Assembly (NCBI GenBank): GCA_015499995.1
Contig: JADNRV010000155.1
Coordinates: forward strand, 1-64,000
Direction of reading: 5' to 3'
Length of the DNA: 64,000 nucleotides
Source of the DNA: Flammula alnicola
Taxonomy: Eukaryota > Basidiomycota > Agaricomycetes > Agaricales > Strophariaceae
Position numbers and translations under genes: made by a program. Of this stretch, positions 1 through 64,000 are shown piece by piece (the first letter of the stretch is position 1; each line of letters starts with the position of its first letter). A model generated the notes under the pieces. The model was given only the letters and a program-made list of their open reading frames with translations. It was not told where the DNA came from and did not search any database.

Positions 1-1479
1 CTACTACTCCACTAGAATTGATTCATACTGATCTCCATGGTCCTCTTCCTGTTCCTACTCCAGAAGGTTACTGTTACTGGGTGACCTTCATTGATGACTG
101 CACCAAGCTTCGCGCTGTAATGCTGTTAAAATGGAAGAGTGACACATTTGAGGCATTCAAGATGTTTAAAGGCATGCTGAAAACCAATTGAATTGCAAGA
201 TCAAGTCTATGCAGGATGACAAGGGTGGTGAATTTATGTCTAATGCTTTTATTCACTTTACGGATCAATGTGGCATTGTGCGATGCCATACTATGCGTAA
301 TCGCCCCTCAACAGAACGGAGTTGCAGAGCGAGAAACCGCACTATTGCAGATCATGTTACTGCTATGCTCAATGAAGCGCACCTTCCTGCATCGTTCTGG
401 GCGCACGCTTTGGCTGCATATATACATGTCTGGAATCGACTTCCTACTGCACCTCTGCCTAATACTACTCCGTATGCAGAATGGTACAAGAAGAAACCAG
501 ATGTGAGCCATCTGCGCGTTTGGCGCTGCACTGCATATGTCTACATTCAAAGAGACAAACGCAAGTCGCTTCAGCCACACATGGAGAAGTGCATCTTTGT
601 TGGTTACCCTGCTGGTTACAAGGGTTGGCAGTTCTACAACCCTGCCACAACGAAGTTTATTATCTCTGAACGTGCTGTGTTTGATGAGCGTCACTTCCCT
701 GGCATTGCTGGCTCTGGCCCACTCGCCAAAAACGCTCTTATGCCAATTGGCACACCTTTGGAACCGGAGACTGCTCCTTTTGTGCCGGAAATCGGGGGGA
801 TGATCATGATGATAATTTGATTCCTCCTGCGCAAATTCCGCGTCCTGCTGTTATTCCTGCACCGCCTGCGCCTGCTAACGCACCTGATGCTCCTCCTGAA
901 CCTCCTGTTGTACCGCCTATTCCAGAACAGCCTCCTGCACCTGCGCCTCGCACTCCTACACCACCACCGCAGCCTAGACGCTCTACGCGTATTTCTAAGC
1001 AACCTGGTGAATGGTGGAAAGTCACACCTGCTCCGCCACCTCCAGTTGAGGAAGACGATGATGCAGCTGATGTGAGTATGTGCAATTTGCTGGTGCTGCG
1101 TCGACCTCAGATCCTCGCAACTACAGGCAGGCAATGAAGGGCAACGATGCGGACAAGTGGCGTGATGCTGCAAATGCAGAGTACAATACTTTGCTCCAGA
1201 ATGGCACTTGGGAGTTAGTTGATCTCCCACCTGGAGAAAAGGCCATTGGCTCTGGTTGGGTGTTTAAAGTCAAACGCAATGCAGACGGTTCTGTTGAGCA
1301 CTACAAGGCTCATCTGGTTGCCAAGGGCTATAGTCAACGCCCTGGAGTCGATTATCATGAGGTCTTTGCTCCCACATTCCGTCCTGCAACTCTGCGCATG
1401 ATCTTTGCATTGGCTGCACTTGAGAACCTTGAACTGCGCTCTGTAGACATTTCAGCTGCTTTTACCAATGGTGACCTAG
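1..1479 (+). pseudogene. Ty1/copia element 1: integrase and N-terminal RT (broken, 5' end outside window)
   Basis: This is the middle of a copia-type pol polyprotein, which integrates and reverse-transcribes the element. Integrase core residues are visible: HTD near nt 28-36, DDKGGEF near 218-240, and NGVAERE near 313-335. These are followed by the copia C-terminal block (ARNRTIADHV, then WNRLPT, GYPAGYKG). A proline-rich linker (about 820-1000, PxPP runs, RRSTRISKQ) leads into RT at about 1110 (WRDAANAEY, GSGWVFKVK, VAKGYSQRPG, DISAAFTNG). Frameshifts near 188, around 300-335, near 818 and near 1080 make it non-functional. The reading frame resumes after SINE copy 1 at 2596, so the SINE is a later insertion. 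The copia family is certain; the 5' LTR and gag lie left of the window. Confidence 0.9.
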
Positions 1480-2562
1480 GGCCACAGTAGCCCAGTGGTT
1501 TCGATCACTAAAGACCTGTTGAGGTGGCTGTGCAGCTGCTGGAAAGGTTGTGGGTTCGATTCCCGCTCATCCCTTCTACCTGATTACAAAGGAAGGAGTT
1601 TGTGACAAACAGTTGGTTACTGTCACAATCGGTACTGTACGCCGGTAAACGGATACAGGACTAGGCTGGATGTCATGATCCTCCGGCCGAGTGGGATGTG
1701 GATCTCTGGGCCTGGCAAGCCCGCGGCATATCGGGGGGGAACATTCACCGTACCCCAAATTGGCTGGCTTGATACACCAGTCGTACCCATTACGGGAGCG
1801 AAAGCACAGGGGGCAGTAAGCGGGGGTAGTTTATATAGAACAAGCCGAACGTCCTGAGAAGGGCCAGGCCACCCTCCACCACGAACGCCCGGTCCAGCTG
1901 CTTACTGGCATAAACCGGATTAGTAAGGGTTGTTAGTCGGCAATTTGACGGCAGGGGCCTAACAGACTCGGGCTTGGTCCTGTAGACTGTGCCCAAAGGG
2001 GTCCCCACCAGGGATCTTCGGCGGGTGGTTGTAATTCGGACCTAGGTTACCTGGTCCCATACTGGGAGCTTGTAGGGGGTTCGCCCCGGGGCGTTAGTTG
2101 ACACTCTGGGAGGGAGGCCGTCCGTTCTAAGAAATGGAGGGCGGAAGAGTTCCTGGACCGATGCGCACCAATATGGGAAACCAAGCTGGAAATAACTCCG
2201 TGCTGAGATCTGTCTGTCGGATCGATTCTCGGACGCACAACACGGTTGGTTGCTGGCAAGGCAGAGAGTGGGGACAGATGGGGATCCGCGCCGGTTGGCT
2301 TCAGCGAACCATCTGCCCTGCAACGGGAAACCGAGTAGCTGGGGCTCTATAATAACTCCCTGGCGAGACGCGAGCCGTAGTGGGCCAAGGCAGTCCCTTG
2401 CGACCCAGCTCGAGAGCACTAAATCCTCTGTCGGTTCACTCGGCTGATTAGGCCGGGTATTGAATCTAAGTTGATTCCAAGTGGCAGCGCAAGCTGCTGT
2501 CTGCCCCGCAAGGGCGCAAGGCATAGGGTCTCTCTTCGGAGGGGCCCTACATTTAAAATTGT

Positions 2563-2595
<33 letters not shown>
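1480..2595 (+). mobile_element. tRNA-derived SINE, copy 1 (1.1 kb, poly(A) tail)
   Basis: This is a non-coding insertion inside copia RT. A 16-bp direct repeat, accaatggtgacctag, flanks it (1464-1479 and 2596-2611), which is a LINE-type target-site duplication. The head resembles a tRNA gene with pol III boxes: box A tagcccagtgg (1488-1498) and box B ggttcgattcc (1553-1563). The body is about 950 bp without a convincing ORF. The 3' end reads aaaattgttgattt followed by about 26 A. The same ending closes the Tad1-like LINEs in this window (e.g. 14680-14706), which implies LINE-driven retrotransposition. At 1.1 kb it is long for a SINE. Copy 2 (3349-4463) is an almost identical inverted copy. 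Open frames inside it have no matching domain and I treat them as chance. Confidence 0.8.
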
Positions 2596-2598
<3 letters not shown>

Positions 2599-3347
2599 AA
2601 TGGTGACCTAGATGAGTGGATATACATGATGCAACCTGAAGGTTTCCACCAAGGTGGACCTAATATGGTTTGCAGACTCCGAAAATCCCTCTATGGTCTC
2701 AAGCAGTCTGCGCGTCAATGGAATATCAAGTTGCATGCTGCTCTCACTGAGATGGGCTTCAAACGCGTTAAATCTGACCGCTCTGTCTATATCTACTCTA
2801 ATGGACAGGTCAAGATCTTTGTGCCCATTTACATTGATGACATTACCTTTGCATCCAAGTCCACTGCAGCTGTTGACAATGCGGTCAAGCAACTTGCTCA
2901 GCACTTCAAATGTCGCGATCTCGGTGTTGCAGTCACTAGAGATCGCCAGAAGCATCTTGTGTCGCTCCATCAGCGCCAATTCATTCTGGACATGCTTGAG
3001 CACTACAGTATGACTGATTCGCACCCTGTCCTCACTCCCATTGCACCTGGCACTGTCTTGTCCAAAGAGATGGGTCCTCAGAATGCCGCAGAAGTGGAAG
3101 CTTTGCGCAATACTCCTTACCTCAGTGCTATTGGGTCTTTGCAGTATTTGGCTACCATGACTCGCCCTGATATTGCGCATGCTGTGTCCTATTTGGCACG
3201 CTTTAACTGCAATCCTGGTCCCAGGCATTAGGCTGCTGTCAAGCATCTGTTCCGCTATCTCAAGGGCACCTTAGAGTACAAGTTGCAGTATTCTGGTGAA
3301 ATTGGCTCTGAGCTGTTCACCACTTACTCTGATGCTGCTCATGGTGA
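2596..3347 (+). pseudogene. Ty1/copia element 1: reverse transcriptase, C-terminal half
   Basis: This continues the RT interrupted at 1479. It shows QPEGFH, CRLRKSLYGLKQSARQW and the catalytic YIDDITF motif near 2830-2850, then the copia connection region (LTPIAPGT, YLSAIGSLQYLATMTRPDIAHAVS). A TAG codon near 3229-3231 replaces the Trp/Gln expected before AAVKHLFRYLKGT, so the frame is dead even without the SINEs. It is interrupted again by SINE copy 2 and resumes at 4464. Confidence 0.9.
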
Positions 3348-3348
3348 T

Positions 3349-4463
3349 TTTTTTTTTTTTTTTTTTTTTTTTTATATCAACAATTTCAAATGTAGGGCCC
3401 CTCCGAAGAGAGACCCTATGCCTTGCGCCCTTGCGGGGCAGACAGCAGCTTGCGCTGCCACTTGGAATCAACTTAGATTCAATACCCGGCCTAATCAGCC
3501 GAGTGAACCGACAGAGGATTTAGTGCTCTCGAGCTGGGTCGCAAGGGACTGCCTTGGCCCACTACGGCTCGCGTCTCGCCAGGGAGTTATTATAGAGCCC
3601 CAGCTACTCGGTTTCCCGTTGCAGGGCAGATGGTTCGCTGAAGCCAACCGGCGCGGATCCCCATCTGTCCCCACTCTCTGCCTTGCCAGCAACCAACCGT
3701 GTTGTGCGTCCGAGAATCGATCCGACAGACAGATCTCAGCACGGAGTTATTTCCAGCTTGGTTTCCCATATTGGTGCGCATCGGTCCAGGAACTCTTCCG
3801 CCCTCCATTTCTTAGAACGGACGGCCTCCCTCCCAGAGTGTCAACTAACGCCCCGGGGCGAACCCCCTACAAGCTCCCAGTATGGGACCAGGTAACCTAG
3901 GTCCGAATTACAACCACCCGCCGAAGATCCCTGGTGGGGACCCCTTTGGGCACAGTCTACAGGACCAAGCCCGAGTCTGTTAGGCCCCTGCCGTCAAATT
4001 GCCGACTAACAACCCTTACTAATCCGGTTTATGCCAGTAAGCAGCTGGACCGGGCGTTCGTGGTGGAGGGTGGCCTGGCCCTTCTCAGGACGTTCGGCTT
4101 GTTCTATATAAACTACCCCCGCTTACTGCCCCCTGTGCTTTCGCTCCCGTAATGGGTACGACTGGTGTATCAAGCCAGCCAATTTGGGGTACGGTGAATG
4201 TTCCCCCCCGATATGCCGCGGGCTTGCCAGGCCCAGAGATCCACATCCCACTCGGCCGGAGGATCATGACATCCAGCCTAGTCCTGTATCCGTTTACCGG
4301 CGTACAGTACCGATTGTGACAGTAACCAACTGTTTGTCACAAACTCCTTCCTTTGTAATCAGGTAGAAGGGATGAGCGGGAATCGAACCCACAACCTTTC
4401 CAGCAGCTGCACAGCCACCTCAACAGGTCTTTAGTGATCGAAACCACTGGGCTACTGTGGCCC
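3349..4463 (-). mobile_element. tRNA-derived SINE, copy 2 (inverted relative to copy 1)
   Basis: This is the reverse-complement counterpart of the 1480-2595 SINE: poly(T) at 3349-3373, body, and tRNA-like head ending at about 4463 (box B and box A in reverse at about 4380-4455). A 17-bp direct repeat, tgctgctcatggtgatt, flanks it (3333-3349 and 4465-4481), so it is an independent insertion into copia RNase H. All long open frames of the two copies translate identically over their full length, indicating very recent activity. Together the copies form a ~1.1-kb inverted repeat around a ~750-bp copia spacer. Confidence 0.8.
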
Positions 4464-4912
4464 CTGCTGCTCATGGTGATTGCATTGACACTGGCCGCTC
4501 TACTGGTGGTTATGTGACCATGATGGCTGGTGGTGCTATAGGCTGGGGCAGTAAACTGCAAAGTCTAGTTACTTTGTCCACTACTGAATCTGAGTATGTG
4601 GCTGCAGTTGAGGCTGGCAAGGAGATTGCCTGGATGCGCAATATCCTTGGTGAATTTGGTTATATTGTTGACCAGCCATCTACTTTACACATGGACAATC
4701 AGTCTGCTATCAGTGTGTCCAAGAATCCTGAGCATCATGGGCGCATGAAGCACTTGGATCTGCGCTTTTACTGGCTGAGGGATGCTGTTAATGACAAACG
4801 CATTGCCCCTTCTTATATTCCTACTGCAGAACAAATTGCAGATATTCTTACCAAACCACTTCCTGCTCCCAAGGTTCAATTTTGTAGAGACCAAATGGGC
4901 ATTAGGCCTTAA
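4464..4912 (+). pseudogene. Ty1/copia element 1: RNase H and pol C-terminus
   Basis: This is the end of copia pol, with typical RNase H landmarks: DTGRSTGGYV, LSTTESEYVA (acidic residue), LHMDNQSAI, and the closing IADILTKPLP motif just before the stop at 4910-4912. The interval 4913-4982 is the short 3' leader with a G-rich polypurine tract (acggggg, about 4975-4981) directly before the LTR. This segment is intact, but upstream breaks make the whole pol a pseudogene. Confidence 0.92.
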
Positions 4913-4982
4913 TCTCTTTCTACCTTTCTTTTATCTATGGACTCTGTAGTCTACTTTGGAGACTTGTGAGATCACGGGGGGA

Positions 4983-5361
4983 TGTTAAAACTGCCTGCAC
5001 ATGTCTCCAAGTTATCTTATCTTATCTTATCTTATCTCTTATCTTATCTCTTATCTGCACTTCCTTCTTTTCACTTGTTGTGCATTTGTAGATTAGATTC
5101 TTATCAAGTTCTAGATCATCTCCAGATCATCTCCAGATGCTTTCTAGATGCTTTCTATTTTGTATATAAAGTCTTTTGACATTTGCCAGAAGTCCTTAGT
5201 TACTCACTCTGGACTTCAGGCAAGTAGTTAGTATTTTGCCCAATACAATCAGTTACTCACTCTGGACTTCAGCTTACTATAGCTCCTGTGTTCCTCGCTC
5301 CGAGTTGCTCATATTAGGCACAGAGCTGCATCACACGTTCCCGCGCTTGCCACCTTTAACA
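4983..5361 (+). repeat. 3' LTR of copia element 1
   Basis: The LTR runs from TGTTAAA (4983) to TTTAACA (5361): short perfect inverted termini of TG...CA type, directly after a polypurine tract. It contains a TTATC microsatellite (about 5012-5058), a TATA box (tgtatataaag, about 5160-5171) and direct repeats of a ttactcactctggacttcag unit downstream (about 5200-5275). The sequence resumes as LINE coding DNA (IFHPNQVGG) at 5362, so the copia element sits inside LINE A. Confidence 0.85.
5012..5058. repeat. (TTATC)n microsatellite in copia LTR
   Basis: Tandem TTATC units, some expanded to TTATCTC, lie in the U3-like part of the LTR. Confidence 0.9.
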
Positions 5362-6567
5362 TATATTTCACCCGAATCAGGTTGGGGGCATCAGGGGGCG
5401 CTTCACTGAGGATGCGGGTCTGTTTTTGACACACATGGTGAGGGCTGGGTGGGCGAAAGGGTTGAGGACTAGTGTCCTTGCCTTTGACCTTGCTCAGTTC
5501 TTTCCTTCTCTTAATCACGAGGTTCTTGTGATCATTCTCCGGAAGCTTGGCTTTCCACCTTTGGTGGTCAAGTTTTTCACCTCGTATCTGGTAGAAAGGA
5601 AGATGCAGTATGCATGGAACTCCTTTCTGTCAGACCCTTTGCAAGCAGATGTGGGTGTGGGATAGGGCTCAGCCTTGTCCCCTGTCCTGTCGGCTATTTA
5701 CTTGGCGCCTATCATGCGTCTCTTCTACAAGAGGTGCCGTGAGATTCATCTTGCGGTTGACCTCCTGTCGTATGTGGATGATGGTACTCTAATTTCTCAG
5801 AAGACCGGACTCGATCCCAATGTTGTAAACCTTCGCAAGGCTTACAAGATTATTTTTGCGCTTTTTACCAAGTTTGCTCTCACTCTGGAGCACGCGAAGT
5901 CGGAGATCTTCCACTTCGATAACACGGCTTCAGTTTATAATCCTGCCATAGATTTGGGTGAAGAACCCTACACTGCAGGCAAGTGGCTCAAGCTGAAGCC
6001 GTTCTGGCAGTATCTTGGGTTTTATTTTGATCGCAAGCTCACTTTCAAGGAGCATGTGAGATATTATTCCACCAAAGGATTTACATCGGTTGTATCGATG
6101 AAAATGCTTGGGTCTTCTACCAGAGGGCTGCCGCCGCATCTTAAGCGCCTCCTCTACTGCACGTGCGTTATCCCCATAATTACTTATGGTTACCGCATGT
6201 GGTATTTCCGCAAGGCCCAGAACAAGGGTCTTATTGCGCAACTCACCAATGTCCAGCGTAAGGCTGGGCTCTGGATCACTTGGTGCTTCCGCACTTTTCC
6301 CTCGTATGGCGTCGAGGCCCTTGCCGGCCTTCTGCCCATGCCTTTACTTTTGGACAGGTTGAACTCTCGGGCAATTGCTCAGATTTCTCTCTTGTCTGAC
6401 ACCCATCCGGTCCGGTCATTCATGGCTGGGCCTTTACTTAAAAAAGCCATTCCTCACAAAATGGCTATGGAGAATATGACTGAGCGCCACCGAGACAAGG
6501 TGCGCGGCGGACTTGTGGGCAATGCATTGTTCCACCCCGCTGGTCTGGAGGAACTGGAGCCTTTCGC
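5362..6567 (+). pseudogene. Tad1-like LINE A: RT domain (5' half of host LINE A/F)
   Basis: ORF2 segment of a non-LTR retrotransposon: RT palm blocks FDLAQFFPSLNH, GSALSPVLSAIYLAPIM, LSYVDDGTL (catalytic YVDD near 5770-5785), then thumb and linker to GLEELEPFA. A Gln codon has become TAG at about 5662-5664. The left side is cut by the copia LTR; the right side stops in a poly(T) that is the tail of LINE X0. The 15 bp before the tail (6553-6567, actggagcctttcgc) recur with one mismatch as the reverse complement of 19122-19136, at the start of fragment F. A and F therefore look like two halves of one LINE. Confidence 0.88.
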
Positions 6568-9500
6568 TTTTTTTTTTTTTTTTTCTTTATTTTTTAAATC
6601 AACAGCTTATATTCTGGGGCATGAAAGCAGTCCGGTCTCTAACTAATACAAACGAAGGTGGTATACTACGCGTGCAAAAGAAAGAAGTTAGCTTGACGGC
6701 GAGCATGAGCATGCGACGCGCGAGCGCGGCGCGGGTGAGACGGCGCAGCCGCCTGAAACCCAGATAGGTAGTCTCGCAACTACAGATTGTCCGTCGTTGC
6801 GGCGTTGTTAACGCTACCGCACGAATGGCAGATAGGAGTATTGGGATGGACGGGGGGGTCATCCAGATGCGAGAAGAGCCTGCCAGGCCCTCCCTGATTC
6901 ACCGGTAAAATCAACGTGGTCATAGCTAAGCAGGGGCCAAAGCCCCCACCGCCGTCAACCAGGTCGGGTCCTCTGCAAGTGATGCACGAAGCCAACTCAG
7001 AGAGTTGACCCCGCCAGGACTGGAACGACCAGCCCTCTCGCCTCTCGCGAAGTCCGCCATCACTGTGATGCAATGCAGAAACACCTGTGGGCAACAGGCC
7101 GCTTTGACCGCGGCGCCGCTCGCACCCAGAATAGCCCCCTGCCCAGAGTCCCTCATCCGACTCCAGCTGGGTGCCGGGAGAAGGAGAACGCCGTGGGGTG
7201 CTCCAACAGATACGTCGCCAGCTCCGAAACGAGTTTCGGCTTCCGGCGAGTCCAAGGCTGTTTCTTGCACTTGAATATATGATCGCGAGTCTGAGGATAA
7301 ACCCCACACTCGCAACCGAGGGCCCTAGGGTCATCGATTTTGAACCGCTCGTAGTACGAGCCGATCGGAGCATGATTCATAATTAAACGGCACATGCGAG
7401 CAAAGAGCGAAATGCTCTGACTGCCAGCTTCAAGCCAAGGTCCCCCGCGAGTGGGACTAGGCTGGACAGGGTCCCCGTTCAATCCTTGCAGCTCCATAAA
7501 GTTGGAGCCAAGCAGAAATGGCTGATCGGAAACTCTTTGCTTCCAATCTGCGCGTGCCGATTTGTCCAGAAATCGCGGACATACTGGAGGGAGAGTTTGG
7601 TGGTAGGAATGACAGCAACGCCGCGCATACCAGCAATGAGATCGTGCGCTTCATTTTGAATGCCCCACTCCATATCGGAGGGAGACTCGATAAAAGTAAC
7701 CTTATGGTCAGGCGAGCGCCTGAACCACGGCTCAAGTATGCGACACACCATCAGTGACTGAGACTGAAAAGAGTGCGGAGAGGGATCCACTGAGAGGCGC
7801 GCGGCATGCATCGCATCAGTGAAAATAGTAACGCGTTTGACATCCCCAAAGCCAACGGCATTGGAGATGGCAACGCGAATAGCAAAGAGCTCTGCATCCG
7901 TAGACGAGGCCCTCCCGGCAGCATGACACTCAGAATAAACCTGTGCGCCCTGTCGTTTGATAACAACGCCAGTGGCGGCTTGCCACCCCGGAGGGCAGGA
8001 GCCGTCAACACCAGCATATGCAGCGTCTGGATCGTCCTCGAGAGACTCGAGGGACGCATCCAGGATAAGCTTCCAAGCCGCTTCAGGATCTTCGGACCTG
8101 CTAAAGCGTGGCTTGGAAAGCCACTTGAACTGATCGGCATAGCGATCGAGGATTCGATAACCCGGACGAGCCTCAGGAGCAAAAGGCTCCATAGACTCAA
8201 CCGGGACACTGGAATAATTTACATTATCCATAAGAGCACCCGTCACCTTGCAGCGATGGGCGGCAGGCATGCGTTCAACCGACATAGGATGGGGGGTTGC
8301 GCGCTTAAGTGATGATCCGGACATGAATGATCAGATCAGGTGAGTGTCCGAGAGAGTGGCGACCCGCACAGTAGAGCGGTCGCGCAATCTTTCGAGATGT
8401 ATAGGGATGGGTAGGAGGCCCGCAAGGGCCTCCACCCCTCCTGAAGGTGAAGTACGGAATGCACCCGTAATCCAGAGAGCAGCCTTACGCTGAACTTGCG
8501 TAAGTTGTTTGATGAGGCCCTTGTTGCGGGCGTCCTTGAAAAACCACATGCGATACCCATACGTGAATATGGGGACCACACATGTGCGGTAAAGGAGACG
8601 CTTCTGCACAGGCAAAAGCCCCCGAGTGGAGGAGCCAAGCATTTTCATCGAAACAACCGATGTGAATCCCTTGGTGGAGTAATAACGCACATGCTCATTG
8701 AAGGTGAGCTTGCGGTCAAAGTAAAAGCCTAAGTACCGCCAAAACGGCTTGGGCCTGAGGTAATTAGCACGATCTCTGGTGTAGGGTACATACCCGAGAT
8801 TGATACTAGGATTATAACTAGAGTGAGATCTATCAAAATGAAAGATCTCAGACTTGTCGTGCTCGAGCGCCAAAGCAAATGCCTTGAATAGCTCGAAGAT
8901 AACAGCGTATGCCCTCTTAAGCATCGCAATATTATTATCCAGCCACTCATCCTGCACGATGAGTGTGCCGTCATCAACATACGAGAGGAGGTCAACCCTC
9001 AACCCAAGGTCGAGGCACCACTTCTCGAACAGGCGCATGATAGGCGCCAGGTAGATAGCCGACAAGACAGGGGACAAGGCCGATCCCTGGCCCACCCCCA
9101 CGTCCGCCTGTAGCGGGTCTGATAAGAAGGAGTTCCACGCATACCGCGTCTTCCTTTCTACTAGATAAGATGCGAAAAACTTGACCACCAACGGAGGGAA
9201 GCCAAGTTTCTGAAGAATAATCACGAGCGCATCGTGATTAAGTGAAGGGAAGAACTGAGCGAGATCAAAGGTGACCACGCTAGTCTTTAAACCCTTAGCC
9301 CACCCCGCACGCACAATGTGCGTGAGGAAGAGCCCAGCATCCTCAGTGGAGCGTTGACGCACTCCACCCACCTGATTAGGATGGAAAATATCCAGCCCAA
9401 CTGCGTCGAACTGAATGCGATTCGAGATCATCTTCTCGATCAATTTACCAATGGTGTTCAGGAGAACAATAGGCCTGAATGCCTTAGGTGCAGAATAGGA

Positions 9501-11033
9501 TGGCTTATTCAGCTTGGGAATAATCACCGAAAGCGAATCCTTAAATACCGATGGCCAATAACCCACACGCATGCAGGCATTGGCAATCGAGAGGAGGACC
9601 TCAACCGAATGAGGGTCACGACGTACTATCCCCTTCAGGTGGGACCAATTGACATGATCCGGACCCGGAGCAGACAGACCGGAACACGCAGAGAGAGCCT
9701 CTGTGAGTTCCAGCGCAGAGAAATGAACCCACTCCCTAACAGGCAAGGTAGGGAGAGAGTTCAATAAATTAGCATCAAACACTCTGTCAGAGGCAGAGTT
9801 GTAGGTGCCGTGGAGCGCGTCCCAAAGGGCGGGCATGTCATTACAAGGCTCACCACGGTAGTGGAGGGCCTCGCAGGGAGGAAGTTTGCGTTGTTGGACC
9901 CAGTTCATGAGGTCCCACGGGCGCTTATTAGCCGACGCGATTTCATGGATCCGTTGATCAAAGAAATCGCGCTTGACATCTCGGATGACTCCCCGAAAGG
10001 ATTTCCAGTCCTCGGGCAGGCGACTGCGCCGGAACGTGTCAAGGGCATCTGAGCACTCCTGGGTCCACCAGGGCTTAGATCGCCAGGTAACAAAGGACTC
10101 TTTAGCATGGGACTCCCATGCAGAAGAGAAGACCAAAGCCACCGCTTGCGCAGCAGCCTCGATCTGTTCCTCGGTATTAAGAGGGGCAGTCGGGTCGATA
10201 GCCCGAAGCCCCGAGCTGATAGAATTGATAAATGCCGGAACATCATCAGTAGGAAGAGACATCCGAACCGCCCCGTCGGGGGCAGGAGAGATGTCCAGGG
10301 TGGTCGAAATCGGAATGTGGTCCGATTTGAGTTGAATGTCCGGGCATCGGACAGTAGTTTGGTCGATCACCTGGTTGGGCGGGACGAAGGCCAGATCGAT
10401 CACCGTTTTGCATTTGGTGGGATCTCTTGGTATGTGCGTGAGCCCTGGGTTGCCAAAAGCAGCCAGTTCAAGCCCAAGAATAGCAGCAGACTGCTGCAAT
10501 GAGATAGCGCATCCCTCCCGACCACTGTGACCTTTGTCCCAGTCCTCGGAGTGTGCGTTGAAGTCCCCGCCCATGAAATGGAAACGAGGAAGTGTAGTGT
10601 CGCGGGCCTTGAGCCAATTAATGGCCCCATGGTCCGCGTCAGAATAGACATTCATCAAAAAGAAGGTCTCAGCACTTGTTGAAAGTGACAGGACCTGTAT
10701 ATCGGGGTGATCAATCACATCCCTTCGTAAAGACGGACGATACCAGGCTAACCTAGTCGAAACATAGGTCATAACCCGGGGTCGCTCATCAGCAGTGGTG
10801 GGCGCACGGACCATTGCCAGCCAATCTGGGTGGTTCGGTGCGCCTATGACATCCTCGCCCTTTCTGGTTTTAGCAGACAGGGCGGTCCTTATGTGTCGCC
10901 AAGGGGGTTCTTGAACGAATATAATATCATAAATGTTGGTACAAGTAGATAGAATTACATCCAGGGACATCCCGTCCCTGGCCACGTTCCAACTCAACAC
11001 CCGCACCTCATCCAGCATGGGTTGTACTGGCAT

Positions 11034-11034
<1 letters not shown>
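6568..11034 (-). mobile_element. Tad1-like LINE X0, ORF2 and 3' part (fragment B)
   Basis: Nearly complete ORF2 half of a LINE on the minus strand, from the ORF2 ATG (11033-11031) to the 3' UTR and poly(T) (about 6568-6598). Its ORF2 begins MPVQPMLDEV, whereas the other copies begin MQAQMLDEI, so it belongs to a distinct subfamily. ORF1 fragment G (19137-21310) ends in exactly this subfamily's ORF2 start, so G and B are the two halves of one element, now separated by an inversion. The 3' UTR is the 'ctatgaccacgttgatttt' type. Confidence 0.85.
7155..11033 (-). pseudogene. LINE X0 ORF2: AP endonuclease, reverse transcriptase, RNase H, CCHC
   Basis: ORF2 nicks target DNA, copies the RNA and removes RNA. 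Domains in order: AP endonuclease (LSWNVARDG, VQEPPWRH, GGDFNAHS, KSDHIPIST), RT (FRPIVLLNTIGKLIEKM, FDLAQFFPSL, YVDDGTLIV), RNase H (AYAGVDGS, STDAELFAI, IFTDAMHAA) and a C-terminal CxCx8Hx3C finger (CECGVYPQTRDHIFKC). The first 900 codons are open. A TGA at 8331-8333 replaces the Arg of the consensus PVRSF, and the frame then continues to about 7480. A frameshift near 7500 separates the last part, ending GVG at about 7153. It is the longest RT ORF in the window, with only two obvious lesions. Confidence 0.9.
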
Positions 11035-11064
<30 letters not shown>

Positions 11065-11390
11065 AATCAACAGTTTATATTCCGAAACTCGAACACAGCT
11101 CGGACTCTAACTAATACAAACGAGTACGCTACAATACCCAATGCAAAAGAAAGAAATTGGTCGCTCGCAGGGGAGCGTGCAGCGCGCGTGAGCGCGACGC
11201 GGGCGAGACTGCACAGCAGCCTGAAACCCAAATGACGGACCTCGCAGCCCAGGAAATACAAATGCGCGGCGTTGTTAACGCTACCAAACATAAGGTAAAT
11301 ATGGATTAAAAGGGTGGACAGGGGGGTCACCCAGATGAAGTCGGAGCTTGCCCGGCTCTCCCCACTTCATTGGCAAACTCGACGTTGTCG
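11034..11390 (-). mobile_element. 3' UTR and poly(A) tail of LINE X1 (fragment C)
   Basis: Poly(T) at 11034-11063, then the conserved LINE 3' end and a 3' UTR of the second type (gacttcatctgggtg, cgtcgagtttgcc in sense). That type is shared with fragments H and J but not with X0, F, K or M. Reading the minus strand, the poly(A) is followed by AATGCCAGTACAACC, the ORF2 start of X0. The same 15-mer ends fragment G just before the 5' end of H (21296-21310). The upstream edge (caacgacaacgtcg) is the direct continuation of the truncated 3' UTR of H at 35862. I therefore assign it as the tail of X1. Confidence 0.8.
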
Positions 11391-11685
11391 TTGTGTTATC
11401 CCCATAATTACTTATGGTTACCGCATGTGGTATTTCCGCAAGGCCCAGAACAAGGGTCTTATTGCGCAACTCACCAATGTCCAGCGTAAGGCTGGGCTCT
11501 GGATCACTGGGTGCTTCTGCACTTCTCCCTCGTATGGCGTCGAGGCTGTTGCCGGCCTTCTGCCCATGCCCTTACTTTTGGACAGGTTGAACTCTCGGGC
11601 AGTTGCTCGGATTTCTCTCTTGTCTGATACGCACCCGGTCCGGTCATTCATGGCTGGTCCATTACTTAAGCGAGCCACTCGTGCG
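11391..11685 (+). mobile_element. Displaced ORF2 segment of LINE X2
   Basis: A 295-bp piece of LINE ORF2 covering VIPIITYGYRMWYF through AGPLLKRA. Its left neighbour is an opposite-strand LINE tail and its right neighbour is the opposite-strand segment ending LLYRT, the residues that normally precede it. It also ends where fragment J (35863, HKMAIANF) begins. It thus fills the gap between 11686-12261 and 35863-38138 and appears to have been moved during the inversion. Confidence 0.75.
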
Positions 11686-12261
11686 GTAGAGGAGGCGCTT
11701 AAGATGCGGCGGCAGCCCCCTGGTAGAAGACCCAAGCATTTTCATCGAGACAACCGATGTAAATCCTTTGGTGGAATAATATCTCACATGCTCCTTGAAA
11801 GTGAGCTTGCGATCAAAGTAGAACCCAAGATAACGCCAGAACAGCTTTGGCTTGAGCCATTTTCCTGCAGTGTAGGGTTCTTCACCCAAATCAATGGCGG
11901 GATTATAAACCGAAGCCGTGTTATCGAAGTGGAAGATCTCCGACTTCGCGTGCTCCAGAGCGAAAGCGAACTTGGTAAAAAGCTCAAATATAATCTTATA
12001 AGCCTTGCGAAGGTTTACAACATTAGGATCGAGTCCGGTCTCCTGAGAAATCAGGGTACCATCATCTACATATGACAGAAGGTCAACCGCAAGATGGATC
12101 TCACGGCACCTCTTGTAGAAAAGACGCATGATGGGCGCCAAATAAATAGCCGACAAGACAGGGGACAGGGCAGAGCCCTGTCCTACGCCCACATCTGCTT
12201 GCAAAGAGTCTGACAGAAAGGAGTTCCACGCATACTGCGTCTTCCTTTCTACCAGATAAGA
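11686..12261 (-). mobile_element. 5' end of LINE X2: RT domain fragment
   Basis: Minus-strand ORF2 piece from SYLVERKTQYAWNS to KRLLYRT, including the YVDD motif. Its 5' edge at 12261 abuts plus-strand LINE sequence beginning ggggccctggcaagcc (12262-12277). The reverse complement of the same 16 bp lies at 38139-38154, directly after the poly(A) of fragment J. X2 is therefore a 5'-truncated LINE with a 16-bp TSD, inserted into LINE K. Confidence 0.8.
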
Positions 12262-14706
12262 GGGGCCCTGGCAAGCCACCAACGGTATTGTTATCAAACG
12301 GCAGGGTGCACTGGTATTGGCCAGATGTCACTCTTCCGGTCAAGCTATTAGCACTGACACTGAGCTCGATGCCATCTCGGTGGCCATCTCCGCAATGGTA
12401 GCATTCAGGGACGTCACCAGGGTAGTTATCTTCATGGATTCGATGCATGCTGCTCGAATGGCCGTTGATCCTTCCCCGCACTCTCATCAGGGCTCATCTC
12501 TGATAGTGTGTCGGACACTCGAACGATGGTTCCAGGGTGGTGGCAACCATAAAGTCGTTTTTGCAGAGTCTCCCTCCGACATGGAGTGGGGCGTTCATCA
12601 AGAGGCTCACGACCTCGTTCGGGGGTTTCCTGGCATACCTGTTATGCTGAATACCCCTCTATCTGTTGCCTGGCTGAAAAACAAAGCTGACACTGTAGCT
12701 CGGGGTGCCTGGTCGACAGAGGTCGACGAGGTTCCTAATTTACTTGGCTCCAATTTCTTGGAGTTAGGGGATCTAAAGGGTAATCCTCTCCATCCGACCC
12801 CCATTCACGGCGGGCCGTGGCTTGAAGTCAGTACTTTGCTGTGCCCCACCTATTCCGGTAGGAATGACCAGAATCCGGTGGAATGGAACCGGAATCCGGT
12901 GGAATGGGACCGGAATCCAGTGGAATGAGACCAGAATCCAGTGGAATGAGACCAAAATCCACTGGAATGGACGGGAATACATTGTATTTTGTTTAATTTA
13001 GATGTCACATGTCACAGGCATTTGAATTTGCCAAAAAACATCACACCTCTCCTGTATCCCAAGCCTTTTGTCCAAAAACCACCCCGCAAAATCCAAATCT
13101 AAATATAGACATTTAGCGTAAAATCATCTAAAATAGGTTGCGAAAACCACAGGGTCCACCCTAATCTGGCAGGTGTCTGAAACCAAAAAATTCAGGCACA
13201 AGAGTCACATGTCACACAGGTGTGACATGTGCAAATTGACTCCTTTATATGCCTTATTTGTCTATTTGAGATACTTATGTTATGTGACTGACATGTGAGT
13301 GATTCAGGGTCAATAAGGTACCATCAGATTTAGCATTTTGAGGAGATTCTAAATATATCCATATTATGTGTCCCAGACAGCCAATATTACCATATTTAGG
13401 CTGTTTTGAGGACCATGGGAATTTTATGCCTAAAAAGGTAATTATAGCACCTGCTCTGAAACCTGTGTACCTTTAGAAATCATGTGATCTGCTGCTCTTG
13501 TTGATGAGAAAACTGCAAAAAACTCGACCAAACCTGAGTCTTTTCAAAATCACCTGATCCAAATATTGAATTTCCTAATTGGGAATATGTCTTGGCACAC
13601 TATCCAATTTTATTTCAATACCACAGACAGGAACTGATGTCTATTTCTATATATAGACATCAGAAATCACCAAATCATAATGCACTTCTATTCCATTCCA
13701 GTGGAATATCTAGTTGTTCCATTCCAGCCATTCCACTCCTGTTGCATTCCGGTCAACATTCCAGTGGAATCTCGGAATTTGCCCCTTTTTCAAAAAAATT
13801 CAGAAATTTGGCAGGAGATTCCACCGGAATGGCCCTATATTCCACCGGATTCCACCGGATTCCGGTAGGAATAGGGGGGGCACAGCAAAGACCTCGCTTG
13901 AAGTGGGCAGCCGCAACTCTCAGTTGTTCGCCCGCATGTGCCGTGCCATCACGAATCATGCTCCGATCGGCTCGTATTACAAGCGGTTTAAAATCGACGA
14001 CCCATTAGCCCTTGGGTGCACGTGTGGGGTTTATCCTCAGATGCGCGCTCACTTATTCAAGTGCAAGAAGTTGCACATGCTACCTCACAGGGCCCCGCAC
14101 CTGGTGTGGGGTCTTGAGAAATTTTTGAGCTGTCGGACAACCCTAGTGCGTTTGCGTTCAATCGGCCCCAAGCCGGAGTCGGATGAGGGACTCTGGATGG
14201 GGGGCAATCTCATTTGTGGGCGGCGCTGCAGTCAAAGCGACTCACTGCCCATGAGTGTTTGTTCGGTGGAGCGACGGGTCCCGCAAGGGGCTCGGGGTCT
14301 GGTCGTTCCAGATCTGGCTTGTCGGCCCTCGTGGGCGGCTCATCCGAGACATCGTTCAGGACCCGGCTTGGTGGACGGCGGCTTGGGTTCGTGCGCCCTC
14401 GCTTAGCTATGACCACGTTGATTTTACCATTTAATCGGGGAGGGCCTGGCAGGCTCTTCTCGCATCTGGGTGACCCCCCTGTCCACCCTTTTAATCCATA
14501 TTTACTGGATCAGCGGTAGCGTTAACAACGCCGCAGAACCGTATTTCCTGGGCTGCGAGGTCCGTTATTTGGGTTTCAGGCTGCTGCGCAACCAATTTCT
14601 TTCTTTTGCGATGGGTATTGTAGCGTACTCATTTGTATTAGTTAGAGTCCGAGCTGTGATCGTGCTTCGGAATATAAATTGTTGATTTTAAAAAAAAAAA
14701 AAAAAA
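12262..14706 (+). mobile_element. 3' part of LINE K: RNase H, CCHC, 3' UTR, poly(A)
   Basis: LINE ORF2 from GPWQATNGIVIK through the RNase H core (STDTELDAIS, IFMDSMHAA) to HGGPWLEV (about 12828). MITE 1 interrupts it, and it resumes at 13897 (SRNSQLFARMCRA, CTCGVYPQMRAHLFKC), followed by the 3' UTR and poly(A) at about 14690-14706. The reading frame is shifted near 14125. The segment starts with the X2 target-site duplication; its 5' half is at 38139-39217 in the opposite orientation, as expected if an inversion separated them. The tail lies in a copia-like gag gene. Confidence 0.82.
12829..13896 (+). mobile_element. MITE 1: short TIR element with GGAAT-type subterminal arrays
   Basis: A 1068-bp insertion in LINE K flanked by the 8-bp repeat cttgaagt (12821-12828, 13897-13904). 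Ends are CAGTACTTTGCTGTGCCCC on the left and, inverted, CGAGGTCTTTGCTGTGCCCC on the right. Both subterminal zones (about 12850-12980 and 13690-13875) are packed with GGAATCCGGT/GGAATGG units and their complements. The AT-rich core has no ORF. It shares a ~50-bp block (aaggtaccatcagatt... to ggagattcta, near 13316-13355) with MITE 2 and MITE 3. The 8-bp TSD and CAG end suggest a non-autonomous hAT-superfamily element; the transposase source is unknown. Confidence 0.75.
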
Positions 14707-15296
14707 AGATCATAGGTAGAGAGAGCACTCGCATTTCCAGCATACTCTGTAACATTCTCCTCAGACTTTGGAGTGGTCTCCTGCACTTTGTTCGCTTTCC
14801 TGCCCTTCTTGCGATATTCTTGCATGCTCTCCTGCGCATTCTGCTGCGCTTTGATAAAGTGGTTGCACTTGTCCTGTGTGTGATTGGACATACCGCAAAA
14901 CGTGCATTTGAGCGCAGGAGGTGCAGATGAAGTATTAAGTGCAGAACCAATGGTGGGAGCATCCGAGGCGCGATGGCGATGCTGCGCTTCCTCTGTGACA
15001 AATGCCCGCTAAATTGCGGACTTGTCAAGCTTGTCCATAAGCAACAGAGACGAAGCGAAGGTGCTGTACTCGTCCGGAAGCGCGCGGATCATTGCCATGG
15101 ATGCGAGCTCATCATCGAGCTTGGCAAGGTCGAATCCGGTAGGGCGAAGGTCCTGAATGCGGCGAATAGAGGTATCAACTCTATTCATCAAAGTCTGAAG
15201 AGTTTCATCCTCTTGCTTCCGGATGGAGAATAAGTCGTCATAGGCATTAAAGTGTGCGCCCGGACGCTTCTGCTGATGAATATCGCGCAGAGCGGT
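14707..15296 (-). pseudogene. Ty1/copia element 2: gag, C-terminal part with CCHC knuckle
   Basis: Minus-strand gag of a second copia family (capsid and nucleocapsid). It includes TALRDIHQQKRPGAHFN, YDDLFSIRKQEDETLQ, LDDELASMAMIRALP and the zinc knuckle CTFCGMSNHTQDKC (about 14865-14909). An in-frame TAG at 15009-15011 lies between the capsid part and the knuckle. The left end is cut by the poly(A) of LINE K. The right end is cut at the 6-bp repeat agcggt by a 1.77-kb insertion; the N-terminal part follows at 17063-17353. Confidence 0.8.
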
Positions 15297-17062
15297 GAAG
15301 AGACCGCGAGCGGCTAGCTCTGAACGGAATACTATTCTCCTTACCAGGGCTATTTTTAGCACTTAGTAAAGCTTATAATGTAGTCTAAATGTTACAAGTC
15401 CGGACATTACAATGACAAGACTACTAAGGACTAGAGGAAACTATGCAAGATAATGAGGAATGCGCGGTTTAATAAAGACATTATCATTAGTAACTATTGA
15501 GATACTAGTCAATACATCTAATGAAGTGTACGGAAATAGGCGCCTTTCAGTAATATCTTAACCATCCGGCCTATACAGCGAGGGCGCAGATCTCTAGATT
15601 AAAGAACGGACATCTAGGCACACTACAGGACAGGTCGCGTGACATTGCCGAGGGCATCAAGGACGGTGGAGCAGCCGGGGTAAAGCAGACACCCATAGAC
15701 GCGCCTGTAGCAACGCCGATCAAAGCTCGGATCAAAGGGATACCAAATTGGGAACACATACCATATCGGGTAATAACTTGGTACAGGAAGATTTCCGGGG
15801 TGCATAACTCGACACAGCGAGATCCCAGATGCACGCCGAGAGTACCAGAGTATCGGGTACGGAGGACAAAGGGTTACAACCCTAATCACGAGGATTATCA
15901 CAGACAGAACGGGTGAGGATTGCCCGAGCGTCTCCGATGAGATGTAAGCGCGTCTATGCTCTGGTCAGTCGATAGCCAATGACAAGACAAGATACCAATG
16001 AAAACGAAAGGTCACGAGCCTGTATACCACGTGGTCAAGGAGGATTAAGTCTTAGGCGCTTGAGTTAGCTGAGCCGATGACGATCTGAGCTCCCGATCCA
16101 ACCAAAAAGGCATGATTGAGCGGACGCGCACGGAAACTGTACTCCACAAGGCCGCCGCTCACGCACAAATGCCCATGAAATCTCTATATTCTCGTCATTG
16201 CGTCTATGTAATAATATATCGTCTCAGTAGTATATAAGCAGCCCTGTAACACCGTAGAATACAAGCAATTTACCACCCACGAGATACAAGCGCTTAAGAG
16301 TTATACCTTAAGTGTTTCACCTCTAAGTACCAAGTAGCTTCAAAGCGAGAGTCCCATAATATAAAAAGAAACCAAGTAACGATATAAACGAACTGTTAAG
16401 ACGAGAACGCATGTCTAAGTGATTCGCCAAGACAAGTAAAGAGAGTTATAAGCCAAGGAACCTGTCTAAGTGACTTGTTCAAAACCTACCCTTTGTCAAA
16501 GGACATCTGGGGACCTGGACTGTAGTGTCGGTAGACAAAGCATCTACGCGCCTCTGGCCATTGTTAAGGGACTGTAGTGTCGGCAGATAAGACATCTGCG
16601 CGCCTCTTTCCACAAGTATAGTTTTTGAGACAAGTAAAGACAAGTTAAAGGGCATAGAGCCATCTTCTCAATTGGAGAACAAGACAAAGCAAGATCAGTT
16701 AGCAGTTTGTGCATAGAGCACTAGTTTCCGAGTACCAGACCAGAATTTACACAAGTCTATTGGACTTAAAACGACCCATTGACTATAAATGCGCCTAAGG
16801 CCTTGCTTCAGCCGTTACATAGTTAAACACCTTCTTTTATCGCGCACCTACTATCAGGTATCGATATTATAAAACTATTATCCTCCCCTTGGATGAACTA
16901 AGTCAACTAAACATTGATTTGGGTGTTTGAGTGTAGTAAAGTAGTTATTAATAGTGAAGCAAGTCAGATTTGATAGTATCTCTTTAATAGACCTTACAAG
17001 TCTATTGAAAGCGACTACTTGATTATCTAGTAGTTCACACACACCCCGCACTAAGCATCTTT
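15297..17062. other. Unclassified 1.77-kb non-coding insertion in copia gag
   Basis: This separates two halves of one gag reading frame (IWTA and ALRDIH) and is bounded by agcggt at 15291-15296 and 17063-17068. I find no convincing coding sequence. It holds TATA-like motifs in plus orientation (agtatataagc near 16230; actataaatgcg near 16785) and two ~40-bp near-direct repeats (ggactgtagtgtcgg... to gcgcctct, about 16518-16555 and 16569-16607). The TATA boxes and 5-6 bp flanking repeat would suit a solo LTR, but clear TG...CA ends are not visible, so I leave it unclassified. Confidence 0.5.
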
Positions 17063-17353
17063 AGCGGTCCAGATCTTGACCGGATCATCCTCAATTCCAT
17101 TGAAGTGGATCTTCTGATCATCCTCTACAAGCATATACATCATTCCGGATGCTTTGTCTGATTTAAGCGTCCAGTCATCAAATGCTTTGGTCTCCTCTGC
17201 TGTAGGGGTTGCAGGGAGTGTAGGCTTGGTCGATGTGCCGTTTACAATGCGCCAGACGCCGTTTGCACGAAGCCAGGCCTGCATATCACTGGACCAAGTG
17301 TTATAATTGAAAGCATTCAATTTAGTGATTTGGGGCATGTGTAAAGAAGACAT
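17063..17353 (-). pseudogene. Ty1/copia element 2: gag N-terminus
   Basis: Begins MSSLHMPQITKLNAFNY and continues TWSSDMQAWLRANGVW, typical of the DUF4219/UBN2-type capsid start in copia gags ('L-x-G-x-N-Y-x-x-W'). It runs to PVKIWTA at the insertion point and rejoins the frame at 15296. The 167 bp upstream (17354-17520) is leader DNA including tctagacaacactag, possibly near the primer site. It is then cut by the poly(T) of LINE F, so no LTR is seen. Confidence 0.75.
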
Positions 17354-17520
17354 GATTGCGAGGGATCCGTGGAGAGCGGAGGAGCACGAGTCGGCTGGGA
17401 TATGCGGAATAGTGTCCGGATATGTGTAAATGAGTTGTATGGCGTTCCGTGCGCAGTAGGTGCGGCGAACTCGGAAATGAAATGAAAGTGTAAACTAGAG
17501 TATTCTAGACAACACTAGAT

Positions 17521-19136
17521 TTTTTTTTTTTTTTTTTTTTAAATCAACAATTTATATTCCGAAGCACGATCGCAGCTCGGACTCTAACTAATACAAACGA
17601 GTATGCTACAATACCCATCGCAAAAGAAAGAAATTGGTTGCTCGCAGGGGAGCATGTGGCGCGCGCGAGCGCGACGTGGGCGAGACTGCGCAGCAGCCTG
17701 AAACCCAAATAACGGACCTCGCAGCCCAGGAAATACAAACGCATGGCATTGTTAACGCTACTGAATGTAGGGTAGATATGGATTAAAAGGGTGGACAGGG
17801 GGGTCACCCAGATGCGAGAAGAGCCTGCCAGGCCCTCCCCGATTAAATGGTAAAATTGACGTGGTCATAGCTAAGCGAGGACCTAAGTCCAAACCGCCGT
17901 CCACCAAGCCGGGTCCTGAACGATGTCTCGGACGAGCCACCCACGAGGGCCGACAAGCCAGATCTGGGACGACCAGACCCCGAGTCCCTTGCGGAACCCG
18001 TCGCTCCACCGAACAAACACTCATGGGCAGTGAGTCGCTTTGACCGCAGTGCCACCCGCAAATGAGATTGCCCCCCATCCAGAGTCCCTCATCCGACTCC
18101 GGCTTGGGGCCGGTTGAATGCAATCGCACTAGGGTTGTCGCTCAAAAATTTCTCAAGACCCCACACTAGGTGCGGGGTCCTGTGAGGTAGCATGTGCAAC
18201 TTCTTGCACTTGAATAAATGAGCGTGCGTCTGAGGATAAACCCCACATATGCACCCAAGAGCCAATGGGTCGTCAATTTTGAACCGCTCGTAATACGAGC
18301 CGATCGGGGCATGATTCGTGATAGCACGGCACATGCGGGCGAACAACTGAGAGTTGCGGCCGCCCACTTCAAGCCACGGCCCACCATGAACAGGGGTCAG
18401 ACAGAGAGGATTACCCTTTAGATCCTCCAGCTCCAAGAAATTGGAGCCAAGTAAGTTGGGAACCTCGTCGACCTCTGTCGACCAGGCATCCCGCGCTACA
18501 GTGTCAGCCCTGTTTTTGAGCCAAGCTACAGATAGAGGAGTATTCGGCATAACAGGTACGCCAGGAAACCCCAGGACGAGGTCATGCGCCTCTTGATGAA
18601 TGTCCCACTCCATGTCGGAGGGAGACTCTGCAAAGACGACTTTACGGTTGCCACCACCCTGGAACCATCACTCGAGTGTCCGACACACTATCAGAGATGA
18701 GCCCTGATGAGAGTGCAGGGAAGGATCAACGGCCATTCGAGCAGCATGCATCGAATCCGTGAAGATAACTACCCTGGTGATGTCTCCGAATGCTACCATT
18801 GCGGAGATGGCCACCGAGATGGCATCGAGCTCAGCATCAGTGCTGATAGCTCGACCGGAAGAGTGGCATCTGGCCAAGACCAGAGCACCCTGCCATTTGA
18901 TAACAATGCTGTTGGCAGCCTGCCAGGGCCCCAGGGGGACCGAGCCGTCGACACCAGCATATGCGGTTCCTGGCTCATCGTCACCCTTTTCGATGAGTTT
19001 ATCCAGTATGATCTTCCACGCAGCATCAGGGTCTTCAGCCCTGCTGACACGGGGTTTAGCCATCCATGTAAACCGGCTTGCATGCCGATCCATGAGGCGA
19101 TATCCAGGCCTGGCGTCTGGAGCGAAAGGCTCCAAT
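17521..19136 (-). mobile_element. LINE F: RNase H, CCHC, 3' UTR (3' half of host LINE A/F)
   Basis: Minus-strand LINE from EPFAPDARPGYRLMDRH through RNase H (AYAGVDGSVP, STDAELDAIS, IFTDSMHAA) to the finger CICGVYPQTHAHLFKC, 3' UTR and poly(T) at 17521-17540. The ORF is broken once near 18665, where the two open frames are offset. It starts exactly where fragment A (6567) stops, and both edges carry the same ~15-bp target duplication around LINE X0. I infer that A and F are one element. Confidence 0.85.
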
Positions 19137-21310
19137 CTCTCCTTTTCCAGTAACCACTACGGTCGACCGTGGGAACAACTTCAGCAACCAGCAACATCGT
19201 CCCCCACAGCTTCACACCGTCGAGCGCTCTTGGGCGCTCCGTTACTAGCAAGCAATGCCACCTAAATCCAATCCGAATCCCAAAGGTGGTGGCGATCGAT
19301 CCACCCGATCGCCCGCCACACCTGCTCCCGTCGATCCGCTGGCTGGTTTATCCCCAGCGGAGAGACTTGCTGTTCAGCAGGCCGCCCTCTCGAGGATGGC
19401 CCCCTCTACCACTGCGTCTGTCCAGGCAGCGCAGTCTACTGCATCTCCCTCTCCCCAGAGGCAGGTGTATGCATCTCCAGTTCCTCAGCAGACGAGGCAA
19501 CTCACACCGAGACCCGATCGCCCTCGATCGCAGTCTTCGATTATCCACGACGACAGTGAGGTGCCCTACGGCGAAGAGGGCAATCCTGGCGACGAAGACG
19601 AGGACATGTATGGGGGCAAAGCCCCCCTGCAGGTCCTTCTACTTGTGATAGCACCACCGCACCTCCGGAGGAAGATTCTGAGGTGTTGCATCGACTCGCT
19701 GAGTCTCTCCGGATGGCATCGTCCTGGCTTTGTCGTTCTGGCGGCGAGGCTTTGGATGCTGCCAGTTCGGAGGTCTCTCGACCTCTCGCATCGTCCATCG
19801 TTGGGTTTATCTCAGCGGTGTACTCATCTTCGTGGTGGGAAGCCACTACACTCAACGCGGACGGTAATCGCACCGTCCACGAGCTTACTTCGACGGTTGT
19901 GGCCTCGGTCTCCCCTCACGAGGAGACGATTCATGCCTCCACGGCCTCCATTCTCCCTGGTGCTTCCAGGTCGGGTCCCATGGACACTGACACGGACACT
20001 GGGATGTCATCCGCGACCCCCGCCCCCAGGACTAGGAAGTCCACTGGCAAGGCTAGGGCGCCGGCGTTCACAGCGCCGTCTGGTGCAGTGGCACCTCCGA
20101 AGGGTGCCCCTGCCCCCCGTCAGCCTCGCAAGAGGCCGGCGGACTCCTACCTGAGGCCCCCGCCTCCTATCCCCCCCCGGCCAGCCGGTTATCCGTCCAC
20201 CCATCAGAGCTATGCTCAGATGGCTGCGGCCAACCCGTTGTCCCAGAGGGACCCCGCCATGGGCCCTAGTGCCTTTGGTGGAGGACCCCCTCATTATCCA
20301 CCTGCGCCTCGAGTTCCTGCCATGCAGGCGGAGCTCTCGGGCAACAAACGATTTTTGTCGTCTCCGATGGGGCCGTCATCTGCTAAGAAGCAGAAGACCA
20401 CCCCGTCGTTTACTTCGTCTGGACCTACTCGCAAGCAGGTCCTGATCCAGTACTCTGGCCCTGGGGAGCGCCCCAAGGACAGTAAGATCGTCGAGCTTCG
20501 TGACAAGATCGACAAAGGACTCCGAGGGTATATCCCTCGCTACCTCTGGTGTGGCCAACGAGGCCGACCTCAACATCATCCGTGGATTTGTCCATGTTAT
20601 CACCCCCAAATCCGACACTCTTGACGTGTGGGTTGGGCTCCCCACCTCGAAGTCTTATCTTAAGGCTCTTGATTTACTGGCCTTTAGTGACTACGTCACC
20701 AGGGTCCCTACCACCAGCATGGAGGTGAAGATGGCGATGCTCGCCTCCCCTCTGTCCATGGACATTATGCTCGCCGGTCCCCCTCGCGTCATCCGCAACT
20801 CGAAGGCGACCTCTACCGCCCACGCCTTCTTCGAAATTTACGACTCGCAATCGGGTCAACGTGTGAAGCGTCTTATCAATAAGACCTTCATGTTCCGTGG
20901 AAGGGTGATCCTCATTCGCCCAACCGTCGTCAGCGCTGGCGTCCCCCTCTGCACTCGTTGCTGGAGGTGGGGCCACCCAAAGAATTCTTGCAAAGCGCGC
21001 CAGCCGATCTGCGCGCGCTGCTCTGGCCCGCACGAGACCGATGTTCATCGCATCGCCGCCTCGTGCTGCAAACCTCACCCGGAGGCCAAGCCCCTGACCA
21101 AAGGCACTCCGCTTGGTACGGACTGCCCCCACACTGCGCGGTGCCCGTCGTGCCGCAAGGATCATTGGGCCTCTTTGAGCCACTGCTTGTTTTGGCGTCA
21201 CCGCTTCGACCGTCCCTGGATCGAGGCTAAATATGCTGAGGTACGTGATTTCTGGCTAAATCGTCGTCCCACCCATCGCTCACATAACATAGCTTAATGC
21301 CAGTACAACC
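19137..21310 (+). mobile_element. LINE X0, 5' UTR and ORF1 (fragment G)
   Basis: The 5' UTR (about 19137-19254, with gtaaccac and tgggaacaacttcagcaac) is alignable with the 5' ends of H and I, so this end is full length. ORF1 follows and overlaps the ORF2 start as TAATG at 21295-21299. The element stops 14 bp into ORF2 (ATGCCAGTACAACC), where the 5' end of LINE X1 begins. The rest of ORF2 is fragment B at 6568-11034, opposite strand. Confidence 0.82.
19255..21297 (+). pseudogene. LINE X0 ORF1 (gag-like, three zinc knuckles)
   Basis: An RNA-binding nucleocapsid-like protein of Tad1/I-type LINEs. It starts MPPKSNPNPKGGGD, with a long Ser/Pro/Ala-rich N-terminal half (basic KRPADSYLRPPPP near 20130) and a conserved middle. 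The C-terminal cysteine cluster reads CTRCWRWGHPKNSC, CARCSGPHETDVH and CPSCRKDHWASLSHC. Frameshifts near 19620-19670 and near 20520 break it into three frames. It terminates ...HNIA at TAA 21295-21297, overlapping ORF2 by one base. Confidence 0.82.
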
Positions 21311-21443
21311 ATCTCCTCCTTATTCGGTAACCACTTCGTGCGACCGTGGGAAACAACTTCAGCAACACCAACATCGTCCCCCACAGCTCCTCCTCGTTGA
21401 GCGCTCCTGAGCGCTACTTTACCAATCGACAGATAACAACACA

Positions 21444-23461
21444 ATGCCCCCCAAACCCGGTTCTGGTGGCGATCCGCCGAGCGGATCTCGCGCATCGGAG
21501 AAATTGTCTGGATTTGCGCCTCGGCGCACTTCTGGAGTTGGCTCGTCGTCTGCTTCGGCGGCGGCAGCCTCCACCCCTGCGTCTCCCTCTCCTCAGAGGC
21601 AGACCTACTCATCTACAGTCCCTCAACAACAGCGGGACAAAACCCCAGTCAGTGAGCGCGAATGCACTCCTGTGTTTACTCCGTCGGCCCTGCCACCTCA
21701 GCAGGATCCGTCGCATTACCTCACGGATGAGGATGTCATTCTCGATTATGAGGCGACTCCTCCTCCTGCTTCTCAATCGACAGCAGATCCCGCCCTGGAG
21801 GGTGAGCTCACATCTGCACTCGATGATATGTCCCGGAGTGCGAGGGCCATTGCCGCATGGATGAGGGGAAACCCAAGTTCATCTGATGATGCCCTCGCTC
21901 GCCCTGCAACTGATCTCGCTGCTGCGATCGCCTCTCTGGTGGCTGCAGCTGAATCTACCGGATGGACCGACATTACTGCGTCCATCGTCGGAGACGAAGC
22001 CCTCTCTCTGGGATATGTCATCGGAGAGACCATCTCAGGCCCAGACGACACCGTCATGAGGCCCAACACCGTCCCCTTTGCCCAGATCGACCCCCATTCC
22101 AGTGATGCGGAGTCGTCTGCCATGGAGACTGACACCACCTCACGCCCTCCCCCTCCTCGTCAGGATAAAGGGAAGGGTAGAGCCCCCACGAGCAAGGTGG
22201 GCCCAGCTTCGTCGCAGCCTTCGGCTGCGCCGAAGCAGGGCCCTCCTGCTCCTCGCCAGTCTCGCAAGAGGCCGGCGGATTCTTACCTGAGGCCCCCGCC
22301 TCCTGTTTCCCCTCGACCTAAGGTTGGATATCCGGTGTTCCTTGGAGCGCCGGTCCCCGTAAGCGCACGTTTGCTGAGCTTGCGGCGGCCAACCCTCTGT
22401 CGCAACGAGATCCTGTCATGGGCCGTAGTGCTCTTGGCAGGTATCCACCTCCGCCCCGCGTCCCTGCGATGCAAGCGGCCATCGATGAGCGGGTTTCTGC
22501 TGCCAAGAGGCAGAAGAAGCACCCCTCTTTCACCACTGCTGGCCCGTCACGCAAGCAGATCCTCCTCGCGTTTAGCGGCCCCTACACGAGGCCGCACGAC
22601 ATGAAACTCGTCGACCTGGTCTACAAGATCGACAAAGCTTTCCGCGATGCAGGCAGCGCCAATCGGGTCCTGTCTGCCTCGCACGCATATGATGGCATCT
22701 CTCGTGCCACCTCCCTTGTGTCCACCCAGAGCGATCTCGATATCGCTCGAGGGTGGGTGCATAGAATCCTCCCGGAGTCTGACACTGTCAAGGTGTCGGT
22801 CAGCCTCCCTTCTTCCACCTCGTACCTCCGGGTACTTGACCTACCTGCTTATGGCGATTTCGCCAGTAAGACCCTTACCACAGGGGCCGAAGTGAAGATG
22901 GCAATTCTTGCCTCTCCACTTTCCGTCTTCGCGCCTTTCAAATCCGAGCCACGGATTAAGCGCAACTCCCCGGCGAGCACCACTTGTGTGGCGTTCATCA
23001 ATATCTGGGACTCTCAGTCGGGAGCCCGCGCGAAGGCTCTTATCAACAAGACCTTCATGTTCCGTGGCAGGGCTTACCGCATTCTTGCGGCGCGCGCCAA
23101 CCCCGGCGTCCCTCTCTGCAATAGATGCTGGAGGTGGGGCCATCCATCTAACGTTTGCAGGGCTCCCCAGCCCCGCTGCGCTCATTGCTCCGGGCCACAC
23201 GGGGAGGAGGTACATCGTATCGCCGCTTCATGTTGCAAGGGAAATCCCAAGGCAACTCCACCCATCCCACCTACCCCCGTTGGGGTGGACTGCCCTCATG
23301 CCCCGCGTTGCCCTAATTGTAAGGGCGCGCATAAACCTTATGACAGAAAGTGTCATTTCTGGCACAACCGGTACGATCGTGAATGGATTGATGCCAAATA
23401 TGCCCAGGTACGTGATTATTGGAATCAACGTCGTGCACTCCACTCACAAAATGTAGCTTAA
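21444..23461 (+). pseudogene. LINE X1 ORF1 (gag-like, zinc knuckles)
   Basis: Begins MPPKPGSGGDPPSGSR. The low-complexity N-terminal half contains RKRPADSYLRPPPPV; then comes the conserved region FSGPYTRPHDMKLVDLVYKI, and C-terminal knuckles CNRCWRWGHPSNVC, CAHCSGPHGEEVH and CPNCKGAHKPYDRKC. It ends QNVA at TAA 23459-23461, overlapping the ORF2 ATG (TAATG). The first frame (to 22604) and the second (from about 22360) are offset, so there is one frameshift near 22320-22400. LINE I has a shift at the equivalent place. Confidence 0.85.
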
Positions 23462-24996
23462 TGCAGGCACAAATGCTTGATGAGATACGGGTTCTGAGTT
23501 GGAATGTGGCGAGGGACGGGATGTCCCTCGATGTAATCCTTAGTACATGTACAAATATATATGATGTGCTATTCATCCAAGAGCCTCCCTGGAGGCACAT
23601 AAGAACCGCCCCGTCTGCGAAGAGCAGAAAGGGTGAAGATGTAGTCGGCGCGCCCAACCATCCAGATTGGTTGGCCATGGTGTGCCCCACCACCCCTGAC
23701 GAGCGACCCCGAGTCATGACCTATGTTTCGACTAGGCTGGCCCGGTATCGCCCGGCTCAACGAAGGGATATTATTGATCATCCCGACATCATGGTACTCT
23801 CGCTCTCATCGGGTGAGAGTTCCTTTTACCTTCTGAACGTGTATTCAGATTCCGATCATGGAGCTATTAACTGGCTCCGGGATCATGATCGAGATCTTCC
23901 CCGATGTCATCTAATGATGGGAGATTTTAACGCACACTCTCCGGATTGGGACCCTGGTTCCGCTCGGGAGGGGTGTGCTTTATCGCTGCAACAATCTGCG
24001 GCCATCCTTGGACTTGAGCTTGCCGCTTTTGGCAACCCTGGGCCCACACACATTCCGAGAGATCGCACCAAGCGCAGCACGGTGATCAATCTGGCCTTTG
24101 TTCCCCCCGATCAGGTGGTGAATGAATCTACTGTCCGGTGCCCGGACATCCAGCTTAAGTCGGATCATATTCCGATTTATACTACACTGGACATCCTTCC
24201 CGCCCCTGACGGGGTGGTTCGGATGTCTCTTCCTATGGAGTCTGTTGAGGCCTTCATTAAATCTATCACTTCGGGACTTGCGGCTATAGACCCAAGGACC
24301 CCGATGACTTCCGAGGATCAGATTGAGACTGCGGCTCAAGAAGTGGCGCAGATTTTCTCAGAGGCGTGGACTGCCCATGCTAAAGAGACCTCTATTACCA
24401 AACGTTCGAAGCCCTGGTGGTCCCAGGAGTGCTCCGACGCTCTGCTCAAATTTCGCGGGGATCGCTCCCCCGAGAATTGGAAATCTTTTCGGAAAATAGT
24501 CCGAGAAACGAAACGTGTTTTCTTCGATGATCGCATTGGAGAGATCGCGGGTACTAATAAGCGACCGTGGGACCTTATGAACTGGGTCCAACAATGGAAG
24601 CTCCCTCCCAGTGAGGCTATCCAGTATCGTGGAGAGCCTTGCAATGATTTGCCTGCCTTGTGGGATGCCCTACATGGCACATATAACTCGGCATCGGATA
24701 GAACATACGATGCTGCTCTCTTGGAGTCCATCCCGCAACTTCCTGTTCGGGAATGGGCTCCCTTTTCCCCGCTGGAACTCACGGAAGCACTTTCTGCGTG
24801 TTCCGGTCTTTCTTCTCCGGGTCCGGATCATGTCAATTGGTCCCACCTGAAGAAGATTGTACGTCGGGACCCCCACTCTGTGGAGGTCCTTATCTCGATT
24901 GCTAATGCCTGCATGTGTGTGGGTCATTGGCCGTCGCCCTTTAAGGAGTCTATGTCGGTTATTATCCCCAAACCCGGCAAGCCTTCGTACTCTACC
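23461..24996 (+). pseudogene. LINE X1 ORF2, N-terminal part: endonuclease and RT start
   Basis: Starts MQAQMLDEIRVLSWNVARD at the TAATG overlap. The endonuclease shows LFIQEPPWRH, MMGDFNAHSPDW and LKSDHIPIYT. It continues through the linker (RSKPWWSQECSDAL, NKRPWDLMNWVQ) to the RT entry (VIIPKPGKPSYST), where the gypsy LTR interrupts at 24997. It is open throughout, 511 codons to the junction, and the frame resumes at 33353 after the gypsy element. Confidence 0.9.
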
Positions 24997-26140
24997 TGTT
25001 ACGACCATCCATTTTCATTTCACCGCTCGTACCTTCCTTGATATTCTCGAACCTTCTCTACGTAGTCCTCACATTACTACGGCCTTGGTTCCCTTAAATG
25101 GACGAACATTCCTTTCCTTCTATATTGTTACTCCTCTAACAATATACACTTCCTCCATTGTTCCCAATACGGTCTCTATTGTACTTATATCGTCTGCTCG
25201 GATACGTTCCATTCTTCTCCGCCATTGTTCCCCTTTTGGAACAATGCTTCTCTCTTCCTGCCATTGTTCCTCGTTCGGAACAATGCCCTATGTCTAAAGT
25301 ACTATAAAACCAGATACTTGTAGTAGTTAGCTTCTCTAGCTTGATCTTGAGAATCCTACCTGATTACTCTGGACCTTGAAACCTCTGAGCTCTACTTCAG
25401 ACAATACCGCTAGCGGCATTCTGAACGCATACTGATAGTGTTTAAAGGTCCAGTCTTGGGACTGGAAAAAGACCGCAACCAGACCGGACTGGACCGCAAA
25501 AAGACCGGACCAGCAGTCCGGTCTTTTGATTTTTGAGAATCAAAGACCGCAAAAAGACCGGTCTCGGTGGACCGGTCTTTGCGGTTAAGACCGGTCTGAA
25601 CCGGCTACTTTTTAGCCCTGATTTATCCCTTCAAATCGGCCCCAAGGGCATCCAGATTGGTAAAGTTTTGGCTGAGAAATAAATAAAACAGTCAAAAAGT
25701 GTCTAAAAGAGTAGAAAATGCGGAATATTAGTGTAGAACAGTCAATTCTCAACGAAATTTAACGTTCCAGGGCTCAATTTCAAGGTATATATCATGTCTA
25801 CAAATATTACTGATACATATATATCAAATTACTGGTGGTTTGCATCGAAAAACCGGTCTCAGACCGGTTAAGACTGGTTAAGACCGGAATCTGGTTCAGA
25901 CCGGTCCAAGACTGCAAAAGACCGACGTAGACCGGTCTGAATCGGTCCAGTCCGGTTTTTTGACATCTTGGGATGTATATGGACCGGTCTCAGTCTCGGT
26001 CTATGTCCCTGGGGGCCAAAAGACCGGACTGGACCGGACTTCAAAACACTACATACTGAAACTTGACTTCACGGTCGTGTAGTCATTCACTAAATATAGA
26101 TCACATCTATCTTTAGTAACACTTCGCTACGACCGTAACA
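24997..26140 (+). repeat. 5' LTR of chromovirus 1 (contains hAT element 1)
   Basis: Begins TGTTACGACC and ends GACCGTAACA. TATA box actataaaacc at about 25301-25311. Just upstream are two hairpins, attgttcc...ggaacaat (about 25224-25246 and 25261-25286). The hAT element lies downstream of the TATA box. Without it and its 8-bp duplication the LTR is 520 bp, equal to the 3' LTR. Confidence 0.9.
25436..26051. mobile_element. hAT-type non-autonomous element 1 (GACCGGTC arrays)
   Basis: A 616-bp insertion in the 5' LTR with 8-bp TSD catactga (25428-25435, 26052-26059). The uninterrupted 3' LTR (near 33262) is the empty site, so the boundaries are certain. Ends are TAGTGTTT on the left and, inverted, TAGTGTTTTGAAGTCCGG on the right. 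About 170-200 bp at each side is filled with accggtc/gaccggt and agaccgcaaa units. The AT-rich core (about 25615-25845, with atttaacgttccaggg) matches the core of element 2 (36848-37398). There is no ORF. 8-bp TSD plus TAGTG ends fit hAT. Confidence 0.9.
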
Positions 26141-26572
26141 AAAGATCAAGCTCGTTAAACCACCCTGCACCTTCTATTCAGCTAGGCGCACCCCGAACCT
26201 ACGAAACCCGAAACCGAACCCCCGAAGCTCATCTGGATCCTCAAGATAAAGGCATAAACCTTTAATCTCAATTCAAGACGACGTTGAGAATTTACTCAAA
26301 CAAGAAAACCCCGAACGACCGCCGTACAAGGTGAAAGATCCTGATCGGCACCGGAAGTCAACAGCATAGCGTCTTTAACTCCCCGGACCACAACATCGGA
26401 ATACTCCGATTCCACCCCGAACGAAACCCCTGAAACAATACAAGGGTCCACACTGGACGTCTCAATCCCACCAAACACTACAAACGACCCAGCCATCGAA
26501 CAAGTCACTCAGGCACTTGAAGACCTAGACCCGCACTTCGTCGATACAACTGAACCCGAACGAGACTATGAA

Positions 26573-27496
26573 ATGCCATCCCGATCTCACTCTGAAGAAC
26601 GACCCTCTCGACCAAACCCGGCATTTGCCCCCGTGGCACCTTTACATGAAAGACTCGGGCAATCCTCTATAAAGGAATTACGCATTAACCCCCCTGCCGC
26701 ATTTGACGGAACCCGAAACAAGTTCAAAACTTTTCAGCATTCACTTACCGTGTACCTTGGGGTCAATGATGACACCTATGACACGGACAAGAAGAAAATC
26801 TCCTATGCCTTGTCTTTCCTCTCGGAAAAAGATGCAGCAGCATGGAGACAAGCCTGGATCGAAGACCGGACTGTAGCTGGAACCCTGCTCTTTGGGAGCT
26901 GGGCGAACTTCACAAAGGAATTGGCCAAGGCCTTCACTCCAATTGATGAAAAAGGGGACTCCTTAGACCAGCTCAAAAGGCTGAGACAAGGAAAACTATC
27001 TGCGGACGAACTCAATGCGAAATTCAAGATCCTCCTTGCAAAAACAGGGATCACGGGCGATGTCGCCCAAATCGACTACTACCAGGACTGTCTAAACCAA
27101 GGACTCCTGGCTAGTATTCTAAAGAGCGAAAACGTCCCCGAAACCATGATAGGATGGTACGATAAAGCGGTAAAACTGGACAACAACTTCAATCGCTTCT
27201 TGAAGAAGTTCAGTACCCGCAAAGAAGGGCAACCACAAGCCCAAACAAAGAAAGCAGACAAACCCTGGAGAAGGAACACTTACATACCCCGCTACCAAGC
27301 CCCCGCACCAACCCATGACCCAAATGCGATGGACGTAGACATGATGACAGTAGATGAGCGCAACGACCTTATGCGCCGAGGAGCTTGCTTTTTCTGCAAA
27401 CAGAATGGACACATATCCCGCGATTGCCCAAAAAAGAAAGGCAAACAAACCTCCAGGTACAACAAATCCTACGACAAGGATAGATCCACAAGCTGA
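26573..27496 (+). CDS. gag: Chromovirus 1 Gag (capsid-nucleocapsid)
   Basis: A 307-residue Gag. The capsid homology region includes FDGTRNKFKTFQHSLTVYL and the KLSADELNAKFKILLAKTG stretch; the nucleocapsid knuckle CFFCKQNGHISRDC lies near residues 278-291. The first ATG is at 26573, but the same frame is open upstream for about 75 codons without an ATG, so a longer or frameshifted N-terminus cannot be excluded. It stops at TGA 27494-27496. The gag frame is then open again to a TGA at about 27626, after which pol continues in the -1 frame. Stop suppression or decay is needed to join Gag to Pol. Confidence 0.88.
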   Translation: MPSRSHSEERPSRPNPAFAPVAPLHERLGQSSIKELRINPPAAFDGTRNKFKTFQHSLTVYLGVNDDTYDTDKKKISYALSFLSEKDAAAWRQAWIEDRTVAGTLLFGSWANFTKELAKAFTPIDEKGDSLDQLKRLRQGKLSADELNAKFKILLAKTGITGDVAQIDYYQDCLNQGLLASILKSENVPETMIGWYDKAVKLDNNFNRFLKKFSTRKEGQPQAQTKKADKPWRRNTYIPRYQAPAPTHDPNAMDVDMMTVDERNDLMRRGACFFCKQNGHISRDCPKKKGKQTSRYNKSYDKDRSTS

Positions 27497-27624
27497 AAGC
27501 CCTCTACCAGAGAGGCATACAACCAAATCCGCGCTTTGACAGCGCAGTTTAGCCAGGACAAGTTGAAAGAATTAGCCGACTATGACGAAGAGGACACAAA
27601 GGAGGACAAAGAGTTGAAGGATTT

Positions 27625-30600
27625 TTGAAACGGCGATTCATCCCAACGTATGCCTCGCCCATTCTCTCTTTACATTCTGTATTAGTAGCCCGTGTAGAGA
27701 AACAATCCATGCACATTCCTGTTTCCCTCACGAGTGAAAATCAGAATAAGAGAATCGTTGAAACCTCCGCCCTCCTTGACACTGGAGCAGGTGGAATCTT
27801 CATGGATCACAACCATGCTCAGAATAACGGACTGAAACTCAAAAAACTCGATAAACCCATCCCAGTGAAAAATGTAGATGGAACCCTGAACAAAAAGGGA
27901 TCCATTACCCACTATGTCGAAATGGATCTCAAGGTAAACGGACGAACAGAACAGACAATCTTCATGATCACAGGACTAGGAAGGCAAAAAATCATCCTTG
28001 GTCTGCTATGGTTCAGAAAAAATGACCCGGATGTAAACTGGCGAAAAGGCACCCTAACCTGGCGAAAAGCAGTCATGGGTATCACTCGTGGCTCGCTAAT
28101 CAAAAGGTTTTTCAAAAAAGCCTTGTCAAGACTAGCGAAACCCAAACCAGTAGACCAGGCAGAACCACAAGAACTGGACCTCCCTCTCGACTTAATCAAG
28201 TCGACACAATCCGAATTGGACATGAGTTTGCCATATGAGGAGTTTACTCCCATATCGGTAGCGGATCTCCCTCTAGCTTTCAATGAAGCAATGGAACCCA
28301 CCCCGGACCCAGATACCTTGGACGATAACCTCGAAGGCTATGACATGGCCTTCTTGGAAATGGAAGAGGAATACGACGATGACCTTCTATTGGCATACAT
28401 GGAACATGGATTTGATGAAGAAACCAGGGACATATGGATAAATGCAAAACACACGACGTCCCAAACCCTCGCCCAAGAGGTCGAAGCAGAAAAACCAAAA
28501 AAGTCCCTTGAAGAAATGATCCCTCTCTCTCTTCATGACTATTTGGACCTATTCGACCAAAAGGTGGCAGATCGTTTCCCAGAATCTCGACCCTGGGACC
28601 ACCATATTGACACCAAACCAGGCTTCGAAGAATTCTTGAATACGAAATTCAAACCAAAGACATATCCACTGAACCCCACGGAAAACATCAAACTGGATGA
28701 ATTCCTGAAGGATAACCTCGACAAAGGGTATATCCGACCGTCGAAATCCTCCATGGCTTCTCCATTCTTCTTTGTCGAAAAGAAAGATGGGAAACTTCGA
28801 CCTTGCCAGGACTACCGACTCTTAAACGAATGGACGATCAAGAATAAATACCCACTTCCCCTCATCCAAGAACTCATGGATAAGATCAAAGGAGCAAAAT
28901 ATTTTACCAAATTAGACGTCCGCTGGGGTTACAACAACGTTAGAATCGCAAAAGAAGACACCTGGAAGGCTGCTTTCACAACCAATCGAGGGCTCTATGA
29001 ACCATTGGTCATGTTCTTCGGGATGTGTAACTCCCCAGCAACCTTCCAAGCCATGATGGACTCAACCTTCAAAGACATGCTCCTCCTCCTGTGGCTGATT
29101 GTATATATGGACGACATTTTGATCTTCGCCGACACCATTGAAGAGCTTGAAGATCGCACTCGCAAAGTTCTTCAAAGACTTAGGGAAAATGACCTTTACT
29201 TGAAACCCGAAAAATGCGAATTCTTCGTACCAGAAACAGCATATCTAGGGTTCATCATTGGGCACGGACAAGTAAGGATGGACCCAGCAAAGCTCAAGGG
29301 ACTATCGGAATGGCCTGTCCCAACAACCGACAAGCAAGTAAGGAGTTTCCTAGGATTCGGAAACTTCTATCGACGGTTTATTCGGAGCTACTCTGAAATC
29401 GCCCAGGCCATGAACATGCTCCTGAAGAAAGATCGCCTGACATTCGAATGGACACCAGAAGCGCAAGAAGCATTTGACACCCTGAAAAAGAAATTCACAG
29501 AAGAACCAGTTTTGATGATGCCAGACCAGACACGATCCTTCCAGATTGAATGTGACGCATCAAAGTATGCAACTGGAGCTGTCCTCACGCAACTCGACTC
29601 CAATGGCAACCGACATCCTGTATCCTTCATCTCAAAGAGCTTCACTCCGGCAGAGCGCAACTACGAGATCTACGATCGAGAACTCTTGGCGATCAAATGG
29701 GCCCTGGAGGAATGGCGTCATTACATTTACGGATCACCATTTACCACACGCGTCTATTCGGATCACAAGAATTTGACGTACTATCGACAACCCCGAAACC
29801 TGAATAGACGCCAAATGAGGATGCACCTTTATTTGTCAGAATTCGACCTGGAACTCATACACCAAGCAGGATCAAAAATGATACAGTCAGATGCTCTTTC
29901 CAGACGCCCTGACATGATCATAGATGAAAATGACAACGAAGACATAACCATGCTCCCGGACAACCTCTTCGTCAACCTGATCGATCTCGAACTACAGAAA
30001 AGGATTGCAGAATCTGACAATCTTGATATCGAAGCAGCCGAAGCAATCAAATTGCTGCTGGGAGAAGGCCCAACAGAATTACGACGGAATATGGAAGATT
30101 GGACAACAGAAACAGCGAACGGGAACACCCTCCTCTTCTATAAAGGACGGAATTATATTCCAAACAACATAGAACTGCGACGAGAAATAGTAAAACGACA
30201 CCACGATAGCGACACCGCAGGCCACCCAGGAGAACTGGAAACCTTCAATAAAGTACGAGAATACTACTGGTGGCCAGGACTGAGACGATTCATAAAAGAA
30301 TATGTCTCTGGATGTGCATCCTGTCAACAATTCAAGATAAACCGACGGCCGACGAAGCCAATACTAATGGCAATTGAAGGCGCCAAAACGCTGTGCCCCT
30401 TCGCCAAAATCTCTTATGACCTAATAACTGATCTGCCGATCAGTAAAGGCTTTGATAGTATACTGTCCGTCGTGGACTACGGACATACAAAGGGGGTAAT
30501 TATCATCCCTACTACAAAAACCTCAAATTCGGACGAAATTCAACGACTCCTCTGGAACAATGTTTACAAACGCTATGGACTACCAGATGAAGAGATTTCT

Positions 30601-31463
30601 GATCGAGACCCACGCTTCAATGCGAAGGGATTTCGGGAATATCTGAAGCTTATGGGCATTAAACAATCCCTTTCATCAGCATACCACCCCCAATCTGATG
30701 GCTCAACAGAGCGCTTCAACCAAGAAATCGAAGCATATCTCTCAATCTATTGTTCTCAACACCCAGAAGACTGGAGCGATGCAACGGCAACCCTGGAATT
30801 CACGCTAAATGACCGAAGACACGCGGAAAGGACCAGAACCTCTTTCGAACTCATGAATGGCATCGCACCTAGAACCATTCCCACTTCCTTCGAAAAAATG
30901 AACTTTCCAGAAGTCGAAGCCCATCTCAAACAACTCACCAGAGATAGAGAAGAAGCATTAGCAGCCCATGAACTCGCAAGACGCCGAATGATAGAGCGAT
31001 CTAAAGGAGGCACAATCCCCTTCAAGAAAGGTCAGAAGGTCTGGCTCGAAGCAAAAACCTGAAGACCACATATCAGACTAAGAAGATAGCCCCAAAGCGA
31101 CATGGACCATTTGAAATTCTAGAACAAACTGGTCCCATAAACTACAGACTGAAATTACCGCGGACTTGGAAGATTCACGACATATTCCACGCCGCTCTTC
31201 TTACACCATTCAAAGAAACCGAAGCCCACGGACCGAACTTTACTTTCCCCCCTCCTGACCTTATCGATGGAGAAGAAGAATGGGAACTTGAAGCTATTAT
31301 AGCCCACAAGAAAATGCGAGGAAAACTGCTCTACTTGATTCACTGGAAGGGTCGTCCAGACTCGGATGACTCATGGGAACCCTCGACGTTGTTCGAACAC
31401 TCCTTGGAAACGCTGAACGACTACCAACGTCGCCATAAACTCCCACTCTCCTCCCCACTCTGA
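27625..31463 (+). pseudogene. pol: Chromovirus 1 Pol: protease, RT, RNase H, integrase, chromodomain
   Basis: Protease LLDTGAGG (near residue 50); RT with KLRPCQDYRLLNEW, TKLDVRWGYNN and YMDDIL (catalytic residues 496-497, about 29104-29115); RNase H (ECDASKYATG, YDRELLAI). Integrase has a HHCC finger (HHDSDTAGH ... CASCQQ) and DDE core (DLITDLPIS, SDRDPRF, ERFNQE). The first frame stops at 31060-31062. Loss of one A in an A-run (near 31053) explains this: the +1 frame continues KIHDIFHAALLTPF and a chromodomain (WELEAIIAHKK, YLIHWKGRPDSDDSWEP, about 31280-31385) to TGA 31461-31463. The chromodomain probably targets insertion to heterochromatin. Confidence 0.92.
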
Positions 31464-31468
31464 ACGCT

Positions 31469-31966
31469 ATGAACGCACTCCGAACCATTCTCGCCACTCT
31501 CTCCTCCTGCTTCAAAGCTAAAAATAACCAAACCAGCGATACCACCTCGAGGCCGATCATACTGGATCGGGAACAAGGGATTCTATTTATGGGAATCCCT
31601 GATCTAGACGACATACCAGACTTGCAGATGATGTCGCCAGAACAAATGAATGATTGGGTGATAAGAAAAGAAGAGGAACTGGAAGAGGCAAAAGGAAAGG
31701 GGGATTGGAAGAAGGAAGAAGAATGTAAGCTCATTCTTCTCGACTCGACGCTGCTTCGAAAAAGCTCCACCTCCCAAATCGAATGTGAACGAGTCTCCAC
31801 CGGTTATCTCCTCCCCTTCGCCAACCTTCTCAAGTATAAAGACTTGAAAAAAGTCCTCATCTCTCCAACAAGAACATTCCGGATTGCCACCTTCAAGACG
31901 ATCCCCTACCACTTACGACACGACGACAATGGCAACCAACTCGAACACTACGAATTCTACCTCTAA
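31469..31966 (+). CDS. Chromovirus 1 extra ORF A (165 aa, unknown)
   Basis: This lies 5 bp after the pol stop, upstream of the 3' LTR. It begins MNALRTILATLSSCFKAK. A charged middle (RKEEELEEAKGKGDWKKEEE) looks helical, and the C-terminal half is LLPFANLLKYKDLKKV and EHYEFYL. I recognise no domain. Its last 38 bp overlap the start of ORF B in another frame. It is intact and directly adjacent to pol and ORF B, so it may be expressed from the same RNA. Confidence 0.55.
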   Translation: MNALRTILATLSSCFKAKNNQTSDTTSRPIILDREQGILFMGIPDLDDIPDLQMMSPEQMNDWVIRKEEELEEAKGKGDWKKEEECKLILLDSTLLRKSSTSQIECERVSTGYLLPFANLLKYKDLKKVLISPTRTFRIATFKTIPYHLRHDDNGNQLEHYEFYL

Positions 31967-32774
31967 CGCTCTCCCCCCTCTGACTCAGCTCGAATTCATC
32001 GAGCTCGTGACGAATGACCTATACTACGCCTCTATCATGCGGGCTCATGAAGGACGGAATGTTGAGCGCGCCATGCTCGACACATTCCACGAGGTCCAAC
32101 AAACCATACGACGACTAGAAGAGGACATACGAGTCCTCCAAACGACCCAGTCCAACATTTTCCATTTCGCCATGCGAGGCGACCTCGAACTCAGAACCCA
32201 AGAAATCCGTACCGAGTACCATAGACATCGAGCTAGATCGGCAAGCAGAACGTTTGCACCTACCGCACGCCCGCGAACTGCTCACAGAACCAGACACCAG
32301 TCCCCCGGATCTTCACTGGACAACCCCATCCACCTCGACGGAGCGTCCCCGAGAACCCAACATCCCACTCCGCGGTACCCCCGACCAGCACGAAACAGCC
32401 CACCTCCTGTCTATCCCGGAAGAGGCCGAACTTCTTCCCCATACCCACTCCCCACGACCACGCCATCGACGGCGTCCGGCTCGACCTCGACCGGCCCACC
32501 AAGAGCGTCGACCTCCGCCTACGACCGAAGCTGATGAAACGAATGTAATAACTGCAGGCAGCATGGCCATTGGGCACTTTCGTGCCCTACTTACCTCTGT
32601 TCCGGTTGCGGACGACTACAGCTGCACCATTATCTCAGAGACTGTCCGAGCCGCCAACACGTTCGACCACGTTCAGATTACGATAACCGGGCATCACCAA
32701 CACTAGACGGATACGAGGACGACATGGACCCTGAAGGGACTGCAAACACGACAGGAGAACCTTACGGAAATTGA
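31929..32774 (+). pseudogene. Chromovirus 1 extra ORF B: coiled-coil / Ser-Pro-rich protein with two zinc knuckles
   Basis: I chose the start MATNSNTTNSTSNAL (31929). The helical N-terminal part (LTQLEFIELVTNDLYY, FHEVQQTIRRLEEDIRVLQTT) is followed by a Ser/Pro/Arg-rich tract. Two consecutive TGA codons (32532-32537) follow, after which the same frame encodes two cysteine-histidine boxes: CNNCRQHGHWALSC (CX2CX4HX4C) and CSGCGRLQLHHYLRDC (CX2CX5HX5C). It ends at TGA 32772-32774. The layout resembles a second, Gag-like protein. Whether the double TGA is decay or a readthrough site is unknown. Confidence 0.55.
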
Positions 32775-32832
32775 CTACAGGACGCTATTGGGGATCTCAA
32801 CGACGAGGCGTCGTTGCCTAGAACGGGGGTAA

Positions 32833-33352
32833 TGTTACGACCATCCATTTTCATTTCACCGCTCATACCTTCCTTGATATTCTCGAACCTTCTCTACGTA
32901 GTCCTCACATTACTACGGCCTTGGTTCCCTTAAACGGACGAACATTCCTTTCCTTCTATATTGTTACTCCTCTAACAATATACACTTCCTCCATTGTTCC
33001 CAATACGGTCTCTATTGTACTTATATCGTCTGCTCGGATACGTTCCATTCTTCTCCGCCATTGTTCCCCTTTTGGAACAATGCTTCTCTCTTCCTGCCAT
33101 TGTTCCTCGTTCGGAACAATGCCCTATGTCTAAAGTACTATAAAACCAGATACTTGTAGTAGTTAGCTTCTCTAGCTTGATCTTGAGAATCCTACCTGAT
33201 TACTCTGGACCTTGAAACCTCTGAGCTCTACTTCAGACAATACCGCTAGCGGCATTCTGAACGCATACTGAAACTTGACTTCACGGTCGTGTAGTCATTC
33301 ACTAAATATAGATCACATCTATCTTTAGTAACACTTCGCTACGACCGTAACA
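32833..33352 (+). repeat. 3' LTR of chromovirus 1
   Basis: 520 bp, TGTTACGACC to GACCGTAACA, preceded by a purine-rich gaacgggggtaa. It is an intact counterpart of the 5' LTR and the empty-site reference for hAT element 1. TATA box near 33137; the same two attgttcc/ggaacaat hairpins lie at about 33060-33122. Confidence 0.93.
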
Positions 33353-35686
33353 CTACCCCTAAGGCGTTCAGGCCCATTGTGCTTCTGAATACTGTGGGGA
33401 AACTCATCGAGAAAATGATCTCGAATCGCATTCAGTTCGACGCTGTCGGACAGGATATATTTCACCCGAATCAGGTTGGAGGCGTCAGGGGACGCTCCAC
33501 CGAGGACGCGGGTCTGTTTTTGACACACATGGTGAGGGGCGAAAGGGTTGAGGACTAGCGTCCTTGCCTTTGACCTTGCTCAGTTCTTTCCTTCTCTTAA
33601 TCACGAAGTTCTCGTGATCATTCTCCAGAAGCTTGGCTTTCCGCCTCTGGTGGTCAAGTTTTTCAGTTCTTATTTGGTAGAGAGGAAGATGCAGTATGCG
33701 TGGAACTCCTTCCTGTCAGATCCTCTGCAGGCAGATGTGGGTGTGGGACAGGGCTCTGCCCTGTCCCCGGTCTTGTCTGCTATTTACTTGGCGCCTATCA
33801 TGCGTCTTTTCTACAAGAGGTGCCGTGAGATTCATCTTGCGGTTGACCTTCTGTCATATGTTGACGATGGTACCCTGATTTCCCAGGAAACCGGACTCGA
33901 TCCCAATGTTGTAAACCTTCGTAAGGCTTACAAGATTATATTTGAGCTTTTTACCAAGTTCGCTCTCGCTCTGGAGCACGCGAAGTCGGAGATTTTTCAC
34001 TTCGACAACACGGCTTCAGTCTATAACCCTGCTATTGATTTGGGTGAAGAACCCTACACTGCAGGCAAATGGCTCAAGCCAAAGCCGTTCTGGTGATATC
34101 TTGGGTTTTATTTTGATCGCAAGCTCACTTTCAAGGAGCATGTGAGATATTATTCCACCAAAGGATTTACATCGGTCGTCTCGATGAAAATGCTTGGGTC
34201 TTCTACCAGGGGGCTGCCGCCGCATCTTAAGCGCCTCCTCTACCGCACGTGCGTTATCCCCATAATTACTTATGGTTACCGCATGTGGTACTTCCGCAAG
34301 GCCCGAAACAAGGGGCTTATTGCGCAACTTACAAACGTTCAGCGTAAGGCTGGACTTTGGATTACTGGGTGCTTCCGCACTTCTCCATCGTATGGCGTCG
34401 AGGCCCTTGCCGGCCTTCTGCCCATGCCTCTACTTCTGGACAGACTGAATTCTCGGGCGGTGGCCCGGATCGCTCTCTTGTCTGATACTCACCCGGTCCG
34501 GTCATTTATGGCTGGACCTTTGCTTAAGAGAGCCGTTCCTCACAAAATGGCGATCGAGAATTTTACCGAGCGTCAACGTGAAAAATTGCGCGGCGGCCTT
34601 GTGGGCAATGCAATGTACCACCCCGCTGGTCTGGAGGAGCTGGAGCCTTTTGCTCCAGACGCCAGGCCTGGATATCGTCTAATGGACCGGCATTCGAGCC
34701 GGTTTACATGGATGGCTAAACCCCGTATCAGCAGGGCCGAAGACCCTGATGCTGCATGGAAAATCGTACTGGATAAACTCATCGAAAAGTGTGACGATGA
34801 GCCAGGAACCGCATATGCTGGTGTCGACGGCTCGGTCCCTCCGGGGCCCTGGCAGGCCGCCAACGGCATTGTTATCAAGCGGCAGGGTGCGCTGGTCTTG
34901 GCCAGGTGCCACTCTTCCGGGCGGGCAATAAGCACTGATGCTGAGCTCAATGCCATCTCGGTGGCTATCTCTGCAATGGTAGCATTCGGAGACGTCACCA
35001 GGATAGTTATTTTCACGGATTCGATGCATGCTGCTCGAATGGCCGTTGATCCTTCCCCGCACTCTCATCAGGGTTCCTCTATGATAGTATGTCGGACACT
35101 TGAACGATGGTTCCAAGGTGGTGGTAACCGAAAAGTCGTTTTTGCAGAGTCTCCCTCCGATATGGAGTGGGACATCCATCAGGAGGCTCATGACCTCGTC
35201 TTGGGGTTTCCCGGTGTGCCTGTTACACCGAATACCCCTTTATCTATCGCTTGGCTTAAGAATAAAGCTGACACTGTAGCGCGGGATGCCTGGTCGACAG
35301 AGGTCGACGAGGTTCCCAATTTACTTGGCTCCAACTTTCTGGAGTTAGAGGATCTAAAGGGTAATCCTCTCCGTCCGACCCCCGTTCGCGGCGGGCCATG
35401 GCTTGAAGTGGGCAGCCGCAACTCTCAGTTGTTCACCCGCATGTGCCGTGCTATCACGAATCATGCTCCGATCGGCTCGTATTACGAGCGGTTCAAAATT
35501 GACGATCCATTGGCTCTCGGTTGTACGTGTGGGGTTTATCCTCAGATGCGCGATCATATCTTTGGGTGCCCGAAGCTCCCGATGCTACCTCACAGGGCCC
35601 CGCACCTAGTGTGGGGTCTTGAGAAATTTTTGACTGACAACGTTACAGCGTTTGCTTTCAACCGGCCTCCAGCCGGAGTCGGATGA
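33353..35686 (+). pseudogene. LINE X1 ORF2, C-terminal part: RT, RNase H, CCHC
   Basis: Resumes at FRPIVLLNTVGKLIEKM. It has lost 8 bp in the codons for RAGWAKG near 33536 (frameshift) and carries a TGA at 33093+1000 (34093-34095) where other copies have Arg/Gln before YLGFYF. Otherwise it includes RT (FDLAQFFPSLNH, SYVDDGTLIS), RNase H (GVDGSVPPGPW, STDAELNAIS, IFTDSMHAA) and the finger CTCGVYPQMRDHIFGC, ending GVG at 35684-35686. X1 is therefore dead, although full length on reconstruction. Confidence 0.9.
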
Positions 35687-35862
35687 GGGACTCTGGATGG
35701 GGGGTGATCCTAGGTGTCGTCGGGGCCTTGGCCCAAGACCTAGTGCCCGCAGGTGTTTCCATTATGAGCGATAAATCCCGCAAGGGCCGCAGCCGTGTTC
35801 GTTGCATGGCTTCGCTTGTGACTCTTTGAGTCTATTGCACGCATCATTTGGAGGACCCGCCA

Positions 35863-38089
35863 TGGTGTCCTCATAAGATGGCGATTGCGAACTTTACCGA
35901 GCGCCAACAGGAGAAGTTGCGCGGCGGACTTGTGGGCAATGCATTGTTCCACCCCGCTGGTCTGGAAGACCTGGAGCCTTTTGCCCCAGACGCCAGGCCT
36001 GGATATCGTCTAATGGACCGGCATGCAAGCCGGTTTACATGGATGGCTAAACCCTGTATCAGCAGGGCTGAAGACCCTGATGCTGCGTGGAAAATCATAC
36101 TGGATAAACTCATCGAGAAGTGTGACGATGAGCCAGGAACCGCATATGCTGGTGTCGACGGCTCGGTCCCTCCGGGGCCCTGGCAGGCCACCAACGGCAT
36201 TGTTATCAAGTGGCAGGGCGCTCTGGTGTTGGCCAGATGTCACTCTTCCGGACGAGCTATTAGCACTGATGCTGAGCTCGATGCCATCTCGGTGGCCATC
36301 TCCGCAATGGTAACATTCAGAGACGTCACCAGGATAGTCATTTTCACGGATTCGATGCATGCTGCTTGAATGGCCGTTGATCCTTCCCTGCACTCTCATC
36401 AGGGTTCCTCTCTGATAGTATGTCGGACACTTGAACGATGGTTCCAAGGTGGTGGTAACCGAAAAGTCGTTTTTGCAGAGTCTCCCTCCGATATGGAGTG
36501 GGACATTCATCAAGAGGCTCATGACCTCGTCCTGGGGTTTCCAGGTGTACCTGTTACACCGGATACCCCTCTATCTATCGCTTGGCTTAAGAACAAAGCC
36601 GACATTGTAGCTCGGGATGCCTGGTCGATGGAGGTCGACGAGGTTCCTAATTTGCTTGGCTCCAATTTCTTGGAGTTGGAGGATCTAAAGGGTAATCCTC
36701 TCCATCCGACCCCCATTCGCGGCGGGCCGTGGCTTGAAGTGGGCAGCCGCAACTCTCAGTTGTTCGCCCGCATGTGCCGTGTAATAACGAATCATGCTCC
36801 GATCAGCTCGTATTACGAGCGGTTCAAAATTGACGATCCGTTGGCTCTAGTGCTTGGAAGTTAGGTTAGTTAACTGCAAAATAACCGAGACCTAACCGGA
36901 CCTCTAACTGCAAATAACCGGACTGCAGTTAGTGGTTAGTGGTTTCTGAGGATTGACTAACCGGTTATTTTGCAGTTATAGGACCGGTTAGTAACAGGTT
37001 ATAACCGGTTATTACTGATTATTTTTAGCCCTCATTTTTCCCGTTAAAACAAGCCCTGGACCATAATTTTAGGTCAAAAACTGACTGAGTTACAGTTAAA
37101 ACCATAAAATATCAGTCAAAAGAGTAGATAGCATGTAATAAAATCATAACTCAGTCATTTCTTTACCGAATTTAACGTTCCCAGGGTCGATTTGAAGCTT
37201 AAATGAAGGACAATAAATTGTACTAAGTCATAAATGTGCAGTTACTACCGGTTACTAACTGCAACTAACCGGTTTTTTGCGGTTTTTTGCAGTTAGGTTA
37301 GGTTATTTTGGGTCTGGGAACAAAGGCTAACCGGTCTTGGTCTCGGTTAGAGCCTCTGGGTACCCAAAAACCGGACCTAACCGGACTTTCAAGCACTAGT
37401 TGGCTCTGGCGTGCACGTGTGGGGTTTATCCTCAGACGCATGCTCATTTATTTAAGTGCAAGAAGTTGCACATGCTACCTCACAGGGCCCCGCACCTAGT
37501 GTGGGGTCTTGAGAAATTTTTGAGCGACAACCCTAGTGCGTTTGCGTTCAACTGGCCCCAGGCCGGAGTCGGCTGAGGGACTCTGGGCGGGCGGCGATCC
37601 TGGGTGCGGTTGGGGCCTTGGCCCAAGACCTAGTGCCCGCAGGTGTTTCCACGTTGGACTGTTCCGGACCCGTGAGGGCGAGGGGCCTGTTCATCGCAGG
37701 CTTCGATTGTCGGCCCTAGTGGGCGGCTTTTGGCACGATATCCCGTGGAGGACCCGCATTGGTGTAACGAGGACGTCGAGTTTGCCGAATAAGTGGGGAG
37801 AGCCGGGCAAGCTCTGACTTCATCTGGGTGACCCCCTTGTCCACCCAATATTCCTTATCTGCTGGTCATGCGGTAGCATTAACAACGCCGTGACGTCGGA
37901 CCCCCTGGGCTGCGAGGTCCGTTATTTGGGTTTCAGGCTGCTGCGCAGTCTCGCCCGCGCCGCGCTTGCGCGCGTCGCATGCTCCCCTGCGAGCAACCAA
38001 TTTCTTTCTTTTGCAATGGGTATTGTAGCATACTCGTTTGTATTAGTTAGAGTCTGAGCTGTGATCGTGCTTCGGAATATAAATTGTTG

Positions 38090-38134
<45 letters not shown>

Positions 38135-38138
38135 AAAA
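35863..38138 (+). mobile_element. 3' part of LINE X2 (fragment J)
   Basis: Starts at HKMAIANFTERQQEKL, immediately after the truncated 3' UTR of X1. RNase H is present (AYAGVDGS, STDAELDAIS), with Arg CGA changed to TGA at 36367-36369. hAT element 2 interrupts it (36848-37398), and it resumes at 37407 (CTCGVYPQTHAHLFKC-like end). The 3' UTR follows, then a long interrupted poly(A) (about 38094-38138). The 16 bp after the tail (38139-38154) duplicate 12262-12277 in reverse complement. This fixes the fragment as the 3' end of X2, inserted in LINE K. Confidence 0.82.
36848..37398. mobile_element. hAT-type non-autonomous element 2 (CCGGTTA/GCAGTTA arrays)
   Basis: 551 bp with 8-bp TSD gttggctc (36840-36847, 37399-37406) inside LINE ORF2. 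Ends are TAGTGCTTGGAAG and, inverted, TAGTGCTTGAAAGTCCGG. Both flanks are filled with accggtta, taactgca and ctaaccgg units. The core (about 37020-37230, tttagccctcattttt and atttaacgttcccaggg) is homologous to that of element 1, though the subterminal repeat units differ. No ORF. Confidence 0.9.
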
Positions 38139-39217
38139 GGCTTGCCAGGGCCCCGGAAGGACCGAGCCGTCAACACCAGCATATGCAGTTCCTGGCTCAT
38201 CGTCACACTTCTTGATGAGTTTATCCAGTATGATCTTCCACACAGCATCAGGGTCTTCAGCCCTGCTGACACGGGGTTTAGCCATCCATGTAAACCGGCT
38301 TGCATGCCGATCCATGAGACGATATCCAGGCCTGGCATCTGGAGCGAAAGACTCCAGTTCCTCCAGACCAGTGGGGTGAAACAATGCATTGCCCACAAGT
38401 CCGCCACGCACCTTGTCTCGGTGGCGCTCGGTCATATTCTCCATAGCCATCTTGTGAGGAATGGCTTTTTTAAGTAGAGGCCCAGCCGAACGATCGGACC
38501 GGATGGGTGTCAGACAAGAGAGAAATCCGAGCAATTGCCCGAGAGTTCAACTTATCCAAAAGTAGATGCATGGGTAGTAGACCCGCAAGGGCCTCAACTC
38601 CACATGAGGGACAAGTGCGAAAGCACCCAGTAATCCAAAGTCCAGCCTTACGCTGGACATTGGTAAGTTGCGCAACAAGGCCCTTGTCGCGGCCCTTGCG
38701 GAAATACCACATGCAGTAACCATAAGTAATTATGGGGATAACACACGTGTGGTAGAGGAGGCGCTTAAGATGCGGCGGCAGCCCTCTGGTAGAAGACCCA
38801 AGCATTTTCATTGATACAACTGATGTAAATCCTTTGGTGGAATAATATCTCACATGCTCCTTGAAAGTGAGCTTGCGATCAAAATAAAACCCAAGATATC
38901 GCCAGAACGGCTTTGGCTTGAGCCACTTGCCTGCAGTGTAGGGTTCTTCACCCAAATCTATGGCAGGATTATAAACTGAAGCTGTGTTATCAAAGTGAAA
39001 GATCTCCGACTTCGCGTGCTCCAGAGCGAGAGCAAACTTGGTAAAAAGCTCAAATATAATCTTGTAAGCCTTGCGAAGGTTTACAACATTGGGATCGAGT
39101 CCAGTCTCCTGAGAAATTAGAGTACCATCATTCACATATGACAGGAGGTCAACCGCAAGATGAATCTCACGGCACCTCTTGTAGAAGAGACGCATGATAG
39201 GCGCCAAGTAAATAGCC
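38139..39217 (-). mobile_element. 5' part of LINE K: RT and RNase H start
   Basis: Minus-strand ORF2 from AIYLAPIMRLFYKRC to GSVLPGPWQA. RT shows SYVNDGTL: the first catalytic Asp of YVDD is Asn (codon near 39133), a lethal substitution. Frames are offset near 38480. The right edge abuts the 5' end of LINE I head to head; the left edge is the X2 insertion site. The rest of K is at 12262-14706 on the other strand. Confidence 0.82.
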
Positions 39218-41343
39218 ATCTCCTCCTTATTCGGTAACCACTTCGTGCGACTGTGGGAAACAACTTCAGCAACACCTTCATCGTCCCCCACAGCTCCTCC
39301 TCGTTGAGCGCTCCTGAGCGCTACTTTACCAATTGACAGATAAACACCCAATGCCCCCCAAACCCGGTTCTGGTGGCGATCCACCGAGCGGATCTCGCGC
39401 ATCGGAGAAATTGTCTGGATTTGCGCCTCGGCGCACTCCTGGAGTTGGCTCGTCGTCTGCTTCAGCGGCGGCAGCCTCTACCCCTGCATCTCCCTCTCCT
39501 CAGAGGCAGACGTACTTGTCTACAGTCCCTCAGCAACAGCGGGACAAAACCCCAGTCAGTGAGCGCGAACACACTCCTGTCTTTACTCCGTCGGGCCTGC
39601 CACCTCAGCAGGATCCATCCCATTACCTCAGGGATGAGGATGTCGCTCTCGATTATGAGGCGACTCCTCCCTCTGCTTCTCAATCGACAGCAGATCCCGC
39701 CCTGGAGGGTGAGCTCACATCTGCAATCGATGATATGTCCCAGAGTGCGAGGGCCATTGCAGCATGGATGAGGGGAAACCCAAGTTCATCTGACGATGCC
39801 CTTGCTCGCCCTGCAACTGATCTCGCTGCTGCGATCGCCTCCTTGGTATCTGCAGCTGAATCTACCGGATGGACCGACATCACCGTGTCTGTCGTCGGAG
39901 ACGAAGCCCTCTCTCTGGGGTATGTCCTCGCAGAGACCATCTCACGCCCAGACGACACCGTCATGCGCCCCGCCGACATCCCATTTGCCCAGATCGATCC
40001 TCATTCTAGTGATGCGGAGTCGTCTGCCATGGAGACCGACACTACCTCATGCCCTCCCCCCCTCATCAGGATAAAGGGAAGGGTAAAGCCCCCACGAGCA
40101 AGGTGGGGCCAGCCCCTCCTGTCCCCCGCCAGTCTCGCAAGAGGCCGGCAGACTCTTACTTGAGGCCCCCGCCTCCTGTTCCTGCTCGACCTAAGGTTGG
40201 AAAGCTGGTGTTCCTTGGAGCGCCGGTCCCCATAAGCGCACGTTTGCTGAGCTTGCGGTGGCCAACCCTTTGTCGCAACGAGATCCTGCCATGGGCCCTA
40301 GTGCTCTTGCCAGGTATCCACCTCCGCCCCGCGTCCCTGCGATGCAAGTGGCCATCGACGAGAGGGTCTCTGCTGCCAAGAGGCAGAAGAGGCACCCTTC
40401 TTTCACTACTGCTGGCCCATCACGCAAGCAGATCCTCCTCGCATTTAGCGGCCCCTACACAAGGCCGCATGACACCAAGCTCGTCGACCTGGTCCACAAG
40501 ATCGACAAAGCCTTCCGCGATGCAGGCAGCGCCAATCGGGTGCTGTCCGCCTCGCACGCATACGATGGCATTTCTCTTGCCACGTCCCTTGTATCCACCC
40601 AGGGCGATCTCGACATCGCTCGCGGATGGGTGCATAGAATCCTCCCGGAGTCTGACACCGTCAAGGTCTCGGTCAGCCTCCCTTCTTCCACCTCGTACCT
40701 TCGGGTACTCGACCTACCTGCTTACGGTGATTTCGCCAGTAAGACCCTTACCACAGGGGCCGAAGTGAAGATGGCAATCCTTGCCTCTCTGCTTTTTATC
40801 TTCGTGCCTTTCAAATCCGAGCCTCGGATTAAGCGCAACTCCCCGGCGAGCACCACTTGTGTGGCGTTCATCAATATCTGGGATTCTCAGTCCGGATCCC
40901 GAGCGAAGGCTCTTATCAACAAGACCTTCATGTTCCGTGGCAGGGCTTACCGCATTCTTGCGGCGCATGCCAATCCCGGCGTCCCTCTTTGCACTAGGTG
41001 CTGGAGGTGGGGCCATCCATCTAACGTTTGCAGGGCTCCTCAGCCCCGCTGCGCTCATTGCGCCGGGCCACACGAGGAGGCGGTACACCATATCGCCTAG
41101 AGCTATTCACGAGTCCAAGTCACTTGCGAGTCCATCCAAGTGAACTCGCCAAGCAAACTTGCGAGTTTGTAACTCGCAAGTCAAATTCACTCATTTCCCA
41201 CGAGTCAAGACAAATCTGAGTACAGATTTCACCTATGCACAAGTACTCATAGGTAAACTCGTTACTCATGTACATATTTCAAAATTGTATCTAAAACACA
41301 TCAAAATCGAAGAACCGAGAATTACTACTAGTGTGGGCTTAAA

Positions 41344-41839
41344 TTAGTTGATAAGTGGAGGTAACTCTGAATCACTGATGGTGGCCCCATAATCCAAATA
41401 TTGACTGCTGGCAGACTTGAATGCCACGTCCTCTTGCAAATGATGTAGTTCGATCCGTTCCTAACATATTTAATAATTACTTGCAAAGAATTTACAAAAA
41501 TGCATTGAAAAAGCCTTACCTGAACGACTTTGCAGATCTTCCACTTTAGATACAGCATCCTCGACGCTGCGAATTCAGTCTCCTGAGGTAAATTTGATAT
41601 GGCGATTCTTATATCTTCCATCTTGCTCGAAAATTGGATGTTGTGAGGAAGTGACCATGCATATGCAATCTCCTGCTTAAGACAATCGTCCAGGCATTGA
41701 TATACATCATGGGCAAAACGCTCAAGTCGATAATGAACATGACTTGTAGTCTGTATAGAAATTGTTAATGAAAGCTAACATTAGATAAATCGTGAGGAAT
41801 CACCTTCTCTGAGAGAAGAGAAGTGCAATTGGACGACAT
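41344..41839 (-). CDS. Small divergent gene in hAT transposon (127 aa, unknown)
   Basis: Three exons on the minus strand: 41804-41839, 41520-41750, 41344-41460. GT-AG introns of 53 and 59 nt are both phase 0. The first has a ctaat branch-like site; the second uses GTAAGG...TTAG. The product starts MSSNCTSLLSEK, continues HYRLERFAHDVYQCLDD and AASRMLYLKWKICKVVQ, and ends ATISDSELPPLIN. A TATA box (tataaaggg on the minus strand, about 41934-41942) lies ~100 bp upstream. No known domain; it looks helical. Placement inside the hAT ends, divergent from the transposase, suggests an accessory protein. Exon structure is my inference from splice signals. Confidence 0.6.
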
Positions 41840-41931
41840 ATTGAAAGGTGGATGATTGAAATGTGTGCAGACTAGATAGATTGAATGGAAGGTATCCTTG
41901 AATTTGGAAAAAAAAAAAGAGAAAGCGTTCA

Positions 41932-42210
41932 CCCTTTATACCTTTCCACAGCGTTCATTGCCACTGTGGCACGAGCAACTGTCTTCCTCCTGATATCGTT
42001 GATTTCCAAAGCCGGATGAGTCGTTGGGCCAACATTGCACACCCAAACTGTGTGTGGACCATTTTCGGCATCCGAGAGGGTGCATTGGGCCAATCGCAGT
42101 TCCAAGTTGCTTGGACAATAGGCTGGCTGCGTAGTGACAATGGTGGTGAGGTTAACCCGTGCTCCGACAATCTTAGATCCAGATATAACATACCAAGTCT
42201 GAATAAGTAA
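41932..42210 (-). other. Open minus-strand segment in hAT transposon, possible upstream exon
   Basis: About 90 codons are open on the minus strand (SGSKIVGARVNLTTIVTTQ, CNVGPTTHPALEINDIRR, ending ERYKG) to TGA at about 41932. It starts after an acceptor-like tattcag. I could not link it in frame to the 41804-41839 exon, nor find a convincing upstream exon. It could be a separate small gene, part of a longer one, or chance. Confidence 0.3.
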
Positions 42211-42670
42211 CTTGAATTTATCATATCATGTGCGCTCTCGAGACCGAACGTTGGCGAGTCAGTCAAACGTCTGGAGTTTGAACGCTTGAACACCGGCGCC
42301 TATTTGAAATGCTGGTTGAACGGCTGACTAAGAGCTTGAATCTTATCGTAAGGCCTCAACATTCAACGTTCAACGTTCAACAGCTATATTACGCCATTTC
42401 TATGCTGGCCCTCCATTTCCCAATACCCTTGCGATTGTGCTGTTAGTAGGCACACTGGCCCTCCATTGCCTGACTCGGATACCCAAGTAGTATGGCGGGC
42501 CACGGTATTCAAGAATCATTGTCTCGCGCAACAATTGCCAGCCACTGTCGGCGATTCTGGTGAGTTACAAGTGAGTTTTTGTTCAGCCAGAAATCGTATA
42601 AGTACTCGTCACTCTATAGTACTCGTAGCATCATCCCGCCCTCCCCAACTCATACCCCAACTCGTTTAAT

Positions 42671-45519
42671 ATGGCTCGCAATGGTAAACGCCGTCGCATG
42701 GATGATTCTGACACACCACCCACATTCAATGAGAAGTTTGAGACCGACAAGAACAGCAACGAGGAAGTTTTAGGTAAGTTGAACTCGAGATAGGTTCCCT
42801 ACTTGCTAATATCTCTGATTCTCTCCTAGCTCTGCAGAAAGAAGGTTGGACCTCCAAGGTTTATCAGCATTTCCGAGACCCCCAGATTCTTGTTAAGGAC
42901 GACGTTGTCAAGTACAAGTTCATATGCAAGACGTCCGTATTTTCAGATCTTTTAATTATTGCATATACTAATCGATTTCTTCAGTCACCCGACAATGTTC
43001 GTCACCCGCGCACGTACTGACACCGCTATGACGAACCTCCTTCGCCATGCTGAGCACTGCGATGGAAAGAAATCACCGGATGACCAGGCAATTCGCTCTT
43101 TTGCTCATGGCTCTACATACAACACGGGCGAATTTCGTTTTCTTATAACACGCTGGGTAACGGAATGCCACCGACCTTTCAAGATCGTCGAAGACCCTCC
43201 ACTTCAAGCTATTTTCAAGATGCTCTATGCCAAAGTCCAGATTCCTTCGGATACGACTGTAGCTCGCGATGTGCGTGAGGCATATCAAATTGCGAAAAAG
43301 AATGTGGCGAGTGTTCTTCAAAAGCAGGTATGATAGATTTTCTAATTCTGGATCTACATTCTGACTTTACTTTCTCAGTTAAAATCAGGTCGCATGCATA
43401 TCGGCTTCGATGGGTGGACCTCACCCAATGTTACTTCGTTCCTCGGGGTCGTCATTCACTTCGCGCATGAGGGCAAGCTGCGATCCTTCATTCTTGACTT
43501 TATCACGTATGTTTTCCCTTACCACCTTGATGTTTCTTTCTAGCTAACCCGTTGTATAGCTTGAAAAAGAGTCACACCGGAGAATATTTAGCAGAAGAAC
43601 TCGAGAAGTGCTTAAAGGAGTTTGGAATTTCCAAGAACGTGAGTCTTTCGAATCTTTACAGCGATTACTTACCTGAAAGTCTGCCGTTATGCAGATCCTT
43701 GGTCAGGCATGCGATAACGCCTCCAACAATGACACTTTACTGGCAGAGTTGGAAGTTCGGATCCCCGAGGGATCTAGCGGTGTTCATACGCGCATTCGTT
43801 GCGTCGGCCACATCTTGAACCTTGTAGTAAAGGTAAGTACTGATCAATTTTTTGTGAATGCTCGACACTGAGGTATCGTTAATCTTAGGCGATTATTTCT
43901 CAATTTATGAAGAAGAAGGCTGACACTGCAACAGAGGCTGAGAAGCTTGACGAAGATGATCCGCTCGACGAAGAGGAGCTTGAAGCAGCAGCTGAGCTAG
44001 ATCCTGATCACGAGGAGAGCGATGCCCAGGAGATCGAGGACTTATCCAGTGAAATCGGCGATGATTTAATCCTCTCCAATGCAGACATACAGCTTGGAAG
44101 GAATGTGATCTCAAAGGTAACCTCTTTATATTCGATATGTTGATTAATCCGATTCTAATGCAACGTGGATGGTTCAGATCACCAAACTCGCTAAGCGGAT
44201 ATTTCACAGTCCCGTACTCAGAGAGGACCTCGCCGTTTGTTGCATTCGTTCGAAGATCGAGCCAAAGCAGATCAGGCGGTCTGTTCCAACGCGATGGAAC
44301 ACGACAGCCGAGATGCTCAACTCAGCGCTTGACATCCGCCCTGCTATCGAGAAACTTGTAGAGATGGATCGGCACAATCAGGTCGCAAAATCAAGGCTTC
44401 GGCGCTACAAGCTCAGTGAAGAAGAATGGGAACTCCTCACCCAGCTTCGGCCAATCCTATCTGTCCGTTTTTCTCTATCTCTTTAAAGTTTTTTCCGTGC
44501 ATTGATTATGGTTTCCTCTAGCATTTCCTCCGCGCGACACTGCGGCTATCTCAGAAGCGTATCCCGCTTCTTTATGAGGTCATTCCTGTCATCGATATCC
44601 TCATGGAGAAGCTTGAAGAAGCAGCCGATGACATCTTACTCTTACCAGCTGTGAGAGCTGGCGCCATGAAAGGCCTCGCTGTCCTCAACAAATACTACTC
44701 GAAGACCGATGAATCGATTATGTACCGCATTGCCATGAGTAAGTGTTATTCCCTGCTCTCTATTTTCAGGTGCAGTCACTGAAGCAACCATTCCTTAGTC
44801 CTTAACCCAAAGTATAAGCTTTCGTACTTTCATGCAAAGAAATGGCCGAAGGATTGGATTGATGCTGCATTGAAGATCTTGCGAGAGCAATGGACGACAT
44901 ACTACAAGCCTTCAGCATTGGATAATCAGACTGCATCATCTAGGGCGTCTACAGCATCGGTTGGTTCTCTTCCCTTTTATAAATTGAACATATTCATTCA
45001 TAACTCTCTTTTAGGATCAAATCGAAGATGATCTCTTTGCTGCGCTTGACAGTTTTGGATCATCTACCGTTGGAGATGAACTGGAAGAGTACCTCAAAGC
45101 ACCTACCATGGCAATGGTTCAAGATCCTCTCGGATGGTGGCATATGATGGGAGATACTCCCCTTGCACGGATGGGTCGCGACTTCATGTCTGCTCCGGGT
45201 ATGATCTTATTTTCTACTAATTTATAAAGATTAACCTTTTTGCGAGGCAGCTTCCTCATGCGATGTCGAGCGGGCATTCTCACATGGCGGACTCACTGTC
45301 AGCAAGAAACGCCATGCCTTGTCAGATGATTCAACGCGCTCCTCCACTCTTCTAAATTCATGGAGTGAATACCCCGAGTTGATTCCTGCATCGGAAATCA
45401 TCCAGGTTTTCAAAAATAAGTCGAGTCGGCTTGGAAAGACAAAGAAGTCTGCTTCCAGAGCTGATACAGTGGCTGGGACTGCTATGGATGTCGACGAGGA
45501 GTCTGAGGATGAAAATTGA
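42671..45519 (+). CDS. hAT transposase (BED-like finger, DDE core, hATC dimerisation domain), 12 exons
   Basis: Cuts and pastes the element in the nucleus. Exons: 42671-42773, 42830-42932, 42985-43327, 43379-43506, 43560-43638, 43695-43832, 43889-44116, 44178-44462, 44522-44738, 44798-44959, 45015-45198, 45251-45519. All boundaries keep one open frame; introns are ~50-62 nt. The basic N-terminus (MARNGKRRRMDD) is followed by a BED-like region (KYKFICKTHPTMF, TNLLRHAEHC). Core motifs: HIGFDGWTSPN, ACDNASNND, IRCVGHILNLVVK, VPTRWNTTAEML. The C-terminal hATC block is SSCDVERAFSHGG, then SKKRHALSDDSTRS. An acidic insertion lies near exon 7. Two donors are weak (GTCCGT at exons 2 and 8). No lesion seen. 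Confidence 0.9.
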
Positions 45520-46137
45520 AGTACTTAATTGATCCTGTATACAAGTTTTGGCATTTCTTTTGATAGTAAGATTAAATTAACTAACTGCTGTTGGTGGTGA
45601 CAGACCGGAAACTTCTATACTAGTAAAGTGTTATTAACAAGTTGGTTTCATCGTTACTCTGAAAATGTCTCTTTCTAAGTTTCCTGCGATTACTTGTGAA
45701 TACTTACAGGTATTTGTAAGTACCTGTAAGTACTCGCAAGTGACAAGTTAACTCACAAGTCGCAAGTACTTGACTTGTGAGTTTGAGTTACTCGTGAGAA
45801 CAAACTCGTGAAATTCCAAGTTCAGGTTTTGGAATTGAAAAACTCACAAGTACAAGTACGAGTTTACCTGCGAGTTAACTCGTGAATAGCTCTAATATCG
45901 CCGCTTCGTGTTGCAAGGGAAATCCGAAGGCAACTCCACCCATCCCGCCTACTCCTGGTGGGGTGGACTGCCCTCATGCCCCGCGTTGCCCTAATTGTAA
46001 GGGCACGCATAAACCTTATGACAGAAAGTGTCATTTCTGGCACAACCAGTTTGATCGCGAGTGGATCGATGCCAAATATGCCCAGGTACGTGATTATTGG
46101 AATCAACATCGTGCACTCCACTCACAAAATGTAGCTT

Positions 46138-49100
46138 AATGCGGGCACAACCGCTTGATGAGATACGGGTTTTGAGTTGGAACGTGGCGAGGGACGGGGT
46201 GTCCCTCGATGTAATTCTTAGCACTTGTACAAATATATCACTAGTACCTACCACCCTTTATGATATACCTTAAACAAATGCCAGCACAGTCATCTGTATC
46301 CTCCCAAGTGTAGTTATGAAATGAAATGCCTAGACAAATGAAATGAAATATATTTCATTTCTTACCAGAGAATATATCATGACTGGTAGGGAGATATTTC
46401 ATAACTGTCTAGCTACTTATTTTATATCTGTGGCGACTTTTTCATAACTTTTCCTTGCAATATTTCATAACTTCCTGGCTATTTCATTTCATATCTATAG
46501 GACAACTTTTTCATAATTCCCTATCAGTCTATTTTATTTATCATAGATAATTAAATACTTTATAGAGCATGTGACTGGATTATGTAATTGATGGGAAACT
46601 TAGAAATTGCCTTTTCCTTGCTCCTCCACCCATACTCTTATCAGATTATGGCCTCAAATTGAAAGTTATTTAGAAATCAGTCTAGCACCCCCTGCAGACA
46701 AGTGCAGACAATATTGCATTAAAACCTGTTTATTTTACTTATTTAATCAGTAATCAGTTGTTTAGAAATAATGAAATAGATTAATAGGACAGTTATGAAA
46801 TTATTGCCAGAAAGATATAAAATGAAATAGTCAGGAAGTTATGAAATATCACAGGAAAAAGTATGAAAAAGTCGCCACATAGACATAAAATAAGTAGCTA
46901 GACAGTTATGAAATATCTTTCTACCAGTTATGATATATTCTCTGGAAAGAAATGAAATATATTTCATTTCATTTGTCTAGGCATTTCATTTCATAACTAC
47001 ACTTGGGAGGATACAGATGACTGTGCTGGCATTTGTTTAAGATTTATCATATAAATGGTAGGTACCACTCAATATATATGACGTGTTATTCATCCAAGAG
47101 CCTCCGTGGAGGCACATAAGAACTGCCCCATCTGCGAAGAGCAGAAAGGGCAAAGATGTAGTCGGCACGCCTAACCACCCAGACTGGGTGGCCATGGTGC
47201 GCCCCACCACTCCTGACGAGCGACCCCGGGTCATGACCTATGTTTCGACTAGGCTGGCCCGGTATCGCCCGGCTCAACGAAGGGATATTATTGATCATCC
47301 CGACATCATGGTTCTTTCGCTCTCATCGGGCGAGAGCTCCTTCTACCTTCTGAATGTGTATTCAGACTCCGATCATGAGGCTATTAATTGGCTCCATGAT
47401 CACGATCGAGATCTTCCTCGTTGTCATCTGATGATGGGAGATTTTAACGCGCACTCTCCGGATTGGGACCCTGGTTCCACTCGGGAGGGATGCGCCTTAT
47501 CGCTGCAACAATCTGCAGCTATCCTTGGACTTGAGCTTGCCGCATTTGGCAACCCTGGGCCCACACACATTCCGAGAGATCGCGCCAAGCACAGCACGGT
47601 GATCGATCTGGCCTTTGTTCCCCCCGATCAGGTGGTGAACGAATCTACTGTCTGATGCCCGGACATCCAGCTTAAATCAGATCATATTCCGATTTATACT
47701 ACACTGGACATCCTTCCTGCCCCTGACGGGGCGGTTCGGATGTCTCTTCCTACGGAGGCTGTTGAGGCCTTCGTTAAATCTATCACTTCGGGACTTGCGG
47801 CTGTAGATCCAAAAGCCCCGATGACTACCGAGGATCAGATTGAGACTGCGGCTCAAGAAGTGGTGCAGATTTTCTCAGAAGCGTGGTCTGCCCATGCCAA
47901 AGAGACCTCTATTACTAAGCGTTCGAAGCCCTGGTGGTCCCAGGAATGCTCTGACGCCCTGCTCAAATTTCGAGGGGATTGTTCCCCTGGGAATTGGAAA
48001 TCCTTTCGGAAAGTAGTCCGGGAAACGAAACGTGTTTTCTTCGATGATCGCATCGGAGAGATCGCGGGTATCAATAAGCGACCGTGGGACCTCATGAATT
48101 GGGTCCAACAACGGAAGCTCCCTCCCAGTGAGGCTATCCAGTATCGTGGAGAGCCTTGCAATGATTTGCCTGCCTTGTGGGATGCTCTACATGGCACGTA
48201 CAACTCTGCATCAGATAGAACATATGATGCTGCTCTCTTAGAGTCCATCCCGCAACTTCCTGTTTGGGAATGGGCTCCCTTTTCCCCGCTGGAACTTACG
48301 GAAGCACTTTCTGCGTGTTCCGGTCTTTCTTCTCCGGGTCCGGATCATGTCAATTGGTCCCACCTGAAGAAGATTGTATGTGGGGACCCCCACTCAGTGG
48401 AGGTCTTAATCTCGATTGCTAATGCCTGCATGCGTGTGGGTCATTGGCCGTCTCATTTCAAGGAATCTATGTCGGTCATTATTCCCAAAGCCGGCAAGCC
48501 TTCGTACTCCACCCCTAAGGCGTTCAGGCCTATTGTGCTTCTGAATACTGTGGGGAAACTCATCGAGAAGATGATCTCGAATCGCATTCAGTTCGATGCT
48601 GTCAGACAGGATATATTTCACCCGAATCAGGTTGGTGGTGTCAGGGGACGCTCCACCGAGGATGCGGGTCTGTTTTTGACGCACATGGTAAGGGCTGGGT
48701 GGGCAAAAGGGTTGAGGACTAGCGTCCTTGCCTTTGACCTTGCTCAGTTCTTTCCTTCTCTTAATCACGAGGTTCTCGTGATCATTCTCTGGAAGCTTGG
48801 CTTTCCGCCCCTGGTGGTCAAGTTTTTCAGCTCTTATCTGGTAGAGAGGAAAACGCAGTACGCGTGGAATTCCTTCCTGTCAGACCCTCTGCAAGCAGAT
48901 GTGGGTGTGGGACAAGGCTCTGCTTTGTCTCCTGTCTTGTCTGCTATTTACCTGGCGCCTGTCATGCGCCTGTTCTACAAGAGGTGCCATGAGATTCATC
49001 TTGCGGTCGACCTTCTGTCATATGTAGATGATGGTACCCTGATCTCTCAGGAGACCGGACTCGATCCCAATGTTGTAAACCTTCGTAAGGCTTACAAGAT

Positions 49101-49544
49101 TATATTTGAGCTCTTCACCAAGTTCGCTCTCGCTCTGGAGCACGCGAAGTCAGAGATTTTTCACTTCGACAACACGGCTTCAGTTTATAATCCTGCCATT
49201 GATTTGGGTGAAGAACCCTACACTGCAGGCAAGTGGCTCAAGCCGAAGCCGTTTTGGCAGTATCTTGGGTTCTATTTTGATTGCAAGCTCACTTTCAAGG
49301 AGCATGTGAGATACTATTTCACGAAAGGATTTACATCAGTTGTATCGATGAAAATGCTTGGGTCTTCTACCAGAGGGCTGCCGCCACATCTTAAGCGCCT
49401 CCTCTACTGCACGTGCATTATCCCCATAAGTACTTATGGCTACCGCATGTGGTATTTCCACAAGGCCCGGAACAAGGGTCTTATTGCGCAGCTCACCAAT
49501 GTCCAGCGTAAGGCTGGGCTCTGGATCACTTGGTGCTTCCGCAC
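46138..49544 (+). pseudogene. LINE I ORF2 (interrupted by foldback element)
   Basis: Starts at the TAATG overlap (MRAQPLDEIRVLSWNVARDG); the foldback element (46239-47070) splits the codons after STCTNI. The endonuclease resumes at LFIQEPPWRH (47086), MMGDFNAHSPDW. A TGA at 47653-47655 replaces the Arg of TVRCPD. From 47740 there is an open RT frame of about 600 codons (RPIVLLNTVGKLIEKM, FDLAQFFPSLNH, SYVDDGTLIS) to WCFRT at the LINE M poly(T). RNase H and the 3' UTR are missing. Confidence 0.88.
46239..47070. mobile_element. Foldback hAT-like element with ~300-bp arms (ATTTCATAA units)
   Basis: 832 bp flanked by aaatatat/caatatat (7 of 8 match). The two halves are near-perfect inverted copies: a 90-bp stretch from ttaaacaaatgccagcacag through gaaatatatttcatttc recurs in reverse at about 46945-47040, and weaker pairing continues to about 46545/46770. 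Arms are rich in ttatgaaat/atttcataa units. The unpaired centre is about 46550-46765. No ORF. Superfamily assignment rests on the TSD length and subterminal repeats and is tentative. Confidence 0.8.
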
Positions 49545-49743
49545 TTTTTTTTTTTTTTAAATCAACAATTTGTATTCCGATGCACGATCGCAGTTCGGTC
49601 CCTAACTAATACAAACGATTATGCTACAATACCCAAAGCAAAAGAAAGGAGTTGGTTGCTCGCAGGGGAGCATGCGGCACGCGTGAGCGCGACGCGGGCG
49701 AGACTGCGCAGCAGCCTGAAACCCAAATAACGGACCTCGCAGC

Positions 49744-50681
49744 GAGGTCTTTATTGTCCTCCACTGATTCCTACCGGAATCCTGCGGAATCCGGTCATTC
49801 CGGAGGAATAATTTTTGGGTCATTTTGGCTGAGAGGCCAGCCAAAATGCGAAATTTCATTCCGGGGGAATGCAGACCGGAATGAGCTGCAACCGGAATAC
49901 CCAACAGGAATGGCCGGAACGGAATGGCCACCGGAATCCGGTTATTTCCAAAAAAGGAAATATGGTTATTTTTAGCAACAATGTGAAAATATCACACTAT
50001 TACATAAAATGACATCAAAATGAAACTGTGGGACCTATTTCTAATCAAAATATTCCATATTTAGCAAGTGCAATTTTCAAAACCGCCGGCTTCGGGCGAG
50101 TTTTTTGCGTTTTTCTCGATGACGAAAGCAGCTAGTCACATGATTTTGATATATTTGTGATTCTGGAAGCATGCTCTACAGTTACTTTTTTTGGCAAAAA
50201 GTTCCCACGGTCCCCAAAACAGACCAAATAAGGTGATTTCAGTTACCCGAGTGAGATGACATATACATATTTGTAATCTCCTTAAAATTCTGAATCTGAT
50301 GGTACCCCATTGACCCTGAATCTCTCAGAATTGGTTATGCAATCTACAAATATATTATAGATAGATAGGGTATATAGTCCGATGTTTTTGGTAGGGTAGC
50401 AACAGTTCTCTGGTCTAATGGTTAAATGGTCTGGGATATTAGCTACCGGATTTCTTCCGGGGCTCTGGGTTCAATTCCTGAAAGATGCAAAATCTTTGAG
50501 TGATATTTTTCTCTGAGTTCTGTCTAAGTCCGCCAAGTTGAAGTCCTAACCGGAATTTCGGTCATTCCTGTGGATTCCGGTCACGATTCCTGCGGAATTG
50601 AGTCCATTCCTGCGGATTCCAGTCCATTCCTCCAGAATCCGGTCATTCCGGGAGGAATCAGTGGAGGAATGAAAAGTATTG
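49744..50681 (-). mobile_element. MITE 2: GGAAT-type subterminal arrays and tRNA-like core
   Basis: 938 bp with perfect 8-bp TSD ctcgcagc (49736-49743, 50682-50689). Ends GAGGTCTTT (left) and, inverted, CAATACTTTT (right) match MITE 1 and 3 in opposite orientation. Both sides carry gattcc/ggaatcc, ccggaat and gcggaat units. The core contains the shared block (tctgatggtacccc reverse, about 50280-50310) and a tRNA-like module at 50401-50485. Confidence 0.82.
50401..50485 (+). other. tRNA-like pol III promoter module in MITE 2
   Basis: Box A tggtctaatgg (50411-50421) and box B gggttcaattcc (50467-50478), 45 bp apart, with tRNA-like context (gttctctggtctaatggtta). A clean acceptor stem is not apparent, so I do not call a functional tRNA gene. 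MITE 3 holds a homologous module. Confidence 0.6.
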
Positions 50682-51897
50682 CTCGCAGCCCAGGAAATAC
50701 AAATGCGCGGCATTGTTAACGCTACCGAGCGTAAGGTAGATATGGATTAAAAGGGGTGGACAGGGGGGTCACCCAGATGCGAGAAGAGCCTGCCAGGCCC
50801 TCCCCGATTAAATGGTAAAATCGACGTGGTCATAGCTAAACGAGGACCGAAGTCCAAGCCGCCGTCCACCAAGCCGGGTCCGGAACAATACAGCGAATGA
50901 CACGACCCCGAAGGGTAGAGCCGCCCTAACCTGGAACGACCAGGTCCTCCAGCCTCTTGGCCTTTGACTGCGCTGGACCAACACTCACGGGCAGTGAGTC
51001 ACTTTGACCGCAGTGCCGCCCGCAAATGAGATTGCCCCCCATCCAGAGTCCCTCATCCGACTCCGGCTGGGGGCCGGTTGAAAGCAAACGCCGTAACGTT
51101 GTCAGTCAAAAATTTCTCAAGACCCCACACTAAGTGCGGGGCCCTGTGAGGTAGCATTGGAAGCTTAGGGCACCCAAAGAGATGATCGCGCATCTGAGGA
51201 TAAACCCCACACGTGCAACCGAGAGCCAATGGATCGTCGATTTTGAACCGCTCGTAGTACGAGCCGATCGGAGCATGATTCGTTATTACACGGCACATGC
51301 AGGCGAACAACTGAGAGTTGCGGCTGCCCACTTCAAGCCACGGCCCGCCGCAAATGGGGGTCAGATGGAGAGGATTACCCTTTAGATCCTCCAACTCCAA
51401 GAAATTGGAGCCAAGCAAATTAGGAACCGCGTCGACCTCTGTCGACCAGGCATCCCGAGCTACAATGTCGGCTTTGTTCTTAAGCCAAGCAATAGATAGA
51501 GGGGTATCCGGTGTAACAGGTACGCCTGGAAACCCAAGGACGAGGTCATGAGCCTCTTGATGAATGTCCCACTCCATATCGGAGGGAGACTCTGCAAAAA
51601 CGACTTTTCGGTTACCACCACCTTGGAACCATCATTCAAGTGTCCGACATACTATCAGAGAGGAACCCTGATGAGAGTGTAGGGAAGGATCAACGGCCAT
51701 TCGAGCAGCATGCATCGAATCCGTGAAAATGACTATCCTGGTGACGTCTCTGAATGTTACCATTGCGGAGATGGCCACCGAGATGGCATCGAGCTCAGCA
51801 TCAGTGCTAATAGCTCGTCCGGAAGAGTGACATCTGGCCAACACCAGAGCGCCCTGCCGCTTGATAACAATGCCATTGGCGGCCTGCCAGGTTTAGT

Positions 51898-51978
51898 ATA
51901 AAGAGGCTAGCTGTTTCGCTCTTGTTCTCCAGTAGTTTTCTCTTCTACTTTTCTGAACATCTCTTCTCCTCTTCCTCA
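51898..51978 (+). promoter_or_regulatory. Putative promoter of the antisense gene
   Basis: TATA-like agtataaagagg (about 51896-51908) is followed by a pyrimidine-rich leader (ctcttgttctcc, cttctcctcttcctc) ending at the ATG 51979. This is typical of fungal core promoters. It starts exactly at the LINE M junction. Confidence 0.5.
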
Positions 51979-53335
51979 ATGGCTTCTGTAGACCGTCAAC
52001 GCAACCTTCCTAGCTACCCGGATATCATGCAGAAGGTCAAACTTCTCGATGTTATTCGCGGCGCGCCTGGTGCGACGTTGGCCAACTATGCCCAACCTCT
52101 CGAGGAAACCGCGCATCTTATGGTGCGCTTTTTCTTCTCTCTCTTTGTTCTTCTTTCTAATATTGTTTTTCTTTAGTCTAAATGGTCCTCGCACACTAGT
52201 ACCGTTGCTAGCAACCCTGGAGCTGCTCAGGCCATCACCCATGTCGCCAACATCTTTGCTGAGCTCCAGGATGTTCACAAACCCTACCAGCTGAGCGAGA
52301 AGGCTGCCGCGGTCTGCGCATTGCACCTGAGCATTCAGCTGTGTGCCCTTAAAGGCGATATTCCGACTGGTCCCAAGGCCGCTGCTGCCACTAGCTCTTC
52401 CATGCGCTTTCCATTTTCTATTTTGCCTCAGCTAGCTGATGACTTTCTTTATTTTTCTGTAGAAGCGTTTCACTCGCGGATCTCGCAGCAAAGGTGCCAC
52501 CGACGATTTCGAAACTGCCTCTGCTCCTGGTGCTTGTGCGTCTCCTTCCGATATCATTGTCGATGACGACGACGACTTGGTGCTTATTTTGTCCCATCTA
52601 CCTTCTAGTTCCTGTTGAACTAAGCGACCTCTTGCGCATTTTCACACAGATGAAGGTCGATGGCGACCGTATCGTTTTCTCGGACACTGCTACCGACCCT
52701 GGCACGTCTCCTTCTAAGATTGCCGAGGAGCGTGAGCATCCTAACTCTCGCAAGAGACGCTCGCCCCCTAGTGCCGAACCTAGTGCCAAGGTACGCATCT
52801 ATTTTTATCTTTTCTATTTTTAACTGACGCTCTATCCAGTTTTCTGCTAAACGCGCGGAGGTGGTACGTCTCCCATACGCGCTAGTTCCCAACATGGATG
52901 TTGACAGTCTTGCTTATCTCAAGGCTTCCAAGGCCTTGGCTCATAGCTCTGACAAGTCCCCGGCCTGGTCCGATAGCGACTCCTCTAAGCGTGCGCGCAC
53001 TGAGGATAGCTATGTTTTCGGCGACTCTGCTGTTCTTGTCGAGGGTACATCGTTTTGTGTCTTTTATAATCGACATTTGTTTCTAATTTTTCTTTTCAAC
53101 AGCTTCTGACCTCGCTGTCAACAACGCGCACTCTCAAGAGGTCTTGGCGAAGGCTTCTGCCCTTGTCAGCAAGAAGACTTCTTCGTCCGGCGACGAGCTA
53201 GCTCATCGCAAGGTTATTGGTGAGATCCAGGCCGAGCTCGTTGTCGGTTTGCACTGCATCGAGTTCCATTTGCAGCATCGCGAGCTCCTTCTCAAGGAGC
53301 TTGAACGTATGCAGAATAACCTCGACCTTGCCTAG
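51979..53335 (+). CDS. Multi-intron gene of unknown function, antisense at the 3' side of the Ty3-like element
   Basis: Begins MASVDRQRNLPSYPDIMQK. Likely exons: 51979-52122, 52177-~52400, 52463-52579, 52650-52790, 52840-53044 (an optional GTACGT...CAG intron at 52863-52910), 53103-53335. Introns are ~50-70 nt GT-AG. The second intron lacks a normal donor (atgcgctttcc; compare atg|gtgcgc at the first), so it may use GC or be broken. The protein has an acidic patch (IIVDDDDDL), basic stretches (SRKRRSPPS, SSKRARTEDS) and a helical C-terminus (HLQHRELLLKELERMQ). No known domain. The stop TAG 53333-53335 lies ~130 bp from the convergent pol end. Shared CTAG enrichment ties it to the same element. 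Confidence 0.6.
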
Positions 53336-53800
53336 CTACTTCGTTGTTACAACTAGCTCGTTCCATAGCCTCAAAGTGGCTTTATAGATTTCTGTTTGCT
53401 TGTTGTATGTAGCCTAGCTTGCTAGCGCGGACTTGAATACACCGTCGTCTCTCTTTGTGCCTTTTTACTCTTCATCCCACCATAAGTCTTCATCCTCAAA
53501 CTCTTCCTCATGCGTTTCCTCTGGCTCTTGCTCTAGCTCTTGCTCGTACTCAGGCTCTTGCCTCCTGCTTACTTTTTTCCGAACGGTGCATCACTGAATA
53601 TGAGGTCCGGGCCTAAGGCTTCATCATCATCCTCTGGTCGCTCAGCTAGCTTCCTCAAAGTCTCTAGATTATGATCAATCACGTCTTCTAAGTTGTCTGG
53701 AAGCTTTATATGTCGCCTAGCGAAATAAGGAATGACTCTAAAGGCTGCCACTTTATTGTGTGAAACCAGCCATCCATTTCTGCAACTATATAGGCTCCTC

Positions 53801-55320
53801 CTAGGTTCTAGCCATGACTATCATTGGTCCGAGATATCGCGGCTGCATTTTGCGATTCAAAGAGGACTCCACTTGCGTGTTTCTAACTAGGACCAAATCT
53901 CCTGGTTTGAAGATAAAGTCTCTTATTTTTGCGGACTGCTTTTCCTCGAACTTAGCTAGCGCGTCTCGCTTAATTTTTGAAATACGCTCGCGCATTTCAT
54001 CTATATGAACTTTATGTTTGGCCAGAGCTCTCGCCCTATAGCCAACTAGCTCTTCGGTTGTGAGAACCCTGTCGGGTAATTCTACAAGCCATGTCACTTC
54101 TTGTATATCTAGTGGTATTACCGGATGCGCGCCCGTACTAGGAAGAATGGTGAACATCCCATTCCTTTTCGGATGGTGATCCTATCTGCCCATAGTACGT
54201 GGTGAAAGAATGCAACCACTTGTTGGTTAATCCTCCCGTCGCTTTATACAGCATCTGTCGGATATCCCAATGTGGTCTTTCTATTTTTCCATTTGCGCGA
54301 GAGTTGTAGGCAGAGATACTAATCCCTTTTATACCATACTTCTCTTCTAGATATTTGATCGCTTTTATAAATGGTGCTCCGTTATCTGAAATAATCTCTT
54401 GAAGACATCCCCATCTACAGATAATATCTTCGAACAACCAAAGTGCGATATTCCTAGCTGTTTCTGCTCTTAAAGGTCTCCCTTCTACCCAAGAAGTCAA
54501 CGCGCATCTTCCGTGTACTATTTGTCCACAACCCTGCGACTTTGGCGTCATATGCATGGTGTCCACATGTAGTTGCTGGAAGATTGACGGCGTATGCGTC
54601 TCAGTCCTAGGAATTAATATCATAGTCTTTTGTCTCTCCTGACACATATGGCAGGTCTTGACGTACCAGTGAACATCGCGTTCAATTTCTGGCCACCAAA
54701 ATCTTTCCATTAACAAGGTCCTAGTTGCATAAGAACCTCGATGTCCCAAGCTATCATGAGCTGAGTGCATCATATGAGTTCTATGTTCCTTTTCCACAAC
54801 TAGCTTGTGCGCTTGATTAATATCTCTTCGATACATGCGCCCTTCTTTATTTAAGAAGAAGTTCCTTGCTGTGCGAGTGAAACTATAATATTCTTTTTCT
54901 GTCATGCCTGGTGGGCGCCGCATCGGGTTCTCTAACCAGCGACGGATGAGAGGTAATTTCTCGTCCATAGCTTTTCCAGCTGGCGTCCGATTTCTCTCGT
55001 CATATTCCTCACTAGCTGCGTCCTCCCTGAGATTTGACCATCCGGAATCTTAGTTCCTAGCATAAACTGCTGTAGGAATTGTTTCTGAGGTTCTGGGACG
55101 GCATCTTCACTCATGAATTTCGCAGCTAGCTCTCTTTCGACTTATTTTCTCTCCTAGCTCGGTCTATTTCGATCTGGAAGCTTTCCAGCGACGTAGCTAG
55201 GTTATCATACGGCTCTTCCTCTTTCACCTCATATATATATCCTCCTCTAGTGTCGATGGTATCTTTGAACTCATCAAATTCCAAGGGATCCGGGTCAGAC
55301 TCATATTTCTTCACGAACAC
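53801..55320 (-). pseudogene. Ty3-like element 2: integrase and preceding linker
   Basis: The linker (DEFKDTIDTRGGYIYE, 55320 to 55126; FLQQFMLGTKIPDGQ, 55114 to 54932) leads to the integrase at 54968. HHCC finger HSAHDSLGHRG ... CHMCQERQ; DDE core LHVDTMHMTPKSQG, ISDNGAPF, ANGKIERPHWDIRQ. The C-terminal domain (PGDLVLVRNTQVESSLNRK, PRYLGPMIV) is in the next frame (54157 to 53801), then an acidic tail to about 53468. Frameshifts occur at about 55120, 54950, 54150 and 53790. No chromodomain seen. Confidence 0.85.
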
Positions 55321-57049
55321 CGGGGACCTGAGGGTTCATCCTCGTCTGCCTCCGGGTTCTCAAAGACTTCATCTCCTGGTTGCCCTTCTCTGCGAGATAA
55401 TCCATCTGCTCCAAAGGTCTTTCCTGCTACATGCCGCAAGGTGAAATGGAACATCATAATATGATCTATCCATCTATTTATAGTAGCATTGGGACCGAGC
55501 CCCGGATTGTCAAGCATTCCCTTTAGATATTTGGCATCTGTTTCGACAACTAGCTTTCTTACACCAATCAACCAATAATAGCAAGCGTGCAGACCTCTCA
55601 AAAGGCCAAACAACTCTCGCTTCGGCTGCGAGAATCTTTGTTCTCGATCCGTTAATAAAATTGATCCGAACCGGGCATAAGCTTTCTTCTTTTTGTCCGT
55701 CGGGTCCTCTTGATAAATATAGAACCCAACTGCGCGCCATGATGTATCGACAGCTAGGACTATGTCTCCTGGTAGAGAGTAGTCTAGTGGTTTAATACAT
55801 TTGGCTTCTTTTGCTCCTTCTTTCAACAACTGCATACTTTCTTCTTGTTTCGGCCCCCATTCAAAGGGCGTTTTTCCTCTCAACAGCTTTTGTATGTGCT
55901 CCGCGCGGCTAGCATAGTCTGTAATATATATTCTTAACAAACCAATGGTGCCAATGAATGAGCGCACATCGCTGATAGTTTTGCACGGACCCCAGTTCGT
56001 GATAGCTAGCAGTTTGTCTGGTGACGGCTTTCGTCCCTCATAGGAGCAGAGGTGACCCACGACGACTATTTCGGCCGCGCATAAGGTCGATTTATATCCA
56101 GAAAACGTTCCTCCGCTATATTTCATCCTCTGGACAATGCGATTTACATTCTGCATGTGTTCCCAGACGAAGCGTCGGATTCCCGCGTTTTCTTTGATAA
56201 CCTCATACCCTCCTTTAGCTAGCTCATATCTCGTCTTAGGCCTCGAATCGGTACATCATCTATGTACGGTTCGGTGTAGTCCGGTATTTCTTCTCTCAAA
56301 ATATATGTGACATCTTCATGAAAGATTGGCACAGAGTTCGTCCATCCCATTGGCAGAGAAACTAAACGAAGGGCTCCAAAGGGTGTCTGGAACGTTGTCA
56401 GATCTCTCGACGATTCAGCTAGGAGCCGCTCATCGTATCCAACATATAAGTCCAAGATTCCGCCGCATGACCGTCCTGAAAAATGTTCAGCTAGCGCATC
56501 GGCCGCTGGTGGTAAACCTGAATGCGCGATAGTCACGGCGTTTAACGGCTCGAGACTATGTACAATTCTAAAGGTTACACCATCTTTCTTCATGACGGTG
56601 AACCATCTCGATCTGTATGATGAGCTAGATGGTTCATAGGTCTTGGCTTGAATCTTTGTCCAAATAAAGTCGCAGACCTCTTTGTGCATTCCCGGTGGTA
56701 TTGGAATATTCTTCAATACCCAGGGTTTATGCTCTATTGTAGGAATCTCTACCGGCGGGAAGAATTCAGATTTGAATCTCCCTTTTTCCGTGTCATCCCA
56801 GGCGAATCCTTCATTTTGTTCCATCATTAATTGGTGAACTAGCTTCTTTTCTTCTGGCCAGAGAAAGTCCCCTGCATGCGCCTTGTCGATTATCTTTTTC
56901 CTCTCCTCGGTGTACCTCCCTGTGGGTGTAAACTCCGGGGGATTGGGACTCAACTGTGGCATATCAGCTAGCGGGTCTCCCTTGATGTCCCGTATAATTC
57001 GGAATTTATCTGGAAGCTCTTGGTACACTGGTCGCACTTTAGTGGCCAC
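55311..57049 (-). pseudogene. Ty3-like element 2: reverse transcriptase and RNase H
   Basis: RT from about 57049: KPWVLKNIPIPPGM, SRWFTVMKKDGVTFRIVH, LDLYVGYDERLL, LPMGWTNSVPIFHEDV, and catalytic YIDDVPIRG near 56245-56265. After a frame change at about 56200, connection and RNase H follow in 56156 to 55311: DVRSFIGTIGLLRIYI, LAVDTSWRAVGFYIYQ, QPKRELFGLLRGL, TDAKYLKGML. The GYDER version of the finger region is typical of one group of basidiomycete Ty3-like elements, as far as I recall. Confidence 0.85.
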
Positions 57050-57405
57050 AGGTTTATATTTCTTCCTGCTAGCACACTAGCCGTCTCAGTTTCTTCCCCT
57101 AGTTCATATTCTTTTACATCTGGCCCTCTGTTTATTGGAATATTTCTTGCCCAACACTCCCCTAGGTTGAGGAATACTTGGTTCCGTTCCCTGCTGATAG
57201 ACCGTCTGATACAAGTACTTATGCACTTTCTCCCGGTCATTGTCCTCTACTGCCGACTCCAATATTCCTTGAGCTAGGTACGCATTCCTCAGCTCTTTCT
57301 TTTTAAAACTTTTGCTATCGAGAGGGGTTGTGTATCCTATGATTTGGATACTCCCATCTCGATCATCTCTTTCAATCATTAGTGCGACCTCTCCTTGATA
57401 ACTCA

Positions 57406-58023
57406 TCAACTCATCGAGGGTTGAAAAGAACTGTCGGGCTGCTTCTTTAGAATGCCCGGTGGTTGTCCTCTATCGTACGTGGGCATAGTAATTTTTCTAG
57501 ACGTGTTTGGGTCTGTGATAGTGAGGAGCTGAGTGCCGTCTGGGGCATTCTTCACCTCGCTAGATGTTAGACATTCAAACGGTCGTCCTAGTAGCACCTT
57601 GTACGCCGGGTTCACCATTACATGTACTTGGAAATATAAAGTTATTTCTCCAAACACAAATGGCACATTCCTAGCTAGTCCCAATGTCTTTTCAATTTGC
57701 TTATTGGCGCTCTGCATATGTATAATAATCGCAGGGTCCCAATTAAGTCTGAGTTTGACTGCCGTATCCTTTCCCATTGAGATGATTTGCGAACCACCAT
57801 CCAATAATGCTTCCTCGGTGGCCACCCCGTTGATCACAGGATGTACCGCCTTTAAAGGGTGCGATTCCTTTGCCACTAGCAGCTTCCTAGGTTCTTCACC
57901 CGGAGCTAGCTCGTTCAAATACTGCACAAAGGGATCTTCTATAACAATGGCTCCCTTTGGTAAGCCATCGCAATCCATTGCAAGCACTCGATACTTAGGC
58001 GGCGGTAAATCTTCTGCTAGCAT
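57406..58023 (-). pseudogene. Ty3-like element 2: aspartic protease-like domain
   Basis: 205 codons with HPVINGVATEEALLDGGSQI. The expected active site D-[ST]-G appears as D-G-G-S (about 57788-57800), followed by a retropepsin-like flap and GRPFECL near 57570. The stop TGA overlaps an ATG (TGATG near 57405-57410) that opens the next frame (57409 to 57104). Upstream frames (58232 to 58017, 58618 to 58232) are acidic or basic linkers. Confidence 0.65.
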
Positions 58024-58614
58024 ATATTGTGGTAATGGTTCCTCCTTCTCATAGTCGGTCCCACTTCCTCTTCTTCTTCTTCTTCAATCATTGTCACCTT
58101 GCGCACCTCAATATTGGTTGGTACACGCCTAGCTGAGAATTCTTTTACGAATTTCTTCTGCATTTGGCTGTTCGCAACTCCCATTAGCTGCGCTTGAGTG
58201 ACTTCCACTTTCAGCTGCTTTAGTTGCTCCACTAATTCACCAATATCGACTTCATCTTCAATAGGCGCCCGGTGTTTATATGCCGGCCCTTCTTTTCTAT
58301 ATTGGGAATTGGCTCTTCCCTGGGCTTCGGTCTCATTTTGACAACCGTCGACAGGGGCGGTACGTCAATGTACGGCATCATCTTCGGCTTCGGATGCGCC
58401 ACAGTCTCAGGATTAACCTCGGCGATCTCGAAGTCCACCCGTTTCTGCTTCGATTTCGGGGCCGCTGTTCTCTGTCGCGGCGCTAGCTCCTCTTCCTCCT
58501 CATCACTACTCTCTATTTCCTCTACGCGTTTCTTTTTATTTACGTCCTCCGGCGCTGTCAGTCTAGGAGCAGTCGCTTTCTGTCTCCTAGTACCCGCTTT
58601 TGCCTTCATCGAAC

Positions 58615-59966
58615 TCAATCGAAACCCGGATCCTCGACTTCTCCTCTAGGTGGCTGCCCCGACCTAGTTAATGCTAGTATGGTCCCCTGTTTTTCCGCAG
58701 CTAGCATCTCCTCATACGTCTCTCTATACTCATCCATCTCGTCTCGTCGCTGCTGCTGATAGACCGTGCTAGGTCTCGACTGGTAGGACGGACCTGGCCT
58801 CCCCTGCAACTCTTGTCTCAATTTTTCTATCACCTCGTCCCTCTGATCTCTCTGCTGGTTCGTGTAGAGCGACATGGAACCTTGATGCGCTTGGAGATGA
58901 TACATCCCCGGTACGCTCTCTGTCTCCCATGATTGGAACGCGACGTCAGTTTTCTGCTTCGCGTGCCACTCATCTACTCGATCCTTGACAGGCCTAGTTG
59001 GGTCAAACGATATCATCCTGCCATCTGGGAAGTACAGTTTTCCCCCGTCTCCTAGATTCACCTTTCCCAGTCGTCAGATGTGCTTGGCGCACTGGACAAT
59101 CTCTGTACATATGACCAGTCATATGACAGTAGAAGCAATTCCTAGGCGCTTCTGGCGGCTGATAGCGCATCATTGGAGGCGGTGGGGGCTGGTACATTCT
59201 CATAGGCGCCGGCTGGGGTGGAGGCATTTGCTGCACCATCCTAGTCTGCTGATGAATACTATTTTTGAATTCATCCAACAACTGCTTCTGATTTCTCTCG
59301 CTAGTTGTTATCCAATCTTTGAAGATGGAAAACTCCTGCTTGATACTCTCTAGCTCTCGTTGTACTGGAGCTAGCACCATGCTCTCCTTTTTATTCTGAC
59401 CGGAGGAACCAGTGGTAACTCCTCCCTTTCCACTCCTGTGGCTCCAGGATTTAGTGCCCGAGCTAGGTCTTCTGCCACTCAGATAAACTCGTCTAGCTTG
59501 TACCTGTCTTCCGCCCGAGCTGGTGGTGCAGTCGACGCGGTGAGTCCTCCCACATTATTGCTGATTAAGAAATCCAGCATATCCTTTGACTGAGTTGCCT
59601 GCAGATCTAGCTTGGCATATACTCGGTTTCGGAATTCTGGGGTGAGGCACCCCGCAAAGTAGGCTACTAGCGTATGATTCGCTAGCAACGTCGGTGCTTC
59701 TGCTAGCTTCTTGGACTCGACTTTAAACGCTCTTTTGAACGTTAACAGCTCCGAGAGATCTGATTCTCCGATTCTCTGGTTTTCTTTGCACACTTGTTTA
59801 AGGCGCTTCAGAGATCCAGTAGATAGACCTATAGCTTCGGGGTAGTCCTTAATGATATCTTTCTTGTAGTCGACGTAGGTTTTTCCTGCACCCGCATATG
59901 AGTCAAAGGATTGCCATTGCGCCTCTATTCTGGGCGATACGTATCATCCAACATATTTCTTTTGAT
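58615..59966 (-). pseudogene. Ty3-like element 2: gag C-terminal part with zinc knuckle
   Basis: Resumes after MITE 3 with KKYVGWYVSPRIEAQWQ; capsid part LTFKRAFKVESKKLAEA and YFAGCLTPEFRNRVYAK to a stop at about 59479. The next frame carries LESIKQEFSIFKDWITT, a proline/methionine-rich stretch and the knuckle CFYCHMTGHMYRDC (about 59090-59131). A third frame (59061 to 58615) continues LYFPDGRMISFDPTRP, a common post-knuckle block in these elements. Two frameshifts at least. Confidence 0.75.
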
Positions 59967-61111
59967 CAGTACTTTACCCTCCTCCACCTATTCCTGGTGG
60001 ACTCCACGGACTCCGCATAAAATTGGCGGAGTCCAGATGGACTCCTGATGGACTCCACATGGAGTCTGGTGGAGTCCACTATGAAGAAGTGGAGTCCATA
60101 TGGACTCCACCTGGACTCCACATAGAGTCTGGTGGAGTCCACATGAAGTCTGGTGGAGTCCACATGAAGTCCACATGGAGTCCGGTGGAATCCACATGGA
60201 CTCCATATAAACTCCGGATGGACTCCATATGGAGTCCAGAAATGACGCAACTTCAACTGGTGGACTTAGACAAAACTCAGAAAAAAATATCACCAAAAGT
60301 TTGCATTCAACAGTAATTGAACCCAGAGCTTTCAGAAAGCTATTAGAACAAACCATTTAACCACTACACCAGAGAACCTTGTCTAACTGAGCAAAAAAAG
60401 CGCCCTATATACCTCCTTTTCTCTAATATATCTATTTATTTTGTGACATGAGTCACAAAATTCAGGGTCAAGTGAGGTACCATCAGATTCAGAAATTTAA
60501 GGAGATTCTAGATACACATGACCAGGTTATGTCAGCGATATATTGCTTTATTTGGCTGGTCCCAGGTACCGTGGGAACTTTTTGCCAAAAAAGGTAGTTA
60601 TACAACCTGCTTCCAGAACCCTGAATATGCAACAATTATATTAATAGGTGCTTTGGTCGGTGAGAAAAATGCAAAATACTCGACCAAATACGAGTCTTTT
60701 GAAATTTGCACCTGCCAAATATGGAATTTCTTGATTATAAATAGGGTCCACTGTGTCACTTTGATGTCATTTTATGTAACAGTATCTAATTTTCACATTG
60801 TTGCTAAAAATAACTAGTGTTTCCCCAAAAGGAAATCACGAGACTCCTATTGGACCACCTGGACTCCTGTTGGACTCCATCTGAACTCCTGGTACTCCCG
60901 TTCTACTATAAAACCAGCGGACTCCAGGGACTCCATATGGAGTCTCCGGAGTTTGTCAGGACTCCATCTGGACTCCTGGTGGAGTCCAGCATAAAATTTG
61001 GCAGGGCTGTCAGCCAAAAAAAAAGCACACATGGACTCCACATGGACTACTCCACTCCGCCGGAGTCCATCCGGAGTCCACCAGGAATAGGTGGGGGAGG
61101 GTAAAGACCTC
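59967..61111 (+). mobile_element. MITE 3: GGAGTCC/GGACTCC subterminal arrays and tRNA-like core
   Basis: 1145 bp inside gag of element 2; TSD cttttgat/ctttttat (59959-59966, 61112-61119; 7 of 8 match). Ends CAGTACTTTACCCTCC and, inverted, GAGGTCTTTACCCTCC. Both sides (59990-60240, 60840-61085) consist largely of tggactccacatggagtcc-like units. The core shares gaggtaccatcagattcag (about 60475-60493) and related blocks with MITE 1 and 2. The tRNA-like module is at 60300-60378 (minus). No ORF of note. Confidence 0.83.
60300..60378 (-). other. tRNA-like pol III promoter module in MITE 3
   Basis: Minus strand: box A tggtgtagtgg (60371-60361) and box B gggttcaattac (60324-60313) in the same relative position and orientation as in MITE 2. 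MITE 1 lacks it. Confidence 0.6.
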
Positions 61112-61837
61112 CTTTTTATCGACGTCCGTCAATCCCGTATTCCCTTTGAAACACTCCTCTAAGTCGTCGAAATATCTTAACAACTCTTCCGGCCTGCTAT
61201 CTTCAAACTGAGGCACCCCCTTCTGATTCCTAGCTGGCATCGGCATGATGGGCGTAGTATCGGGTCTTCCTAGTTTCTTTTTAGCTAGCTCTACTAGAAA
61301 TGTCACAAAAGCCGCTGAGTATGTCTCCTGCTTTTCTGGTTGAGATTTTTGTCTCTGTTTTTCTTTGCTAGTGGATGGACGGCTCTCCTCCTCTTTGTCT
61401 AGCCCTAAATCTCGTCCTAGCGGAATTTCCTTTAGTAACTCCTTTCCTAGTTCTTCTTCACTAGCTTGGTCCCAATCTTCGGGTATTTTCTCTTTTAGCA
61501 AGCTAGTTTCTTTCGAGCTTATTGAGAGGCTAGGTGACAGAGGTTCTGATTTTGCGGAACGGAATTCTTCCGTTTGAGGCTCTACAGACGCTCGGTTTTC
61601 ACTAGTTTCTCCAACTGGCTCGTTTTGTTCTGCAATCGTGCTTGATTTTGGTGTGTTACTCCTCCTTCTTCTCCTTTTCTTTCCCGGGTTTTCGTTAGGT
61701 AGTCCCGGTATTTGACCAGCGGCTTGCGAGTTACGCATACCTCTGGGTTGCGGCCCGCTTTGTGAAGGTCCACTAGCTGGCTGCGTGGGTCTCGCCAATG
61801 ATGACGGCGGATTGCTTGGCTTAGGCACCGTTTTCAC
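61112..61837 (-). pseudogene. Ty3-like element 2: gag N-terminal part
   Basis: Starts MKTVPKPSNPPSSLARPTQ. Ser/Pro/Glu-rich with a basic stretch (GKKRRRRRSNTPKSS); then AFVTFLVELAKKKLGRPD and RPEELLRYFDDLEECFKGN, the start of the capsid, up to TDVDKKE at the MITE 3 junction. No stop within this piece. By eye it contains 14 CTAG sites in about 740 bp. Confidence 0.7.
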
Positions 61838-63992
61838 TGACTAGATGTGGTATTTTTCGATTGATTTCGCTTTTACAAACGTCCTCGCTCAATTGTACCT
61901 GTTTTGTGTAATGCTACGAATTTCAAAGTTCCAATAAAATATGTTTCTGAACCACCCCTCGCGGTGGGCTCCAGATGAGAGACCTGCTACGCGCTCAGCG
62001 ACCTAAACAACACACACAACTGTGGAGCGAGATCCTAACTAGGTCGAGCGATGCTCTACTAGCTTCAGAAATATGTAGTGTACTGTACTCCACAGTGTTT
62101 GTTTTATTTAGCTAGCTGACTTGTAGACAGCGCCTCGCGGTTCGTTTAAAGTGGGTATGAGGGATTATTCAAATACACGTTTTATCTTCGTTTCAAGCTT
62201 CGTTTTATCACAAGGATGAACGGTTTTATTGATTTTAAGGTTTTATGTTTTTAGAAAAGCTCTCTAAGACGCTACTAGCTCGATTTTCGAAACACTAGCT
62301 GCTCTGGAGGCTCGGAACTCGTCTGAAACTAAGGCCGCACTGTGCGCTACCTTCTGAACGATCTGCTAGCCCACTTGGACTCTGTTTCTGACTTTCTCTA
62401 GGCACTCTTCCGGCCTCTAAGCACTCTTCTGGCTTCTAAATTCTTGGACCTTGTCCTCAAGAACTTCTCTTTAACACTAAGCCTTCTTCTGGCTTTCAAA
62501 CGAACTCTATTGAAGTCAAACTGATCCTTTATTCGTCCTCTTTCTTACTAGACACTGTGTCTTAGCTCGAAATAAAACTGGGAAGAGATTGCTTAAGGTA
62601 ACTAGCTACATAGGTACATCTTTTATACTACAGCTATGTGTGGTTCTAGTATGCGAATAAAATAGTGTAAAACATTCTTATCTCATGTAAATAATGCCTG
62701 CAGGCAATGGGTATAGGGTTGGGTATTCCAGGTGACCAGATAGAGGTCAAGGGATTTGGAAATTCATCCCATTTTAGCGCGCTAGGATGCTCCTGACTTC
62801 CGCGTACCATGCGCATCATGCGTGCATCTCGGCTAGCGGTGCCGCTTTATTCCGGATCTGCGGCCATCATTGATGCTGGTTCCATCTTTCCTTTCTCGTC
62901 CTATTACCACTTTTGGTACTCCCGCGGGTAGAGGGTGGAGCGTGCGTCTAACTAACGCGTCTGCGTCCCGTGCGTTTCTCAGTAAGTCACAAGATACGCT
63001 CGCTAGTAGTCGTGCGTTTTGACCGCATGCTAACTAGCTGTGTCTTGTACTCCTAGCTGTAGTATTTTATAGCTAGCTTTTCAGCAATACATTGATTGTA
63101 CTGAATTCGCCGCGCACTATTTCCAAAGCATCCAGAAGTCTTTTAATTTATTCCCCATGGTGCGTTTATGCCTCGCTAGTCGTTTATGACTTATGCGTTC
63201 TATGTTTCACTGTTTTCTAACTTTTAACTGTCTCCCGGCTTATCATACGGACTCAGCTAGCTCTGAACCGCGTCTGATTACCATTGTCACAGGTTATATG
63301 ACAGCTAGTAGTCGCATAGCTAGGCTTCAGACTACTAAATTGGGTGCGTTATAGTCTCTTTGTCTCGGTCATATTCCATAGGTAAAAGATGATATATTGC
63401 AAAATTCATGCGTGGCCGGTTTGCGGCCCTATCAACGCCAGCTATACTGGACATTTTCTATTTTTGTATAAGTACCCTTCCAGTTCCGGACTATTTATAG
63501 TCTCCATACTTATGCATTCTCAGCGACACCACTATTGTCGAGAGGACTCTCTTCCATCCCTTCTGACTCATTTTTGCTACCACATACTTTCGAACGACTC
63601 CAAAGGAGTCACTTTAACATGGTCTGTTCGCACCTAGGACTAGTATAAATACCGTAGCTACACAACGATGTACTTTAGCTAGTTCTTGAGAATCTTGACT
63701 TCTTTGTCTTGCCTCTCTCCTCGCCATGAATGTATAAGCTCATTGAGCCTCTAGACATGATCACTTAAGCTCATCCGAGCCTCTAAGTGCGAACGATCCA
63801 ATCTAGGACTTCTTGACATGACTTTGGAATCACTGATTGCTGGACTCCAACATCGCAATCACGTTGTTTCTTGCTAGTCGTAACAGTTTTCTCCTCTAGA
63901 TCCAATTCCTCAATGAGCAAACGGATGTGTGCACTGGTTTGCTTTCCAGTGAGTTTCTTCTTTGGTGGTTCATATCGTTGTTGATAATTCAT
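61838..63992. other. CTAG-rich non-coding region, leader and possible LTR of element 2
   Basis: About 2.15 kb upstream of gag (in minus sense) without a convincing gene. CTAG remains dense, e.g. 8 sites in 63001-63360. A plus-strand TATA-like gtataaatacc at about 63642-63652 is followed by ttagctagttcttgagaatc, resembling the region after the TATA box in the chromovirus 1 LTR, so an LTR may lie around 63.3-63.8 kb. An open minus-strand stretch of 69 codons (63992 to 63783, MNYQQRYEPPKKKLTGKQ) runs to the window edge and could be an exon, but support is weak. Confidence 0.4.
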
Positions 63993-64000
63993 CGTGTTCT

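Follow-up and report, generated by a model that had tools for sequence, protein, structure and literature searches.

A nest of LINE retrotransposons in the window (the whole stretch of DNA analysed, 64,000 bases long) carries what is probably an inversion of about 24 kb together with a displaced piece of 288 bp; as far as can be read from the sequence itself, both would have formed in a single event, when three breaks were repaired by end joining. For each of three LINEs, named H, J and M, the two ends lie on opposite strands and are joined by an exact target-site duplication (TSD). Undoing one inversion and returning the small piece, as proposed in the first-pass annotation, restores the three TSD pairs and rejoins H, J and M as well as the LINEs A and K. 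The signs of an inversion were confirmed and the size of the segment, previously given as about 24.5 kb, was refined to 24,189 bp, with the three breakpoints listed with the other features in Table 1.

Table 1. Junctions, target-site duplications and LINE parts of the rearranged nest (positions in the window).
Feature	Position	Strand	Remarks
Derived junction 1, H 3′UTR part c (−) and piece b	11391/11392		One T claimed by both sides
Derived junction 2, piece b and reversed part a	11679/11680		One C shared
Derived junction 3, H 3′UTR and rest of J	35868/35869		One T shared
Inverted segment, 24,189 bp	11680-35868		TSD pairs and LINE continuity
H 5′ TSD AATGCCAGTACAACC, 15 bp	21296-21310	+	Exact pair
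H 3′ TSD AATGCCAGTACAACC, 15 bp	11020-11034	−	Exact pair
J 5′ TSD, 16 bp	12262-12277	−	Exact pair
J 3′ TSD, 16 bp	38139-38154	+	Exact pair
M 5′ TSD, 14 bp	19121-19134	+	Exact pair
M 3′ TSD, 14 bp	6555-6568	−	Exact pair
LINE H, 5′ part	21311-24996	+	LINE bases 1-3682 on L013
LINE H, ORF2 end and first 3′UTR part	33353-35868	+	Ends at LINE base 6198
LINE H, last 3′UTR part c and poly(A)	11035-11391	−	From LINE base 6199
Ty3-type LTR retrotransposon inside H, CTACC on both flanks	24997-33352	+	Pfam, LTR comparison
LINE J, 5′ part a	11680-12261	−	LINE bases 4000-4579
LINE J, displaced piece b, 288 bp	11392-11679	+	LINE bases 4580-4867
LINE J, 3′ part (J3) and poly(A)	35869-38138	+	0.55-kb insert at 36849-37398
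LINE M, 5′ part, host of H	19135-21310	+	Continuous with 11034(−) in 10/10 fetched family copies
LINE M, ORF2 (endonuclease, reverse transcriptase) and poly(A)	6569-11034	−	Pfam, family copies
LINE A, 5′ part, host of M	5361-6568	+	LINE bases 3780-4984
LINE A, 3′ part and poly(A)	17520-19134	−	LINE bases 4971-6548
LINE K, 5′ part, host of J	38139-39217	−	LINE bases 4110-5188
LINE K, 3′ part and poly(A)	12262-14707	+	1.07-kb insert at 12830-13895

The window corresponds to bases 1-64000 of a contig of 122,918 bases, in an assembly of 74.4 Mb and 861 contigs, and its GC content is 49.5%. Nine of its open reading frames were scanned with Pfam, of which six matched domains of LINE endonuclease/reverse transcriptase or of Ty3-type LTR elements and three matched nothing. 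Since all 19 proteins scanned on the contig belonged to retroelement families or gave no Pfam match, nothing points to an effect on a host gene.

The assignment of the elements as LINEs is in agreement with their endonuclease and reverse transcriptase domains, their poly(A) tracts and, for H, J and M, TSDs of variable length. Domains RVT_1 and Exo_endo_phos_2 were found above cut-off in M, and Exo_endo_phos_2 in the 5′ part of H; the 3′ ORF of H showed no domain, and RVT_1 of A reached 25.9 bits, under its cut-off of 29.6. LINEs J and K were classed by DNA similarity rather than by Pfam scan. All LINE coordinates refer to L013, one complete copy of 6564 bases elsewhere in the genome; M represents another family, with about 72% identity to L013. 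As controls, 10 of the 40 listed copies of the M family and 20 of 40 listed LINE loci were fetched. On this map A holds M, M holds H and H holds the Ty3-type element, and K holds J. In the Ty3-type element, a 616-bp insert (25436-26051) with edges overlapping by 8 bp breaks the left LTR, and alignment of the two LTRs in two pieces (439 and 89 bases, with an 8-base overlap) showed two mismatches. The inserts in J and K have edge overlaps of 9 and 10 bases, respectively, on the LINE map, and a query from the J insert (36900-37390) gave 44 genome matches.

The TSD strings of H, J and M each occur once per strand in the window, the H pair on opposite strands as first described. Six upstream-end flanks were compared with six poly(A) flanks, giving 36 pairings in which row N (probably no true LINE 5′ end) and row A (no TSD) serve as weaker controls. 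The three expected pairs had 13, 15 and 16 bp in common, the value of 13 for M resulting from the position of the flank cut, and the remaining 33 pairings at most 8 bp. A duplication of about 15 bp noticed earlier between the end of A and the sequence beginning at 19136 proved to be the 14-bp TSD of M, inserted in A, and A resumes past M at 19134-17520(−). The exact J pair was likewise confirmed, but its variant with CAAGCC, taken at first as distinctive, is a minority form seen at 3/22 sites of fetched loci (0/3 other window sites). The variant in the M TSD is comparable (3/21 sites in fetched loci, 0/2 other window sites), so that two of the three TSDs carry a minority variant in both of their copies. 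The sequence of the H TSD is normal for the M family, occurring in all ten fetched M copies, and therefore marks the site and not the copy. None of these copies carries an insertion at that point and a genome search for the M|H junction, allowing up to 2 mismatches, found it a single time, which gives no hint of a hot spot; since the J and M sites are uninterrupted in all 20 fetched loci, no sign of insertion hot spots was obtained for these either.

The halves separated in the window are continuous in other copies. In all ten fetched copies of M, the sequence up to 21310 continues directly at 11034(−) with the TSD present once. Aligned to L013, the joined parts of H and J fit end to end, LINE order being judged by position on the LINE map and not codon by codon. 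The second part of H (BLAST alignment 33350-35868(+), LINE bases 3675-6198, overlapping the 5′ part by 8 LINE bases) stops at 6198, and H resumes at 6199 with part c (11392-11033(−), LINE bases 6199-6558). The continuation of the H 3′UTR on the other strand was thereby upheld, its initial coordinates of 35862 and 11390 being off by 6 and 1-2 bases, respectively. LINE J passes from 4579 to 4580 at the start of piece b (11392-11680(+), LINE bases 4580-4868), and from 4868 to 4867, with a 2-base overlap, at the start of J3 (35868-36848(+), LINE bases 4867-5847; 37399-38128(+), 5839-6562). The order of ORF2 segments in the first-pass annotation thus holds on the LINE map, with a displaced piece of 288 bp instead of 295 bp and the third break at junction 3 of Table 1. 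The 3′ part of K aligned as 12262-12829(+) with LINE bases 5173-5740 and 13896-14707(+) with 5731-6546.

Among the 20 fetched loci, the order a-b-J3 was contiguous in every one, and H3 and c were in register in 13 (in L018, in the second copy); in the other seven the H3 alignment ended before the end of H3. Identity profiles of paired halves, obtained over 13-17 of the 20 loci, showed no correlation (A5-A3 −0.06, J_a-J_b 0.27, J_b-J_3 0.25, J_a-J_3 −0.34, H3-H_c 0.06, K5-K3 −0.01). As these values lie within the spread of unrelated pairs (−0.64 to 0.76), the common copy identity of the halves gains no support from them, and the LINE copies are read as star-like or mosaic.

In LINE coordinates, the earlier joints lay at 6198|6199 of H and at 4579|4580 and 4867|4868 of J. 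Judged by the sequence of other copies at those points, from which base retention and the 1-base overlap at c|b are deduced, there was a net loss of about 1 bp, and no junction has more than 1 bp in common. A separate junction comparison gave 0, 1 and 1 shared bases, with 0 for c|b, whose flank was built without the lost T. Similarity between the break sites was not notable, as in six comparisons 21 to 300 of 300 shuffles scored as high.

Two derived junctions had one genome occurrence each, c|b (31 nt) at up to 2 mismatches and H|J (34 nt) at up to 3, and so had the J|K insertion junction at up to 3. Searches with the c|b, H|J, M|H and J|K junctions revealed no further copy of the nest in the assembly. 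For the restored a|b joint, taken with the variants of J, no exact match was obtained in the genome and six with 1-2 mismatches, two of which belong to other LINEs of the window (H, 34202-34275; K, 38720-38793). For the restored H|c joint, 14 genome matches were obtained at up to 1 mismatch, one of them exact (C346), and the flank beyond the poly(A) of this exact match differs.

The present order, the paired TSDs and the fit of the halves to another LINE copy are observed directly. The event would have started from a LINE nest in normal order, in which A held M, M held H with its Ty3-type element, and K held J. Three double-strand breaks would have occurred, of which one cut the H 3′UTR behind base 6198 and the other two, 288 bp apart, cut J behind bases 4579 and 4867. 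The 24.2-kb block between H and J would then have flipped and its ends been rejoined with almost no trimming, and the freed J piece, unchanged in orientation, would have been joined on the H side rather than on the J side, so that the signed order (block, piece) would have become (piece, reversed block). Near-total base retention and the absence of shared sequence fit canonical end joining. With so little sequence lost (about 1 bp) and no more than 1 bp in common at any junction, the best reading is a single event in which three breaks were repaired by end joining. As in end-joining inversions, the segment is reversed with respect to an identifiable earlier order and no breakpoint homology beyond 1 bp was found. 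The interpretation is supported, and the rearrangement is ordinary in kind and unusually clean in detail. H and J had been inserted before the inversion, which sets the only bound on its age; the Ty3-type element lies inside the block and sets none. A narrower version, in which a single local shattering made the three breaks simultaneously, possibly through the endonuclease of an active transposon, and rejoining in the wrong order left a net change of about one base, is doubtful.

Two successive inversions, of the block with the small piece and then of the small piece alone, or in the reverse order, could yield the present signed order of segments, as deduced from the LINE map. In either order, one breakpoint would have had to be cut a second time at exactly the same base, and yet nearly all bases are kept; we consider this course unlikely, and the single three-break event is simpler.

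An assembly error, by which reads were misjoined within the nest of similar LINEs, appears rather unlikely. Assemblers tend to fail in nests of similar repeats, and the assembly is in 861 contigs. It may also contain two haplotypes, as suggested by a chitin synthase family 2 search of the genome with near-equal scores on the contig pairs C223/C286, C268/C456 and C53/C157 (24 matches, best 540.7 bits). These matches also suggest a fungus, but do not prove it, as the same search was positive in 4 of 14 control genomes, named as bacteria. Misassembly, however, usually needs overlap, whereas no junction has more than 1 bp in common, similarity among the break sites is unremarkable, and nearly every base is present once across three joints.

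By the LINE map, the TSD matrix and the break-site comparison, three further explanations, namely recombination between inverted LINEs, twin priming and independent insertions, were judged unlikely. Once the order is restored, H and J form inverted repeats that share 92.8% identity along 981 bases (34537-35517 versus 35868-36848) and could have served for homologous recombination. This is very improbable, as the breaks at 6198 in H and at 4579/4867 in J are 1.3-1.6 kb out of register and recombination between H and J would leave the 288-bp piece unmoved; the first-pass preference for end joining over homologous recombination was thus sustained. LINE twin priming is a 5′ inversion of the inserted copy, and the inverted piece followed by 3′UTR and poly(A) has a similar layout, with an inverted LINE piece next to a normal 3′ end. 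That 11685-11034(−) is a separate short twin-primed insertion without any inversion, and the other pieces independent truncated copies, is nevertheless scarcely credible, because the TSD partner of the poly(A) end at 11034 lies at 21310 and not at 11680, parts a, b and J3 follow one another directly on the LINE map, and the halves of M are contiguous in 10/10 fetched copies; TSD partners and continuity argue otherwise.

Some LINE ends lie outside this scheme. LINE A starts at base 3780 (5360/5361) and its poly(A) flank has no matching TSD; no TSD was found for A, and its 5′ side may also be interrupted or rearranged. LINE N (51891 to 49545, −) ends at LINE base 5178, with no TSD partner found in the matrix. 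LINE L, which stops at 4712, and LINE K, which starts at 4110, showed no continuation up to the contig end, the other end of K being absent from the contig. One further break, loss or very long insertion at 51891/51892 would explain the ends of N, L and K. A query of 51900-59000 gave 46 matches to a repeat family, many of them starting at 51900, the first base of the query. An inverted repeat at 1479-2594 and 3348-4463 has 1116-bp arms, 99.8% identical, with poly(A) and poly(T) tracts facing each other over 753 bp.

Among the papers listed in a literature search, none reported this locus or an inversion read from LINE TSDs. The raw sequence of one transposon nest can suffice to recover an inversion and its junctions almost to the base, with no second strain. 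Genome-wide matching of TSDs across strands could count end-joining rearrangements where strain comparisons cannot align repeats. Were the local shattering described above true, nested LINEs would be an internal, strain-free record of such events.

In the portions of its description used here, REANNOTATE reconstructs the history of nested transposons by reassembling the fragments of one insertion and ordering insertions by nesting (PMC2672092), as was done in this work. It assumes collinear fragments, normally models non-collinear ones separately and, in those portions, has no TSD check, whereas TSDs and strand reversal are the evidence here. In chromoanagenesis and chromothripsis (PMC6371609), too, multiple breaks are rejoined in an altered order, and this may happen in a single event; with three breaks and 24 kb, the present rearrangement is far too small for that name. 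Small inversions can form through non-homologous end joining, and in some of them a fragment is displaced at a breakpoint. Inversion breakpoints of Drosophila provide a background for comparison (PMC5080602, PMC6861252, PMC7584159). The present case agrees with end-joining inversions in its non-homologous breakpoints, the sharing of at most 1 bp, the little loss and the reversed orientation. It differs in that it was deduced from a single sequence with interrupted LINEs rather than by comparing strains, and in that the 288-bp piece would have been excised and moved with its orientation kept.
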